Source: Allodiplogaster sudhausi
Lineage: Eukaryota > Nematoda > Chromadorea > Rhabditida > Diplogasteridae
DNA length: 64,000 nt
Direction: 5' to 3'
Assembly (NCBI GenBank): GCA_945643635.1
Contig: CALZFC010000298.1
Coordinates: forward strand, 1 to 64,000
Part shown: positions 1 through 64,000 of the stretch, in pieces
How the letters are laid out: every line of letters begins with the position of its first letter
How positions within the stretch are numbered: the stretch's first letter is position 1
Program-made: the position numbers and the translations under genes
Notes under the pieces: model-generated
Told to the model about the DNA's origin: nothing
The model's input: the letters and a program-made list of their open reading frames with translations, nothing else
The model's database searches: none

Positions 1-23
1 GCTGCCGATTGCGCCACAAGAGC
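1..23 (-). tRNA. tRNA-Asn(GTT) copy 1, cut by window start
   Basis: Only the first 23 nt of the gene (acceptor 5' strand and D arm) lie inside the window. Confidence 0.85.
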
Positions 24-232
24 ACGTAATGTGTTATCTACAGCTATGTCAAAATATACTATTTCTGTAGATATGAAAATAAACTTGATCCTTGACTAGA
101 CATGGCCAAAACGTCTTCGCTCCTACCGCCACAATGCTCGACATCGGTTTTTGCTGATATGTCAAGAATATATTATTTCGGCAGATTTGAAAATAAAACT
201 TGTTCCATGACTCTACATGGACAATAAAGTTT

Positions 233-304
233 CGCTCCTGGTGGGTTCGAACCACCGACCTTTCGGTTAACAGCCGAACGCGCTGCCGATTGCGCCACAA
301 GAGC
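233..304 (-). tRNA. tRNA-Asn(GTT) copy 2
   Basis: 72 nt: one C missing at the T stem/acceptor junction; distal stop. Possibly a sequencing error. Confidence 0.65.
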
Positions 305-511
305 ACGTAATGTGTTATCTACAGCTGTGTCAAAATATACTATTTCTGTAGATATGAAAATAAAACTTGATCCTTGGCTAGACATGGCCAAAACGTCTTC
401 GCTCCTACCGCCACAAATGCTCGACATCGGTTTTGCTGATATGTCAAGAATATATTATTTCGGCAGATTTGAAAATAAAACTTGTTCCTGACTCGACTAT
501 ATAAAAGTTTT

Positions 512-583
512 CGCTCCTGGGTGGGTTCGAACCACCGACCTTTCGGTAACAGCCGAACGCGCTGCCGATTGCGCCACAAGAGC
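512..583 (-). tRNA. tRNA-Asn(GTT) copy 3
   Basis: 72 nt: one A missing 3' of the anticodon (loop would be 6 nt); T4. Possibly a sequencing error. Confidence 0.6.
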
Positions 584-790
584 ACGTAATGTGTTATCTA
601 CAGCTATGTCAAAAATATACTATTTCTGTAGATATGAAATAAACTTGATCCTTGGCTAGACATGGCCAAAACGTCTTCCCTCCTACCGCCACAATGCTCG
701 ACATCGGTTTTTGCTGATATGTCAAGAATATATTATTTCGGCAGATTTGAAAACAAACTTGTTCCTTGACTCTACATATATAAAATTTTA

Positions 791-863
791 CGCTCCTGGG
801 TGGGTTCGAACCACCGACCTTTCGGTTAACAGCCGAACGCGCTGCCGATTGCGCCACAAGCAG
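791..863 (-). tRNA. tRNA-Asn(GTT) copy 4, altered 5' acceptor
   Basis: The 5' end is rearranged (CAGTAC replaces AGC on the plus strand), so the first acceptor pairs fail; T4. Likely non-functional or misread. Confidence 0.5.
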
Positions 864-1075
864 TACACGTAATGTTTATCTACAGCTATGTCAAAATATA
901 CTATTTCTGTAGATATGAAAATAAACTTGATCCTTGGCTAGACATGGCCAAAACGTCTTCGCTCCTACCGCCACAAATGCTCGACATCGGTTTTTGCTGA
1001 TATGTCAAGAATATATTATTTCGGCAGATTTGAAAATAAAACTTGTTCCATGACTCTACATGGACAAAAAGTTTT

Positions 1076-1148
1076 CGCTCCTGGGTGGGTTCGAACCACC
1101 GACCTTTCGGTTAACAGCCGAACGCGCTGCCGATTGCGCCACAAGAGC
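1076..1148 (-). tRNA. tRNA-Asn(GTT) copy 5
   Basis: Consensus; T5. Confidence 0.95.
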
Positions 1149-1359
1149 ACGTAATGTGTTATCTACAGCTGTGTCAAAAATATACTATTTCTGTAGATAT
1201 GAAAATAAAACTTGATCCTTGGCTAGACATGGCCAAAACGTCTTCGCTCCTACCGCCACAAATGCTCGACATCGGTTTTTGCTGATATGTCAAGAATATA
1301 TTATTTCGGCAGATTTGAAAATAAAACTTGTTCCATGACTCGACATATATAAAAGTTTT

Positions 1360-1432
1360 CGCTCCTGGGTGGGTTCGAACCACCGACCTTTCGGTTAACA
1401 GCCGAACGCGCTGCCGATTGCGCCACAAGAGC
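1360..1432 (-). tRNA. tRNA-Asn(GTT) copy 6
   Basis: Consensus; T4. Confidence 0.95.
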
Positions 1433-1643
1433 ACGTAATGTGTTATCTACAGCTATGTCAAAAATATACTATTTCTGTAGATATGAAAATAAAACTGGAT
1501 CCTTGACTAGACATGGCCAAAACGTCTTCGCTCCTACCGCCACAATGCTCGACATCGGTTTTTGCTGCAATGTCAAAAATATATTATTTCGGCAGATTTG
1601 AAAACAAAACTTGATCCTTGACTCGACATATATAAAATGAATA

Positions 1644-1716
1644 CGCTCCTGGGTGGGTTCGAACCACCGACCTTTCGGTTAACAGCCGAACGCGCTGCCG
1701 ATTGCGCCACAAGAGC
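1644..1716 (-). tRNA. tRNA-Asn(GTT) copy 7
   Basis: Consensus; T4 in the TATTCATTTTA trailer type. Confidence 0.95.
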
Positions 1717-1926
1717 ACGTAATGTGTTATCTACAGCTATGTCAAAATATACTATTTCTGTAGATATGAAAATAAAACTTGATCCTTGACTAGACATGGC
1801 CAAAACGTCTTCGCTCCTACCGCCACAAATGCTCGACATCGTTTTTTTGCTGATATGTCAAGAATATATTATTTCGGCAGATTTGAAAATAAAACTTGTT
1901 CCATGACTCTACATGGACAAAATTTT

Positions 1927-1999
1927 CGCTCCTGGGTGGGTTCGAACCACCGACCTTTCGGTTAACAGCCGAACGCGCTGCCGATTGCGCCACAAGAGC
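1927..1999 (-). tRNA. tRNA-Asn(GTT) copy 8
   Basis: Consensus; T4. Confidence 0.95.
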
Positions 2000-2213
2000 A
2001 CGTAATGTGTTATCTACAGCTGTGTCAAAAATATACTATTTCTGTAGATATGAAAATAAAACTTGATCCTTGGCTAGACATGGCCAAAACGTCTTCGCTC
2101 CTACCTACCGCCACAAATGCTCGACATCGGTTTTTGCTGATATGTCAAGAATATATTATTTCGGCAGATTTGAAAATAAAACTTGTTCCTGACTCGACAT
2201 ATATAAAAGTTTT

Positions 2214-2286
2214 CGCTCCTGGGTGGGTTCGAACCACCGACCTTTCGGTTAACAGCCGAACGCGCTGCCGATTGCGCCACAAGAGC
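2214..2286 (-). tRNA. tRNA-Asn(GTT) copy 9
   Basis: Consensus; T4. The remnant in the unit to its left has an extra CTAC (near 2100). Confidence 0.95.
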
Positions 2287-2495
2287 ACGTAATGTGTTAT
2301 CTACAGCTATGTCAAAAATATACTATTTCTGTAGATATGAAAATAAACTTGATCCTTGGCTAGACATGGCCAAAACGTCTTCCCTCCTACCGCCACAAAT
2401 GCTCGACATCGGTTTTTGCTGATATGTCAAGAATATATTATTTCGGCAGATTTGAAAACAAAACTTGATCCTTGACTCGACATATATAATGAATT

Positions 2496-2568
2496 CGCTC
2501 CTGGGTGGGTTCGAACCACCGACCTTTCGGTTAACAGCCGAACGCGCTGCCGATTGCGCCACAAGAGC
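2496..2568 (-). tRNA. tRNA-Asn(GTT) copy 10
   Basis: Consensus body; the trailer lacks a close T4 (distal stop) through loss of A residues on the plus strand. Confidence 0.93.
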
Positions 2569-2778
2569 ACGTAATGTGTTATCTACAGCTATGTCAAAAA
2601 TATACTATTTCTGTAGATATGAAAATAAAACTTGATCCTTGGCTAGACATGGCCAAAACGTCTTCGCTCCTACCGCCACAAATGCTCGACATCGGTTTTG
2701 CTGATATGTCAAGAATATATTATTTCGGCAGATTTGAAAACAAAACTTGTTCCATGACTCTACATGGACAAAAAGTTT

Positions 2779-2850
2779 CGCTCCTGGTGGGTTCGAACCA
2801 CCGACCTTTCGGTTAACAGCCGAACGCGCTGCCGATTGCGCCACAAGAGC
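2779..2850 (-). tRNA. tRNA-Asn(GTT) copy 11
   Basis: 72 nt: one C missing at the T stem/acceptor junction; T5. Confidence 0.65.
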
Positions 2851-3059
2851 ACGTAATGTGTTATCTACAGCTATGTCAAAATATACTATTTCTGTAGATA
2901 TGAAAATAAAACTTGATCCTTGACTAGACATGGCCAAAACGTCTTCGCTCCTACCGCCACAAATGCTCGACATCGGTTTTTGCTGATATGTCAAGAATAT
3001 ATTATTTCGGCAGATTTGAAACAAACTTGTCCTTGACTCGACATGGACAAAAAATTTTT

Positions 3060-3132
3060 CGCTCCTGGGTGGGTTCGAACCACCGACCTTTCGGTTAACA
3101 GCCGAACGCGCTGCCGATTGCGCCACAAGAGC
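3060..3132 (-). tRNA. tRNA-Asn(GTT) copy 12
   Basis: Consensus; T6. Confidence 0.95.
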
Positions 3133-3341
3133 ACGTAATGTGTTATCTACAGCTATGTCAAAAATATACTATTTCTGTAGATATGAAAATAAAACTTGAT
3201 CCTTGGCTAGACATGGCCAAAACGTCTTCGCTCCTACCGCCACAAATGCTCGACATCGGTTTTTGCTGATATGTCAAGAATATATTATTTCGGCAGATTT
3301 GAAATAAAACTTGTTCCATGACTCGACATATATAAAGTTTT

Positions 3342-3414
3342 CGCTCCTGGGTGGGTTCGAACCACCGACCTTTCGGTTAACAGCCGAACGCGCTGCCGAT
3401 TGCGCCACAAGAGC
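3342..3414 (-). tRNA. tRNA-Asn(GTT) copy 13
   Basis: Consensus body; only T3 close by, so distal stop. Confidence 0.93.
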
Positions 3415-3625
3415 ACGTAATGTGTTATCTACAGCTATGTCAAAAATATACTATTTCTGTAGATATGAAAATAAAACTTGATCCTTGCTAGACATGGCCA
3501 AAACGTCTTCCCTCCTACCGCCACAAATGCTCGACATCGGTTTTTGCTGATATGTCAAGAATATATTATTTCGGCAGATTTGAAAATAAAACTTGTTCCA
3601 TGACTCTACATGGACAAAATGTTTT

Positions 3626-3697
3626 CGCTCCTGGTGGGTTCGAACCACCGACCTTTCGGTTAACAGCCGAACGCGCTGCCGATTGCGCCACAAGAGC
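3626..3697 (-). tRNA. tRNA-Asn(GTT) copy 14
   Basis: 72 nt: one C missing at the T stem/acceptor junction; T4. Confidence 0.65.
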
Positions 3698-3909
3698 ACG
3701 TAATGTGTTATCTACAGCTATGTCAAAAATATACTATTTCTGTAGATATGAAAATAAAACTTGATCCTTGGCTAGACATGGCCAAAACGTCTTCGCTCCT
3801 ACCGCCACAAATGCTCGACATCGGTTTTTGCTGATATGTCAAGAATATATTATTTCGGCAGATTTGAAAACAAAACTTGTTCCATGACTCGACATGGATA
3901 AAAAGTTTT

Positions 3910-3982
3910 CGCTCCTGGGTGGGTTCGAACCACCGACCTTTCGGTTAACAGCCGAACGCGCTGCCGATTGCGCCACAAGAGC
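3910..3982 (-). tRNA. tRNA-Asn(GTT) copy 15
   Basis: Consensus; T5. Confidence 0.95.
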
Positions 3983-4190
3983 ACGTAATGTGTTATCTAC
4001 AGCTGTGTCAAAAATATACTATTTCTGTAGATATGAAAATAAAACTTGATCCTTGACTAGACATGGCCAAAACGTCTTCCCTCCTACCGCCACAAATGCT
4101 CGACATCGGTTTTTGCTGATATGTCAAGAATATATTATTTCGGCAGATTTGAAAATAAAACTTGTTCCATGACTCGACATATAAAATGTT

Positions 4191-4262
4191 CGCTCCTGGG
4201 TGGTTCGAACCACCGACCTTTCGGTTAACAGCCGAACGCGCTGCCGATTGCGCCACAAGAGC
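4191..4262 (-). tRNA. tRNA-Asn(GTT) copy 16
   Basis: 72 nt: one C missing between T loop and T stem 3' strand; T4. Confidence 0.65.
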
Positions 4263-4473
4263 ACGTAATGTGTTATCTACAGCTATGTCAAAAATATACT
4301 ATTTCTGTAGATATGAAAATAAAACTTGATCCTTGACTAGACATGGCCAAAACGTCTTCGCTCCTACCGCCACAAATGCTCGACATCGGTTTTTGCTGAT
4401 ATGTCAAGAATATATTATTTCGGCAGATTTGAAAATAAAACTTGTTCCATGACTCTACATGGACAAAAGTTTT

Positions 4474-4546
4474 CGCTCCTGGGTGGGTTCGAACCACCGA
4501 CCTTTCGGTTAACAGCCGAACGCGCTGCCGATTGCGCCACAAGAGC
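4474..4546 (-). tRNA. tRNA-Asn(GTT) copy 17
   Basis: Consensus; T4. Confidence 0.95.
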
Positions 4547-4758
4547 ACGTAATGTGTTATCTACAGCTGTGTCAAAAATATACTATTTCTGTAGATATGA
4601 AAATAAAACTTGATCCTTGGCTAGACATGGCCAAAACGTCTTCGCTCCTACCGCCACAAATGCTCGACATCGGTTTTTGCTGATATGTCAAGAATATATT
4701 ATTTCGGCAGATTTGAAAATAAAACTTGTTCCATGACTCGACATATATAAAAAGTTTT

Positions 4759-4831
4759 CGCTCCTGGGTGGGTTCGAACCACCGACCTTTCGGTTAACAG
4801 CCGAACGCGCTGCCGATTGCGCCACAAGAGC
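4759..4831 (-). tRNA. tRNA-Asn(GTT) copy 18
   Basis: Consensus; T5. Confidence 0.95.
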
Positions 4832-5041
4832 ACGTAATGTGTTATCTACAGCTGTGTCAAAAATATACTATTTCTGTAGATATGAAAATAAAACTTGATC
4901 CTTGACTAGACATGGCCAAAACGTCTTCGCTCCTACCGCCACAAATGCTCGACATCGGTTTTTGCTGATATGTCAAAAATATATATTTCGGCAGATTTGA
5001 AACAAAAAACTTGATCCATGACTCGACATATATAAAATGTA

Positions 5042-5114
5042 CGCTCCTGGGTGGGTTCGAACCACCGACCTTTCGGTTAACAGCCGAACGCGCTGCCGAT
5101 TGCGCCACAAGAGC
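5042..5114 (-). tRNA. tRNA-Asn(GTT) copy 19
   Basis: Consensus; T4. Confidence 0.95.
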
Positions 5115-5325
5115 ACGTAATGTGTTATCTACAGCTATGTCAAAAATATACTATTTCTGTAGATATGAAAATAAAACTTGATCCTTGGCTAGACATGGCC
5201 AAAACGTCTTCGCTCCTACCGCCACAAATGCTCGACATCGGTTTTTGCTGATATGTCAAGAATATATTATTTCGGCAGATTTGAAAATAAAACTTGTTCC
5301 ATGACTCTACATGGACAAAAGTTTT

Positions 5326-5398
5326 CGCTCCTGGGTGGGTTCGAACCACCGACCTTTCGGTTAACAGCCGAACGCGCTGCCGATTGCGCCACAAGAGC
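5326..5398 (-). tRNA. tRNA-Asn(GTT) copy 20
   Basis: Consensus; T4. Same local order as copy 17. Confidence 0.95.
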
Positions 5399-5609
5399 AC
5401 GTAATGTGTTATCTACAGCTGTGTCAAAAATATACTATTTCTGTAGATATGAAAATAAAACTTGATCCTTGGCTAGACATGGCCAAAACGTCTTCGCTCC
5501 TACCGCCACAAATGCTCGACATCGGTTTTTGCTGATATGTCAAGAATATATTATTTCGGCAGATTTGAAAATAAAACTTGTTCCATGACTCGACATATAT
5601 AAAAGTTTT

Positions 5610-5682
5610 CGCTCCTGGGTGGGTTCGAACCACCGACCTTTCGGTTAACAGCCGAACGCGCTGCCGATTGCGCCACAAGAGC
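5610..5682 (-). tRNA. tRNA-Asn(GTT) copy 21
   Basis: Consensus; T4. Confidence 0.95.
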
Positions 5683-5893
5683 ACGTAATGTGTTATCTAC
5701 AGCTATGTCAAAAATATACTATTTCTGTAGATATGAAAATAAACTTGATCCTTGGCTAGACATGGCCAAAACGTCTTCCCTCCTACCGCCACAAATGCTC
5801 GACATCGGTTTTTGCTGATATGTCAAGAATATATTATTTCGGCAGATTTGAAAACAAAACTTGATCCTTGACTCGACATATATAAAATGAATA

Positions 5894-5966
5894 CGCTCCT
5901 GGGTGGGTTCGAACCACCGACCTTTCGGTTAACAGCCGAACGCGCTGCCGATTGCGCCACAAGAGC
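5894..5966 (-). tRNA. tRNA-Asn(GTT) copy 22
   Basis: Consensus; T4. Confidence 0.95.
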
Positions 5967-6178
5967 ACGTAATGTGTTATCTACAGCTATGTCAAAAATA
6001 TACTATTTCTGTAGATATGAAAATAAAACTTGATCCTTGGCTAGACATGGCCAAAACGTCTTCGCTCCTACCGCCACAAATGCTCGACATCGGTTTTTGC
6101 TGATATGTCAAGAATATATTATTTCGGCAGATTTGAAAATAAAACTTGTTCCATGACTCTACATATACAAAAAGTTTT

Positions 6179-6251
6179 CGCTCCTGGGTGGGTTCGAACC
6201 ACCGACCTTTCGGTTAACAGCCGAACGCGCTGCCGATTGCGCCACAAGAGC
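6179..6251 (-). tRNA. tRNA-Asn(GTT) copy 23
   Basis: Consensus; T5. Confidence 0.95.
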
Positions 6252-6463
6252 ACGTAATGTGTTATCTACAGCTATGTCAAAAATATACTATTTCTGTAGA
6301 TATGAAAATAAAACTTGATCCTTGGCTAGACATGGCCAAAACGTCTTCCCTCCTACCGCCACAAATGCTCGACATCGGTTTTTGCTGATATGTCAAGAAT
6401 ATATTATTTCGGCAGATTTGAAAATAAAACTTGATCCTTGACTCGACATATATAAAATGAATT

Positions 6464-6536
6464 CGCTCCTGGGTGGGTTCGAACCACCGACCTTTCGGTT
6501 AACAGCCGAACGCGCTGCCGATTGCGCCACAAGAGC
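6464..6536 (-). tRNA. tRNA-Asn(GTT) copy 24
   Basis: Consensus; T4. Confidence 0.95.
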
Positions 6537-6747
6537 ACGTAATGTGTTATCTACAGCTATGTCAAAAATATACTATTTCTGTAGATATGAAAATAAAACT
6601 TGATCCTTGGCTAGACATGGCCAAAACGTCTTCGCTCCTACCGCCACAAATGCTCGACATCGGTTTTTGCTGATATGTCAAGAATATATTATTTCGGCAG
6701 ATTTGAAAATAAAACTTGTTCCATGACTCGACATGGATAAAAGTTTT

Positions 6748-6820
6748 CGCTCCTGGGTGGGTTCGAACCACCGACCTTTCGGTTAACAGCCGAACGCGCT
6801 GCCGATTGCGCCACAAGAGC
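6748..6820 (-). tRNA. tRNA-Asn(GTT) copy 25
   Basis: Consensus; T4. Confidence 0.95.
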
Positions 6821-7033
6821 ACGTAATGTGTTATCTACAGCTGTGTCAAAAATATACTATTTCTGTAGATATGAAAATAAAACTGGATCCTTGACTAGAC
6901 ATGGCCAAAACGTCTTCGCTCCTACCGCCACAAATGCTCGACATCGGTTTTTGCTGATATGTCAAGAATATATTATTTCGGCAGATTTGAAAATAAAAAC
7001 TTGTTCCATGACTCTACATGGACAATAAGTTTT

Positions 7034-7106
7034 CGCTCCTGGGTGGGTTCGAACCACCGACCTTTCGGTTAACAGCCGAACGCGCTGCCGATTGCGCCAC
7101 AAGAGC
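7034..7106 (-). tRNA. tRNA-Asn(GTT) copy 26
   Basis: Consensus body; distal stop. Its 5' flank carries the CTACCGCTG marker also seen at copies 34 and 41. Confidence 0.94.
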
Positions 7107-7316
7107 ACGTAATGTGTTATCTACCGCTGTGTCAAAAATATACTATTTCTGTAGATATGAAAATAAAATGATCCTTGACTAGACATGGCCAAAACGTCTT
7201 CGCTCCTACCGCCACAAATGCTCGACATCGGTTTTTGCTGATATGTCAAGAATATATTATTTCGGCAGATTTGAAAATAAAACTTGTTCCATGACTCGAC
7301 ATATATAAAATGAATT

Positions 7317-7389
7317 CGCTCCTGGGTGGGTTCGAACCACCGACCTTTCGGTTAACAGCCGAACGCGCTGCCCATTGCGCCACAAGAGC
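7317..7389 (-). tRNA. tRNA-Asn(GTT) copy 27
   Basis: C17 to G in the D loop, otherwise consensus; T4. CAATATC marker in the 5' flank, shared with copy 42. Confidence 0.92.
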
Positions 7390-7600
7390 ACGTAATGTGT
7401 TATCTACAGCAATATCAAAAATATACTATTTCTGTAGATATGAAAATAAAACTTGATCCTTGGCTAGACATGGCCAAAACGTCTTCGCTCCTACCGCCAC
7501 AAATGCTCAACATCGGTTTTTGCTGATATGTCAAGAATATATTATTTCGGCAGATTTGAAAATAAAACTTGTTCCATGACTCGACATATATAAAAAGTTT

Positions 7601-7673
7601 CGCTCCTGGGTGGGTTCGAACCACCGACCTTTCGGTTAACAGCCGAACGCGCTGCCGATTGCGCCACAAGAGC
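7601..7673 (-). tRNA. tRNA-Asn(GTT) copy 28
   Basis: Consensus; T5. Confidence 0.95.
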
Positions 7674-7885
7674 ACGTAATGTGTTATCTACAGCTATGTC
7701 AAAAATATACTATTTCTGTAGATATGAAAATAAAACTTGATCCTTGACTAGACATGGCCAAAACGTCTTCGCTCCTACCGCCACAAATGCTCGACATCGG
7801 TTTTTGCTCATATGTCAAGAATATATTATTTCGGCAGATTTGAAAATAAAACTTGTTCCATGACTCTACATGGACAATAAGTTTT

Positions 7886-7958
7886 CGCTCCTGGGTGGGT
7901 TCGAACCACCGACCTTTCGGTTAACAGCCGAACGCGCTGCCGATTGCGCCACAAGAGC
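7886..7958 (-). tRNA. tRNA-Asn(GTT) copy 29
   Basis: Consensus body; distal stop. Confidence 0.94.
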
Positions 7959-8165
7959 ACGTAATGTGTTATCTACAGCTATGTCAAAATATACTATTTC
8001 TGTAGATATGAAAATAAATTGATCCTTGACTAGACATGGCCAAAACGTCTTCGCTCCTACCGCCACAATGCTCGACATCGGTTTTTGCTGATATGTCAAG
8101 AATATATTATTTCGGCAGATTTGAAAATAAAACTTGTTCCATGACTCTACATGGACAAAAGTTTT

Positions 8166-8238
8166 CGCTCCTGGGTGGGTTCGAACCACCGACCTTTCGG
8201 TTAACAGCCGAACGCGCTGCCGATTGCGCCACAAGAGC
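8166..8238 (-). tRNA. tRNA-Asn(GTT) copy 30
   Basis: Consensus; T4. Confidence 0.95.
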
Positions 8239-8450
8239 ACGTAATGTGTTATCTACAGCTGTGTCAAAAATATACTATTTCTGTAGATATGAAAATAAAA
8301 CTTGATCCTTGGCTAGACATGGCCAAAACGTCTTCCCTCCTACCGCCACAAATGCTCGACATCGGTTTTTCCTGATATGTCAAGAATATATTATTTCGGC
8401 AGATTTGAAAATAAAACTTGTTCCATGACTCGACATATATAAAAAGTTTT

Positions 8451-8523
8451 CGCTCCTGGGTGGGTTCGAACCACCGACCTTTCGGTTAACAGCCGAACGC
8501 GCTGCCGATTGCGCCACAAGAGC
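8451..8523 (-). tRNA. tRNA-Asn(GTT) copy 31
   Basis: Consensus; T5. Confidence 0.95.
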
Positions 8524-8734
8524 ACGTAATGTGTTATCTACAGCTGTGTCAAAAATATACTATTTCTGTAGATATGAAAATAAAACTGATCCTTGACTAG
8601 ACATGGCCAAAACGTCTTCCCTCCTACCGCCACAAATGCTCGACATCGGTTTTTCCTGATATGTCAAGAATATATTATTTCGGCAGATTTGAAAATAAAA
8701 CTTGTTCCATGACTCGACATATATAAAAAGTTTT

Positions 8735-8807
8735 CGCTCCTGGGTGGGTTCGAACCACCGACCTTTCGGTTAACAGCCGAACGCGCTGCCGATTGCGCCA
8801 CAAGAGC
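8735..8807 (-). tRNA. tRNA-Asn(GTT) copy 32
   Basis: Consensus; T5. Confidence 0.95.
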
Positions 8808-9019
8808 ACGTAATGTGTTATCTACAGCTGTGTCAAAAATATACTATTTCTGTAGATATGAAAATAAAACTTGATCCTTGGCTAGACATGGCCAAAACGT
8901 CTTCCCTCCTACCGCCACAAATGCTCGACATCGGTTTTTGCTGATATGTCAAGAATATATTATTTCGGCAGATTTGAAAATAAAACTTGTTCCATGACTC
9001 GACATATATAAAAAGTTTT

Positions 9020-9092
9020 CGCTCCTGGGTGGGTTCGAACCACCGACCTTTCGGTTAACAGCCGAACGCGCTGCCGATTGCGCCACAAGAGC
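9020..9092 (-). tRNA. tRNA-Asn(GTT) copy 33
   Basis: Consensus; T5. Confidence 0.95.
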
Positions 9093-9304
9093 ACGTAATG
9101 TGTTATCTACAGCTATGTCAAAAATATACTATTTCTGTAGATATGAAAATAAAACTTGATCCTTGACTAGACATGGCCAAAACGTCTTCGCTCCTACCGC
9201 CACAAATGCTCGACATCGGTTTTTGCTGATATGTCAAGAATATATTATTTCGGCAGATTTGAAAATAAAACTTGTTCCATGACTCTACATGGACAATAAG
9301 TTTT

Positions 9305-9377
9305 CGCTCCTGGGTGGGTTCGAACCACCGACCTTTCGGTTAACAGCCGAACGCGCTGCCGATTGCGCCACAAGAGC
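9305..9377 (-). tRNA. tRNA-Asn(GTT) copy 34
   Basis: Consensus body; distal stop. Counterpart of copy 41. Confidence 0.94.
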
Positions 9378-9587
9378 ACGTAATGTGTTATCTACCGCTG
9401 TGTCAAAAATATACTATTTCTGTAGATATGAAAATAAAATTGATCCTTGACTAGAATGGCCAAAACGTCTTCGCTCCTGCCGCCACAAGTGCTCGACATC
9501 GGTTTTTGCTCATATGTCAAGAATATATTATTTCGGCAGATTTGAAAATAAAACTTGTTCCATGACTCGACATATATAAAAAGTTTT

Positions 9588-9660
9588 CGCTCCTGGGTGG
9601 GTTCGAACCACCGACCTTTCGGTTAACAGCCGAACGCGCTGCCGATTGCGCCACAAGAGC
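9588..9660 (-). tRNA. tRNA-Asn(GTT) copy 35
   Basis: Consensus; T5. Counterpart of copy 42. Confidence 0.95.
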
Positions 9661-9872
9661 ACGTAATCTGTTATCTACAGCAATGTCAAAAATATACTAT
9701 TTCTGTAGATATGAAAATAAAACTTGATCCTTGGCTAGACATGGCCAAAACGTCTTCGCTCCTACCGCCACAAATGCTCAACATCGGTTTTTGCTGATAT
9801 GTCAAGAATATATTATTTCGGCAGATTTGAAAATAAAACTTGTTCCATGACTCGACATATATAAAAAGTTTT

Positions 9873-9945
9873 CGCTCCTGGGTGGGTTCGAACCACCGAC
9901 CTTTCGGTTAACAGCCGAACGCGCTGCCGATTGCGCCACAAGAGC
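9873..9945 (-). tRNA. tRNA-Asn(GTT) copy 36
   Basis: Consensus; T5. Counterpart of copy 43. Confidence 0.95.
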
Positions 9946-10156
9946 ACGTAATGTGTTATCTACAGCTGTGTCAAAAATATACTATTTCTGTAGATATGAA
10001 AATAAAACTGATCCTTGACTAGACATGGCCAAAACGTCTTCGCTCCTACCGCCACAAATGCTCAACATCGGTTTTTGCTGCAATGTCAAAAATATATTAT
10101 TTCGGCAGATTTGAAAACAAAACTTGATTCTTGACTCGACATATATAAAATGAATA

Positions 10157-10229
10157 CGCTCCTGGGTGGGTTCGAACCACCGACCTTTCGGTTAACAGCC
10201 GAACGCGCTGCCGATTGCGCCACAAGAGC
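10157..10229 (-). tRNA. tRNA-Asn(GTT) copy 37
   Basis: Consensus; T4. Counterpart of copy 44. Confidence 0.95.
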
Positions 10230-10441
10230 ACGTAATGTGTTATCTACAGCTATGTCAAAAATATACTATTTCTGTAGATATGAAAATAAAACTTGATCCT
10301 TGGCTAGACATGGCCAAAACGTCTTCGCTCCTACCGCCACAAATGCTCGACATCGGTTTTTGCTGATATGTCAAGAATATATTATTTCGGCAGATTTGAA
10401 AATAAAACTTGTTCCATGACTCTACATGGACAATAAGTTTC

Positions 10442-10514
10442 CGCTCCTGGGTGGGTTCGAACCACCGACCTTTCGGTTAACAGCCGAACGCGCTGCCGAT
10501 TGCGCCACAAGAGC
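10442..10514 (-). tRNA. tRNA-Asn(GTT) copy 38
   Basis: Consensus body; distal stop (GTTTCC trailer variant). Counterpart of copy 45. Confidence 0.94.
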
Positions 10515-10726
10515 ACGTAATGTGTTATCTACAGCTGTGTCAAAAATATACTATTTCTGTAGATATGAAAATAAAACTTGATCCTTGACTAGACATGGCC
10601 AAAACGTCTTCCCTCCTACCGCCACAAATGCTCGACATCGGTTTTTCCTGATATGTCAAGAATATATTATTTCGGCAGATTTGAAAATAAAACTTGTTCC
10701 ATGACTCGACATATATAAAAAGTTTT

Positions 10727-10799
10727 CGCTCCTGGGTGGGTTCGAACCACCGACCTTTCGGTTAACAGCCGAACGCGCTGCCGATTGCGCCACAAGAGC
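10727..10799 (-). tRNA. tRNA-Asn(GTT) copy 39
   Basis: Consensus; T5. Confidence 0.95.
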
Positions 10800-11011
10800 A
10801 CGTAATGTGTTATCTACAGCTGTGTCAAAAATATACTATTTCTGTAGATATGAAAATAAAACTTGATCCTTGGATAGACATGGCCAAAACGTCTTCCCTC
10901 CTACCGCCACAAATGCTCGACATCGGTTTTTCCTGATATGTCAAGAATATATTATTTCGGCAGATTTGAAAATAAAACTTGTTCCATGACTCGACATATA
11001 TAAAAAGTTTT

Positions 11012-11084
11012 CGCTCCTGGGTGGGTTCGAACCACCGACCTTTCGGTTAACAGCCGAACGCGCTGCCGATTGCGCCACAAGAGC
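11012..11084 (-). tRNA. tRNA-Asn(GTT) copy 40
   Basis: Consensus; T5. Confidence 0.95.
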
Positions 11085-11296
11085 ACGTAATGTGTTATCT
11101 ACAGGTATGTCAAAAATATACTATTTCTGTAGATATGAAAATAAAACATGATCCTTGACTAGAAATGGCCAAAACGTCTTCGCTCCTACCGCCACAAGTG
11201 CTCGACATCGGTTTTTGCTCATATGTCAAGAATATATTATTTCGGCAGATTTGAAAATAAAACTTGTTCCATGACTCTACATGGACAATAAGTTTT

Positions 11297-11369
11297 CGCT
11301 CCTGGGTGGGTTCGAACCACCGACCTTTCGGTTAACAGCCGAACGCGCTGCCGATTGCGCCACAAGAGC
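11297..11369 (-). tRNA. tRNA-Asn(GTT) copy 41
   Basis: Consensus body; distal stop. Confidence 0.94.
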
Positions 11370-11581
11370 ACGTAATGTGTTATCTACCGCTGTGTCAAAA
11401 ATATACTATTTCTGTAGATATGAAAATAAGATATGATCCTTGACTAGAAATGGCCAAAACGTCTTCGCTCCTGCCGCCACAAGTGCTCGACATCGGTTTT
11501 TGCTCATATGTCAAGAATATATTATTTCGGCAGATTTGAAAATAAAACTTGTTCCATGACTCGACATATATAAAAAGTTTT

Positions 11582-11654
11582 CGCTCCTGGGTGGGTTCGA
11601 ACCACCGACCTTTCGGTTAACAGCCGAACGCGCTGCCGATTGCGCCACAAGAGC
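11582..11654 (-). tRNA. tRNA-Asn(GTT) copy 42
   Basis: Consensus; T5. Altered 5' flank (GCAGGTAATCTG on the plus strand). Confidence 0.95.
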
Positions 11655-11866
11655 AGGTAATCTGTTATCTGCAGCAATATCAAAAATATACTATTTCTGT
11701 AGATATGAAAATAAAACTTGATCCTTGGCTAGACATGGCCAAAACGTCTTCGCTCCTACCGCCACAAATGCTCAACATCGGTTTTTCCTGATATGTCAAG
11801 AATATATTATTTCGGCAGATTTGAAAATAAAACTTGTTCCATGACTCGACATATATAAAAAGTTTT

Positions 11867-11939
11867 CGCTCCTGGGTGGGTTCGAACCACCGACCTTTCG
11901 GTTAACAGCCGAACGCGCTGCCGATTGCGCCACAAGAGC
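11867..11939 (-). tRNA. tRNA-Asn(GTT) copy 43
   Basis: Consensus; T5. Confidence 0.95.
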
Positions 11940-12150
11940 ACGTAATGTGTTATCTACAGCTGTGTCAAAAATATACTATTTCTGTAGATATGAAAATAAA
12001 ACTGGATCCTTGACTAGACATGGCCAAAACGTCTTCGCTCCTACCGCCACAAATGCTCACATCGGTTTTTGCTGCAATGTCAAAAATATATTATTTCGGC
12101 AGATTTGAAAACAAAACTTGATCCTTGACTCGACATATATAAAATGAATA

Positions 12151-12223
12151 CGCTCCTGGGTGGGTTCGAACCACCGACCTTTCGGTTAACAGCCGAACGC
12201 GCTGCCGATTGCGCCACAAGAGC
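12151..12223 (-). tRNA. tRNA-Asn(GTT) copy 44
   Basis: Consensus; T4. Confidence 0.95.
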
Positions 12224-12435
12224 ACGTAATGTGTTATCTACAGCTATGTCAAAAATATACTATTTCTGTAGATATGAAAATAAAACTTGATCCTTGGCTA
12301 GACATGGCCAAAACGTCTTCGCTCCTACCGCCACAAATGCTCGACATCGGTTTTTGCTGATATGTCAAGAATATATTATTTCGGCAGATTTGAAAATAAA
12401 ACTTGTTCCATGACTCTACATGGACAATAAGTTTC

Positions 12436-12508
12436 CGCTCCTGGGTGGGTTCGAACCACCGACCTTTCGGTTAACAGCCGAACGCGCTGCCGATTGCGCC
12501 ACAAGAGC
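12436..12508 (-). tRNA. tRNA-Asn(GTT) copy 45
   Basis: Consensus body; distal stop. Confidence 0.94.
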
Positions 12509-12640
12509 ACGTAATGTGTTATCTACAGCTGTGTCAAAAATATACTATTTCTGTAGATATGAAAATAAGACATGATCCTTGACTAGAAATGGCCAAAACG
12601 TCTTCGCTCCTGCCGCCACAAGTGCTCGACATCGGTTTTT

Positions 12641-12687
12641 CTGCTAAAAATGATAAAGATGTTGGTACCTATTTGATAAAAAAAACT
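12641..12687. repeat. 47-bp extra segment, copy a
   Basis: Lies between CATCGGTTTTT and GCTCATATG in the spacer between the remnant and tRNA copy 46. Starts CTGCTAAAAATGATAAAGAT and contains GGTACC. Absent from ordinary units. Confidence 0.8.
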
Positions 12688-12767
12688 GCTCATATGTCAA
12701 GAATATATTATTTCGGCAGATTTGAAAATAAAACTTGTTCCATGACTCTACATGGACAAAAAGTTTT

Positions 12768-12840
12768 CGCTCCTGGGTGGGTTCGAACCACCGACCTTTC
12801 GGTTAACAGCCGAACGCGCTGCCGATTGCGCCACAAGAGC
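12768..12840 (-). tRNA. tRNA-Asn(GTT) copy 46
   Basis: Consensus; T5. Downstream spacer carries the extra segment; first gene of the 15-unit block, pairs with copy 61. Confidence 0.95.
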
Positions 12841-13052
12841 ACGTAATGTGTTATCTACAGCTGTGTCAAAAATATACTATTTCTGTAGATATGAAAATAA
12901 AACTGGATCCTTGACTAGACATGGCCAAAACGTCTTCGCTCCTACCGCCACAAGTGCTCGACATCGGTTTTTGCTCATATGTCAAGAATATATTATTTCG
13001 GCAGATTTGAAAATAAAACTTGTTCCATGACTCTACATGGACAATAAGTTTC

Positions 13053-13125
13053 CGCTCCTGGGTGGGTTCGAACCACCGACCTTTCGGTTAACAGCCGAAC
13101 GCGCTGCCGATTGCGCCACAAGAGC
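13053..13125 (-). tRNA. tRNA-Asn(GTT) copy 47
   Basis: Consensus body; distal stop. Pairs with copy 62. Confidence 0.94.
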
Positions 13126-13255
13126 ACGTAATGTGTTATCTACAGCTGTGTCAAAAATATACTATTTCTGTAGATATGAAAATAAGACATGATCCTTGAC
13201 TAGAAATGGCCAAAACGTCTTCGCTCCTGCCGCCACAAGTGCTCGACATCGGTTT

Positions 13256-13307
13256 AACAATTCTGCTAAAATGATAAAGATGGAGGTACCTATTTGATAA
13301 AAAAACT
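13256..13307. repeat. 52-bp extra segment, copy b
   Basis: Same family, beginning AACAATTCTGC; has GGAGGTACC where copy a has GTTGGTACC. Confidence 0.8.
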
Positions 13308-13387
13308 GCTCATATGTCAAGAATATATTATTTCGGCAGATTTGAAAATAAAACTTGTTCCATGACTCTTCATGGACAATAAGTTTC

Positions 13388-13460
13388 CGCTCCTGGGTGG
13401 GTTCGAACCACCGACCTTTCGGTTAACAGCCGAACGCGCTGCCGATTGCGCCACAAGAGC
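13388..13460 (-). tRNA. tRNA-Asn(GTT) copy 48
   Basis: Consensus body; distal stop; downstream extra segment. Pairs with copy 63. Confidence 0.94.
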
Positions 13461-13671
13461 ACGTAATGTGTTATCTACAGGTATGTCAAAAATATACTAT
13501 TTCTGTAGATATGAAAATCAAACTTGATCCTTGGCTAGACATGGCCAAAACGTCTTCGCTCCTACCGCCACAAATGCTCGACATCGGGTTTTGCTGATAT
13601 GTCAAGAATATATTATTTCGGCAGATTTGAAAATAAAACTTGTTCCATGACTCGACATATATAAAAATTTT

Positions 13672-13744
13672 CGCTCCTGGGTGGGTTCGAACCACCGACC
13701 TTTCGGTTAACAGCCGAACGCGCTGCCGATTGCGCCACAAGAGC
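13672..13744 (-). tRNA. tRNA-Asn(GTT) copy 49
   Basis: Consensus; T5 (AAAATTTTTAT trailer). Pairs with copy 64. Confidence 0.95.
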
Positions 13745-13956
13745 ACGTAATGTGTTATCTACAGGTATGTCAAAAATATACTATTTCTGTAGATATGAAA
13801 ATAAAACTTGATCCTTGGCTAGACATGGCCAAAACGTCTTCGCTCCTACCGCCACAAATGCTCGACATCGGTTTTTGCTGATATGTCAAGAATATATTAT
13901 TTCGGCAGATTTGAAAATAAAACTTGTTCCATGACTCGACATATATAAAAAGTTTT

Positions 13957-14029
13957 CGCTCCTGGGTGGGTTCGAACCACCGACCTTTCGGTTAACAGCC
14001 GAACGCGCTGCCGATTGCGCCACAAGAGC
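13957..14029 (-). tRNA. tRNA-Asn(GTT) copy 50
   Basis: Consensus; T5. Pairs with copy 65. Confidence 0.95.
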
Positions 14030-14158
14030 ACGTAATGTGTTATCTACAGCTATGTCAAAAATATACTATTTCTGTAGATATGAAAATAAACATGATCCTT
14101 GACTAGAAATGGCCAAAACGTCTTCGCTCCTGCCGCCACAAGTGCTCGACATCGGTTT

Positions 14159-14204
14159 AACAAATTCTGCTAAAAATGATAAAGATGTTGGTACTATTTG
14201 ATAT
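14159..14204. repeat. 46-bp extra segment, copy c
   Basis: Same family, beginning AACAAATTCTGC; shortened at its right end (no poly-A ACT). Confidence 0.8.
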
Positions 14205-14284
14205 GCTCATATGTCAAGAATATATTATTTCGGCAGATTTGAAAATAAAACTTGTTCCATGACTCTACATGGACAAAAAGTTTT

Positions 14285-14357
14285 CGCTCCTGGGTGGGTT
14301 CGAACCACCGACCTTTCGGTTAACAGCCGAACGCGCTGCCGATTGCGCCACAAGAGC
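14285..14357 (-). tRNA. tRNA-Asn(GTT) copy 51
   Basis: Consensus; T5; downstream extra segment. Pairs with copy 66. Confidence 0.95.
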
Positions 14358-14569
14358 ACGTAATCTGTTATCTACAGCCATGTCAAAAATATACTATTTC
14401 TGTAGATATGAAAATAAAACTTGATCCTTGGCTAGACATGGCCAAAACGTCTTCCCTCCTACCGCCACAAATGCTCGACATCGGTTTTTGCTGATATGTC
14501 AAGAATATATTATTTCGGCAGATTTGAAAATAAAACTTGTTCCATGACTCGACATATATAAAAAGTTTT

Positions 14570-14642
14570 CGCTCCTGGGTGGGTTCGAACCACCGACCTT
14601 TCGGTTAACAGCCGAACGCGCTGCCGATTGCGCCACAAGAGC
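14570..14642 (-). tRNA. tRNA-Asn(GTT) copy 52
   Basis: Consensus; T5. Pairs with copy 67. Confidence 0.95.
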
Positions 14643-14853
14643 ACGTAATGTGTTATCTACAGCTGTGTCAAAAATATACTATTTCTGTAGATATGAAAAT
14701 AAAACTGGATCCTTGACTAGACATGGCCAAAACGTCTTCGCTCCTACCGCCACAAATGCTCGACATCGGTTTTTGCTGCAATGTCAAAATATATTATTTC
14801 GGCAGATTTGAAAACAAAACTTGATCCTTGACTCGACATATATAAAATGAATA

Positions 14854-14926
14854 CGCTCCTGGGTGGGTTCGAACCACCGACCTTTCGGTTAACAGCCGAA
14901 CGCGCTGCCGATTGCGCCACAAGAGC
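14854..14926 (-). tRNA. tRNA-Asn(GTT) copy 53
   Basis: Consensus; T4. Pairs with copy 68. Confidence 0.95.
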
Positions 14927-15138
14927 ACGTAATGTGTTATCTACAGCTATGTCAAAAATATACTATTTCTGTAGATATGAAAATAAAACTTGATCCTTGG
15001 CTAGACATGGCCAAAACGTCTTCGCTCCTACCGCCACAAATGCTCGACATCGGTTTTTGCTGATATGTCAAGAATATATTATTTCGGCAGATTTGAAAAT
15101 AAAACTTGTTCCATGACTCTACATGGACAATAAGTTTC

Positions 15139-15211
15139 CGCTCCTGGGTGGGTTCGAACCACCGACCTTTCGGTTAACAGCCGAACGCGCTGCCGATTGC
15201 GCCACAAGAGC
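15139..15211 (-). tRNA. tRNA-Asn(GTT) copy 54
   Basis: Consensus body; distal stop. Pairs with copy 69. Confidence 0.94.
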
Positions 15212-15421
15212 ACGTAATGTGTTATCTACAGGTATGTCAAAAATATACTATTTCTGTAGATATGAAAATAAAACTTGATCCTTGGCTAGACATGGCCAAA
15301 ACGTCTTCGCTCCTACCGCCACAAATGCTCGACATCGGTTTTGCTGATATGTCAAGAATATATTATTTCGGCAGATTTGAAAATAAAACTTGTTCCATGA
15401 CTCGACATATATAAAAATTTT

Positions 15422-15494
15422 CGCTCCTGGGTGGGTTCGAACCACCGACCTTTCGGTTAACAGCCGAACGCGCTGCCGATTGCGCCACAAGAGC
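15422..15494 (-). tRNA. tRNA-Asn(GTT) copy 55
   Basis: Consensus; T5. Pairs with copy 70. Confidence 0.95.
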
Positions 15495-15706
15495 ACGTAA
15501 TGTGTTATCTACAGGTATGTCAAAAATATACTATTTCTGTAGATATGAAAATAAAACTTGATCCTTGGCTAGACATGGCCAAAACGTCTTCGCTCCTACC
15601 GCCACAAATGCTCGACATCGGTTTTTGCTGATATGTCAAGAATATATTATTTCGGCAGATTTGAAAATAAAACTTGTTCCATGACTCGACATATATAAAA
15701 AGTTTT

Positions 15707-15779
15707 CGCTCCTGGGTGGGTTCGAACCACCGACCTTTCGGTTAACAGCCGAACGCGCTGCCGATTGCGCCACAAGAGC
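15707..15779 (-). tRNA. tRNA-Asn(GTT) copy 56
   Basis: Consensus; T5. Pairs with copy 71. Confidence 0.95.
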
Positions 15780-15991
15780 ACGTAATGTGTTATCTACAGC
15801 TATGTCAAAAATATACTATTTCTGTAGATATGAAAATAAAACTTGATCCTTGGCTAGACATGGCCAAAACGTCTTCCCTCCTACCGCCACAAATGCTCGA
15901 CATCGGTTTTTGCTGATATGTCAAGAATATATTATTTCGGCAGATTTGAAAACAAAACTTGATCCTTGACTCGACATATATAAAATGAATA

Positions 15992-16064
15992 CGCTCCTGG
16001 GTGGGTTCGAACCACCGACCTTTCGGTTAACAGCCGAACGCGCTGCCGATTGCGCCACAAGAGC
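15992..16064 (-). tRNA. tRNA-Asn(GTT) copy 57
   Basis: Consensus; T4. Pairs with copy 72. Confidence 0.95.
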
Positions 16065-16276
16065 ACGTAACGTGTTATCTACAGCTATGTCAAAAATATA
16101 CTATTTCTGTAGATATGAAAATAAAACTTGATCCTTGGCTAGACATGGCCAAAACGTCTTCCCTCCTACCGCCACAAATGCTCGACATCGGTTTTTCCTG
16201 ATATGTCAAGAATATATTATTTCGGCAGATTTGAAAATAAAACTTGTTCCATGACTCGACATATATAAAAAGTTTT

Positions 16277-16349
16277 CGCTCCTGGGTGGGTTCGAACCAC
16301 CGACCTTTCGGTTAACAGCCGAACGCGCTGCCGATTGCGCCACAAGAGC
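16277..16349 (-). tRNA. tRNA-Asn(GTT) copy 58
   Basis: Consensus; T5. Pairs with copy 73. Confidence 0.95.
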
Positions 16350-16560
16350 ACGTAATGTGTTATCTACAGCTATGTCAAAAATATACTATTTCTGTAGATA
16401 TGAAAATAAAACTTGATCCTTGGCTAGACATGGCCAAAACGTCTTCGCTCCTACCGCCACAAATGCTCGACATCGGTTTTTGCTGATATGTCAAGAATAT
16501 ATTATTTCGGCAGATTTGAAAATAAAACTTGTTCCATGACTCGACATATATAAAAATTTT

Positions 16561-16633
16561 CGCTCCTGGGTGGGTTCGAACCACCGACCTTTCGGTTAAC
16601 AGCCGAACGCGCTGCCGATTGCGCCACAAGAGC
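16561..16633 (-). tRNA. tRNA-Asn(GTT) copy 59
   Basis: Consensus; T5. Confidence 0.95.
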
Positions 16634-16845
16634 ACGTAATGTGTTATCTACAGCTATGTCAAAAATATACTATTTCTGTAGATATGAAAATAAAACTTGA
16701 TCCTTGGCTAGACATGGCCAAAACGTCTTCGCTCCTACCGCCACAAATGCTCGACATCGGTTTTTGCTGATATGTCAAGAATATATTATTTCGGCAGATT
16801 TGAAAATAAAACTTGTTCCATGACTCGACATATATAAAAAGTTTT

Positions 16846-16918
16846 CGCTCCTGGGTGGGTTCGAACCACCGACCTTTCGGTTAACAGCCGAACGCGCTGC
16901 CGATTGCGCCACAAGAGC
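16846..16918 (-). tRNA. tRNA-Asn(GTT) copy 60
   Basis: Consensus; T5. Confidence 0.95.
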
Positions 16919-17048
16919 ACGTAATGTGTTATCTACAGCTATGTCAAAAATATACTATTTCTGTAGATATGAAAATAAGACATGATCCTTGACTAGAAAT
17001 GGCCAAAACGTCTTCGCTCCTGCCGCCACAAGTGCTCGACATCGGTTT

Positions 17049-17098
17049 AACAAATTCTGCTAAAAATGATAAAGATGTTGGTTATTTGATAAAAAACT
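17049..17098. repeat. 50-bp extra segment, copy d
   Basis: Counterpart of copy a, 15 units later; GGTACC reduced to GGTTA. Confidence 0.8.
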
Positions 17099-17178
17099 GC
17101 TCATATGTCAAGAATATATTATTTCGGCAGATTTGAAAATAAAACTTGTTCCATGACTCTACATGGACAAAAAGTTTT

Positions 17179-17251
17179 CGCTCCTGGGTGGGTTCGAACC
17201 ACCGACCTTTCGGTTAACAGCCGAACGCGCTGCCGATTGCGCCACAAGAGC
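17179..17251 (-). tRNA. tRNA-Asn(GTT) copy 61
   Basis: Consensus; T5; downstream extra segment; starts the second 15-unit block. Confidence 0.95.
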
Positions 17252-17462
17252 ACGTAATGTGTTATCTACAGCTGTGTCAAAAATATACTATTTCTGTAGA
17301 TATGAAAATAAAACTGATCCTTGACTAGACATGGCCAAAACGTCTTCGCTCCTACCGCCACAAGTGCTCGACATCGGTTTTTGCTCATATGTCAAGAATA
17401 TATTATTTCGGCAGATTTGAAAATAAAACTTGTTCCATGACTCTACATGGACAATAAGTTTC

Positions 17463-17535
17463 CGCTCCTGGGTGGGTTCGAACCACCGACCTTTCGGTTA
17501 ACAGCCGCACGCGCTGCCGATTGCGCCACAAGAGC
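17463..17535 (-). tRNA. tRNA-Asn(GTT) copy 62
   Basis: T28 to G, which makes a G-A mismatch in the anticodon stem; distal stop. Copy 47 lacks this change. Confidence 0.85.
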
Positions 17536-17664
17536 ACGTAATGTGTTATCTACAGCTGTGTCAAAAATATACTATTTCTGTAGATATGAAAATAAACATG
17601 ATCCTTGACTAGAAATGGCCAAAACGTCTTCGCTCCTGCCGCCACAAGTGCTCGACATCGGTTT

Positions 17665-17712
17665 ACAAATTCTGCTAAAATGATAAAGATGGAGGTTATT
17701 TGATAAAAAACT
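17665..17712. repeat. 48-bp extra segment, copy e
   Basis: Counterpart of copy b; shares its GGAGG variant. Confidence 0.8.
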
Positions 17713-17792
17713 GCTCATATGTCAAGAATATATTATTTCGGCAGATTTGAAAATAAAACTTGTTCCATGACTCTTCATGGACAATAAGTTTC

Positions 17793-17865
17793 CGCTCCTG
17801 GGTGGGTTCGAACCACCGACCTTTCGGTTAACAGCCGAACGCGCTGCCGATTGCGCCACAAGAGC
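17793..17865 (-). tRNA. tRNA-Asn(GTT) copy 63
   Basis: Consensus body; distal stop; downstream extra segment. Confidence 0.94.
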
Positions 17866-18076
17866 ACGTAATGTGTTATCTACAGGTATGTCAAAAATAT
17901 ACTATTTCTGTAGATATGAAAATAAAACTTGATCCTTGGCTAGACATGGCCAAAACGTCTTCGCTCCTACCGCCACAAATGCTCGACATCGGGTTTTGCT
18001 GATATGTCAAGAATATATTATTTCGGCAGATTTGAAAATAAAACTTGTTCCATGACTCGACATATATAAAAATTTT

Positions 18077-18149
18077 CGCTCCTGGGTGGGTTCGAACCAC
18101 CGACCTTTCGGTTAACAGCCGAACGCGCTGCCGATTGCGCCACAAGAGC
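18077..18149 (-). tRNA. tRNA-Asn(GTT) copy 64
   Basis: Consensus; T5. Confidence 0.95.
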
Positions 18150-18361
18150 ACGTAATGTGTTATCTACAGGTATGTCAAAAATATACTATTTCTGTAGATA
18201 TGAAAATAAAACTTGATCCTTGGCTAGACATGGCCAAAACGTCTTCGCTCCTACCGCCACAAATGCTCGACATCGGGTTTTGCTGATATGTCAAGAATAT
18301 ATTATTTCGGCAGATTTGAAAATAAAACTTGTTCCATGACTCGACATATATAAAAAGTTTT

Positions 18362-18434
18362 CGCTCCTGGGTGGGTTCGAACCACCGACCTTTCGGTTAA
18401 CAGCCGAACGCGCTGCCGATTGCGCCACAAGAGC
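18362..18434 (-). tRNA. tRNA-Asn(GTT) copy 65
   Basis: Consensus; T5. Confidence 0.95.
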
Positions 18435-18564
18435 ACGTAATGTGTTATCTACAGGTATGTCAAAAATATACTATTTCTGTAGATATGAAAATAAGACATG
18501 ATCCTTGACTAGAAATGGCCAAAACGTCTTCGCTCCTGCCGCCACAAGTGCTCGACATCGGTTT

Positions 18565-18616
18565 ACAAATTCTGCTAAAATGATAAAGATGTTGGTACTA
18601 TTTGATAAAAAAAACT
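18565..18616. repeat. 52-bp extra segment, copy f
   Basis: Counterpart of copy c; keeps the poly-A ACT right end. Confidence 0.8.
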
Positions 18617-18695
18617 GCTCATATGTCAAGAATATATTATTTCGGCAGATTTGAAAATAAAACTTGTTCCATGACTCTACATGGACAAAAGTTTT

Positions 18696-18768
18696 CGCTC
18701 CTGGGTGGGTTCGAACCACCGACCTTTCGGTTAACAGCCGAACGCGCTGCCGATTGCGCCACAAGAGC
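18696..18768 (-). tRNA. tRNA-Asn(GTT) copy 66
   Basis: Consensus; T4 (copy 51 has T5); downstream extra segment. Confidence 0.95.
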
Positions 18769-18979
18769 ACGTAATCTGTTATCTACAGCCATGTCAAAAA
18801 TATACTATTTCTGTAGATATGAAAATAAAACTTGATCCTTGGCTAGACATGGCCAAAACGTCTTCCCTCCTACCGCCACAAATGCTCGACATCGGTTTTT
18901 CTGATATGTCAAGAATATATTATTTCGGCAGATTTGAAAATAAAACTTGTTCCATGACTCGACATATATAAAAAGTTTT

Positions 18980-19052
18980 CGCTCCTGGGTGGGTTCGAAC
19001 CACCGACCTTTCGGTTAACAGCCGAACGCGCTGCCGATTGCGCCACAAGAGC
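18980..19052 (-). tRNA. tRNA-Asn(GTT) copy 67
   Basis: Consensus; T5. Confidence 0.95.
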
Positions 19053-19264
19053 ACGTAATGTGTTATCTACAGCTGTGTCAAAAATATACTATTTCTGTAG
19101 ATATGAAAATAAAACTGGATCCTTGACTAGACATGGCCAAAACGTCTTCGCTCCTACCGCCACAAATGCTCAACATCGGTTTTTGCTGCAATGTCAAAAA
19201 TATATTATTTCGGCAGATTTGAAAACAAAACTTGATCCTTGACTCGACATATATAAAATGAATA

Positions 19265-19337
19265 CGCTCCTGGGTGGGTTCGAACCACCGACCTTTCGGT
19301 TAACAGCCGAACGCGCTGCCGATTGCGCCACAAGAGC
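19265..19337 (-). tRNA. tRNA-Asn(GTT) copy 68
   Basis: Consensus; T4. Confidence 0.95.
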
Positions 19338-19549
19338 ACGTAATGTGTTATCTACAGCTATGTCAAAAATATACTATTTCTGTAGATATGAAAATAAAAC
19401 TTGATCCTTGGCTAGACATGGCCAAAACGTCTTCGCTCCTACCGCCACAAATGCTCGACATCGGTTTTTGCTGATATGTCAAGAATATATTATTTCGGCA
19501 GATTTGAAAATAAAACTTGTTCCATGACTCTACATGGACAATAAGTTTC

Positions 19550-19622
19550 CGCTCCTGGGTGGGTTCGAACCACCGACCTTTCGGTTAACAGCCGAACGCG
19601 CTGCCGATTGCGCCACAAGAGC
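19550..19622 (-). tRNA. tRNA-Asn(GTT) copy 69
   Basis: Consensus body; distal stop. Confidence 0.94.
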
Positions 19623-19833
19623 ACGTAATGTGTTATCTACAGGTATGTCAAAAATATACTATTTCTGTAGATATGAAAATAAAACTTGATCCTTGGCTAG
19701 ACATGGCCAAAACGTCTTCGCTCCTACCGCCACAAATGCTCGACATCGGGTTTTGCTGATATGTCAAGAATATATTATTTCGGCAGATTTGAAAATAAAA
19801 CTTGTTCCATGACTCGACATATATAAAAATTTT

Positions 19834-19906
19834 CGCTCCTGGGTGGGTTCGAACCACCGACCTTTCGGTTAACAGCCGAACGCGCTGCCGATTGCGCCAC
19901 AAGAGC
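19834..19906 (-). tRNA. tRNA-Asn(GTT) copy 70
   Basis: Consensus; T5. Confidence 0.95.
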
Positions 19907-20118
19907 ACGTAATGTGTTATCTACAGGTATGTCAAAAATATACTATTTCTGTAGATATGAAAATAAAACTTGATCCTTGGCTAGACATGGCCAAAACGTC
20001 TTCGCTCCTACCGCCACAAATGCTCGACATCGGTTTTTGCTGATATGTCAAGAATATATTATTTCGGCAGATTTGAAAATAAAACTTGTTCCATGACTCG
20101 ACATATATAAAAAGTTTT

Positions 20119-20191
20119 CGCTCCTGGGTGGGTTCGAACCACCGACCTTTCGGTTAACAGCCGAACGCGCTGCCGATTGCGCCACAAGAGC
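20119..20191 (-). tRNA. tRNA-Asn(GTT) copy 71
   Basis: Consensus; T5. Confidence 0.95.
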
Positions 20192-20403
20192 ACGTAATGT
20201 GTTATCTACAGCTATGTCAAAAATATACTATTTCTGTAGATATGAAAATAAAACTTGATCCTTGGCTAGACATGGCCAAAACGTCTTCCCTCCTACCGCC
20301 ACAAATGCTCGACATCGGTTTTTGCTGATATGTCAAGAATATATTATTTCGGCAGATTTGAAAACAAAACTTGATCCTTGACTCGACATATATAAAATGA
20401 ATA

Positions 20404-20476
20404 CGCTCCTGGGTGGGTTCGAACCACCGACCTTTCGGTTAACAGCCGAACGCGCTGCCGATTGCGCCACAAGAGC
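20404..20476 (-). tRNA. tRNA-Asn(GTT) copy 72
   Basis: Consensus; T4. Confidence 0.95.
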
Positions 20477-20686
20477 ACGTAATGTGTTATCTACAGCTAT
20501 GTCAAAAATATACTATTTCTGTAGATATGAAAATAAAACTTGATCCTTGGCTAGACATGGCCAAAACGTCTTCCTCCTACCGCCACAAATGCTCGACATC
20601 GGTTTTTGCTGATATGTCAAGAATATATTATTTCGGCAGATTTGAAAATAAAACTTGTTCCATGACTCGACATATATAAAAGTTTT

Positions 20687-20759
20687 CGCTCCTGGGTGGG
20701 TTCGAACCACCGACCTTTCGGTTAACAGCCGAACGCGCTGCCGATTGCGCCACAAGAGC
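20687..20759 (-). tRNA. tRNA-Asn(GTT) copy 73
   Basis: Consensus; T4. Confidence 0.95.
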
Positions 20760-20971
20760 ACGTAATGTGTTATCTACAGCTATGTCAAAAATATACTATT
20801 TCTGTAGATATGAAAATAAAACTTGATCCTTGACTAGACATGGCCAAAACGTCTTCGCTCCTACCGCCACAAATGCTCGACATCGGTTTTTGCTGATATG
20901 TCAAAAATATATTATTTCGGCAGATTTGAAAACAAAACTTGATCCTTGACTCGACATATATAAAATGAATA

Positions 20972-21044
20972 CGCTCCTGGGTGGGTTCGAACCACCGACC
21001 TTTCGGTTAACAGCCGAACGCGCTGCCGATTGCGCCACAAGAGC
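20972..21044 (-). tRNA. tRNA-Asn(GTT) copy 74
   Basis: Consensus; T4. Confidence 0.95.
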
Positions 21045-21256
21045 ACGTAATGTGTTATCTACAGCTATGTCAAAAATATACTATTTCTGTAGATATGAAA
21101 ATAAAACTTGATCCTTGGCTAGACATGGCCAAAACGTCTTCGCTCCTACCGCCACAAATGCTCGACATCGGTTTTTGCTGATATGTCAAGAATATATTAT
21201 TTCGGCAGATTTGAAAATAAAACTTGTTCCATGACTCGACATATATAAAAAGTTTT

Positions 21257-21329
21257 CGCTCCTGGGTGGGTTCGAACCACCGACCTTTCGGTTAACAGCC
21301 GAACGCGCTGCCGATTGCGCCACAAGAGC
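21257..21329 (-). tRNA. tRNA-Asn(GTT) copy 75
   Basis: Consensus; T5. Confidence 0.95.
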
Positions 21330-21541
21330 ACGTAATGTGTTATCTACAGCTGTGTCAAAAATATACTATTTCTGTAGATATGAAAATAAAACTTGATCCT
21401 TGACTAGACATGGCCAAAACGTCTTCGCTCCTACCGCCACAAATGCTCGACATCGGTTTTTGCTGATATGTCAAGAATATATTATTTCGGCAGATTTGAA
21501 AACAAAACTTGTTCCATGACTCGACATATATAAAAAGTTTT

Positions 21542-21614
21542 CGCTCCTGGGTGGGTTCGAACCACCGACCTTTCGGTTAACAGCCGAACGCGCTGCCGAT
21601 TGCGCCACAAGAGC
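21542..21614 (-). tRNA. tRNA-Asn(GTT) copy 76
   Basis: Consensus; T5. Confidence 0.95.
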
Positions 21615-21826
21615 ACGTAATGTGTTATCTACAGCTATGTCAAAAATATACTATTTCTGTAGATATGAAAATAAAACTTGATCCTTGGCTAGACATGGCC
21701 AAAACGTCTTCGCTCCTACCGCCACAAATGCTCGACATCGGTTTTTGCTGATATGTCAAGAATATATTATTTCGGCAGATTTGAAAATAAAACTTGTTCC
21801 ATGACTCTACATGGACAATAAGTTTT

Positions 21827-21899
21827 CGCTCCTGGGTGGGTTCGAACCACCGACCTTTCGGTTAACAGCCGAACGCGCTGCCGATTGCGCCACAAGAGC
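21827..21899 (-). tRNA. tRNA-Asn(GTT) copy 77
   Basis: Consensus body; distal stop. Last such copy before 53 kb. Confidence 0.94.
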
Positions 21900-22111
21900 A
21901 CGTAATGTGTTATCTACAGCTGTGTCAAAAATATACTATTTCTGTAGATATGAAAATAAAACTTGATCCTTGGCTAGACATGGCCAAAACGTCTTCGCTC
22001 CTACCGCCACAAATGCTCGACATCGGTTTTTGCTGATATGTCAAGAATATATTATTTCGGCAGATTTGAAAATAAAACTTGTTCCATGACTCGACATATA
22101 TAAAAAGTTTT

Positions 22112-22184
22112 CGCTCCTGGGTGGGTTCGAACCACCGACCTTTCGGTTAACAGCCGAACGCGCTGCCGATTGCGCCACAAGAGC
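22112..22184 (-). tRNA. tRNA-Asn(GTT) copy 78
   Basis: Consensus; T5. Confidence 0.95.
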
Positions 22185-22396
22185 ACGTAATGTGTTATCT
22201 ACAGCTATGTCAAAAATATACTATTTCTGTAGATATGAAAATAAAACTTGATCCTTGGCTAGACATGGCCAAAACGTCTTCGCTCCTACCGCCACAAATG
22301 CTCGACATCGGTTTTTGCTGATATGTCAAGAATATATTATTTCGGCAGATTTGAAAATAAAACTTGTTCCATGACTCGACATATATAAAAAGTTTT

Positions 22397-22469
22397 CGCT
22401 CCTGGGTGGGTTCGAACCACCGACCTTTCGGTTAACAGCCGAACGCGCTGCCGATTGCGCCACAAGAGC
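22397..22469 (-). tRNA. tRNA-Asn(GTT) copy 79
   Basis: Consensus; T5. Confidence 0.95.
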
Positions 22470-22681
22470 ACGTAATGTGTTATCTACAGCTATGTCAAAA
22501 ATATACTATTTCTGTAGATATGAAAATAAAACTTGATCCTTGGCTAGACATGGCCAAAACGTCTTCGCTCCTACCGCCACAAATGCTCGACATCGGTTTT
22601 TGCTGATATGTCAAGAATATATTATTTCGGCAGATTTGAAAACAAAACTTGTTCCATGACTCGACATATATAAAATGAATT

Positions 22682-22754
22682 CGCTCCTGGGTGGGTTCGA
22701 ACCACCGACCTTTCGGTTAACAGCCGAACGCGCTGCCGATTGCGCCACAAGAGC
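22682..22754 (-). tRNA. tRNA-Asn(GTT) copy 80
   Basis: Consensus; T4. Confidence 0.95.
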
Positions 22755-22965
22755 ACGTAATGTGTTATCTACAGCTATGTCAAAAATATACTATTTCTGT
22801 AGATATGAAAATAAAACTTGATCCTTGGCTAGACATGGCCAAAACGTCTTCGCTCCTACCGCCACAAATGCTCGACATCGGTTTTTGCTGATATGTCAAG
22901 AATATATTATTTCGGCAGATTTGAAAATAAAACTTGTTCCATGACTCTACATATACAAAAGTTTT

Positions 22966-23038
22966 CGCTCCTGGGTGGGTTCGAACCACCGACCTTTCGG
23001 TTAACAGCCGAACGCGCTGCCGATTGCGCCACAAGAGC
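22966..23038 (-). tRNA. tRNA-Asn(GTT) copy 81
   Basis: Consensus; T4. Confidence 0.95.
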
Positions 23039-23250
23039 ACGTAATGTGTTATCTACAGCTGTGTCAAAAATATACTATTTCTGTAGATATGAAAATAAAA
23101 CTTGATCCTTGGCTAGACATGGCCAAAACGTCTTCGCTCCTACCGCCACAAATGCTCGACATCGGTTTTTGCTGATATGTCAAGAATATATTATTTCGGC
23201 AGATTTGAAAATAAAACTTGTTCCATGACTCGACATATATAAAAAGTTTT

Positions 23251-23323
23251 CGCTCCTGGGTGGGTTCGAACCACCGACCTTTCGGTTAACAGCCGAACGC
23301 GCTGCCGATTGCGCCACAAGAGC
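23251..23323 (-). tRNA. tRNA-Asn(GTT) copy 82
   Basis: Consensus; T5. Confidence 0.95.
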
Positions 23324-23534
23324 ACGTAATGTGTTATCTACAGCTATGTCAAAAATATACTATTTCTGTAGATATGAAAATAAAACTTGATCCTTGGCTA
23401 GACATGGCCAAAACGTCTTCGCTCCTACCGCCACAAATGCTCGACATCGGTTTTTGCTGATATGTCAAGAATATATTATTTCGGCAGATTTGAAAATAAA
23501 ACTTGTTCCATGACTCGACATGGACAAAAGTTTT

Positions 23535-23607
23535 CGCTCCTGGGTGGGTTCGAACCACCGACCTTTCGGTTAACAGCCGAACGCGCTGCCGATTGCGCCA
23601 CAAGAGC
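23535..23607 (-). tRNA. tRNA-Asn(GTT) copy 83
   Basis: Consensus; T4. Confidence 0.95.
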
Positions 23608-23819
23608 ACGTAATGTGTTATCTACAGCTATGTCAAAAATATACTATTTCTGTAGATATGAAAATAAAACTTGATCCTTGGCTAGACATGGCCAAAACGT
23701 CTTCGCTCCTACCGCCACAAATGCTCGACATCGGTTTTTGCTGATATGTCAAGAATATATTATTTCGGCAGATTTGAAAATAAAACTTGTTCCATGACTC
23801 GACATATATAAAAAGTTTT

Positions 23820-23892
23820 CGCTCCTGGGTGGGTTCGAACCACCGACCTTTCGGTTAACAGCCGAACGCGCTGCCGATTGCGCCACAAGAGC
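23820..23892 (-). tRNA. tRNA-Asn(GTT) copy 84
   Basis: Consensus; T5. Confidence 0.95.
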
Positions 23893-24104
23893 ACGTAATG
23901 TGTTATCTACAGCTATGTCAAAAATATACTATTTCTGTAGATATGAAAATAAAACTTGATCCTTGGCTAGACATGGCCAAAACGTCTTCGCTCCTACCGC
24001 CACAAATGCTCGACATCGGTTTTTGCTGATATGTCAAGAATATATTATTTCGGCAGATTTGAAAATAAAACTTGTTCCATGACTCGACATATATAAAATG
24101 TTTT

Positions 24105-24177
24105 CGCTCCTGGGTGGGTTCGAACCACCGACCTTTCGGTTAACAGCCGAACGCGCTGCCGATTGCGCCACAAGAGC
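24105..24177 (-). tRNA. tRNA-Asn(GTT) copy 85
   Basis: Consensus; T4. Confidence 0.95.
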
Positions 24178-24389
24178 ACGTAATGTGTTATCTACAGCTA
24201 TGTCAAAAATATACTATTTCTGTAGATATGAAAATAAAACTTGATCCTTGGCTAGACATGGCCAAAACGTCTTCGCTCCTACCGCCACAAATGCTCGACA
24301 TCGGTTTTTGCTGATATGTCAAGAATATATTATTTCGGCAGATTTGAAAACAAAACTTGTTCCATGACTCTACATGGACAAAAAGTTTT

Positions 24390-24462
24390 CGCTCCTGGGT
24401 GGGTTCGAACCACCGACCTTTCGGTTAACAGCCGAACGCGCTGCCGATTGCGCCACAAGAGC
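24390..24462 (-). tRNA. tRNA-Asn(GTT) copy 86
   Basis: Consensus; T5. Confidence 0.95.
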
Positions 24463-24674
24463 ACGTAATGTGTTATCTACAGCTATGTCAAAAATATACT
24501 ATTTCTGTAGATATGAAAATAAAACTTGATCCTTGGCTAGACATGGCCAAAACGTCTTCGCTCCTACCGCCACAAATGCTCGACATCGGTTTTTGCTGAT
24601 ATGTCAAGAATATATTATTTCGGCAGATTTGAAAATAAAACTTGTTCCATGACTCGACATATATAAAAAGTTTT

Positions 24675-24747
24675 CGCTCCTGGGTGGGTTCGAACCACCG
24701 ACCTTTCGGTTAACAGCCGAACGCGCTGCCGATTGCGCCACAAGAGC
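24675..24747 (-). tRNA. tRNA-Asn(GTT) copy 87
   Basis: Consensus; T5. Confidence 0.95.
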
Positions 24748-24959
24748 ACGTAATGTGTTATCTACAGCTATGTCAAAAATATACTATTTCTGTAGATATG
24801 AAAATAAAACTTGATCCTTGGCTAGACATGGCCAAAACGTCTTCGCTCCTACCGCCACAAATGCTCGACATCGGTTTTTGCTGATATGTCAAGAATATAT
24901 TATTTCGGCAGATTTGAAAACAAAACTTGTTCCATGACTCGACATATATAAAATGTTTT

Positions 24960-25032
24960 CGCTCCTGGGTGGGTTCGAACCACCGACCTTTCGGTTAACA
25001 GCCGAACGCGCTGCCGATTGCGCCACAAGAGC
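24960..25032 (-). tRNA. tRNA-Asn(GTT) copy 88
   Basis: Consensus; T4. Confidence 0.95.
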
Positions 25033-25244
25033 ACGTAATGTGTTATCTACAGCTATGTCAAAAATATACTATTTCTGTAGATATGAAAATAAAACTTGAT
25101 CCTTGGCTAGACATGGCCAAAACGTCTTCGCTCCTACCGCCACAAATGCTCGACATCGGTTTTTGCTGATATGTCAAGAATATATTATTTCGGCAGATTT
25201 GAAAATAAAACTTGTTCCATGACTCTACATGGACAAAAAGTTTT

Positions 25245-25317
25245 CGCTCCTGGGTGGGTTCGAACCACCGACCTTTCGGTTAACAGCCGAACGCGCTGCC
25301 GATTGCGCCACAAGAGC
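25245..25317 (-). tRNA. tRNA-Asn(GTT) copy 89
   Basis: Consensus; T5. Confidence 0.95.
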
Positions 25318-25529
25318 ACGTAATGTGTTATCTACAGCTATGTCAAAAATATACTATTTCTGTAGATATGAAAATAAAACTTGATCCTTGGCTAGACATG
25401 GCCAAAACGTCTTCGCTCCTACCGCCACAAATGCTCGACATCGGTTTTTGCTGATATGTCAAGAATATATTATTTCGGCAGATTTGAAAATAAAACTTGT
25501 TCCATGACTCGACATATATAAAAAGTTTT

Positions 25530-25602
25530 CGCTCCTGGGTGGGTTCGAACCACCGACCTTTCGGTTAACAGCCGAACGCGCTGCCGATTGCGCCACAAGA
25601 GC
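25530..25602 (-). tRNA. tRNA-Asn(GTT) copy 90
   Basis: Consensus; T5. Confidence 0.95.
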
Positions 25603-25813
25603 ACGTAATGTGTTATCTACAGCTATGTCAAAAATATACTATTTCTGTAGATATGAAAATAAAACTTGATCCTTGGCTAGACATGGCCAAAACGTCTTCG
25701 CTCCTACCGCCACAAATGCTCGACATCGGTTTTTGCTGATATGTCAAGAATATATTATTTCGGCAGATTTGAAAACAAAACTTGTCCTTGACTCGACATA
25801 TATAAAATGTTTT

Positions 25814-25886
25814 CGCTCCTGGGTGGGTTCGAACCACCGACCTTTCGGTTAACAGCCGAACGCGCTGCCGATTGCGCCACAAGAGC
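25814..25886 (-). tRNA. tRNA-Asn(GTT) copy 91
   Basis: Consensus; T4. Confidence 0.95.
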
Positions 25887-26098
25887 ACGTAATGTGTTAT
25901 CTACAGCTATGTCAAAAATATACTATTTCTGTAGATATGAAAATAAAACTTGATCCTTGGCTAGACATGGCCAAAACGTCTTCGCTCCTACCGCCACAAA
26001 TGCTCGACATCGGTTTTTGCTGATATGTCAAGAATATATTATTTCGGCAGATTTGAAAATAAAACTTGTTCCATGACTCTACATGGACAAAAAGTTTT

Positions 26099-26171
26099 CG
26101 CTCCTGGGTGGGTTCGAACCACCGACCTTTCGGTTAACAGCCGAACGCGCTGCCGATTGCGCCACAAGAGC
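26099..26171 (-). tRNA. tRNA-Asn(GTT) copy 92
   Basis: Consensus; T5. Confidence 0.95.
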
Positions 26172-26381
26172 ACGTAATGTGTTATCTACAGCTATGTCAA
26201 AAATATACTATTTCTGTAGATATGAAAATAAAACTTGATCCTTGGCTAGACATGGCCAAAACGTCTTCGCTCCTACCGCCACAAATGCTCGACATCGGTT
26301 TTTGCTGATATGTCAAGAATATATTATTTCGGCAGATTTGAAAACAAAACTTGTTCCATGACTCGACATATATAAAATTTT

Positions 26382-26454
26382 CGCTCCTGGGTGGGTTCGA
26401 ACCACCGACCTTTCGGTTAACAGCCGAACGCGCTGCCGATTGCGCCACAAGAGC
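26382..26454 (-). tRNA. tRNA-Asn(GTT) copy 93
   Basis: Consensus; T4. Confidence 0.95.
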
Positions 26455-26666
26455 ACGTAATGTGTTATCTACAGCTATGTCAAAAATATACTATTTCTGT
26501 AGATATGAAAATAAAACTTGATCCTTGGCTAGACATGGCCAAAACGTCTTCGCTCCTACCGCCACAAATGCTCGACATCGGTTTTTGCTGATATGTCAAG
26601 AATATATTATTTCGGCAGATTTGAAAATAAAACTTGTTCCATGACTCGACATATATAAAAAGTTTT

Positions 26667-26739
26667 CGCTCCTGGGTGGGTTCGAACCACCGACCTTTCG
26701 GTTAACAGCCGAACGCGCTGCCGATTGCGCCACAAGAGC
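26667..26739 (-). tRNA. tRNA-Asn(GTT) copy 94
   Basis: Consensus; T5. Confidence 0.95.
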
Positions 26740-26951
26740 ACGTAATGTGTTATCTACAGCTATGTCAAAAATATACTATTTCTGTAGATATGAAAATAAA
26801 ACTTGATCCTTGGCTAGACATGGCCAAAACGTCTTCCCTCCTACCGCCACAAATGCTCGACATCGGTTTTTGCTGATATGTCAAGAATATATTATTTCGG
26901 CAGATTTGAAAACAAAACTTGATCCTTGACTCGACATATATAAAATGAATT

Positions 26952-27024
26952 CGCTCCTGGGTGGGTTCGAACCACCGACCTTTCGGTTAACAGCCGAACG
27001 CGCTGCCGATTGCGCCACAAGAGC
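26952..27024 (-). tRNA. tRNA-Asn(GTT) copy 95
   Basis: Consensus; T4. Confidence 0.95.
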
Positions 27025-27236
27025 ACGTAATGTGTTATCTACAGCTATGTCAAAAATATACTATTTCTGTAGATATGAAAATAAAACTTGATCCTTGGCT
27101 AGACATGGCCAAAACGTCTTCGCTCCTACCGCCACAAATGCTCGACATCGGTTTTTGCTGATATGTCAAGAATATATTATTTCGGCAGATTTGAAAATAA
27201 AACTTGTTCCATGACTCTACATGGACAAAAAGTTTT

Positions 27237-27309
27237 CGCTCCTGGGTGGGTTCGAACCACCGACCTTTCGGTTAACAGCCGAACGCGCTGCCGATTGCGC
27301 CACAAGAGC
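27237..27309 (-). tRNA. tRNA-Asn(GTT) copy 96
   Basis: Consensus; T5. Confidence 0.95.
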
Positions 27310-27521
27310 ACGTAATGTGTTATCTACAGCTGTGTCAAAAATATACTATTTCTGTAGATATGAAAATAAAACTTGATCCTTGGCTAGACATGGCCAAAAC
27401 GTCTTCGCTCCTACCGCCACAAATGCTCGACATCGGTTTTTGCTGATATGTCAAGAATATATTATTTCGGCAGATTTGAAAACAAAACTTGTTCCATGAC
27501 TCGACATATATAAAATGAATT

Positions 27522-27594
27522 CGCTCCTGGGTGGGTTCGAACCACCGACCTTTCGGTTAACAGCCGAACGCGCTGCCGATTGCGCCACAAGAGC
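27522..27594 (-). tRNA. tRNA-Asn(GTT) copy 97
   Basis: Consensus; T4. Confidence 0.95.
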
Positions 27595-27806
27595 ACGTAA
27601 TGTGTTATCTACAGCTATGTCAAAAATATACTATTTCTGTAGATATGAAAATAAAACTTGATCCTTGGCTAGACATGGCCAAAACGTCTTCGCTCCTACC
27701 GCCACAAATGCTCGACATCGGTTTTTGCTGATATGTCAAGAATATATTATTTCGGCAGATTTGAAAATAAAACTTGTTCCATGACTCTACATGGACAAAA
27801 AGTTTT

Positions 27807-27879
27807 CGCTCCTGGGTGGGTTCGAACCACCGACCTTTCGGTTAACAGCCGAACGCGCTGCCGATTGCGCCACAAGAGC
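27807..27879 (-). tRNA. tRNA-Asn(GTT) copy 98
   Basis: Consensus; T5. Confidence 0.95.
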
Positions 27880-28091
27880 ACGTAATGTGTTATCTACAGC
27901 TATGTCAAAAATATACTATTTCTGTAGATATGAAAATAAAACTTGATCCTTGGCTAGACATGGCCAAAACGTCTTCGCTCCTACCGCCACAAATGCTCGA
28001 CATCGGTTTTTGCTGATATGTCAAGAATATATTATTTCGGCAGATTTGAAAATAAAACTTGTTCCATGACTCGACATATATAAAAAGTTTT

Positions 28092-28164
28092 CGCTCCTGG
28101 GTGGGTTCGAACCACCGACCTTTCGGTTAACAGCCGAACGCGCTGCCGATTGCGCCACAAGAGC
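28092..28164 (-). tRNA. tRNA-Asn(GTT) copy 99
   Basis: Consensus; T5. Confidence 0.95.
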
Positions 28165-28376
28165 ACGTAATGTGTTATCTACAGCTGTGTCAAAAATATA
28201 CTATTTCTGTAGATATGAAAATAAAACTTGATCCTTGGCTAGACATGGCCAAAACGTCTTCGCTCCTACCGCCACAAATGCTCGACATCGGTTTTTGCTG
28301 ATATGTCAAGAATATATTATTTCGGCAGATTTGAAAACAAAACTTGTTCCATGACTCGACATATATAAAATGTTTT

Positions 28377-28449
28377 CGCTCCTGGGTGGGTTCGAACCAC
28401 CGACCTTTCGGTTAACAGCCGAACGCGCTGCCGATTGCGCCACAAGAGC
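28377..28449 (-). tRNA. tRNA-Asn(GTT) copy 100
   Basis: Consensus; T4. Confidence 0.95.
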
Positions 28450-28660
28450 ACGTAATGTGTTATCTACAGCTATGTCAAAAATATACTATTTCTGTAGATA
28501 TGAAAATAAAACTTGATCCTTGGCTAGACATGGCCAAAACGTCTTCGCTCCTACCGCCACAAATGCTCGACATCGGTTTTTGCTGATATGTCAAGAATAT
28601 ATTATTTCGGCAGATTTGAAAATAAAACTTGTTCCATGACTCGACATGGACAAAAGTTTT

Positions 28661-28733
28661 CGCTCCTGGGTGGGTTCGAACCACCGACCTTTCGGTTAAC
28701 AGCCGAACGCGCTGCCGATTGCGCCACAAGAGC
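28661..28733 (-). tRNA. tRNA-Asn(GTT) copy 101
   Basis: Consensus; T4. Trailer identical to copy 83. Confidence 0.95.
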
Positions 28734-28829
28734 ACGTAATGTGTTATCTACAGCTATGTCAAAAATATACTATTTCTGTAGATATGAAAATAAAACTTGA
28801 TCCTTGGCTAGACATGGCCAAAACGTCTT

Positions 28830-28852
28830 CGCTCCTACCGCCACAAATGCTC
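28830..28852 (-). pseudogene. Internally deleted tRNA-Asn remnant (representative of one per unit)
   Basis: The minus strand reads GAGCATTTGTGGCG, then GTAGGAGCG. The first part matches the 5' acceptor and start of the D stem of the full tRNA (TTGTGGCG), and the second matches its 3' acceptor and discriminator (AGGAGCG). About 50 nt from D loop to T stem are missing, including the anticodon and the B box, so it cannot encode a tRNA. A remnant of this kind sits between successive full genes throughout the array. The main variants, on the plus strand, are CTTCGCTCC, CTTCCCTCC and CTTCCTCC at its left edge. Confidence 0.85.
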
Positions 28853-28935
28853 GACATCGGTTTTTGCTGATATGTCAAGAATATATTATTTCGGCAGATT
28901 TGAAAATAAAACTTGTTCCATGACTCGACATATAT

Positions 28936-28940
28936 AAAAA
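28936..28940 (-). terminator. Pol III T5 terminator of copy 102 (representative)
   Basis: Reading the minus strand, G73 is followed by AAAAC and then five T residues, a normal RNA polymerase III stop. Array copies differ here: T5, T4, rarely T6, or no close T run. Confidence 0.8.
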
Positions 28941-28945
28941 GTTTT

Positions 28946-29018
28946 CGCTCCTGGGTGGGTTCGAACCACCGACCTTTCGGTTAACAGCCGAACGCGCTGC
29001 CGATTGCGCCACAAGAGC
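28946..29018 (-). tRNA. tRNA-Asn(GTT) copy 102 (reference copy)
   Basis: Carries asparagine to AAC and AAU codons during cytosolic translation. Visible: 7-bp acceptor with one T-G pair, anticodon loop CTGTTAA with T33 and GTT at 34-36, TTCGAAC T loop, G73. The A box TGGCGCAATCGG and the B box GGTTCGAACCC are both intact. No intron. T5 stop. Start set by the acceptor pairing. Confidence 0.98.
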
Positions 29019-29045
29019 ACGTAATGTGTTATCTACAGCTATGTC

Positions 29046-29054
29046 AAAAATATA
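29046..29054 (-). promoter_or_regulatory. TATA-like element upstream of tRNA copy 102 (representative)
   Basis: On the minus strand the sequence TATATTTTT lies about 28-36 nt before the tRNA 5' end, followed by GACATA and an AT-rich leader ending ATTACGT. The same block precedes nearly every copy. Several insects use upstream TATA-like sequences with the internal A and B boxes for RNA polymerase III transcription of tRNA genes; use here is inferred. In the first 4 kb the A run is often one base shorter. Confidence 0.55.
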
Positions 29055-29230
29055 CTATTTCTGTAGATATGAAAATAAAACTTGATCCTTGGCTAGACAT
29101 GGCCAAAACGTCTTCCCTCCTACCGCCACAAATGCTCGACATCGGTTTTTGCTGATATGTCAAGAATATATTATTTCGGCAGATTTGAAAACAAAACTTG
29201 ATCCTTGACTCGACATATATAAAATGAATA

Positions 29231-29303
29231 CGCTCCTGGGTGGGTTCGAACCACCGACCTTTCGGTTAACAGCCGAACGCGCTGCCGATTGCGCCACAAG
29301 AGC
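29231..29303 (-). tRNA. tRNA-Asn(GTT) copy 103
   Basis: Consensus; T4. Confidence 0.95.
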
Positions 29304-29515
29304 ACGTAATGTGTTATCTACAGCTATGTCAAAAATATACTATTTCTGTAGATATGAAAATAAAACTTGATCCTTGGCTAGACATGGCCAAAACGTCTTC
29401 GCTCCTACCGCCACAAATGCTCGACATCGGTTTTTGCTGATATGTCAAGAATATATTATTTCGGCAGATTTGAAAATAAAACTTGTTCCATGACTCTACA
29501 TGGACAAAAAGTTTT

Positions 29516-29588
29516 CGCTCCTGGGTGGGTTCGAACCACCGACCTTTCGGTTAACAGCCGAACGCGCTGCCGATTGCGCCACAAGAGC
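29516..29588 (-). tRNA. tRNA-Asn(GTT) copy 104
   Basis: Consensus; T5. Confidence 0.95.
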
Positions 29589-29799
29589 ACGTAATGTGTT
29601 ATCTACAGCTGTGTCAAAAATATACTATTTCTGTAGATATGAAAATAAAACTTGATCCTTGGCTAGACATGGCCAAAACGTCTTCGCTCCTACCGCCACA
29701 AATGCTCGACATCGGTTTTTGCTGATATGTCAAGAATATATTATTTCGGCAGATTTGAAAATAAAACTTGTTCCATGACTCGACATATATAAAAGTTTT

Positions 29800-29872
29800 C
29801 GCTCCTGGGTGGGTTCGAACCACCGACCTTTCGGTTAACAGCCGAACGCGCTGCCGATTGCGCCACAAGAGC
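29800..29872 (-). tRNA. tRNA-Asn(GTT) copy 105
   Basis: Consensus; T4. Unit matches that of copy 110, five units away. Confidence 0.95.
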
Positions 29873-30084
29873 ACGTAATGTGTTATCTACAGCTATGTCA
29901 AAAATATACTATTTCTGTAGATATGAAAATAAAACTTGATCCTTGGCTAGACATGGCCAAAACGTCTTCGCTCCTACCGCCACAAATGCTCGACATCGGT
30001 TTTTGCTGATATGTCAAGAATATATTATTTCGGCAGATTTGAAAATAAAACTTGTTCCATGACTCGACATATATAAAAAGTTTT

Positions 30085-30157
30085 CGCTCCTGGGTGGGTT
30101 CGAACCACCGACCTTTCGGTTAACAGCCGAACGCGCTGCCGATTGCGCCACAAGAGC
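30085..30157 (-). tRNA. tRNA-Asn(GTT) copy 106
   Basis: Consensus; T5. Confidence 0.95.
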
Positions 30158-30369
30158 ACGTAATGTGTTATCTACAGCTATGTCAAAAATATACTATTTC
30201 TGTAGATATGAAAATAAAACTTGATCCTTGGCTAGACATGGCCAAAACGTCTTCGCTCCTACCGCCACAAATGCTCGACATCGGTTTTTGCTGATATGTC
30301 AAGAATATATTATTTCGGCAGATTTGAAAATAAAACTTGTTCCATGACTCGACATGGACAAAAAGTTTT

Positions 30370-30442
30370 CGCTCCTGGGTGGGTTCGAACCACCGACCTT
30401 TCGGTTAACAGCCGAACGCGCTGCCGATTGCGCCACAAGAGC
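30370..30442 (-). tRNA. tRNA-Asn(GTT) copy 107
   Basis: Consensus; T5. Confidence 0.95.
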
Positions 30443-30654
30443 ACGTAATGTGTTATCTACAGCTATGTCAAAAATATACTATTTCTGTAGATATGAAAAT
30501 AAAACTTGATCCTTGGCTAGACATGGCCAAAACGTCTTCGCTCCTACCGCCACAAATGCTCGACATCGGTTTTTGCTGATATGTCAAGAATATATTATTT
30601 CGGCAGATTTGAAAACAAAACTTGTTCCATGACTCGACATATATAAAATGTTTT

Positions 30655-30727
30655 CGCTCCTGGGTGGGTTCGAACCACCGACCTTTCGGTTAACAGCCGA
30701 ACGCGCTGCCGATTGCGCCACAAGAGC
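30655..30727 (-). tRNA. tRNA-Asn(GTT) copy 108
   Basis: Consensus; T4. Confidence 0.95.
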
Positions 30728-30939
30728 ACGTAATGTGTTATCTACAGCTATGTCAAAAATATACTATTTCTGTAGATATGAAAATAAAACTTGATCCTTG
30801 GCTAGACATGGCCAAAACGTCTTCGCTCCTACCGCCACAAATGCTCGACATCGGTTTTTGCTGATATGTCAAGAATATATTATTTCGGCAGATTTGAAAA
30901 TAAAACTTGTTCCATGACTCTACATGGACAAAAAGTTTT

Positions 30940-31012
30940 CGCTCCTGGGTGGGTTCGAACCACCGACCTTTCGGTTAACAGCCGAACGCGCTGCCGATTG
31001 CGCCACAAGAGC
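30940..31012 (-). tRNA. tRNA-Asn(GTT) copy 109
   Basis: Consensus; T5. Confidence 0.95.
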
Positions 31013-31223
31013 ACGTAATGTGTTATCTACAGCTGTGTCAAAAATATACTATTTCTGTAGATATGAAAATAAAACTTGATCCTTGGCTAGACATGGCCAA
31101 AACGTCTTCGCTCCTACCGCCACAAATGCTCGACATCGGTTTTTGCTGATATGTCAAGAATATATTATTTCGGCAGATTTGAAAATAAAACTTGTTCCAT
31201 GACTCGACATATATAAAAGTTTT

Positions 31224-31296
31224 CGCTCCTGGGTGGGTTCGAACCACCGACCTTTCGGTTAACAGCCGAACGCGCTGCCGATTGCGCCACAAGAGC
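31224..31296 (-). tRNA. tRNA-Asn(GTT) copy 110
   Basis: Consensus; T4. Confidence 0.95.
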
Positions 31297-31508
31297 ACGT
31301 AATGTGTTATCTACAGCTATGTCAAAAATATACTATTTCTGTAGATATGAAAATAAAACTTGATCCTTGGCTAGACATGGCCAAAACGTCTTCGCTCCTA
31401 CCGCCACAAATGCTCGACATCGGTTTTTGCTGATATGTCAAGAATATATTATTTCGGCAGATTTGAAAATAAAACTTGTTCCATGACTCTACATGGACAA
31501 AAAGTTTT

Positions 31509-31581
31509 CGCTCCTGGGTGGGTTCGAACCACCGACCTTTCGGTTAACAGCCGAACGCGCTGCCGATTGCGCCACAAGAGC
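31509..31581 (-). tRNA. tRNA-Asn(GTT) copy 111
   Basis: Consensus; T5. Confidence 0.95.
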
Positions 31582-31792
31582 ACGTAATGTGTTATCTACA
31601 GCTATGTCAAAAATATACTATTTCTGTAGATATGAAAATAAAACTTGATCCTTGGCTAGACATGGCCAAAACGTCTTCCTCCTACCGCCACAAATGCTCG
31701 ACATCGGTTTTTGCTGATATGTCAAGAATATATTATTTCGGCAGATTTGAAAACAAAACTTGTTCCATGACTCGACATGGATAAAAAGTTTT

Positions 31793-31865
31793 CGCTCCTG
31801 GGTGGGTTCGAACCACCGACCTTTCGGTTAACAGCCGAACGCGCTGCCGATTGCGCCACAAGAGC
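31793..31865 (-). tRNA. tRNA-Asn(GTT) copy 112
   Basis: Consensus; T5. Confidence 0.95.
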
Positions 31866-32077
31866 ACGTAATGTGTTATCTACAGCTATGTCAAAAATAT
31901 ACTATTTCTGTAGATATGAAAATAAAACTTGATCCTTGGCTAGACATGGCCAAAACGTCTTCGCTCCTACCGCCACAAATGCTCGACATCGGTTTTTGCT
32001 GATATGTCAAGAATATATTATTTCGGCAGATTTGAAAATAAAACTTGTTCCATGACTCGACATGGACAAAAAGTTTT

Positions 32078-32150
32078 CGCTCCTGGGTGGGTTCGAACCA
32101 CCGACCTTTCGGTTAACAGCCGAACGCGCTGCCGATTGCGCCACAAGAGC
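32078..32150 (-). tRNA. tRNA-Asn(GTT) copy 113
   Basis: Consensus; T5. Confidence 0.95.
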
Positions 32151-32362
32151 ACGTAATGTGTTATCTACAGCTATGTCAAAAATATACTATTTCTGTAGAT
32201 ATGAAAATAAAACTTGATCCTTGGCTAGACATGGCCAAAACGTCTTCGCTCCTACCGCCACAAATGCTCGACATCGGTTTTTGCTGATATGTCAAGAATA
32301 TATTATTTCGGCAGATTTGAAAATAAAACTTGTTCCATGACTCGACATATACAAAAAGTTTT

Positions 32363-32435
32363 CGCTCCTGGGTGGGTTCGAACCACCGACCTTTCGGTTA
32401 ACAGCCGAACGCGCTGCCGATTGCGCCACAAGAGC
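32363..32435 (-). tRNA. tRNA-Asn(GTT) copy 114
   Basis: Consensus; T5. Confidence 0.95.
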
Positions 32436-32647
32436 ACGTAATGTGTTATCTACAGCTATGTCAAAAATATACTATTTCTGTAGATATGAAAATAAAACTT
32501 GATCCTTGGCTAGACATGGCCAAAACGTCTTCGCTCCTACCGCCACAAATGCTCGACATCGGTTTTTGCTGATATGTCAAGAATATATTATTTCGGCAGA
32601 TTTGAAAATAAAACTTGTTCCATGACTCGACATATATAAAAAGTTTT

Positions 32648-32720
32648 CGCTCCTGGGTGGGTTCGAACCACCGACCTTTCGGTTAACAGCCGAACGCGCT
32701 GCCGATTGCGCCACAAGAGC
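32648..32720 (-). tRNA. tRNA-Asn(GTT) copy 115
   Basis: Consensus; T5. Confidence 0.95.
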
Positions 32721-32932
32721 ACGTAATGTGTTATCTACAGCTATGTCAAAAATATACTATTTCTGTAGATATGAAAATAAAACTTGATCCTTGGCTAGAC
32801 ATGGCCAAAACGTCTTCGCTCCTACCGCCACAAATGCTCGACATCGGTTTTTGCTGATATGTCAAGAATATATTATTTCGGCAGATTTGAAAATAAAACT
32901 TGTTCCATGACTCGACATATATAAAAAGTTTT

Positions 32933-33005
32933 CGCTCCTGGGTGGGTTCGAACCACCGACCTTTCGGTTAACAGCCGAACGCGCTGCCGATTGCGCCACA
33001 AGAGC
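32933..33005 (-). tRNA. tRNA-Asn(GTT) copy 116
   Basis: Consensus; T5. Confidence 0.95.
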
Positions 33006-33217
33006 ACGTAATGTGTTATCTACAGCTATGTCAAAAATATACTATTTCTGTAGATATGAAAATAAAACTTGATCCTTGGCTAGACATGGCCAAAACGTCT
33101 TCGCTCCTACCGCCACAAATGCTCGACATCGGTTTTTGCTGATATGTCAAGAATATATTATTTCGGCAGATTTGAAAATAAAACTTGTTCCATGACTCGA
33201 CATGGACAAAAAGTTTT

Positions 33218-33290
33218 CGCTCCTGGGTGGGTTCGAACCACCGACCTTTCGGTTAACAGCCGAACGCGCTGCCGATTGCGCCACAAGAGC
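33218..33290 (-). tRNA. tRNA-Asn(GTT) copy 117
   Basis: Consensus; T5. Confidence 0.95.
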
Positions 33291-33502
33291 ACGTAATGTG
33301 TTATCTACAGCTATGTCAAAAATATACTATTTCTGTAGATATGAAAATAAAACTTGATCCTTGGCTAGACATGGCCAAAACGTCTTCCCTCCTACCGCCA
33401 CAAATGCTCGACATCGGTTTTTGCTGATATGTCAAGAATATATTATTTCGGCAGATTTGAAAACAAAACTTGTTCCATGACTCGACATATATAAAAAGTT
33501 TT

Positions 33503-33575
33503 CGCTCCTGGGTGGGTTCGAACCACCGACCTTTCGGTTAACAGCCGAACGCGCTGCCGATTGCGCCACAAGAGC
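33503..33575 (-). tRNA. tRNA-Asn(GTT) copy 118
   Basis: Consensus; T5. Confidence 0.95.
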
Positions 33576-33787
33576 ACGTAATGTGTTATCTACAGCTATG
33601 TCAAAAATATACTATTTCTGTAGATATGAAAATAAAACTTGATCCTTGGCTAGACATGGCCAAAACGTCTTCGCTCCTACCGCCACAAATGCTCGACATC
33701 GGTTTTTGCTGATATGTCAAGAATATATTATTTCGGCAGATTTGAAAACAAAACTTGTTCCATGACTCGACATGGATAAAAAGTTTT

Positions 33788-33860
33788 CGCTCCTGGGTGG
33801 GTTCGAACCACCGACCTTTCGGTTAACAGCCGAACGCGCTGCCGATTGCGCCACAAGAGC
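33788..33860 (-). tRNA. tRNA-Asn(GTT) copy 119
   Basis: Consensus; T5. Confidence 0.95.
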
Positions 33861-34071
33861 ACGTAATGTGTTATCTACAGCTATGTCAAAAATATACTAT
33901 TTCTGTAGATATGAAAATAAAACTTGATCCTTGGCTAGACATGGCCAAAACGTCTTCGCTCCTACCGCCACAAATGCTCGACATCGGTTTTTGCTGATAT
34001 GTCAAGAATATATTATTTCGGCAGATTTGAAAACAAAACTTGTTCCATGACTCGACATATATAAAAGTTTT

Positions 34072-34144
34072 CGCTCCTGGGTGGGTTCGAACCACCGACC
34101 TTTCGGTTAACAGCCGAACGCGCTGCCGATTGCGCCACAAGAGC
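34072..34144 (-). tRNA. tRNA-Asn(GTT) copy 120
   Basis: Consensus; T4. Confidence 0.95.
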
Positions 34145-34356
34145 ACGTAATGTGTTATCTACAGCTATGTCAAAAATATACTATTTCTGTAGATATGAAA
34201 ATAAAACTTGATCCTTGGCTAGACATGGCCAAAACGTCTTCGCTCCTACCGCCACAAATGCTCGACATCGGTTTTTGCTGATATGTCAAGAATATATTAT
34301 TTCGGCAGATTTGAAAACAAAACTTGTTCCATGACTCTACATGGACAAAAAGTTTT

Positions 34357-34429
34357 CGCTCCTGGGTGGGTTCGAACCACCGACCTTTCGGTTAACAGCC
34401 GAACGCGCTGCCGATTGCGCCACAAGAGC
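34357..34429 (-). tRNA. tRNA-Asn(GTT) copy 121
   Basis: Consensus; T5. Confidence 0.95.
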
Positions 34430-34641
34430 ACGTAATGTGTTATCTACAGCTATGTCAAAAATATACTATTTCTGTAGATATGAAAATAAAACTTGATCCT
34501 TGGCTAGACATGGCCAAAACGTCTTCGCTCCTACCGCCACAAATGCTCGACATCGGTTTTTGCTGATATGTCAAGAATATATTATTTCGGCAGATTTGAA
34601 AATAAAACTTGTTCCATGACTCGACATGGACAAAAAGTTTT

Positions 34642-34714
34642 CGCTCCTGGGTGGGTTCGAACCACCGACCTTTCGGTTAACAGCCGAACGCGCTGCCGAT
34701 TGCGCCACAAGAGC
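34642..34714 (-). tRNA. tRNA-Asn(GTT) copy 122
   Basis: Consensus; T5. Confidence 0.95.
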
Positions 34715-34926
34715 ACGTAATGTGTTATCTACAGCTATGTCAAAAATATACTATTTCTGTAGATATGAAAATAAAACTTGATCCTTGGCTAGACATGGCC
34801 AAAACGTCTTCGCTCCTACCGCCACAAATGCTCGACATCGGTTTTTGCTGATATGTCAAGAATATATTATTTCGGCAGATTTGAAAACAAAACTTGTTCC
34901 TTGACTCGACATATATAAAATGAATT

Positions 34927-34999
34927 CGCTCCTGGGTGGGTTCGAACCACCGACCTTTCGGTTAACAGCCGAACGCGCTGCCGATTGCGCCACAAGAGC
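34927..34999 (-). tRNA. tRNA-Asn(GTT) copy 123
   Basis: Consensus; T4. Confidence 0.95.
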
Positions 35000-35211
35000 A
35001 CGTAATGTGTTATCTACAGCTATGTCAAAAATATACTATTTCTGTAGATATGAAAATAAAACTTGATCCTTGGCTAGACATGGCCAAAACGTCTTCGCTC
35101 CTACCGCCACAAATGCTCGACATCGGTTTTTGCTGATATGTCAAGAATATATTATTTCGGCAGATTTGAAAATAAAACTTGTTCCATGACTCTACATGGA
35201 CAAAAAGTTTT

Positions 35212-35284
35212 CGCTCCTGGGTGGGTTCGAACCACCGACCTTTCGGTTAACAGCCGAACGCGCTGCCGATTGCGCCACAAGAGC
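35212..35284 (-). tRNA. tRNA-Asn(GTT) copy 124
   Basis: Consensus; T5. Confidence 0.95.
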
Positions 35285-35496
35285 ACGTAATGTGTTATCT
35301 ACAGCTATGTCAAAAATATACTATTTCTGTAGATATGAAAATAAAACTTGATCCTTGGCTAGACATGGCCAAAACGTCTTCGCTCCTACCGCCACAAATG
35401 CTCGACATCGGTTTTTGCTGATATGTCAAGAATATATTATTTCGGCAGATTTGAAAATAAAACTTGTTCCATGACTCTACATGGACAAAAAGTTTT

Positions 35497-35569
35497 CGCT
35501 CCTGGGTGGGTTCGAACCACCGACCTTTCGGTTAACAGCCGAACGCGCTGCCGATTGCGCCACAAGAGC
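35497..35569 (-). tRNA. tRNA-Asn(GTT) copy 125
   Basis: Consensus; T5. Confidence 0.95.
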
Positions 35570-35780
35570 ACGTAATGTGTTATCTACAGCTATGTCAAAA
35601 ATATACTATTTCTGTAGATATGAAAATAAAACTTGATCCTTGGCTAGACATGGCCAAAACGTCTTCGCTCCTACCGCCACAAATGCTCGACATCGGTTTT
35701 TGCTGATATGTCAAGAATATATTATTTCGGCAGATTTGAAAATAAAACTTGTTCCATGACTCTACATGGACAAAAGTTTT

Positions 35781-35853
35781 CGCTCCTGGGTGGGTTCGAA
35801 CCACCGACCTTTCGGTTAACAGCCGAACGCGCTGCCGATTGCGCCACAAGAGC
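35781..35853 (-). tRNA. tRNA-Asn(GTT) copy 126
   Basis: Consensus; T4. Confidence 0.95.
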
Positions 35854-36065
35854 ACGTAATGTGTTATCTACAGCTATGTCAAAAATATACTATTTCTGTA
35901 GATATGAAAATAAAACTTGATCCTTGGCTAGACATGGCCAAAACGTCTTCGCTCCTACCGCCACAAATGCTCGACATCGGTTTTTGCTGATATGTCAAGA
36001 ATATATTATTTCGGCAGATTTGAAAACAAAACTTGTTCCATGACTCGACATGGACAAAAAGTTTT

Positions 36066-36138
36066 CGCTCCTGGGTGGGTTCGAACCACCGACCTTTCGG
36101 TTAACAGCCGAACGCGCTGCCGATTGCGCCACAAGAGC
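36066..36138 (-). tRNA. tRNA-Asn(GTT) copy 127
   Basis: Consensus; T5. Confidence 0.95.
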
Positions 36139-36350
36139 ACGTAATGTGTTATCTACAGCTATGTCAAAAATATACTATTTCTGTAGATATGAAAATAAAA
36201 CTTGATCCTTGGCTAGACATGGCCAAAACGTCTTCGCTCCTACCGCCACAAATGCTCGACATCGGTTTTTGCTGATATGTCAAGAATATATTATTTCGGC
36301 AGATTTGAAAATAAAACTTGTTCCATGACTCTACATGGACAAAAAGTTTT

Positions 36351-36423
36351 CGCTCCTGGGTGGGTTCGAACCACCGACCTTTCGGTTAACAGCCGAACGC
36401 GCTGCCGATTGCGCCACAAGAGC
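36351..36423 (-). tRNA. tRNA-Asn(GTT) copy 128
   Basis: Consensus; T5. Confidence 0.95.
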
Positions 36424-36635
36424 ACGTAATGTGTTATCTACAGCTATGTCAAAAATATACTATTTCTGTAGATATGAAAATAAAACTTGATCCTTGGCTA
36501 GACATGGCCAAAACGTCTTCGCTCCTACCGCCACAAATGCTCGACATCGGTTTTTGCTGATATGTCAAGAATATATTATTTCGGCAGATTTGAAAACAAA
36601 ACTTGTTCCATGACTCTACATGGACAAAAAGTTTT

Positions 36636-36708
36636 CGCTCCTGGGTGGGTTCGAACCACCGACCTTTCGGTTAACAGCCGAACGCGCTGCCGATTGCGCC
36701 ACAAGAGC
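36636..36708 (-). tRNA. tRNA-Asn(GTT) copy 129
   Basis: Consensus; T5. Confidence 0.95.
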
Positions 36709-36920
36709 ACGTAATGTGTTATCTACAGCTATGTCAAAAATATACTATTTCTGTAGATATGAAAATAAAACTTGATCCTTGGCTAGACATGGCCAAAACG
36801 TCTTCCCTCCTACCGCCACAAATGCTCGACATCGGTTTTTGCTGATATGTCAAGAATATATTATTTCGGCAGATTTGAAAATAAAACTTGTTCCATGACT
36901 CGACATGGATAAAAAGTTTT

Positions 36921-36993
36921 CGCTCCTGGGTGGGTTCGAACCACCGACCTTTCGGTTAACAGCCGAACGCGCTGCCGATTGCGCCACAAGAGC
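36921..36993 (-). tRNA. tRNA-Asn(GTT) copy 130
   Basis: Consensus; T5. Confidence 0.95.
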
Positions 36994-37205
36994 ACGTAAT
37001 GTGTTATCTACAGCTATGTCAAAAATATACTATTTCTGTAGATATGAAAATAAAACTTGATCCTTGGCTAGACATGGCCAAAACGTCTTCGCTCCTACCG
37101 CCACAAATGCTCGACATCGGTTTTTGCTGATATGTCAAGAATATATTATTTCGGCAGATTTGAAAACAAAACTTGTTCCATGACTCGACATGGATAAAAA
37201 GTTTT

Positions 37206-37278
37206 CGCTCCTGGGTGGGTTCGAACCACCGACCTTTCGGTTAACAGCCGAACGCGCTGCCGATTGCGCCACAAGAGC
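37206..37278 (-). tRNA. tRNA-Asn(GTT) copy 131
   Basis: Consensus; T5. Confidence 0.95.
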
Positions 37279-37490
37279 ACGTAATGTGTTATCTACAGCT
37301 ATGTCAAAAATATACTATTTCTGTAGATATGAAAATAAAACTTGATCCTTGGCTAGACATGGCCAAAACGTCTTCGCTCCTACCGCCACAAATGCTCGAC
37401 ATCGGTTTTTGCTGATATGTCAAGAATATATTATTTCGGCAGATTTGAAAATAAAACTTGTTCCATGACTCGACATATATAAAAAGTTTT

Positions 37491-37563
37491 CGCTCCTGGG
37501 TGGGTTCGAACCACCGACCTTTCGGTTAACAGCCGAACGCGCTGCCGATTGCGCCACAAGAGC
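37491..37563 (-). tRNA. tRNA-Asn(GTT) copy 132
   Basis: Consensus; T5. Confidence 0.95.
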
Positions 37564-37775
37564 ACGTAATGTGTTATCTACAGCTATGTCAAAAATATAC
37601 TATTTCTGTAGATATGAAAATAAAACTTGATCCTTGGCTAGACATGGCCAAAACGTCTTCGCTCCTACCGCCACAAATGCTCGACATCGGTTTTTGCTGA
37701 TATGTCAAGAATATATTATTTCGGCAGATTTGAAAACAAAACTTGTTCCATGACTCGACATATATAAAAAGTTTT

Positions 37776-37848
37776 CGCTCCTGGGTGGGTTCGAACCACC
37801 GACCTTTCGGTTAACAGCCGAACGCGCTGCCGATTGCGCCACAAGAGC
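37776..37848 (-). tRNA. tRNA-Asn(GTT) copy 133
   Basis: Consensus; T5. Confidence 0.95.
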
Positions 37849-38060
37849 ACGTAATGTGTTATCTACAGCTATGTCAAAAATATACTATTTCTGTAGATAT
37901 GAAAATAAAACTTGATCCTTGGCTAGACATGGCCAAAACGTCTTCGCTCCTACCGCCACAAATGCTCGACATCGGTTTTTGCTGATATGTCAAGAATATA
38001 TTATTTCGGCAGATTTGAAAACAAAACTTGTTCCATGACTCTACATGGACAAAAAGTTTT

Positions 38061-38133
38061 CGCTCCTGGGTGGGTTCGAACCACCGACCTTTCGGTTAAC
38101 AGCCGAACGCGCTGCCGATTGCGCCACAAGAGC
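38061..38133 (-). tRNA. tRNA-Asn(GTT) copy 134
   Basis: Consensus; T5. Confidence 0.95.
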
Positions 38134-38343
38134 ACGTAATGTGTTATCTACAGCTATGTCAAAAATATACTATTTCTGTAGATATGAAAATAAAACTTGA
38201 TCCTTGGCTAGACATGGCCAAAACGTCTTCCCTCCTACCGCCACAAATGCTCGACATCGGTTTTTGCTGATATGTCAAGAATATATTATTTCGGCAGATT
38301 TGAAAACAAAACTTGTTCCTTGACTCGACATATATAAAATTTT

Positions 38344-38416
38344 CGCTCCTGGGTGGGTTCGAACCACCGACCTTTCGGTTAACAGCCGAACGCGCTGCCG
38401 ATTGCGCCACAAGAGC
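38344..38416 (-). tRNA. tRNA-Asn(GTT) copy 135
   Basis: Consensus; T4. Confidence 0.95.
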
Positions 38417-38628
38417 ACGTAATGTGTTATCTACAGCTATGTCAAAAATATACTATTTCTGTAGATATGAAAATAAAACTTGATCCTTGGCTAGACATGG
38501 CCAAAACGTCTTCGCTCCTACCGCCACAAATGCTCGACATCGGTTTTTGCTGATATGTCAAGAATATATTATTTCGGCAGATTTGAAAATAAAACTTGTT
38601 CCATGACTCTACATGGACAAAAAGTTTT

Positions 38629-38701
38629 CGCTCCTGGGTGGGTTCGAACCACCGACCTTTCGGTTAACAGCCGAACGCGCTGCCGATTGCGCCACAAGAG
38701 C
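38629..38701 (-). tRNA. tRNA-Asn(GTT) copy 136
   Basis: Consensus; T5. Confidence 0.95.
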
Positions 38702-38912
38702 ACGTAATGTGTTATCTACAGCTATGTCAAAAATATACTATTTCTGTAGATATGAAAATAAAACTTGATCCTTGGCTAGACATGGCCAAAACGTCTTCGC
38801 TCCTACCGCCACAAATGCTCGACATCGGTTTTTGCTGATATGTCAAGAATATATTATTTCGGCAGATTTGAAAATAAAACTTGTTCCATGACTCGACATA
38901 TATAAAAGTTTT

Positions 38913-38985
38913 CGCTCCTGGGTGGGTTCGAACCACCGACCTTTCGGTTAACAGCCGAACGCGCTGCCGATTGCGCCACAAGAGC
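38913..38985 (-). tRNA. tRNA-Asn(GTT) copy 137
   Basis: Consensus; T4. Confidence 0.95.
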
Positions 38986-39197
38986 ACGTAATGTGTTATC
39001 TACAGCTATGTCAAAAATATACTATTTCTGTAGATATGAAAATAAAACTTGATCCTTGGCTAGACATGGCCAAAACGTCTTCGCTCCTACCGCCACAAAT
39101 GCTCGACATCGGTTTTTGCTGATATGTCAAGAATATATTATTTCGGCAGATTTGAAAACAAAACTTGTTCCATGACTCGACATGGACAAAAAGTTTT

Positions 39198-39270
39198 CGC
39201 TCCTGGGTGGGTTCGAACCACCGACCTTTCGGTTAACAGCCGAACGCGCTGCCGATTGCGCCACAAGAGC
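39198..39270 (-). tRNA. tRNA-Asn(GTT) copy 138
   Basis: Consensus; T5. Confidence 0.95.
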
Positions 39271-39482
39271 ACGTAATGTGTTATCTACAGCTATGTCAAA
39301 AATATACTATTTCTGTAGATATGAAAATAAAACTTGATCCTTGGCTAGACATGGCCAAAACGTCTTCGCTCCTACCGCCACAAATGCTCGACATCGGTTT
39401 TTGCTGATATGTCAAGAATATATTATTTCGGCAGATTTGAAAATAAAACTTGTTCCATGACTCTACATGGACAAAAAGTTTT

Positions 39483-39555
39483 CGCTCCTGGGTGGGTTCG
39501 AACCACCGACCTTTCGGTTAACAGCCGAACGCGCTGCCGATTGCGCCACAAGAGC
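39483..39555 (-). tRNA. tRNA-Asn(GTT) copy 139
   Basis: Consensus; T5. Confidence 0.95.
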
Positions 39556-39767
39556 ACGTAATGTGTTATCTACAGCTGTGTCAAAAATATACTATTTCTG
39601 TAGATATGAAAATAAAACTTGATCCTTGGCTAGACATGGCCAAAACGTCTTCCCTCCTACCGCCACAAATGCTCGACATCGGTTTTTGCTGATATGTCAA
39701 GAATATATTATTTCGGCAGATTTGAAAACAAAACTTGTTCCATGACTCGACATATATAAAATGTTTT

Positions 39768-39840
39768 CGCTCCTGGGTGGGTTCGAACCACCGACCTTTC
39801 GGTTAACAGCCGAACGCGCTGCCGATTGCGCCACAAGAGC
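39768..39840 (-). tRNA. tRNA-Asn(GTT) copy 140
   Basis: Consensus; T4. Confidence 0.95.
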
Positions 39841-40051
39841 ACGTAATGTGTTATCTACAGCTATGTCAAAAATATACTATTTCTGTAGATATGAAAATAA
39901 AACTTGATCCTTGGCTAGACATGGCCAAAACGTCTTCGCTCCTACCGCCACAAATGCTCGACATCGGTTTTTGCTGATATGTCAAGAATATATTATTTCG
40001 GCAGATTTGAAAACAAAACTTGTTCCATGACTCTACATGGACAAAAGTTTT

Positions 40052-40124
40052 CGCTCCTGGGTGGGTTCGAACCACCGACCTTTCGGTTAACAGCCGAACG
40101 CGCTGCCGATTGCGCCACAAGAGC
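40052..40124 (-). tRNA. tRNA-Asn(GTT) copy 141
   Basis: Consensus; T4. Confidence 0.95.
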
Positions 40125-40335
40125 ACGTAATGTGTTATCTACAGCTGTGTCAAAAATATACTATTTCTGTAGATATGAAAATAAAACTTGATCCTTGGCT
40201 AGACATGGCCAAAACGTCTTCGCTCCTACCGCCACAAATGCTCGACATCGGTTTTTGCTGATATGTCAAGAATATATTATTTCGGCAGATTTGAAAACAA
40301 AACTTGTTCCTTGACTCGACATATATAAAAGTTTT

Positions 40336-40408
40336 CGCTCCTGGGTGGGTTCGAACCACCGACCTTTCGGTTAACAGCCGAACGCGCTGCCGATTGCGCC
40401 ACAAGAGC
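40336..40408 (-). tRNA. tRNA-Asn(GTT) copy 142
   Basis: Consensus; T4. Confidence 0.95.
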
Positions 40409-40620
40409 ACGTAATGTGTTATCTACAGCTATGTCAAAAATATACTATTTCTGTAGATATGAAAATAAAACTTGATCCTTGGCTAGACATGGCCAAAACG
40501 TCTTCGCTCCTACCGCCACAAATGCTCGACATCGGTTTTTGCTGATATGTCAAGAATATATTATTTCGGCAGATTTGAAAATAAAACTTGTTCCATGACT
40601 CGACATATATAAAAAGTTTT

Positions 40621-40693
40621 CGCTCCTGGGTGGGTTCGAACCACCGACCTTTCGGTTAACAGCCGAACGCGCTGCCGATTGCGCCACAAGAGC
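40621..40693 (-). tRNA. tRNA-Asn(GTT) copy 143
   Basis: Consensus; T5. Confidence 0.95.
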
Positions 40694-40904
40694 ACGTAAT
40701 GTGTTATCTACAGCTATGTCAAAAATATACTATTTCTGTAGATATGAAAATAAAACTTGATCCTTGGCTAGACATGGCCAAAACGTCTTCCTCCTACCGC
40801 CACAAATGCTCGACATCGGTTTTTGCTGATATGTCAAGAATATATTATTTCGGCAGATTTGAAAACAAAACTTGTTCCATGACTCGACATATATAAAATG
40901 TTTT

Positions 40905-40977
40905 CGCTCCTGGGTGGGTTCGAACCACCGACCTTTCGGTTAACAGCCGAACGCGCTGCCGATTGCGCCACAAGAGC
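40905..40977 (-). tRNA. tRNA-Asn(GTT) copy 144
   Basis: Consensus; T4. Confidence 0.95.
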
Positions 40978-41189
40978 ACGTAATGTGTTATCTACAGCTA
41001 TGTCAAAAATATACTATTTCTGTAGATATGAAAATAAAACTTGATCCTTGGCTAGACATGGCCAAAACGTCTTCGCTCCTACCGCCACAAATGCTCGACA
41101 TCGGTTTTTGCTGATATGTCAAGAATATATTATTTCGGCAGATTTGAAAACAAAACTTGTTCCATGACTCTACATGGACAAAAAGTTTT

Positions 41190-41262
41190 CGCTCCTGGGT
41201 GGGTTCGAACCACCGACCTTTCGGTTAACAGCCGAACGCGCTGCCGATTGCGCCACAAGAGC
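41190..41262 (-). tRNA. tRNA-Asn(GTT) copy 145
   Basis: Consensus; T5. Confidence 0.95.
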
Positions 41263-41474
41263 ACGTAATGTGTTATCTACAGCTGTGTCAAAAATATACT
41301 ATTTCTGTAGATATGAAAATAAAACTTGATCCTTGGCTAGACATGGCCAAAACGTCTTCGCTCCTACCGCCACAAATGCTCGACATCGGTTTTTGCTGAT
41401 ATGTCAAGAATATATTATTTCGGCAGATTTGAAAACAAAACTTGATCCTTGACTCGACATATATAAAATGAATA

Positions 41475-41547
41475 CGCTCCTGGGTGGGTTCGAACCACCG
41501 ACCTTTCGGTTAACAGCCGAACGCGCTGCCGATTGCGCCACAAGAGC
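41475..41547 (-). tRNA. tRNA-Asn(GTT) copy 146
   Basis: Consensus; T4. Confidence 0.95.
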
Positions 41548-41759
41548 ACGTAATGTGTTATCTACAGCTATGTCAAAAATATACTATTTCTGTAGATATG
41601 AAAATAAAACTTGATCCTTGGCTAGACATGGCCAAAACGTCTTCGCTCCTACCGCCACAAATGCTCGACATCGGTTTTTGCTGATATGTCAAGAATATAT
41701 TATTTCGGCAGATTTGAAAATAAAACTTGTTCCATGACTCTACATGGACAAAAAGTTTT

Positions 41760-41832
41760 CGCTCCTGGGTGGGTTCGAACCACCGACCTTTCGGTTAACA
41801 GCCGAACGCGCTGCCGATTGCGCCACAAGAGC
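41760..41832 (-). tRNA. tRNA-Asn(GTT) copy 147
   Basis: Consensus; T5. Confidence 0.95.
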
Positions 41833-42044
41833 ACGTAATGTGTTATCTACAGCTATGTCAAAAATATACTATTTCTGTAGATATGAAAATAAAACTTGAT
41901 CCTTGGCTAGACATGGCCAAAACGTCTTCGCTCCTACCGCCACAAATGCTCGACATCGGTTTTTGCTGATATGTCAAGAATATATTATTTCGGCAGATTT
42001 GAAAACAAAACTTGTTCCATGACTCTACATGGACAAAAAGTTTT

Positions 42045-42117
42045 CGCTCCTGGGTGGGTTCGAACCACCGACCTTTCGGTTAACAGCCGAACGCGCTGCC
42101 GATTGCGCCACAAGAGC
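42045..42117 (-). tRNA. tRNA-Asn(GTT) copy 148
   Basis: Consensus; T5. Confidence 0.95.
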
Positions 42118-42328
42118 ACGTAATGTGTTATCTACAGCTATGTCAAAAATATACTATTTCTGTAGATATGAAAATAAAACTTGATCCTTGGCTAGACATG
42201 GCCAAAACGTCTTCGCTCCTACCGCCACAAATGCTCGACATCGGTTTTTGCTGATATGTCAAGAATATATTATTTCGGCAGATTTGAAAATAAAACTTGT
42301 TCCATGACTCTACATGGACAAAAGTTTT

Positions 42329-42401
42329 CGCTCCTGGGTGGGTTCGAACCACCGACCTTTCGGTTAACAGCCGAACGCGCTGCCGATTGCGCCACAAGAG
42401 C
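42329..42401 (-). tRNA. tRNA-Asn(GTT) copy 149
   Basis: Consensus; T4. Confidence 0.95.
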
Positions 42402-42613
42402 ACGTAATGTGTTATCTACAGCTATGTCAAAAATATACTATTTCTGTAGATATGAAAATAAAACTTGATCCTTGGCTAGACATGGCCAAAACGTCTTCCC
42501 TCCTACCGCCACAAATGCTCGACATCGGTTTTTGCTGATATGTCAAGAATATATTATTTCGGCAGATTTGAAAACAAAACTTGTTCCTTGACTCGACATA
42601 TATAAAATGAATT

Positions 42614-42686
42614 CGCTCCTGGGTGGGTTCGAACCACCGACCTTTCGGTTAACAGCCGAACGCGCTGCCGATTGCGCCACAAGAGC
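42614..42686 (-). tRNA. tRNA-Asn(GTT) copy 150
   Basis: Consensus; T4. Confidence 0.95.
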
Positions 42687-42898
42687 ACGTAATGTGTTAT
42701 CTACAGCTATGTCAAAAATATACTATTTCTGTAGATATGAAAATAAAACTTGATCCTTGGCTAGACATGGCCAAAACGTCTTCGCTCCTACCGCCACAAA
42801 TGCTCGACATCGGTTTTTGCTGATATGTCAAGAATATATTATTTCGGCAGATTTGAAAATAAAACTTGTTCCATGACTCGACATATATAAAAAGTTTT

Positions 42899-42971
42899 CG
42901 CTCCTGGGTGGGTTCGAACCACCGACCTTTCGGTTAACAGCCGAACGCGCTGCCGATTGCGCCACAAGAGC
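42899..42971 (-). tRNA. tRNA-Asn(GTT) copy 151
   Basis: Consensus; T5. Confidence 0.95.
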
Positions 42972-43183
42972 ACGTAATGTGTTATCTACAGCTATGTCAA
43001 AAATATACTATTTCTGTAGATATGAAAATAAAACTTGATCCTTGGCTAGACATGGCCAAAACGTCTTCCCTCCTACCGCCACAAATGCTCGACATCGGTT
43101 TTTGCTGATATGTCAAGAATATATTATTTCGGCAGATTTGAAAATAAAACTTGTTCCATGACTCGACATGGATAAAAAGTTTT

Positions 43184-43256
43184 CGCTCCTGGGTGGGTTC
43201 GAACCACCGACCTTTCGGTTAACAGCCGAACGCGCTGCCGATTGCGCCACAAGAGC
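43184..43256 (-). tRNA. tRNA-Asn(GTT) copy 152
   Basis: Consensus; T5. Confidence 0.95.
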
Positions 43257-43468
43257 ACGTAATGTGTTATCTACAGCTATGTCAAAAATATACTATTTCT
43301 GTAGATATGAAAATAAAACTTGATCCTTGGCTAGACATGGCCAAAACGTCTTCCCTCCTACCGCCACAAATGCTCGACATCGGTTTTTGCTGATATGTCA
43401 AGAATATATTATTTCGGCAGATTTGAAAACAAAACTTGTTCCATGACTCGACATGGACAAAAAGTTTT

Positions 43469-43541
43469 CGCTCCTGGGTGGGTTCGAACCACCGACCTTT
43501 CGGTTAACAGCCGAACGCGCTGCCGATTGCGCCACAAGAGC
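43469..43541 (-). tRNA. tRNA-Asn(GTT) copy 153
   Basis: Consensus; T5. Confidence 0.95.
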
Positions 43542-43753
43542 ACGTAATGTGTTATCTACAGCTATGTCAAAAATATACTATTTCTGTAGATATGAAAATA
43601 AAACTTGATCCTTGGCTAGACATGGCCAAAACGTCTTCGCTCCTACCGCCACAAATGCTCGACATCGGTTTTTGCTGATATGTCAAGAATATATTATTTC
43701 GGCAGATTTGAAAATAAAACTTGTTCCATGACTCGACATATATAAAAAGTTTT

Positions 43754-43826
43754 CGCTCCTGGGTGGGTTCGAACCACCGACCTTTCGGTTAACAGCCGAA
43801 CGCGCTGCCGATTGCGCCACAAGAGC
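43754..43826 (-). tRNA. tRNA-Asn(GTT) copy 154
   Basis: Consensus; T5. Confidence 0.95.
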
Positions 43827-44038
43827 ACGTAATGTGTTATCTACAGCTATGTCAAAAATATACTATTTCTGTAGATATGAAAATAAAACTTGATCCTTGG
43901 CTAGACATGGCCAAAACGTCTTCCCTCCTACCGCCACAAATGCTCGACATCGGTTTTTGCTGATATGTCAAGAATATATTATTTCGGCAGATTTGAAAAC
44001 AAAACTTGATCCTTGACTCGACATATATAAAATGAATA

Positions 44039-44111
44039 CGCTCCTGGGTGGGTTCGAACCACCGACCTTTCGGTTAACAGCCGAACGCGCTGCCGATTGC
44101 GCCACAAGAGC
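44039..44111 (-). tRNA. tRNA-Asn(GTT) copy 155
   Basis: Consensus; T4. Start of the region where two unit types tend to alternate. Confidence 0.95.
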
Positions 44112-44323
44112 ACGTAATGTGTTATCTACAGCTATGTCAAAAATATACTATTTCTGTAGATATGAAAATAAAACTTGATCCTTGGCTAGACATGGCCAAA
44201 ACGTCTTCGCTCCTACCGCCACAAATGCTCGACATCGGTTTTTGCTGATATGTCAAGAATATATTATTTCGGCAGATTTGAAAACAAAACTTGTTCCATG
44301 ACTCTACATGGACAAAAAGTTTT

Positions 44324-44396
44324 CGCTCCTGGGTGGGTTCGAACCACCGACCTTTCGGTTAACAGCCGAACGCGCTGCCGATTGCGCCACAAGAGC
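44324..44396 (-). tRNA. tRNA-Asn(GTT) copy 156
   Basis: Consensus; T5. Confidence 0.95.
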
Positions 44397-44608
44397 ACGT
44401 AATGTGTTATCTACAGCTATGTCAAAAATATACTATTTCTGTAGATATGAAAATAAAACTTGATCCTTGGCTAGACATGGCCAAAACGTCTTCCCTCCTA
44501 CCGCCACAAATGCTCGACATCGGTTTTTGCTGATATGTCAAGAATATATTATTTCGGCAGATTTGAAAACAAAACTTGATCCTTGACTCGACATATATAA
44601 AATGAATA

Positions 44609-44681
44609 CGCTCCTGGGTGGGTTCGAACCACCGACCTTTCGGTTAACAGCCGAACGCGCTGCCGATTGCGCCACAAGAGC
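44609..44681 (-). tRNA. tRNA-Asn(GTT) copy 157
   Basis: Consensus; T4. Confidence 0.95.
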
Positions 44682-44893
44682 ACGTAATGTGTTATCTACA
44701 GCTATGTCAAAAATATACTATTTCTGTAGATATGAAAATAAAACTTGATCCTTGGCTAGACATGGCCAAAACGTCTTCGCTCCTACCGCCACAAATGCTC
44801 GACATCGGTTTTTGCTGATATGTCAAGAATATATTATTTCGGCAGATTTGAAAACAAAACTTGTTCCATGACTCTACATGGACAAAAAGTTTT

Positions 44894-44966
44894 CGCTCCT
44901 GGGTGGGTTCGAACCACCGACCTTTCGGTTAACAGCCGAACGCGCTGCCGATTGCGCCACAAGAGC
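44894..44966 (-). tRNA. tRNA-Asn(GTT) copy 158
   Basis: Consensus; T5. Confidence 0.95.
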
Positions 44967-45178
44967 ACGTAATGTGTTATCTACAGCTATGTCAAAAATA
45001 TACTATTTCTGTAGATATGAAAATAAAACTTGATCCTTGGCTAGACATGGCCAAAACGTCTTCGCTCCTACCGCCACAAATGCTCGACATCGGTTTTTGC
45101 TGATATGTCAAGAATATATTATTTCGGCAGATTTGAAAATAAAACTTGTTCCATGACTCGACATATATAAAAAGTTTT

Positions 45179-45251
45179 CGCTCCTGGGTGGGTTCGAACC
45201 ACCGACCTTTCGGTTAACAGCCGAACGCGCTGCCGATTGCGCCACAAGAGC
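45179..45251 (-). tRNA. tRNA-Asn(GTT) copy 159
   Basis: Consensus; T5. Confidence 0.95.
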
Positions 45252-45462
45252 ACGTAATGTGTTATCTACAGCTATGTCAAAAATATACTATTTCTGTAGA
45301 TATGAAAATAAAACTTGATCCTTGGCTAGACATGGCCAAAACGTCTTCCTCCTACCGCCACAAATGCTCGACATCGGTTTTTGCTGATATGTCAAGAATA
45401 TATTATTTCGGCAGATTTGAAAACAAAACTTGATCCTTGACTCGACATATATAAAATGAATA

Positions 45463-45535
45463 CGCTCCTGGGTGGGTTCGAACCACCGACCTTTCGGTTA
45501 ACAGCCGAACGCGCTGCCGATTGCGCCACAAGAGC
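45463..45535 (-). tRNA. tRNA-Asn(GTT) copy 160
   Basis: Consensus; T4. Confidence 0.95.
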
Positions 45536-45747
45536 ACGTAATGTGTTATCTACAGCTATGTCAAAAATATACTATTTCTGTAGATATGAAAATAAAACTT
45601 GATCCTTGGCTAGACATGGCCAAAACGTCTTCGCTCCTACCGCCACAAATGCTCGACATCGGTTTTTGCTGATATGTCAAGAATATATTATTTCGGCAGA
45701 TTTGAAAACAAAACTTGTTCCATGACTCTACATGGACAAAAAGTTTT

Positions 45748-45820
45748 CGCTCCTGGGTGGGTTCGAACCACCGACCTTTCGGTTAACAGCCGAACGCGCT
45801 GCCGATTGCGCCACAAGAGC
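45748..45820 (-). tRNA. tRNA-Asn(GTT) copy 161
   Basis: Consensus; T5. Confidence 0.95.
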
Positions 45821-46032
45821 ACGTAATGTGTTATCTACAGCTGTGTCAAAAATATACTATTTCTGTAGATATGAAAATAAAACTTGATCCTTGGCTAGAC
45901 ATGGCCAAAACGTCTTCCCTCCTACCGCCACAAATGCTCGACATCGGTTTTTGCTGATATGTCAAGAATATATTATTTCGGCAGATTTGAAAACAAAACT
46001 TGATCCTTGACTCGACATATATAAAAAGTTTT

Positions 46033-46105
46033 CGCTCCTGGGTGGGTTCGAACCACCGACCTTTCGGTTAACAGCCGAACGCGCTGCCGATTGCGCCACA
46101 AGAGC
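46033..46105 (-). tRNA. tRNA-Asn(GTT) copy 162
   Basis: Consensus; T5. Confidence 0.95.
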
Positions 46106-46317
46106 ACGTAATGTGTTATCTACAGCTATGTCAAAAATATACTATTTCTGTAGATATGAAAATAAAACTTGATCCTTGGCTAGACATGGCCAAAACGTCT
46201 TCCCTCCTACCGCCACAAATGCTCGACATCGGTTTTTGCTGATATGTCAAGAATATATTATTTCGGCAGATTTGAAAACAAAACTTGATCCTTGACTCGA
46301 CATATATAAAATGAATA

Positions 46318-46390
46318 CGCTCCTGGGTGGGTTCGAACCACCGACCTTTCGGTTAACAGCCGAACGCGCTGCCGATTGCGCCACAAGAGC
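46318..46390 (-). tRNA. tRNA-Asn(GTT) copy 163
   Basis: Consensus; T4. Confidence 0.95.
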
Positions 46391-46602
46391 ACGTAATGTG
46401 TTATCTACAGCTATGTCAAAAATATACTATTTCTGTAGATATGAAAATAAAACTTGATCCTTGGCTAGACATGGCCAAAACGTCTTCGCTCCTACCGCCA
46501 CAAATGCTCGACATCGGTTTTTGCTGATATGTCAAGAATATATTATTTCGGCAGATTTGAAAACAAAACTTGTTCCATGACTCTACATGGACAAAAAGTT
46601 TT

Positions 46603-46675
46603 CGCTCCTGGGTGGGTTCGAACCACCGACCTTTCGGTTAACAGCCGAACGCGCTGCCGATTGCGCCACAAGAGC
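46603..46675 (-). tRNA. tRNA-Asn(GTT) copy 164
   Basis: Consensus; T5. Confidence 0.95.
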
Positions 46676-46887
46676 ACGTAATGTGTTATCTACAGCTGTG
46701 TCAAAAATATACTATTTCTGTAGATATGAAAATAAAACTTGATCCTTGGCTAGACATGGCCAAAACGTCTTCCCTCCTACCGCCACAAATGCTCGACATC
46801 GGTTTTTGCTGATATGTCAAGAATATATTATTTCGGCAGATTTGAAAACAAAACTTGATCCTTGACTCGACATGGACAAAAAGTTTT

Positions 46888-46960
46888 CGCTCCTGGGTGG
46901 GTTCGAACCACCGACCTTTCGGTTAACAGCCGAACGCGCTGCCGATTGCGCCACAAGAGC
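46888..46960 (-). tRNA. tRNA-Asn(GTT) copy 165
   Basis: Consensus; T5. Hybrid trailer shared with copy 173, eight units away. Confidence 0.95.
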
Positions 46961-47172
46961 ACGTAATGTGTTATCTACAGCTATGTCAAAAATATACTAT
47001 TTCTGTAGATATGAAAATAAAACTTGATCCTTGGCTAGACATGGCCAAAACGTCTTCGCTCCTACCGCCACAAATGCTCGACATCGGTTTTTGCTGATAT
47101 GTCAAGAATATATTATTTCGGCAGATTTGAAAATAAAACTTGTTCCATGACTCGACATATATAAAAAGTTTT

Positions 47173-47245
47173 CGCTCCTGGGTGGGTTCGAACCACCGAC
47201 CTTTCGGTTAACAGCCGAACGCGCTGCCGATTGCGCCACAAGAGC
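47173..47245 (-). tRNA. tRNA-Asn(GTT) copy 166
   Basis: Consensus; T5. Confidence 0.95.
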
Positions 47246-47457
47246 ACGTAATGTGTTATCTACAGGTATGTCAAAAATATACTATTTCTGTAGATATGAA
47301 AATAAAACTTGATCCTTGGCTAGACATGGCCAAAACGTCTTCCCTCCTACCGCCACAAATGCTCGACATCGGTTTTTGCTGATATGTCAAGAATATATTA
47401 TTTCGGCAGATTTGAAAACAAAACTTGATCCTTGACTCGACATATATAAAATGAATA

Positions 47458-47530
47458 CGCTCCTGGGTGGGTTCGAACCACCGACCTTTCGGTTAACAGC
47501 CGAACGCGCTGCCGATTGCGCCACAAGAGC
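47458..47530 (-). tRNA. tRNA-Asn(GTT) copy 167
   Basis: Consensus; T4. Confidence 0.95.
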
Positions 47531-47742
47531 ACGTAATGTGTTATCTACAGCTATGTCAAAAATATACTATTTCTGTAGATATGAAAATAAAACTTGATCC
47601 TTGGCTAGACATGGCCAAAACGTCTTCGCTCCTACCGCCACAAATGCTCGACATCGGTTTTTGCTGATATGTCAAGAATATATTATTTCGGCAGATTTGA
47701 AAACAAAACTTGTTCCATGACTCTACATGGACAAAAAGTTTT

Positions 47743-47815
47743 CGCTCCTGGGTGGGTTCGAACCACCGACCTTTCGGTTAACAGCCGAACGCGCTGCCGA
47801 TTGCGCCACAAGAGC
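47743..47815 (-). tRNA. tRNA-Asn(GTT) copy 168
   Basis: Consensus; T5. Confidence 0.95.
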
Positions 47816-48027
47816 ACGTAATGTGTTATCTACAGCTATGTCAAAAATATACTATTTCTGTAGATATGAAAATAAAACTTGATCCTTGGCTAGACATGGC
47901 CAAAACGTCTTCCCTCCTACCGCCACAAATGCTCGACATCGGTTTTTGCTGATATGTCAAGAATATATTATTTCGGCAGATTTGAAAACAAAACTTGATC
48001 CTTGACTCGACATATATAAAATGAATA

Positions 48028-48100
48028 CGCTCCTGGGTGGGTTCGAACCACCGACCTTTCGGTTAACAGCCGAACGCGCTGCCGATTGCGCCACAAGAGC
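48028..48100 (-). tRNA. tRNA-Asn(GTT) copy 169
   Basis: Consensus; T4. Confidence 0.95.
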
Positions 48101-48312
48101 ACGTAATGTGTTATCTACAGCTATGTCAAAAATATACTATTTCTGTAGATATGAAAATAAAACTTGATCCTTGGCTAGACATGGCCAAAACGTCTTCGCT
48201 CCTACCGCCACAAATGCTCGACATCGGTTTTTGCTGATATGTCAAGAATATATTATTTCGGCAGATTTGAAAACAAAACTTGTTCCATGACTCTACATGG
48301 ACAAAAAGTTTT

Positions 48313-48385
48313 CGCTCCTGGGTGGGTTCGAACCACCGACCTTTCGGTTAACAGCCGAACGCGCTGCCGATTGCGCCACAAGAGC
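48313..48385 (-). tRNA. tRNA-Asn(GTT) copy 170
   Basis: Consensus; T5. Confidence 0.95.
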
Positions 48386-48597
48386 ACGTAATGTGTTATC
48401 TACAGCTATGTCAAAAATATACTATTTCTGTAGATATGAAAATAAAACTTGATCCTTGGCTAGACATGGCCAAAACGTCTTCGCTCCTACCGCCACAAAT
48501 GCTCGACATCGGTTTTTGCTGATATGTCAAGAATATATTATTTCGGCAGATTTGAAAACAAAACTTGATCCTTGACTCGACATATATAAAATGAATA

Positions 48598-48670
48598 CGC
48601 TCCTGGGTGGGTTCGAACCACCGACCTTTCGGTTAACAGCCGAACGCGCTGCCGATTGCGCCACAAGAGC
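48598..48670 (-). tRNA. tRNA-Asn(GTT) copy 171
   Basis: Consensus; T4. Confidence 0.95.
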
Positions 48671-48882
48671 ACGTAATGTGTTATCTACAGCTATGTCAAA
48701 AATATACTATTTCTGTAGATATGAAAATAAAACTTGATCCTTGGCTAGACATGGCCAAAACGTCTTCGCTCCTACCGCCACAAATGCTCGACATCGGTTT
48801 TTGCTGATATGTCAAGAATATATTATTTCGGCAGATTTGAAAACAAAACTTGTTCCATGACTCTACATGGACAAAAAGTTTT

Positions 48883-48955
48883 CGCTCCTGGGTGGGTTCG
48901 AACCACCGACCTTTCGGTTAACAGCCGAACGCGCTGCCGATTGCGCCACAAGAGC
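48883..48955 (-). tRNA. tRNA-Asn(GTT) copy 172
   Basis: Consensus; T5. Confidence 0.95.
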
Positions 48956-49167
48956 ACGTAATGTGTTATCTACAGCTGTGTCAAAAATATACTATTTCTG
49001 TAGATATGAAAATAAAACTTGATCCTTGGCTAGACATGGCCAAAACGTCTTCCCTCCTACCGCCACAAATGCTCGACATCGGTTTTTGCTGATATGTCAA
49101 GAATATATTATTTCGGCAGATTTGAAAACAAAACTTGATCCTTGACTCGACATGGACAAAAAGTTTT

Positions 49168-49240
49168 CGCTCCTGGGTGGGTTCGAACCACCGACCTTTC
49201 GGTTAACAGCCGAACGCGCTGCCGATTGCGCCACAAGAGC
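49168..49240 (-). tRNA. tRNA-Asn(GTT) copy 173
   Basis: Consensus; T5. Confidence 0.95.
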
Positions 49241-49452
49241 ACGTAATGTGTTATCTACAGCTATGTCAAAAATATACTATTTCTGTAGATATGAAAATAA
49301 AACTTGATCCTTGGCTAGACATGGCCAAAACGTCTTCGCTCCTACCGCCACAAATGCTCGACATCGGTTTTTGCTGATATGTCAAGAATATATTATTTCG
49401 GCAGATTTGAAAATAAAACTTGTTCCATGACTCGACATATATAAAAAGTTTT

Positions 49453-49525
49453 CGCTCCTGGGTGGGTTCGAACCACCGACCTTTCGGTTAACAGCCGAAC
49501 GCGCTGCCGATTGCGCCACAAGAGC
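49453..49525 (-). tRNA. tRNA-Asn(GTT) copy 174
   Basis: Consensus; T5. Confidence 0.95.
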
Positions 49526-49737
49526 ACGTAATGTGTTATCTACAGCTATGTCAAAAATATACTATTTCTGTAGATATGAAAATAAAACTTGATCCTTGGC
49601 TAGACATGGCCAAAACGTCTTCCCTCCTACCGCCACAAATGCTCGACATCGGTTTTTGCTGATATGTCAAGAATATATTATTTCGGCAGATTTGAAAACA
49701 AAACTTGATCCTTGACTCGACATATATAAAATGAATA

Positions 49738-49810
49738 CGCTCCTGGGTGGGTTCGAACCACCGACCTTTCGGTTAACAGCCGAACGCGCTGCCGATTGCG
49801 CCACAAGAGC
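49738..49810 (-). tRNA. tRNA-Asn(GTT) copy 175
   Basis: Consensus; T4. Confidence 0.95.
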
Positions 49811-50022
49811 ACGTAATGTGTTATCTACAGCTATGTCAAAAATATACTATTTCTGTAGATATGAAAATAAAACTTGATCCTTGGCTAGACATGGCCAAAA
49901 CGTCTTCGCTCCTACCGCCACAAATGCTCGACATCGGTTTTTGCTGATATGTCAAGAATATATTATTTCGGCAGATTTGAAAACAAAACTTGTTCCATGA
50001 CTCTACATGGACAAAAAGTTTT

Positions 50023-50095
50023 CGCTCCTGGGTGGGTTCGAACCACCGACCTTTCGGTTAACAGCCGAACGCGCTGCCGATTGCGCCACAAGAGC
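50023..50095 (-). tRNA. tRNA-Asn(GTT) copy 176
   Basis: Consensus; T5. Confidence 0.95.
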
Positions 50096-50307
50096 ACGTA
50101 ATGTGTTATCTACAGGTATGTCAAAAATATACTATTTCTGTAGATATGAAAATAAAACTTGATCCTTGGCTAGACATGGCCAAAACGTCTTCCCTCCTAC
50201 CGCCACAAATGCTCGACATCGGTTTTTGCTGATATGTCAAGAATATATTATTTCGGCAGATTTGAAAACAAAACTTGATCCTTGACTCGACATATATAAA
50301 ATGAATA

Positions 50308-50380
50308 CGCTCCTGGGTGGGTTCGAACCACCGACCTTTCGGTTAACAGCCGAACGCGCTGCCGATTGCGCCACAAGAGC
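50308..50380 (-). tRNA. tRNA-Asn(GTT) copy 177
   Basis: Consensus; T4. Confidence 0.95.
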
Positions 50381-50592
50381 ACGTAATGTGTTATCTACAG
50401 CTATGTCAAAAATATACTATTTCTGTAGATATGAAAATAAAACTTGATCCTTGGCTAGACATGGCCAAAACGTCTTCGCTCCTACCGCCACAAATGCTCG
50501 ACATCGGTTTTTGCTGATATGTCAAGAATATATTATTTCGGCAGATTTGAAAACAAAACTTGTTCCATGACTCTACATGGACAAAAAGTTTT

Positions 50593-50665
50593 CGCTCCTG
50601 GGTGGGTTCGAACCACCGACCTTTCGGTTAACAGCCGAACGCGCTGCCGATTGCGCCACAAGAGC
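50593..50665 (-). tRNA. tRNA-Asn(GTT) copy 178
   Basis: Consensus; T5. Confidence 0.95.
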
Positions 50666-50877
50666 ACGTAATGTGTTATCTACAGGTATGTCAAAAATAT
50701 ACTATTTCTGTAGATATGAAAATAAAACTTGATCCTTGGCTAGACATGGCCAAAACGTCTTCGCTCCTACCGCCACAAATGCTCGACATCGGTTTTTGCT
50801 GATATGTCAAGAATATATTATTTCGGCAGATTTGAAAATAAAACTTGTTCCATGACTCGACATATATAAAAAGTTTT

Positions 50878-50950
50878 CGCTCCTGGGTGGGTTCGAACCA
50901 CCGACCTTTCGGTTAACAGCCGAACGCGCTGCCGATTGCGCCACAAGAGC
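50878..50950 (-). tRNA. tRNA-Asn(GTT) copy 179
   Basis: Consensus; T5. Confidence 0.95.
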
Positions 50951-51162
50951 ACGTAATGTGTTATCTACAGGTATGTCAAAAATATACTATTTCTGTAGAT
51001 ATGAAAATAAAACTTGATCCTTGGCTAGACATGGCCAAAACGTCTTCCCTCCTACCGCCACAAATGCTCGACATCGGTTTTTGCTGATATGTCAAGAATA
51101 TATTATTTCGGCAGATTTGAAAACAAAACTTGATCCTTGACTCGACATATATAAAATGAATA

Positions 51163-51235
51163 CGCTCCTGGGTGGGTTCGAACCACCGACCTTTCGGTTA
51201 ACAGCCGAACGCGCTGCCGATTGCGCCACAAGAGC
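51163..51235 (-). tRNA. tRNA-Asn(GTT) copy 180
   Basis: Consensus; T4. Confidence 0.95.
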
Positions 51236-51447
51236 ACGTAACGTGTTATCTACAGCTATGTCAAAAATATACTATTTCTGTAGATATGAAAATAAAACTT
51301 GATCCTTGGCTAGACATGGCCAAAACGTCTTCGCTCCTACCGCCACAAATGCTCGACATCGGTTTTTGCTGATATGTCAAGAATATATTATTTCGGCAGA
51401 TTTGAAAACAAAACTTGTTCCATGACTCTACATGGACAAAAAGTTTT

Positions 51448-51520
51448 CGCTCCTGGGTGGGTTCGAACCACCGACCTTTCGGTTAACAGCCGAACGCGCT
51501 GCCGATTGCGCCACAAGAGC
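51448..51520 (-). tRNA. tRNA-Asn(GTT) copy 181
   Basis: Consensus; T5. Confidence 0.95.
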
Positions 51521-51732
51521 ACGTAATGTGTTATCTACAGGTGTGTCAAAAATATACTATTTCTGTAGATATGAAAATAAAACTTGATCCTTGGCTAGAC
51601 ATGGCCAAAACGTCTTCCCTCCTACCGCCACAAATGCTCGACATCGGTTTTTGCTGATATGTCAAGAATATATTATTTCGGCAGATTTGAAAACAAAACT
51701 TGATCCTTGACTCGACATATATAAAAAGTTTT

Positions 51733-51805
51733 CGCTCCTGGGTGGGTTCGAACCACCGACCTTTCGGTTAACAGCCGAACGCGCTGCCGATTGCGCCACA
51801 AGAGC
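51733..51805 (-). tRNA. tRNA-Asn(GTT) copy 182
   Basis: Consensus; T5. Confidence 0.95.
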
Positions 51806-52017
51806 ACGTAATGTGTTATCTACAGGTATGTCAAAAATATACTATTTCTGTAGATATGAAAATAAAACTTGATCCTTGGCTAGACATGGCCAAAACGTCT
51901 TCCCTCCTACCGCCACAAATGCTCGACATCGGTTTTTGCTGATATGTCAAGAATATATTATTTCGGCAGATTTGAAAACAAAACTTGATCCTTGACTCGA
52001 CATATATAAAATGAATA

Positions 52018-52090
52018 CGCTCCTGGGTGGGTTCGAACCACCGACCTTTCGGTTAACAGCCGAACGCGCTGCCGATTGCGCCACAAGAGC
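52018..52090 (-). tRNA. tRNA-Asn(GTT) copy 183
   Basis: Consensus; T4. Confidence 0.95.
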
Positions 52091-52302
52091 ACGTAATGTG
52101 TTATCTACAGCTATGTCAAAAATATACTATTTCTGTAGATATGAAAATAAAACTTGATCCTTGGCTAGACATGGCCAAAACGTCTTCGCTCCTACCGCCA
52201 CAAATGCTCGACATCGGTTTTTGCTGATATGTCAAGAATATATTATTTCGGCAGATTTGAAAACAAAACTTGTTCCATGACTCTACATGGACAAAAAGTT
52301 TT

Positions 52303-52375
52303 CGCTCCTGGGTGGGTTCGAACCACCGACCTTTCGGTTAACAGCCGAACGCGCTGCCGATTGCGCCACAAGAGC
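52303..52375 (-). tRNA. tRNA-Asn(GTT) copy 184
   Basis: Consensus; T5. The 5' flank has a TAGATAGAAA deletion marker shared with copy 197. Confidence 0.95.
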
Positions 52376-52586
52376 ACGTAATGTGTTATCTACAGGTGTG
52401 TCAAAAATATACTATTTCTGTAGATAGAAAATAAAACTTGATCCTTGGCTAGACATGGCCAAAACGTCTTCCCTCCTACCGCCACAAATGCTCGACATCG
52501 GTTTTTGCTGATATGTCAAGAATATATTATTTCGGCAGATTTGAAAACAAAACTTGATCCTTGACTCGACATATATAAAATGAATA

Positions 52587-52659
52587 CGCTCCTGGGTGGG
52601 TTCGAACCACCGACCTTTCGGTTAACAGCCGAACGCGCTGCCGATTGCGCCACAAGAGC
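52587..52659 (-). tRNA. tRNA-Asn(GTT) copy 185
   Basis: Consensus; T4. The upstream remnant reads GCTACAACC, shared with copy 198. Confidence 0.95.
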
Positions 52660-52870
52660 ACGTAATGTGTTATCTACAGCTATGTCAAAAATATACTATT
52701 TCTGTAGATATGAAAATAAAACTTATCCTTGGCTAGACATGGCCAAAACGTCTTCGCTACAACCGCCACAAATGCTCGACATCGGTTTTTGCTGATATGT
52801 CAAGAATATATTATTTCGGCAGATTTGAAAATAAAACTTGTTCCATGACTCTACATGGACAAAAAGTTTT

Positions 52871-52943
52871 CGCTCCTGGGTGGGTTCGAACCACCGACCT
52901 TTCGGTTAACAGCCGAACGCGCTGCCGATTGCGCCACAAGAGC
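52871..52943 (-). tRNA. tRNA-Asn(GTT) copy 186
   Basis: Consensus; T5. Last copy of the uniform core. Confidence 0.95.
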
Positions 52944-53155
52944 ACGTAATGTGTTATCTACAGCTGTGTCAAAAATATACTATTTCTGTAGATATGAAAA
53001 TAAGACATGATCCTTGACTAGAAATGGCCAAAACGTCTTCGCTCCTGCCGCCACAAGTGCTCGACATCGGTTTTTGCTCATATGTCAAGAATATATTATT
53101 TCGGCAGATTTGAAAATAAAACTTGTTCCATGACTCTATATGGACAATAAGTTTT

Positions 53156-53228
53156 CGCTCCTGGGTGGGTTCGAACCACCGACCTTTCGGTTAACAGCCG
53201 AACGCGCTGCCGATTGCGCCACAAGAGC
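53156..53228 (-). tRNA. tRNA-Asn(GTT) copy 187
   Basis: Consensus body; distal stop. Confidence 0.94.
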
Positions 53229-53440
53229 ACGTAATGTGTTATCTACAGCTATGTCAAAAATATACTATTTCTGTAGATATGAAAATAAAACATGATCCTT
53301 GACTAGAAATGGCCAAAACGTCTTCGCTCCTGCCGCCACAAGTGCTCGACATCGGTTTTTGCTGATATGTCAAGAATATATTATTTCGGCAGATTTGAAA
53401 ACAAAACTTGTTCCATGACTCTATATGGACAATAAGTTTT

Positions 53441-53513
53441 CGCTCCTGGGTGGGTTCGAACCACCGACCTTTCGGTTAACAGCCGAACGCGCTGCCGATT
53501 GCGCCACAAGAGC
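53441..53513 (-). tRNA. tRNA-Asn(GTT) copy 188
   Basis: Consensus body; distal stop. Confidence 0.94.
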
Positions 53514-53725
53514 ACGTAACGTGTTATCTACAGCTATGTCAAAAATATACTATTTCTGTAGATATGAAAATAAGACATGATCCTTGACTAGAAATGGCCA
53601 AAACGTCTTCGCTCCTGCCGCCACAAGTGCTCGACATCGGTTTTTGCTGATATGTCAAGAATATATTATTTCTACAGATTTGAAAACAAAACTTGTTCCA
53701 TGACTCTATATGGACAATAAGTTTT

Positions 53726-53798
53726 CGCTCCTGGGTGGGTTCGAACCACCGACCTTTCGGTTAACAGCCGAACGCGCTGCCGATTGCGCCACAAGAGC
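53726..53798 (-). tRNA. tRNA-Asn(GTT) copy 189
   Basis: Consensus body; distal stop. Confidence 0.94.
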
Positions 53799-54010
53799 AC
53801 GTAACGTGTTATCTACAGCTATGTCAAAAATATACTATTTCTGTAGATATGAAAATAAGACATGATCCTTGGCTAGACATGGCCAAAACGTCTTCGCTCC
53901 AACCGCCACAAATGCTCGACATCGGTTTTTGCTGATATGTCAAGAATATATTATTTCGGCAGATTTGAAAATAAAACTTGTTCCATGACTCTACATGGAC
54001 AAAAAGTTTT

Positions 54011-54083
54011 CGCTCCTGGGTGGGTTCGAACCACCGACCTTTCGGTTAACAGCCGAACGCGCTGCCGATTGCGCCACAAGAGC
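54011..54083 (-). tRNA. tRNA-Asn(GTT) copy 190
   Basis: Consensus; T5. Confidence 0.95.
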
Positions 54084-54295
54084 ACGTAATGTGTTATCTA
54101 CAGCTGTGTCAAAAATATACTATTTCTGTAGATATGAAAATAAGACATGATCCTTGACTAGACATGGCCAAAACGTCTTCGCTCCTACCGCCACAAGTGC
54201 TCGACATCGGTTTTTGCTCATATGTCAAGAATATATTATTTCGGCAGATTTGAAAATAAAACTTGTTCCATGACTCTATATGGACAATAAGTTTT

Positions 54296-54368
54296 CGCTC
54301 CTGGGTGGGTTCGAACCACCGACCTTTCGGTTAACAGCCGAACGCGCTGCCGATTGCGCCACAAGAGC
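54296..54368 (-). tRNA. tRNA-Asn(GTT) copy 191
   Basis: Consensus body; distal stop. Confidence 0.94.
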
Positions 54369-54579
54369 ACGTAATGTGTTATCTACAGCTATGTCAAAAA
54401 TATACTATTTCTGTAGATATGAAAATAAAACTTGATCCTTGGCTAGACATGGCCAAAACGTCTTCGCTCCTACCGCCACAAATGCTCGACATCGGTTTTT
54501 GCTGATATGTCAAGAATATATTATTTGGCAGATTTGAAAATAAAACTTGTTCCATGACTCTACATGGACAAAAAGTTTT

Positions 54580-54652
54580 CGCTCCTGGGTGGATTCGAAC
54601 CACCGACCTTTCGGTTAACAGCCGAACGCGCTGCCGATTGCGCCACAAGAGC
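54580..54652 (-). tRNA. tRNA-Asn(GTT) copy 192
   Basis: C60 to T in the T loop (B box GGTTCGAATCC); T5. Pairs with copy 199. Confidence 0.94.
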
Positions 54653-54864
54653 ACGTAATGTGTTATCTACAGCTGTGTCAAAAATATACTATTTCTGTAG
54701 ATATGAAAATAAGACATGATCCTTGACTAGATATGGCCAAAACGTCTTCGCTCCTGCCGCCACAAGTGCTCGACATCGGTTTTTGCTCATATGTCAAGAA
54801 TATATTATTTTGGCAGATTTGAAAATAAAACTTGTTCCATGACTCTACATGGACAATAAGTTTT

Positions 54865-54937
54865 CGCTCCTGGGTGGGTTCGAACCACCGACCTTTCGGT
54901 TAACAGCCGAACGCGCTGCCGATTGCGCCACAAGAGC
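54865..54937 (-). tRNA. tRNA-Asn(GTT) copy 193
   Basis: Consensus body; distal stop. Pairs with copy 200. Confidence 0.94.
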
Positions 54938-55149
54938 AGGGAATCTGTTATCTGCAGCCATGTCAAAAATATACTATTTCTGTAGATATGAAAATAAAAC
55001 TGGATCCTTGACTAGACATGGCCAAAACGTCTTCGCTCCTACCGCCACAAATGCTCAACATCGGTTTTTGCTGCAATGTCAAAAATATATTATTTCGGCA
55101 GATTTGAAAACAAAACTTGATCCATGACTCTACATGGACAATAAGTTTT

Positions 55150-55222
55150 CGCTCCTGGGTGGGTTCGAACCACCGACCTTTCTGTTAACAGCCGAACGCG
55201 CTGCCGATTGCGCCACAAGAGC
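55150..55222 (-). tRNA. tRNA-Asn(GTT) copy 194
   Basis: C40 to A gives an A-G mismatch in the anticodon stem; distal stop. Pairs with copy 201. Confidence 0.85.
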
Positions 55223-55435
55223 AGGGAATCTGTTATCTGCAGCCATGTCAAAAATATACTATTTCTGTAGATATGAAAATAAAACTGGATCCTTGACTAG
55301 ACATGGCCAAAACGTCTTCGCTCCTACCGCCACAAATGCTCAACATCGGTTTTTTGCTGCAATGTCAAAAATATATTATTTCGGCAGATTTGAAAACAAA
55401 ACTTGATCCTTGACTCGACATGGACAAAAAGTTTT

Positions 55436-55508
55436 CGCTCCTGGGTGGGTTCGAACCACCGACCTTTCGGTTAACAGCCGAACGCGCTGCCGATTGCGCC
55501 ACAAGAGC
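55436..55508 (-). tRNA. tRNA-Asn(GTT) copy 195
   Basis: Consensus; T5. Pairs with copy 202. Confidence 0.95.
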
Positions 55509-55719
55509 ACGTAACGTGTTATCTACAACTATGTCAAAAATATACTATTTCTGTAGATATGAAAATAAAACTTGATCCTTGGCTAGACATGGCCAAAACG
55601 TCTTCGCTCCTACCGCCACAAATGCTCGACATCGGTTTTTGCTGATATGTCAAGAATATATTATTTCGGCAGATTTGAAAATAAAATTTGTTCCATGACT
55701 CTACATGGAAAAAAGTTTT

Positions 55720-55794
55720 CGCTCCTGGGCGGGTTCGAACCACCGACCTTTCGGTTAATAGCCGAATGCGCTGCCGAGAGAGCGCCACAAGAGC
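55720..55794 (-). pseudogene. tRNA-Asn-like copy 196 with anticodon ATT
   Basis: 75 nt. The anticodon loop is CTATTAA, so the anticodon is ATT instead of GTT. The D loop is 10 nt (TCTCTCGGCA) and loses A14 and the A-box match. There is also a G26 to A change and an A63 to G change (T-G pair). T6 stop. It may be a decaying copy, or a rare A34 (inosine) variant if transcribed. Its twin is copy 203. Confidence 0.6.
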
Positions 55795-56006
55795 ACGTAA
55801 TGTGTTATCTACAGCTGTGTCAAAAATATACTATTTCTGTAGATATGAAAATAAGACATGATCCTTGACTAGAAATGGTGAAAACGTCTTCGCTCCTGCC
55901 GCCACAAGTGCTCGACATCGGTTTTTGCTCTTATGTCAAGAATATATTATTTCGGCAGATTTGAAAATAAAACTTGTTCCGTGACTCTACATGAACAATA
56001 AGTTTT

Positions 56007-56079
56007 CGCTCCTGGGTGGGTTCGAACCACCGACCTTTCGGTTAACAGCCGAACGCGCTGCCGATTGCGCCACAAGAGC
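56007..56079 (-). tRNA. tRNA-Asn(GTT) copy 197
   Basis: Consensus body; distal stop. Pairs with copy 204. Confidence 0.94.
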
Positions 56080-56290
56080 ACGTAATGTGTTATCTACAGG
56101 TGTGTCAAAAATATACTATTTCTGTAGATAGAAAATAAAACTTGATCCTTGGCTAGACATGGCCAAAACGTCTTCCCTCCTACCGCCACAAATGCTCGAC
56201 ATCGGTTTTTGCTGATATGTCAAGAATATACTATTTCGGCAGATTTGAAAACAAAACTTGATCCTTGACTCGACATATATAAAATGAATA

Positions 56291-56363
56291 CGCTCCTGGG
56301 TGGGTTCGAACCACCGACCTTTCGGTTAACAGCCGAACGCGCTGCCGATTGCGCCACAAGAGC
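56291..56363 (-). tRNA. tRNA-Asn(GTT) copy 198
   Basis: Consensus; T4. Confidence 0.95.
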
Positions 56364-56575
56364 ACGTAATGTGTTATCTACAGCTATGTCAAAAATATAC
56401 CATTTCTGTAGATATGAAAATAAAACTTGATCCTTGGCTAGACATGGCCAAAACGTCTTCGCTACAACCGCCACAAATGCTCGACATCGGTTTTTGCTGA
56501 TATGTCAAGAATATATTATTTGGGCAGATTTGAAAATAAAACTTGTTCCATGACTCTACATGGACAAAAAGTTTT

Positions 56576-56648
56576 CGCTCCTGGGTGGATTCGAACCACC
56601 GACCTTTCGGTTAACAGCCGAACGCGCTGCCGATTGCGCCACAAGAGC
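56576..56648 (-). tRNA. tRNA-Asn(GTT) copy 199
   Basis: C60 to T as in copy 192; T5. Confidence 0.94.
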
Positions 56649-56860
56649 ACGTAATGTGTTATCTACAGCTGTGTCAAAAATATACTATTTCTGTAGATAT
56701 GAAAATAAGACATGATCCTTGACTAGATATGGCCAAAACGTCTTCGCTCCTGCCGCCACAAGTGCTCGACATCGGTTTTTGCTCATATGTCAAGAATATA
56801 TTATTTTGGCAGATTTGAAAATAAAAGTTGTTCCATGACTCTACATGGACAATAAGTTTT

Positions 56861-56933
56861 CGCTCCTGGGTGGGTTAGAACCACCGACCTTTCGGTTAAC
56901 AGCCGAACGCGCTGCCGATTGCGCCACAAGAGC
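56861..56933 (-). tRNA. tRNA-Asn(GTT) copy 200
   Basis: G57 to T in the T loop, which breaks the B box core (GGTTCTAACCC); distal stop. Copy 193 lacks the change. Confidence 0.8.
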
Positions 56934-57146
56934 AGGGAATCTGTTATCTGCAGCCATGTCAAAAATATACTATTTCTGTAGATATGAAAATAAAACTGGA
57001 TCCTTGACTAGACATGGCCAAAACGTCTTCGCTCCTACCGCCACAAATGCTCAACATCGGTTTTTTGCTGCAATGTCAAAAATATATTATTTCGGCAGAT
57101 TTGAAAACAAAACTTGATCCATGACTCTACATGGACAATAAGTTTT

Positions 57147-57219
57147 CGCTCCTGGGTGGGTTCGAACCACCGACCTTTCTGTTAACAGCCGAACGCGCTG
57201 CCGATTGCGCCACAAGAGC
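57147..57219 (-). tRNA. tRNA-Asn(GTT) copy 201
   Basis: C40 to A as in copy 194; distal stop. Confidence 0.85.
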
Positions 57220-57432
57220 AGGGAATCTGTTATCTGCAGCCATGTCAAAAATATACTATTTCTGTAGATATGAAAATAAAACTGGATCCTTGACTAGACA
57301 TGGCCAAAACGTCTTCGCTCCTACCGCCACAAATGCTCAACATCGGTTTTTTGCTGCAATGTCAAAAATATATTATTTCGGCAGATTTGAAAACAAAACT
57401 TGATCCTTGACTCGACATGGACAAAAAGTTTT

Positions 57433-57505
57433 CGCTCCTGGGTGGGTTCGAACCACCGACCTTTCGGTTAACAGCCGAACGCGCTGCCGATTGCGCCACA
57501 AGAGC
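57433..57505 (-). tRNA. tRNA-Asn(GTT) copy 202
   Basis: Consensus; T5. Confidence 0.95.
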
Positions 57506-57716
57506 ACGTAACGTGTTATCTACAACTATGTCAAAAATATACTATTTCTGTAGATATGAAAATAAAACTTGATCCTTGGCTAGACATGGCCAAAACGTCT
57601 TCGCTCCTACCGCCACAAATGCTCGACATCGGTTTTTGCTGATATGTCAAGAATATATTATTTCGGCAGATTTGAAAATAAAATTTGTTCCATGACTCTA
57701 CATGGAAAAAAGTTTT

Positions 57717-57791
57717 CGCTCCTGAGCGGGTTCGAACCACCGACCTTTCGGTTAATAGCCGAATGCGCTGCCGAGAGAGCGCCACAAGAGC
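57717..57791 (-). pseudogene. tRNA-Asn-like copy 203 with anticodon ATT
   Basis: Twin of copy 196 with the same ATT anticodon and 10-nt D loop, plus one further change near the T stem/acceptor junction; T6 stop. Confidence 0.6.
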
Positions 57792-58003
57792 ACGTAATGT
57801 GTTATCTACAGCTGTGTCAAAAATATACTATTTCTGTAGATATGAAAATAAGACATGATCCTTGACTAGAAATGGTGAAAACGTCTTCGCTCCTGCCGCC
57901 ACAAGTGCTCGACATCGGTTTTTGCTCTTATGTCAAGAATATATTATTTCGGCAGATTTGAAAATAAAACTTGTTCCGTGACTCTACATGAACAATAAGT
58001 TTT

Positions 58004-58075
58004 CGCTCCTAGGTGGGTTCGAACCACCGACCTTTCGGTTAACAGCGAACGCGCTGCCGATTGCGCCACAAGAGC
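58004..58075 (-). pseudogene. Damaged tRNA-Asn(GTT) copy 204
   Basis: 72 nt: one G is missing from the 5' strand of the anticodon stem, and position 66 is T; distal stop. Twin copy 197 is intact. Confidence 0.6.
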
Positions 58076-58288
58076 AGGGAATCTGTTATCTGCAGCCATG
58101 TCAAGAATATACTATTTCTGTAGATATGAAAATAAAACTGGATCCTTGACTAGACATGGCCAAAACGTCTTCGCTCCTACCGCCACAAATGCTCAACATC
58201 GGCTTTTTGCTGTAATGTCAAAAATATATTATTTCGGCAGATTTGAAAACAAAACTTGATCCTTGACTCGACATATATAAAATGAATA

Positions 58289-58361
58289 CGCTCCTGGGTG
58301 GGTTCGAACCACCGACCTTTCGGTTAACAGCCGAACGCGCTGCCGATTGCGCCACAAGAGC
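58289..58361 (-). tRNA. tRNA-Asn(GTT) copy 205
   Basis: Consensus; T4. Confidence 0.95.
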
Positions 58362-58573
58362 ACGTAATGTGTTATCTACAGCTATGTCAAAAATATACCA
58401 TTTCTGTAGATATGAAAATAAAACTTGATCCTTGGCTAGACATGGCCAAAACGTCTTCGCTCCTACCGCCACAAATGCTCGACATCGGTTTTTGCTGATA
58501 TGTCAAGAATATATTATTTCGCCAGATTTGAAAATAAAACTTGTTCCATGACTCTACATGTACAAAAAGTTTT

Positions 58574-58646
58574 CGCTCCTGGGTGGGTTCGAACCACCGA
58601 CCTTTCGGTTAACAGCCGAACGCGCTGCCGATTGCGCCACAAGAGC
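58574..58646 (-). tRNA. tRNA-Asn(GTT) copy 206
   Basis: Consensus body; T5; the 5' flank is shortened (GGAATCGATCTG type on the plus strand). Confidence 0.94.
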
Positions 58647-58855
58647 ACGGAATCGATCTGCAGCTACGTCAAAAATACACTATTTCTGTAGATATGAAAA
58701 TAAAACTTGATCCTTGGCTAGACATGGCCAAAACGTCTTCGCTTCTACCGCCACAAGGGCTCGACATCGGTTTTTGCTGATATGTCAAGAATATATTATT
58801 TCTGCAGATTTGAAAATAAAACTTGTTCCATGACTCTACATGTACAAAAAGTTTT

Positions 58856-58928
58856 CGCTCCTGGGTGGGTTCGAACCACCGACCTTTCGGTTAACAGCCG
58901 AACGCGCTGCCGATTGCGCCACAAGAGC
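58856..58928 (-). tRNA. tRNA-Asn(GTT) copy 207
   Basis: Consensus body; T5; same shortened 5' flank as copy 206. Confidence 0.94.
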
Positions 58929-59138
58929 ACGGAATCGATCTGCAGCTATGTCAAAAATATACCATTTCTGTAGATATGAAAATAAAACTTGATCCTTGGC
59001 TAGACATGGCCAAAACGTCTTCGCTCCTACCGCCACAAATGCTCAACATCGGTTTTTTGCTGCAATGTCAAAAATATATTATTTCGGCAGATTTGAAAAC
59101 AAAACTTGATCCTTGACTCGACATATATAAAATGAATA

Positions 59139-59211
59139 CGCTCCTGGGTGGGTTCGAACCACCGACCTTTCGGTTAACAGCCGAACGCGCTGCCGATTGC
59201 GCCACAAGAGC
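59139..59211 (-). tRNA. tRNA-Asn(GTT) copy 208
   Basis: Consensus; T4. Confidence 0.95.
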
Positions 59212-59423
59212 ACGTAATGTGTTATCTACAGCTATGTCAAAAATATACCATTTCTGTAGATATGAAAATAAAACTTGATCCTTGGCTAGACATGGCCAAA
59301 ACGTCTTCACTCCTACCGCCACAAATGCTCGACATCGGTTTTTGCTGATATGTCAAGAATATATTATTTCGGCAGATTTGAAAATAAAACTTGTTCCATG
59401 AGTCTACATGGACAATAAGTTTT

Positions 59424-59496
59424 CGCTCTTGGGTGGGTTCGAACCACCGACCTTTCGGTTAACAGCCGAACGCGCTGCCGATTGCGCCACAAGAGC
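59424..59496 (-). tRNA. tRNA-Asn(GTT) copy 209
   Basis: G68 to A turns the acceptor T-G pair into T-A, so the acceptor is fully Watson-Crick; distal stop. Confidence 0.93.
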
Positions 59497-59708
59497 AGGG
59501 AATCTGTTATCTGCAGCCATGTCAAAAATATACTATTTCTGTAGATATGAAAATAAAACTTGATCCTTGGCTAGACATGGCCAAAACGTCTTCGCTCCTA
59601 CCGCCACAAGGGCTCGACATCGGTTTTTGCTGCTCGGTCAAAAATATATTATTTCGGCAGATTTGAAAATAAAACTTGATCCTTGACTCGACATTTATAA
59701 AATAAATT

Positions 59709-59781
59709 CGCTCCTGGGTGGGTTCGAATCACCCACCTTTCGGTCAACAACCGAACGTGCTGCCCATTGCGCCACAAGAGC
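59709..59781 (-). pseudogene. Diverged tRNA-Asn(GTT) copy 210
   Basis: Anticodon GTT is kept, but there are at least six changes: a mismatch in the D stem (GCGC/GCAC), altered D and anticodon loops (TTGTTGA), a changed variable loop and an A53-C61 mismatch in the T stem. T4 stop. Confidence 0.65.
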
Positions 59782-59993
59782 AGGGAATCTGTTATCTACA
59801 GCTACGTCAAAAATATACCATTTCTGTAGATATGAAAATAAAACTTGATCCTTGGCTAGACATGGCCAAAACGTCTTCGCTCCTACCGCCACAAATGCTC
59901 GACATCGGATTTTGCTGATATGTCAAGAATATATTATTTCGGCAGATTTGAAAATAAAACTTGTTCCATGACTCCACATGGACAAAATGTTTT

Positions 59994-60066
59994 CGCTAGT
60001 GGGTGGGTTCGAACCACCGACCTTTCGGTTAACAGCCGAACGCGCTGCCGATTGCGCCACAAGAGC
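59994..60066 (-). pseudogene. tRNA-Asn(GTT) copy 211 with broken acceptor
   Basis: The 3' acceptor strand is CACTAGC instead of CAGGAGC, which breaks two central acceptor pairs. The rest matches consensus; T4 stop. It is the last full-length copy (the first in transcription order) at the array edge. Confidence 0.6.
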
Positions 60067-60274
60067 ACTGAATCGATCTGCAGCTACGTCAAAAATACAC
60101 TATTTCTGTAGATATGAAAATAAAACTTGATCCTTGACTCGACATGGCCAAAACGTCTTCGTTCCAACCGCCACAAATGCTCGACATCGGTTTTTGCTGA
60201 TATGTCAAAAATATATAATTTCGGCAGATTTGAAAATAAAACATGTTCCTTGACTCGGCATGGCCAAATGTATT

Positions 60275-60284
60275 CGCTGGGTGG
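60275..60284 (-). pseudogene. Truncated tRNA-Asn 3' end at the array boundary
   Basis: The last partial unit ends with CGCTGGGTGG on the plus strand, matching the 3' acceptor and T stem of the tRNA with CCT deleted. Beyond it the sequence no longer resembles the unit, so the array breaks inside a tRNA. Confidence 0.6.
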
Positions 60285-60700
60285 AATGCCGAGGTGAAGG
60301 ATTTTATGCAATAGAACATTACGTTGCAGGTTAATAAACAACGATTGCAATGGCATTTCAAAGTGCAGTTTTAGTTACCCGTCAAGGCAACCGCTGAACA
60401 GGCAGCGGGTAAAACACTCCCAATAGAAATTGCTATAATACTTACTCCCTTCGTAGTGAAGCAGGCACTCGAATAATAGAATGAGAAACATCATTTAATA
60501 ATATTATCTCAAAAAATTTAATCAGATGAAAATCCCTTGACAATTCAAGATTTCTAGATTTCCTCAAGAGAATCTACTCAACTGTTGACAGAATTCGGGT
60601 GCCATTTTTGCAACTTAGGCAAGATAAAATTCGTAAGCACATAAAGATTACGAGCAACAAATTGGCGTTCTCAATCTCGCTTCCACATGCGCGAGAGTTC
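60285..60700. other. Unique AT-rich flank, no gene seen
   Basis: Sequence outside the array. Stops occur in all frames. A small inverted repeat, CCGCTG/CAGCGG, lies at 60391-60408. No gene, RNA or repeat could be named. Confidence 0.6.
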
Positions 60701-60704
60701 TTAA
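60701..60704. repeat. TTAA, left flank of the fold-back element
   Basis: TTAA directly precedes the outer inverted repeat; it pairs with TTAA at 63492-63495 as a possible target-site duplication. Confidence 0.55.
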
Positions 60705-60888
60705 TAGAGCCTCTCTGTAAGCCTCCAGTAGGGCCTGCACCAGAACTTCGAGTGTGAAAACATTGTCAGGCATGGTACCTGGCCCCAGTAGCAAGATTAA
60801 ATGGTAACAATTTTTTTGAAAAAAATATATTTGTGTGCAAAGTTAAAAGTATGGATAATATTTTAATTCATGTATCTCGCTTCAAACT

Positions 60889-62059
60889 CAATATTTTTCA
60901 ATTTTATTTTTTTGGTTGGCATCTCCGTTGAATTCTAAACAAGCGCTCTCTTGATGTATTTGTTCAAGTAGTTTATTTTCATATCGAAAAATTATTTTAA
61001 ATATTTCAATTTGACCGTAAAGTACCTTAAACTCATTTAGTTTTGGGTTTTATATCTCAAAATGTAGAGCATTAAAAACTGTATAACATATCTTCTTTTC
61101 GTTTAGCGTAGATGTCCCTAGGTGGGTTAAAAATAGGCTCAAATAGTGGTACCTCGGATACGTCGGATTCAAGGAATGCTCGAAGAACAGATTAATTTTT
61201 AGTTGAAATATAAAATGAACCACTTCATAAGATTCAGTGCATGTTCCTTGTCAAAAAAGCTATCCAACAAATTTCATAATACTGTCGTTTTCCGTGAAAA
61301 AAAGCTATTCTTCGATATTTTCGCTGTTGACAGAAAATGACCTAAAACTATTCTAATCGCTGTATTTTCAACACTTTCAGCGAGAACAGAATACGGAAAG
61401 TACTTTTCAGTACGCGACAACATTCTCTACAACATACAGCGTTTTCATCGGGATAGGGCGTCCCTACTCATGACAGTATGGATTTTCCTATGGCAGTCAC
61501 GCCAGAACTGTCAGATCCGCATTTTGAAACTTTTCGTGCAATCTTAATGTTTCTTACTCATCCAATACACCATTCTGCTCCACGAAGCATCCTGAGATCA
61601 GAACCGATGTTTATTTTGCATATTTCCCGTGGTAAAAGCCCGCAAAAGGGTTTGCATGCGCGCGGCATCGAACCTGCGACCCATGACATTCGACGTGCAC
61701 AACCAATACGACAAAATTACATTTAAAAATTCATTTCTCGAGACTGCTTGAACCAATTACAAAGGTTGAACTATCAATCGATAGCAATTTTTGCGCTCAA
61801 TCGAAATAAAAATATACGTCAAAAAGTGTAAAATGATGGTAAAGCCGAATAAGACGCCAAAATATTCGAACACAAAAAAGTAAAGCAAGAAATTTATTCA
61901 TGAAGAAGTGATGTATGGGAAAGTTGTTCGTATTCGCGAAAGCTATCTAATAGTTTTTGTAGTGTGGTGATAGGTTGAATATGCGAGAAATAGCTGCTGC
62001 GGAAATGGCCTCTTAAAAAAATTTAATTTGCAAAGCCCTTCCGGGCTCTTTTCCGGTAC
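60889..62059 (+). repeat. Left 1,171-bp inverted arm
   Basis: Reverse complement of 62113-63283 with no net indel (paired coordinates sum to 124,172 at both ends). I noticed roughly ten substitutions, so identity is near 99%. The only sizeable open frame, 61478-61726, is mirrored in the other arm and has no recognisable protein family. Confidence 0.92.
61664..61674 (-). promoter_or_regulatory. B-box-like motif, left arm
   Basis: The minus strand reads GGTTCGATGCC, close to the RNA polymerase III B box GGTTCGANTCC, preceded by GGGTCGCA as in many tRNAs. A full cloverleaf does not fold (the T stem has two mismatches), so it may be a tRNA-derived SINE remnant. Confidence 0.35.
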
Positions 62060-62112
62060 TATTATAAATATTTAGGACATGCCGTGCCAGCCGCAATTTA
62101 TCTTCCCATTGG
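62060..62112. other. 53-bp spacer between the inverted arms
   Basis: Non-palindromic loop sequence between GGTAC and GTACC; it would be the apex of a hairpin if the locus were transcribed. Confidence 0.85.
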
Positions 62113-63283
62113 GTACCGGAAAAGAGCCCGGAAGGGATTTGCAAATTAAATTTTTTTAAGAGGCCAGTTCCGCAGCAGCTATTTCTCGCATATTCAACCT
62201 ATCACCACACTACAAAAACTATTAGATAGCTTTCGCGAATACGAACAACTTTCCCATACATCACTTCTTCATGAATAAATTTCTTGCTTTACTTTTTTGT
62301 GTTCGAATATTTTGGCGTCTTATTCGGCTTTACCATCATTTTACACTTTTTGACGTATATTTTTATTTCGATTGAGCGCAAAAATTGCTATCGATTGATA
62401 GTTCAACCTTTGTAATTGGTTCAAGCAGTCTCGAGAAATGAATTTTTAAATGTAATTTTGTCGTATTGGTTGTGCACGTCGAATGTCATGGGTCGCAGGT
62501 TCGATGCCGCGCGCATGCAAACCCTTTTGCGGGCTTTTACCACGGGAAATATGCAAAATAAACATCGGTTCTGATCTCAGGATGCTTCGTGGAGCAGAAT
62601 GGTGTATTGGATGAGTAAGAAACATTAAGATTGCACGAAAAGTTTCAAAATGCGGATCTGACAGTTCTGGCGTGACCGCCATAGGAAAATCCATACTGTC
62701 ATGAGTAGGGACGCCCTATCCCGATGAAAACGCTGTATGTTGTAGAGAATGTTGTCGCGTACTGAAAAGTACTTTCCGTATTCTGTTCTCGCTGAAAGTG
62801 TTGAAAATACAGCGATTAGAATAGTTTTAGGTCATTTTCTGTCAACAGCGAAAATATCGAAGAATAGCTTTTTTTCACGGAAAACGACAGTATTATGAAA
62901 TTTGTTGAATAGCTTTTTTGACAAGGAACACGCACTGAATCTTATGAAGTGGTTCATTTAATATTTCAACTAGAAATTAATCTGTTCTTCGAGCATTCCT
63001 TGAATCCGACGTATCCGAGGTACCACTATTTGAGCCTATTTTTAACCCACCTAGGGACATCTACGCTAAACGAAAAGAAGATATGTTATACAGTTTTTAA
63101 TGCTCTACATTTTGAGATATAAAACCCAAAACTAAATGAGTTTAAGGTACTTTACGGTCAAATTGAAATATTTAAAATAATTTTTCGATGTGAAAATAAA
63201 GTACTTGAACAAATACATCAAGAGAGTGCTTGTTTAGAATTCAACGGGGATGCCAATCAAAAAAAGAAAATTGAAAAATATTG
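62113..63283 (-). repeat. Right 1,171-bp inverted arm
   Basis: Inverted partner of 60889-62059. Similarity drops sharply beyond 63283 and returns only near the element end. Confidence 0.92.
62498..62508 (+). promoter_or_regulatory. B-box-like motif, right arm
   Basis: Mirror copy of the motif at 61664-61674, on the plus strand. Confidence 0.35.
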
Positions 63284-63491
63284 ATGATGAAGAAAGTTAT
63301 GGCGAATTATACTTTTTCCTTACTTTTGCATGCCTAGGCAAGAAAAAAATTCTTATAACAAAATTGATCTACAAATGTTCCCTACAGTGCGTATGGGTAC
63401 CCCTCATAAAATTTTGGATAACTGAATCAGAAAATTTTGCGCCGGGGCAGGCCCCCATTGAGGGCTGCTTGTTCCTTACAGTGAGGCTCTC

Positions 63492-63495
63492 TTAA
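63492..63495. repeat. TTAA, right flank of the fold-back element
   Basis: Matches the left TTAA at 60701-60704. Confidence 0.55.
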
Positions 63496-64000
63496 ATGAC
63501 ATGATTAGCACTGTCTGATCATCGATAACAACTGATAGTAACGCAGGAGTTGACAGCATCACAGACTTTCCAGACATTGTGAGTTAATACATTTGAATTG
63601 AATAGTAAAATAACAACAACAAAAAACAATAAGACCAACACATCAATATGATCATTATTAAAGATCAATTATTTATTTTTTCGCTCGATTTTGCAATGTT
63701 TGATGTAAAGCAGAGAGCTTTTCCGCTTTATCCCTGAGGTACGTTTGGCAGTTTAGATTAATGTAGTTTGGAGGCCTCATTATCTTTTAATGGTTATCTG
63801 CCATTTCACGGTTGCTGAAGTTGCTGCTGCGAGAGACTGAATCGCGAGTGGCAGAAGCGGCAGCTGTGCATCTCAAGTGAAGAAAGAGAAGTCGATCGGG
63901 ACGGTCCCGTCTCTGGCGGCTGGTCTATGTACCTGCATATTATACATAACCATTCATAGGATTTTTGTGACGTAATGAAAAGTAGATAAGAATGCTGACC
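63496..64000. other. AT-rich flank, no gene seen
   Basis: No open frame of note. A more GC-rich patch at 63810-63930 includes the palindrome CGGGACGGTCCCG near 63898 and could be part of another repeat, but nothing identifies it. Confidence 0.5.

Follow-up and report, generated by a model that had tools for sequence, protein, structure and literature searches.

A satellite-like array of tRNA-Asn genes in a nematode genome, probably consisting largely of surplus copies

The window, that is, the whole 64,000-nucleotide stretch of DNA analysed here, is filled over positions 1..60284 by one tandem array of about 211 units of about 285 bp on the minus strand, as defined by TRF, ARAGORN and the right-end sequence. 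We consider it probable that this array is a nematode tRNA-gene satellite, competent for transcription in vivo but mostly dispensable surplus. The 285-bp unit is a degenerate dimer that contains an intact tRNA in one half and a 21-nt tRNA remnant in the other. We propose that the array started from a monomer of ~170 bp, comprising a tRNA-Asn(GUU) gene and a ~95-bp spacer, which would have been duplicated. One tRNA of the pair would then have lost its middle ~52 nt, yielding the 285-bp dimer, which may have spread over hundreds of kilobases and several contigs through recurrent unequal exchange of blocks of one or more units. Each intact copy is predicted to be a self-contained Pol III gene, with a cloverleaf, an internal promoter sequence and usually a T-run, and the array as a whole would thus be transcription-competent. 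It would persist as a large surplus in which each copy is individually dispensable, most copies may be superfluous or silent, and variants, including anticodon-shifted ones, could amplify. The grounds for regarding the copies as surplus are the dispersed genes for the same tRNA and the weak selection on single array copies.

Extent and anatomy of the array

TRF detected a single tandem array at 1-60261 (period 285, 211.8 copies, 92% matches), and ARAGORN called 210 tRNA genes between 232 and 60067, all on the minus strand. Fragments of tRNA at 1-23 and 60275-60284 delimit the array. The anticodon was read as Asn(GTT) in 206 copies and Asn(ATT) in two; the two copies left unresolved carry 1-nt deletions. 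These results bear out the first-pass annotation, which had described about 211 tRNA-Asn units ending at 60284 as a satellite-like array of one isoacceptor on one strand. At the right edge (60275..60284, minus strand), the 3' part of a truncated tRNA is followed by non-array sequence, and the boundary lies within this tRNA. The left side is cut by the contig end. The claim that the array continues past the window start holds in that the repeats reach base 1, but base 1 is also the first base of the 1.0-Mb contig C292, and anything beyond is missing assembly.

A covariance search with Rfam cmscan yielded 111 RF00005 matches in 1-32000 and 99 in 31900-64000, so that all 210 copies score at or above the gathering threshold of 29 bits. 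The lowest score is 47.6 bits and the consensus copy reaches 68.5 bits; the search, which had been proposed as a check for pseudogenes, does not mark the copies as such. The 73-nt consensus, for which a cloverleaf of -27.9 kcal/mol is predicted, is matched exactly by 191 of the 210 copies. A TTTT lies within 25 nt downstream in 183 window copies and is absent there in 27; in the wider set of 883 aligned units it was found in 800. Could a tRNA-derived SINE or pseudogene family have been mistaken for genes? The 1,098 tRNA-Gln-TTG predictions in Schistosoma mansoni are described as such a misreading (PMC2770079), and the high copy number of one tRNA would fit. Against this stand the head-to-tail, single-strand arrangement with its 285-bp period, the score of the consensus and the exact copies outside the arrays, seven in contigs up to C171, none of which has array flanks. 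We regard this explanation as hardly credible.

A representative core unit occupies 31297..31581 on the minus strand and was resolved by segmentation and alignment. The intact tRNA-Asn(GTT), a consensus copy according to cmscan and the cloverleaf fold, lies at 31509..31581 (minus strand). It is followed by spacer A (31417..31508, minus strand; unit positions 74-165 in the unit alignment), which includes a variable trailer with the T-run. The remnant of the second tRNA (31396..31416, minus strand) joins 12 nt of the 5' end to 9 nt of the 3' end, with ~52 nt missing. Spacer B (31297..31395, minus strand), defined by local alignment to spacer A, contains the 5'-flanking sequence of the following tRNA. 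The remnant motif occurs 205 times on the minus strand of the window and not once on the plus strand. Spacers A and B are homologous over 82 nt, with 67 identities and a local score of 89; the highest score among 2,000 shuffles was 31.

The description of a 285-bp single-tRNA unit therefore needs amending. There is one intact gene per unit, but the dimeric structure with its remnant had been overlooked, and the period of 285 bp does not extend to six units of 328-335 bp. According to ARAGORN and unit segmentation, these long units lie in the stretch 12509..18768 (minus strand; tRNA starts at 12767, 13387, 14284, 17178, 17792 and 18695) and carry ~48 bp extra in spacer A. Contig C171 has twelve units of 396-402 bp, and the one inspected contains two remnants, which points to exchange within sub-repeats.

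Homogenisation and selection among the copies

Divergence is high at the right edge of the array, where the mean number of substitutions from the consensus is 14.8, 13.9 and 9.8 in the first three 10-unit bins, as compared with 1.9-3.9 in units 60-139. Among 209 window units there are 129 distinct sequences. Two block duplications are visible on the minus strand, each with 0-3 substitutions per unit at its lag. The first has a shift of 15 units, with copy 1 in units 139-150 (16919..20476) and copy 2 in units 154-165 (12509..16064). The second, at the right edge, has a shift of seven units, with copy 1 in units 7-12 (56364..58075) and copy 2 in units 14-19 (54369..56079). A degenerate tRNA whose anticodon is ATT and whose D loop is altered (55719..55795, minus strand) has a duplicate at 57716-57792. 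The homogenised core, the diverged edge and the block duplications, all expected of a satellite, indicate evolution by unequal exchange.

Defective tRNA variants also amplify locally. In C171, a copy with six changes occurs 10 times and a G50A variant 12 times. All six copies in a 1.9-kb sample of contig C304 carry T5G, which mispairs acceptor pair 5-68, and a second C304 sample (601 bp) holds one exact copy and one with both T5G and G34T.

In 883 aligned units, which are not all independent as contig C190 may duplicate C171, none of 43 tRNA variants reached 5% of units, compared with 23 of 164 variants elsewhere in the unit. Fisher tests of tRNA constraint gave values down to 2e-33 when copies were counted, which treats related copies as independent. 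We downgraded strong purifying selection as the force that keeps the tRNA perfect, since tests on distinct alleles, comparing tRNA with non-trailer spacer, were mostly non-significant. In the C292 core there were no alleles in 73 tRNA sites and seven in 180 spacer sites (p=0.2). No difference was found in C171 at 9-80 kb and 80-95 kb or in C190 (p 0.45-0.73), nor in the window as a whole (p=0.47); restricting the whole-window comparison to alleles common to two or more units gave p=0.016. Clear constraint was seen only in C171 beyond 100 kb (13 in 73 versus 77 in 180, p=0.00015). The mostly null distinct-allele tests suggest that the perfect core is largely the product of recent homogenisation.

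Copies across the assembly

The 352-Mb assembly contains 1,425 exact copies of the 73-nt tRNA-Asn. Positions were assigned to 825 copies in four array contigs and to at least seven dispersed singles, the latter counted in contigs up to C171; the other 593 were not placed. Their location in C304 was considered and found unsupported, none of six copies in the 1.9-kb sample being exact. The dispersed genes have flanks unrelated to those of the array, and all seven that were fetched have a TTTT terminator close downstream. A form of tRNA-Asn with TTAG in the D loop gave no matches with up to one mismatch.

These counts bear on the possibility that the array supplies dosage, its copies being expressed and selected for high Asn-tRNA demand, such as might arise in tissues or stages producing Asn-rich secreted proteins. 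The share of exact copies in the window, their T-runs, the rarity of tRNA variants and the constraint in the older part of C171 would all be in line with it. A precedent for restricted use is the Arabidopsis Ser-Tyr-Tyr tRNA cluster, described as silent in most tissues and active in root-tip cells (PMC12308677). However, the same tRNA is already made by at least seven dispersed genes, and demand alone hardly accounts for placed exact copies in a ratio of 825 to 7. Moreover, 27 window copies have no TTTT within 25 nt, and damaged and anticodon-shifted copies have been amplified. We judge selection for dosage to be rather unlikely.

In contigs C292, C171 and C190 the Asn array touches a contig end, and in contig C62 it is found close to the start. 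A 5.6-kb flank of C171 is duplicated in C190 at 96.9%, so that the total might be raised by haplotigs, and one-base deletions are concentrated at the left contig end of the window array. All this could indicate an array inflated by mis-assembly. Yet the many distinct unit sequences, the edge-to-core gradient and the nested block duplications are not what a looped assembly would generate. The flank of C292 shows no similarity to those of C171 and C190, and a tRNA-Lys-type array is located within contig C19, with millions of bases between it and the start of that contig. We therefore hold an assembly artefact to be very improbable.

Along 60 kb of one strand, intact tRNA genes, and with them internal promoter sequences, follow one another at intervals of about 285 bp. 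Such dense TFIIIC/Pol III sites might serve as a chromatin boundary, a loading zone for condensin or cohesin, or a replication-fork barrier, and the human 1q23.3 tRNA repeat is reported to bind CTCF and has been proposed as a boundary (PMC4041453). Binding alone would require neither a full cloverleaf nor an exact acceptor stem, and orientation is not kept throughout, as C171 contains an inverted block with 60 copies on the plus strand. A chromosome-structural role thus appears improbable, and a satellite of mostly surplus genes remains our preferred explanation.

The host had been taken for an insect. It is a nematode, as indicated by 1,821 exact copies in the assembly of the 22-nt SL1 spliced leader, whose reversed control gave none. 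The spacer 45-mer was not found in viral contigs, nor the tRNA 73-mer in GTDB genomes, and the array flank had no match in plasmids. Similarity to two array units was detected in 34 phage records; the 20 listed among these all match, at 79-81%, where a tRNA gene is annotated, in most cases tRNA-Asn. Reading frames around 60-104 kb of C292 are mostly of low complexity. One stretch that may resemble a K2P channel had no Pfam match.

Related arrays and anticodon-shifted copies

The first-pass annotation held that known tandem tRNA arrays have long, multi-gene units. This is contradicted by the VeCTRs of Nippostrongylus brasiliensis (Eccles et al. 2018), for which a ~200-bp tRNA-Trp unit in close to 150 copies and a tRNA-Ser array of 90 copies with an 80-bp spacer are described (PMC5765664). 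With a nematode host and one intact tRNA per short unit, repeated head to tail in 210 copies, the array belongs to the class reported there. Both form long arrays that break assemblies, and the species-specific spacer of the VeCTRs may have a counterpart here. The present array differs from the VeCTRs as described in its Asn isoacceptor, its 285-bp degenerate dimer with a remnant, its 1,425 exact copies and its amplified anticodon-shifted copies (PMC5765664). No nematode tRNA-Asn array appeared among the papers listed in searches of the open-licence literature; ours adds a very large example to a class for which we encountered reports from a single other nematode.

The Entamoeba arrays likewise consist of tandem tRNAs at high copy number, and that comparison includes 'equi', with a single tRNA gene, His GTG (PMC2652664). 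For E. histolytica, nearly the whole set of tRNA genes is described as arrayed; its 25 types of unit contain up to five tRNAs and have spacers made of short tandem repeats, which only E. histolytica and E. dispar possess in every array unit (PMC2652664). In contrast, the Asn set here also has at least seven dispersed genes, and the 285-bp period is the sole repeat that TRF (minimum score 50) detected in the window, with no short tandem repeats in the spacers. Plant clusters share tandem tRNA amplification, degenerate members and a dispersed set, but are smaller: Arabidopsis has 27 tRNA-Pro genes and 27 three-gene Ser-Tyr-Tyr units, and the survey of 50 plants gives at most 26 identical tRNA genes per cluster, or up to 110 with divergence (PMC12308677, PMC12652284). 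Human 1q23.3 is similar in being a tandem tRNA-bearing repeat with copy-number variation, whereas its GC-rich, CTCF-bound unit is 7.3 kb long, contains five tRNA genes and is present in 9-43 units per allele (PMC4041453).

The array has a legible life history, with the formation of a dimer, the decay of the tRNA in one of its halves, a homogenised core, a decaying edge and amplified variants, and it offers a natural experiment on selection acting on one gene copy among hundreds. The use of surplus tRNA genes becomes testable, as trailer variants in pre-tRNAs tag array copies. It also calls for caution in nematode tRNA counts and in studies of tRNA-codon adaptation.

At least 37 Asn-type tRNA copies carry a Lys anticodon. 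The same Asn GTT to TTT change, with no other, is reported in Drosophila (Rogers and Griffiths-Jones 2014, PMC3923123); the case described there is a single shifted locus, whereas here the shifted gene has been amplified within the satellite. It is an example of satellite dynamics spreading a shifted anticodon.

A search with an approximate tRNA-Trp pattern gave no matches. A first approximate tRNA-Lys pattern matched once only, and a shorter pattern, the tRNA-Lys(UUU)-type arm, revealed 1,061 occurrences in the assembly; among the matches listed, 99 of 100 fall in one array, that inside C19. Contig C21 holds a further tRNA array. Several tRNA genes (Asn, Lys(UUU)-type and that on contig C21) may each have turned into long arrays, those of Asn and Lys with hundreds to about a thousand copies, in an Entamoeba-like economy. 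Such arrays might be regulated, stage-specific reserves and nurseries in which anticodon-shifted tRNAs, with an Asn body and UUU, are amplified into new Lys decoders. We consider this picture as a whole doubtful and put it forward as speculation. The tRNA in the C21 array is not the exact Asn gene.

The array in the window and its dimeric unit

A single head-to-tail array of tRNA-Asn genes fills positions 1–60284 of the window; the tandem array reported by the first-pass annotation is both real and well described. ARAGORN called 210 tRNA genes here, every one on the minus strand, and the only period found by TRF was 285 bp (211.8 copies, 1–60261). Rfam cmscan likewise returned 210 RF00005 matches (111 copies in 1–32000 and 99 in 31900–64000). 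This also settles the check on covariance scores that had been proposed: all 210 copies lie above the threshold of 29 bits, with 47.6 bits for the lowest and 68.5 bits for the consensus copy. A cloverleaf fold was obtained for the consensus tRNA, whose 73 nt are exactly retained in 191 of the 210 copies. The anticodon is GTT in 206 copies and ATT in two, while in another two its reading is upset by 1-nt deletions. Eleven of the 19 non-exact copies belong to the 20 units at the right edge, six to the 15 units at the left end, and two fall in between. Base 1 of the window is also base 1 of its contig, C292, so the two share their left end, and five of the six non-exact tRNA copies there have one-base deletions. 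Deletions climb to 2–3 per unit at this end, compared with 0–0.4 in units 10–139 (numbered from the right edge), and we therefore read them as poor consensus. Overall, the array appears to work like a satellite carrying an intact-looking gene.

Judged by its sequence, the 285-bp unit is a dimer. Counted from the tRNA 5' end, it comprises the tRNA (1–73), spacer A (74–165), a 21-nt piece (166–186) and spacer B (187–285). In its long-unit form, the 21-nt piece agrees with the tRNA at 11 of 12 positions on its first 12 nt and at 8 of 9 on its last 9 nt; matching both ends, it is a tRNA minus ~52 internal nt. Spacers A and B share 67 identities over 82 aligned nt, with a local score of 89, where 2,000 shuffles reached 31 at most. 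The homology of the two halves, remnant and spacers alike, points to an ancestral monomer of ~170 bp with one tRNA. Six long units of 328–335 bp occur in the window, their added sequence sitting in spacer A. Twelve units of C171, a further array contig, measure 396–402 bp, and the one read contains two remnants, as expected if sub-repeats exchange with one another too.

Growth, homogenisation and selection

Substitutions relative to the consensus amount to 14.8, 13.9 and 9.8 per unit in the first three 10-unit bins from the right edge and to 1.9–3.9 in units 60–139; 129 of 209 units have distinct sequences. Units 139–150 differ from units 154–165, and units 7–12 from units 14–19, by only 0–3 substitutions per pair, and neighbours are more divergent (2.99%) than units three apart (2.56%). 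This combination of an edge-to-centre gradient, near-identical shifted blocks and slightly less similar neighbours is the mark of blocks of several units undergoing unequal exchange again and again, the centre being homogenised while the edge decays.

Counted by copy in the window, substituted sites number 31 of 15,252 in the tRNA versus 55 of 4,385 in the remnant (Fisher 1e-16). The tRNA thus seems far better conserved, but this test treats related array copies as independent. We also compared distinct alleles at the 73 tRNA sites with those at 180 non-trailer spacer sites. No difference between tRNA and spacer was detected in the core of C292 (0 vs 7, p = 0.2), in C171 at 9–80 kb (2 vs 8, p = 0.73) and 80–95 kb (13 vs 28, p = 0.71), in C190 (1 vs 8, p = 0.45) or over the window as a whole (23 vs 67, p = 0.47). 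Restricting the whole-window comparison to alleles found in at least two units gave p = 0.016, and C171 beyond 100 kb differed clearly (13 vs 77, p = 0.00015). From the 905 tRNAs of C292, C190 and C171, 895 units were cut out and twelve over-long ones dropped, leaving 883 aligned units, 159 of them from C190 and thus possibly a repeat of C171. In this set, none of the 43 tRNA variants reached 5% of units, compared with 23 of the 164 at other positions (p = 0.005); a level of 10 copies was reached by 5 of 43 and 49 of 164, respectively (p = 0.018). Defective forms have been amplified, including G50A (12 copies) and a six-change form (10 copies) in C171 as well as T5G in contig C304, which disfavours selection on every copy. 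In our reading, the core owes most of its perfection to homogenisation in the recent past, and the older parts show weak purifying selection acting on the tRNA.

tRNA-Asn copies across the assembly

The surveyed assembly comprises 351.8 Mb in 382 contigs, with C292 spanning 1,002,047 bp. The exact tRNA-Asn 72-mer occurs 1,425 times in it (79 plus, 1,346 minus), and the reversed control 0 times. C292 holds 191 copies, C190 153 and C171 444 (40 plus, 404 minus). Among the matches listed in contig order to within C171, C62 has 37, and C1, C9, C17, C26, C33, C43 and C115 have one each. The 825 copies in four array contigs and the seven dispersed ones account for all plus-strand copies; the other 593 are minus-strand copies on contigs that follow C171 in order, with C190 and C292 excepted, and part of them could be dispersed.

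C171 (165 kb, 535 tRNAs) is nearly entirely array, with minus-strand blocks at 0.2–1.7 kb (5 copies), 6 to 95 kb (310) and 119 to 165 kb (160) and a plus-strand block at 101 to 118 kb (60). C190 (51 kb, 160 tRNAs) has a 5.6-kb flank in common with C171 at 96.9% and may be its haplotig, so that the haploid copy number would lie below the contig sum. C62 and C292 carry arrays near their contig starts, in orientations that would fit a single locus with the two contigs on either side of it, as we infer.

The trailer of the C304 type marks a second subfamily, with 724 exact matches, every one minus; the first 100 listed are all in C304, from 135,843 on, at spacings of ~279, 401 and 521 bp. The two longer spacings of this Asn array would fit extra remnant sub-units. 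A 601-bp C304 sample is ~90% like the C292 consensus. In a 1.9-kb sample (C304:163000–164900), T5G, which puts a G-G mismatch in place of the 5-68 U-G pair, is present in 6/6 tRNA copies and none is exact; C304-type copies are therefore at least partly additional to the 1,425. A defective-looking form has thus spread locally, a result that leans towards many copies being surplus.

The seven dispersed genes are identical across the 72-mer, each solitary within the 672 bp examined, with flanks unrelated to the array and TTTT soon 3' in 7/7. Arrays hold most exact copies, yet they are not the sole source of tRNA-Asn, since these genes are present. The TTAG D-loop form of tRNA-Asn had 0 matches at up to 1 mismatch in the assembly search. 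By flank, the dispersed genes pair as C1/C17 (88%), C9/C26 (92%) and C33/C43 (80%), with C115 unpaired, possibly reflecting old segmental duplication.

A G34-to-T change, giving the anticodon UUU (Lys) on an Asn body, was found by exact 26-mer in at least 37 copies (C62 9, C171 22, C190 4, C304 2) and in none within the window. All 26 aligned copies have TTTT and share one five-change trailer haplotype, and 18 carry C61T; given the shared haplotype, they would most simply stem from a single event. The C304 copy read has a different trailer and T5G, which makes a second origin possible. According to PMC3923123, an Asn GTT to TTT shift without further change is known in Drosophila, and the anticodon is said to be the main Lys identity element in mammalian systems. 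The UUU copies may accept lysine.

Host, precedent and other tRNA arrays

The insect premise of the first-pass annotation does not hold, as the host is a nematode: the SL1 spliced leader, a hallmark of nematodes, has 1,821 exact occurrences in the assembly (reversed control 0). Tandem SL1 sequences lie at the end of C1 (10,148,768–10,204,176), often ~460 bp apart and with strand reversals.

Genome-wide, 1,061 anticodon arms are of the tRNA-Lys(TTT) type, and 994 of them have a T arm in register. Of 100 places listed per search, 99 are in C19, from 2,294,310 on, at spacings of ~135, 259 and 395 bp. At C19:2,480,428–2,500,169, eight tRNA matches to Rfam, each scoring 68.9 bits, suggest that this array, inside a long contig, extends some 200 kb, as far as 2,500,169 or beyond. 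An RF00005 search that scored 63 of 47,110 loose candidates revealed a minus-strand array in C21 (1,782,219–1,889,203; spacing ~345 bp in part). It accounts for at least 49 scored copies among the 62 matches listed, dense at 1,782,219–1,805,486 and continuing partly to 1,889,203. The exact Asn 72-mer has no place in C21 among the matches listed in contig order to within C171; the C21 tRNA is not the exact Asn gene and may be of the Lys type, for which the listed places reach only C19.

The first-pass annotation, which set the array against known tandem tRNA arrays with longer, multi-gene units, was wrong on precedent. In the accessible part of Eccles et al. 2018 (PMC5765664), massive tRNA tandem repeats of this same type are described from the nematode Nippostrongylus brasiliensis. 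Relative to what that part reports, the A. sudhausi array is larger and has a dimeric unit, and its family includes amplified anticodon variants elsewhere in the genome. The scale, the legible history and the presence of several tRNA arrays in one animal genome are notable, an interest tempered by this direct precedent.

Adjoining the array is an inverted repeat (window 60845–62059 and 62113–63327) with 1,215-nt arms at 97% and a 53-nt loop, resembling a fold-back element with short ORFs only. Further along the contig, at C292:74,000–104,000, there are tandem repeats of low complexity and high CT content, which translate as open frames rich in Ser and Leu.
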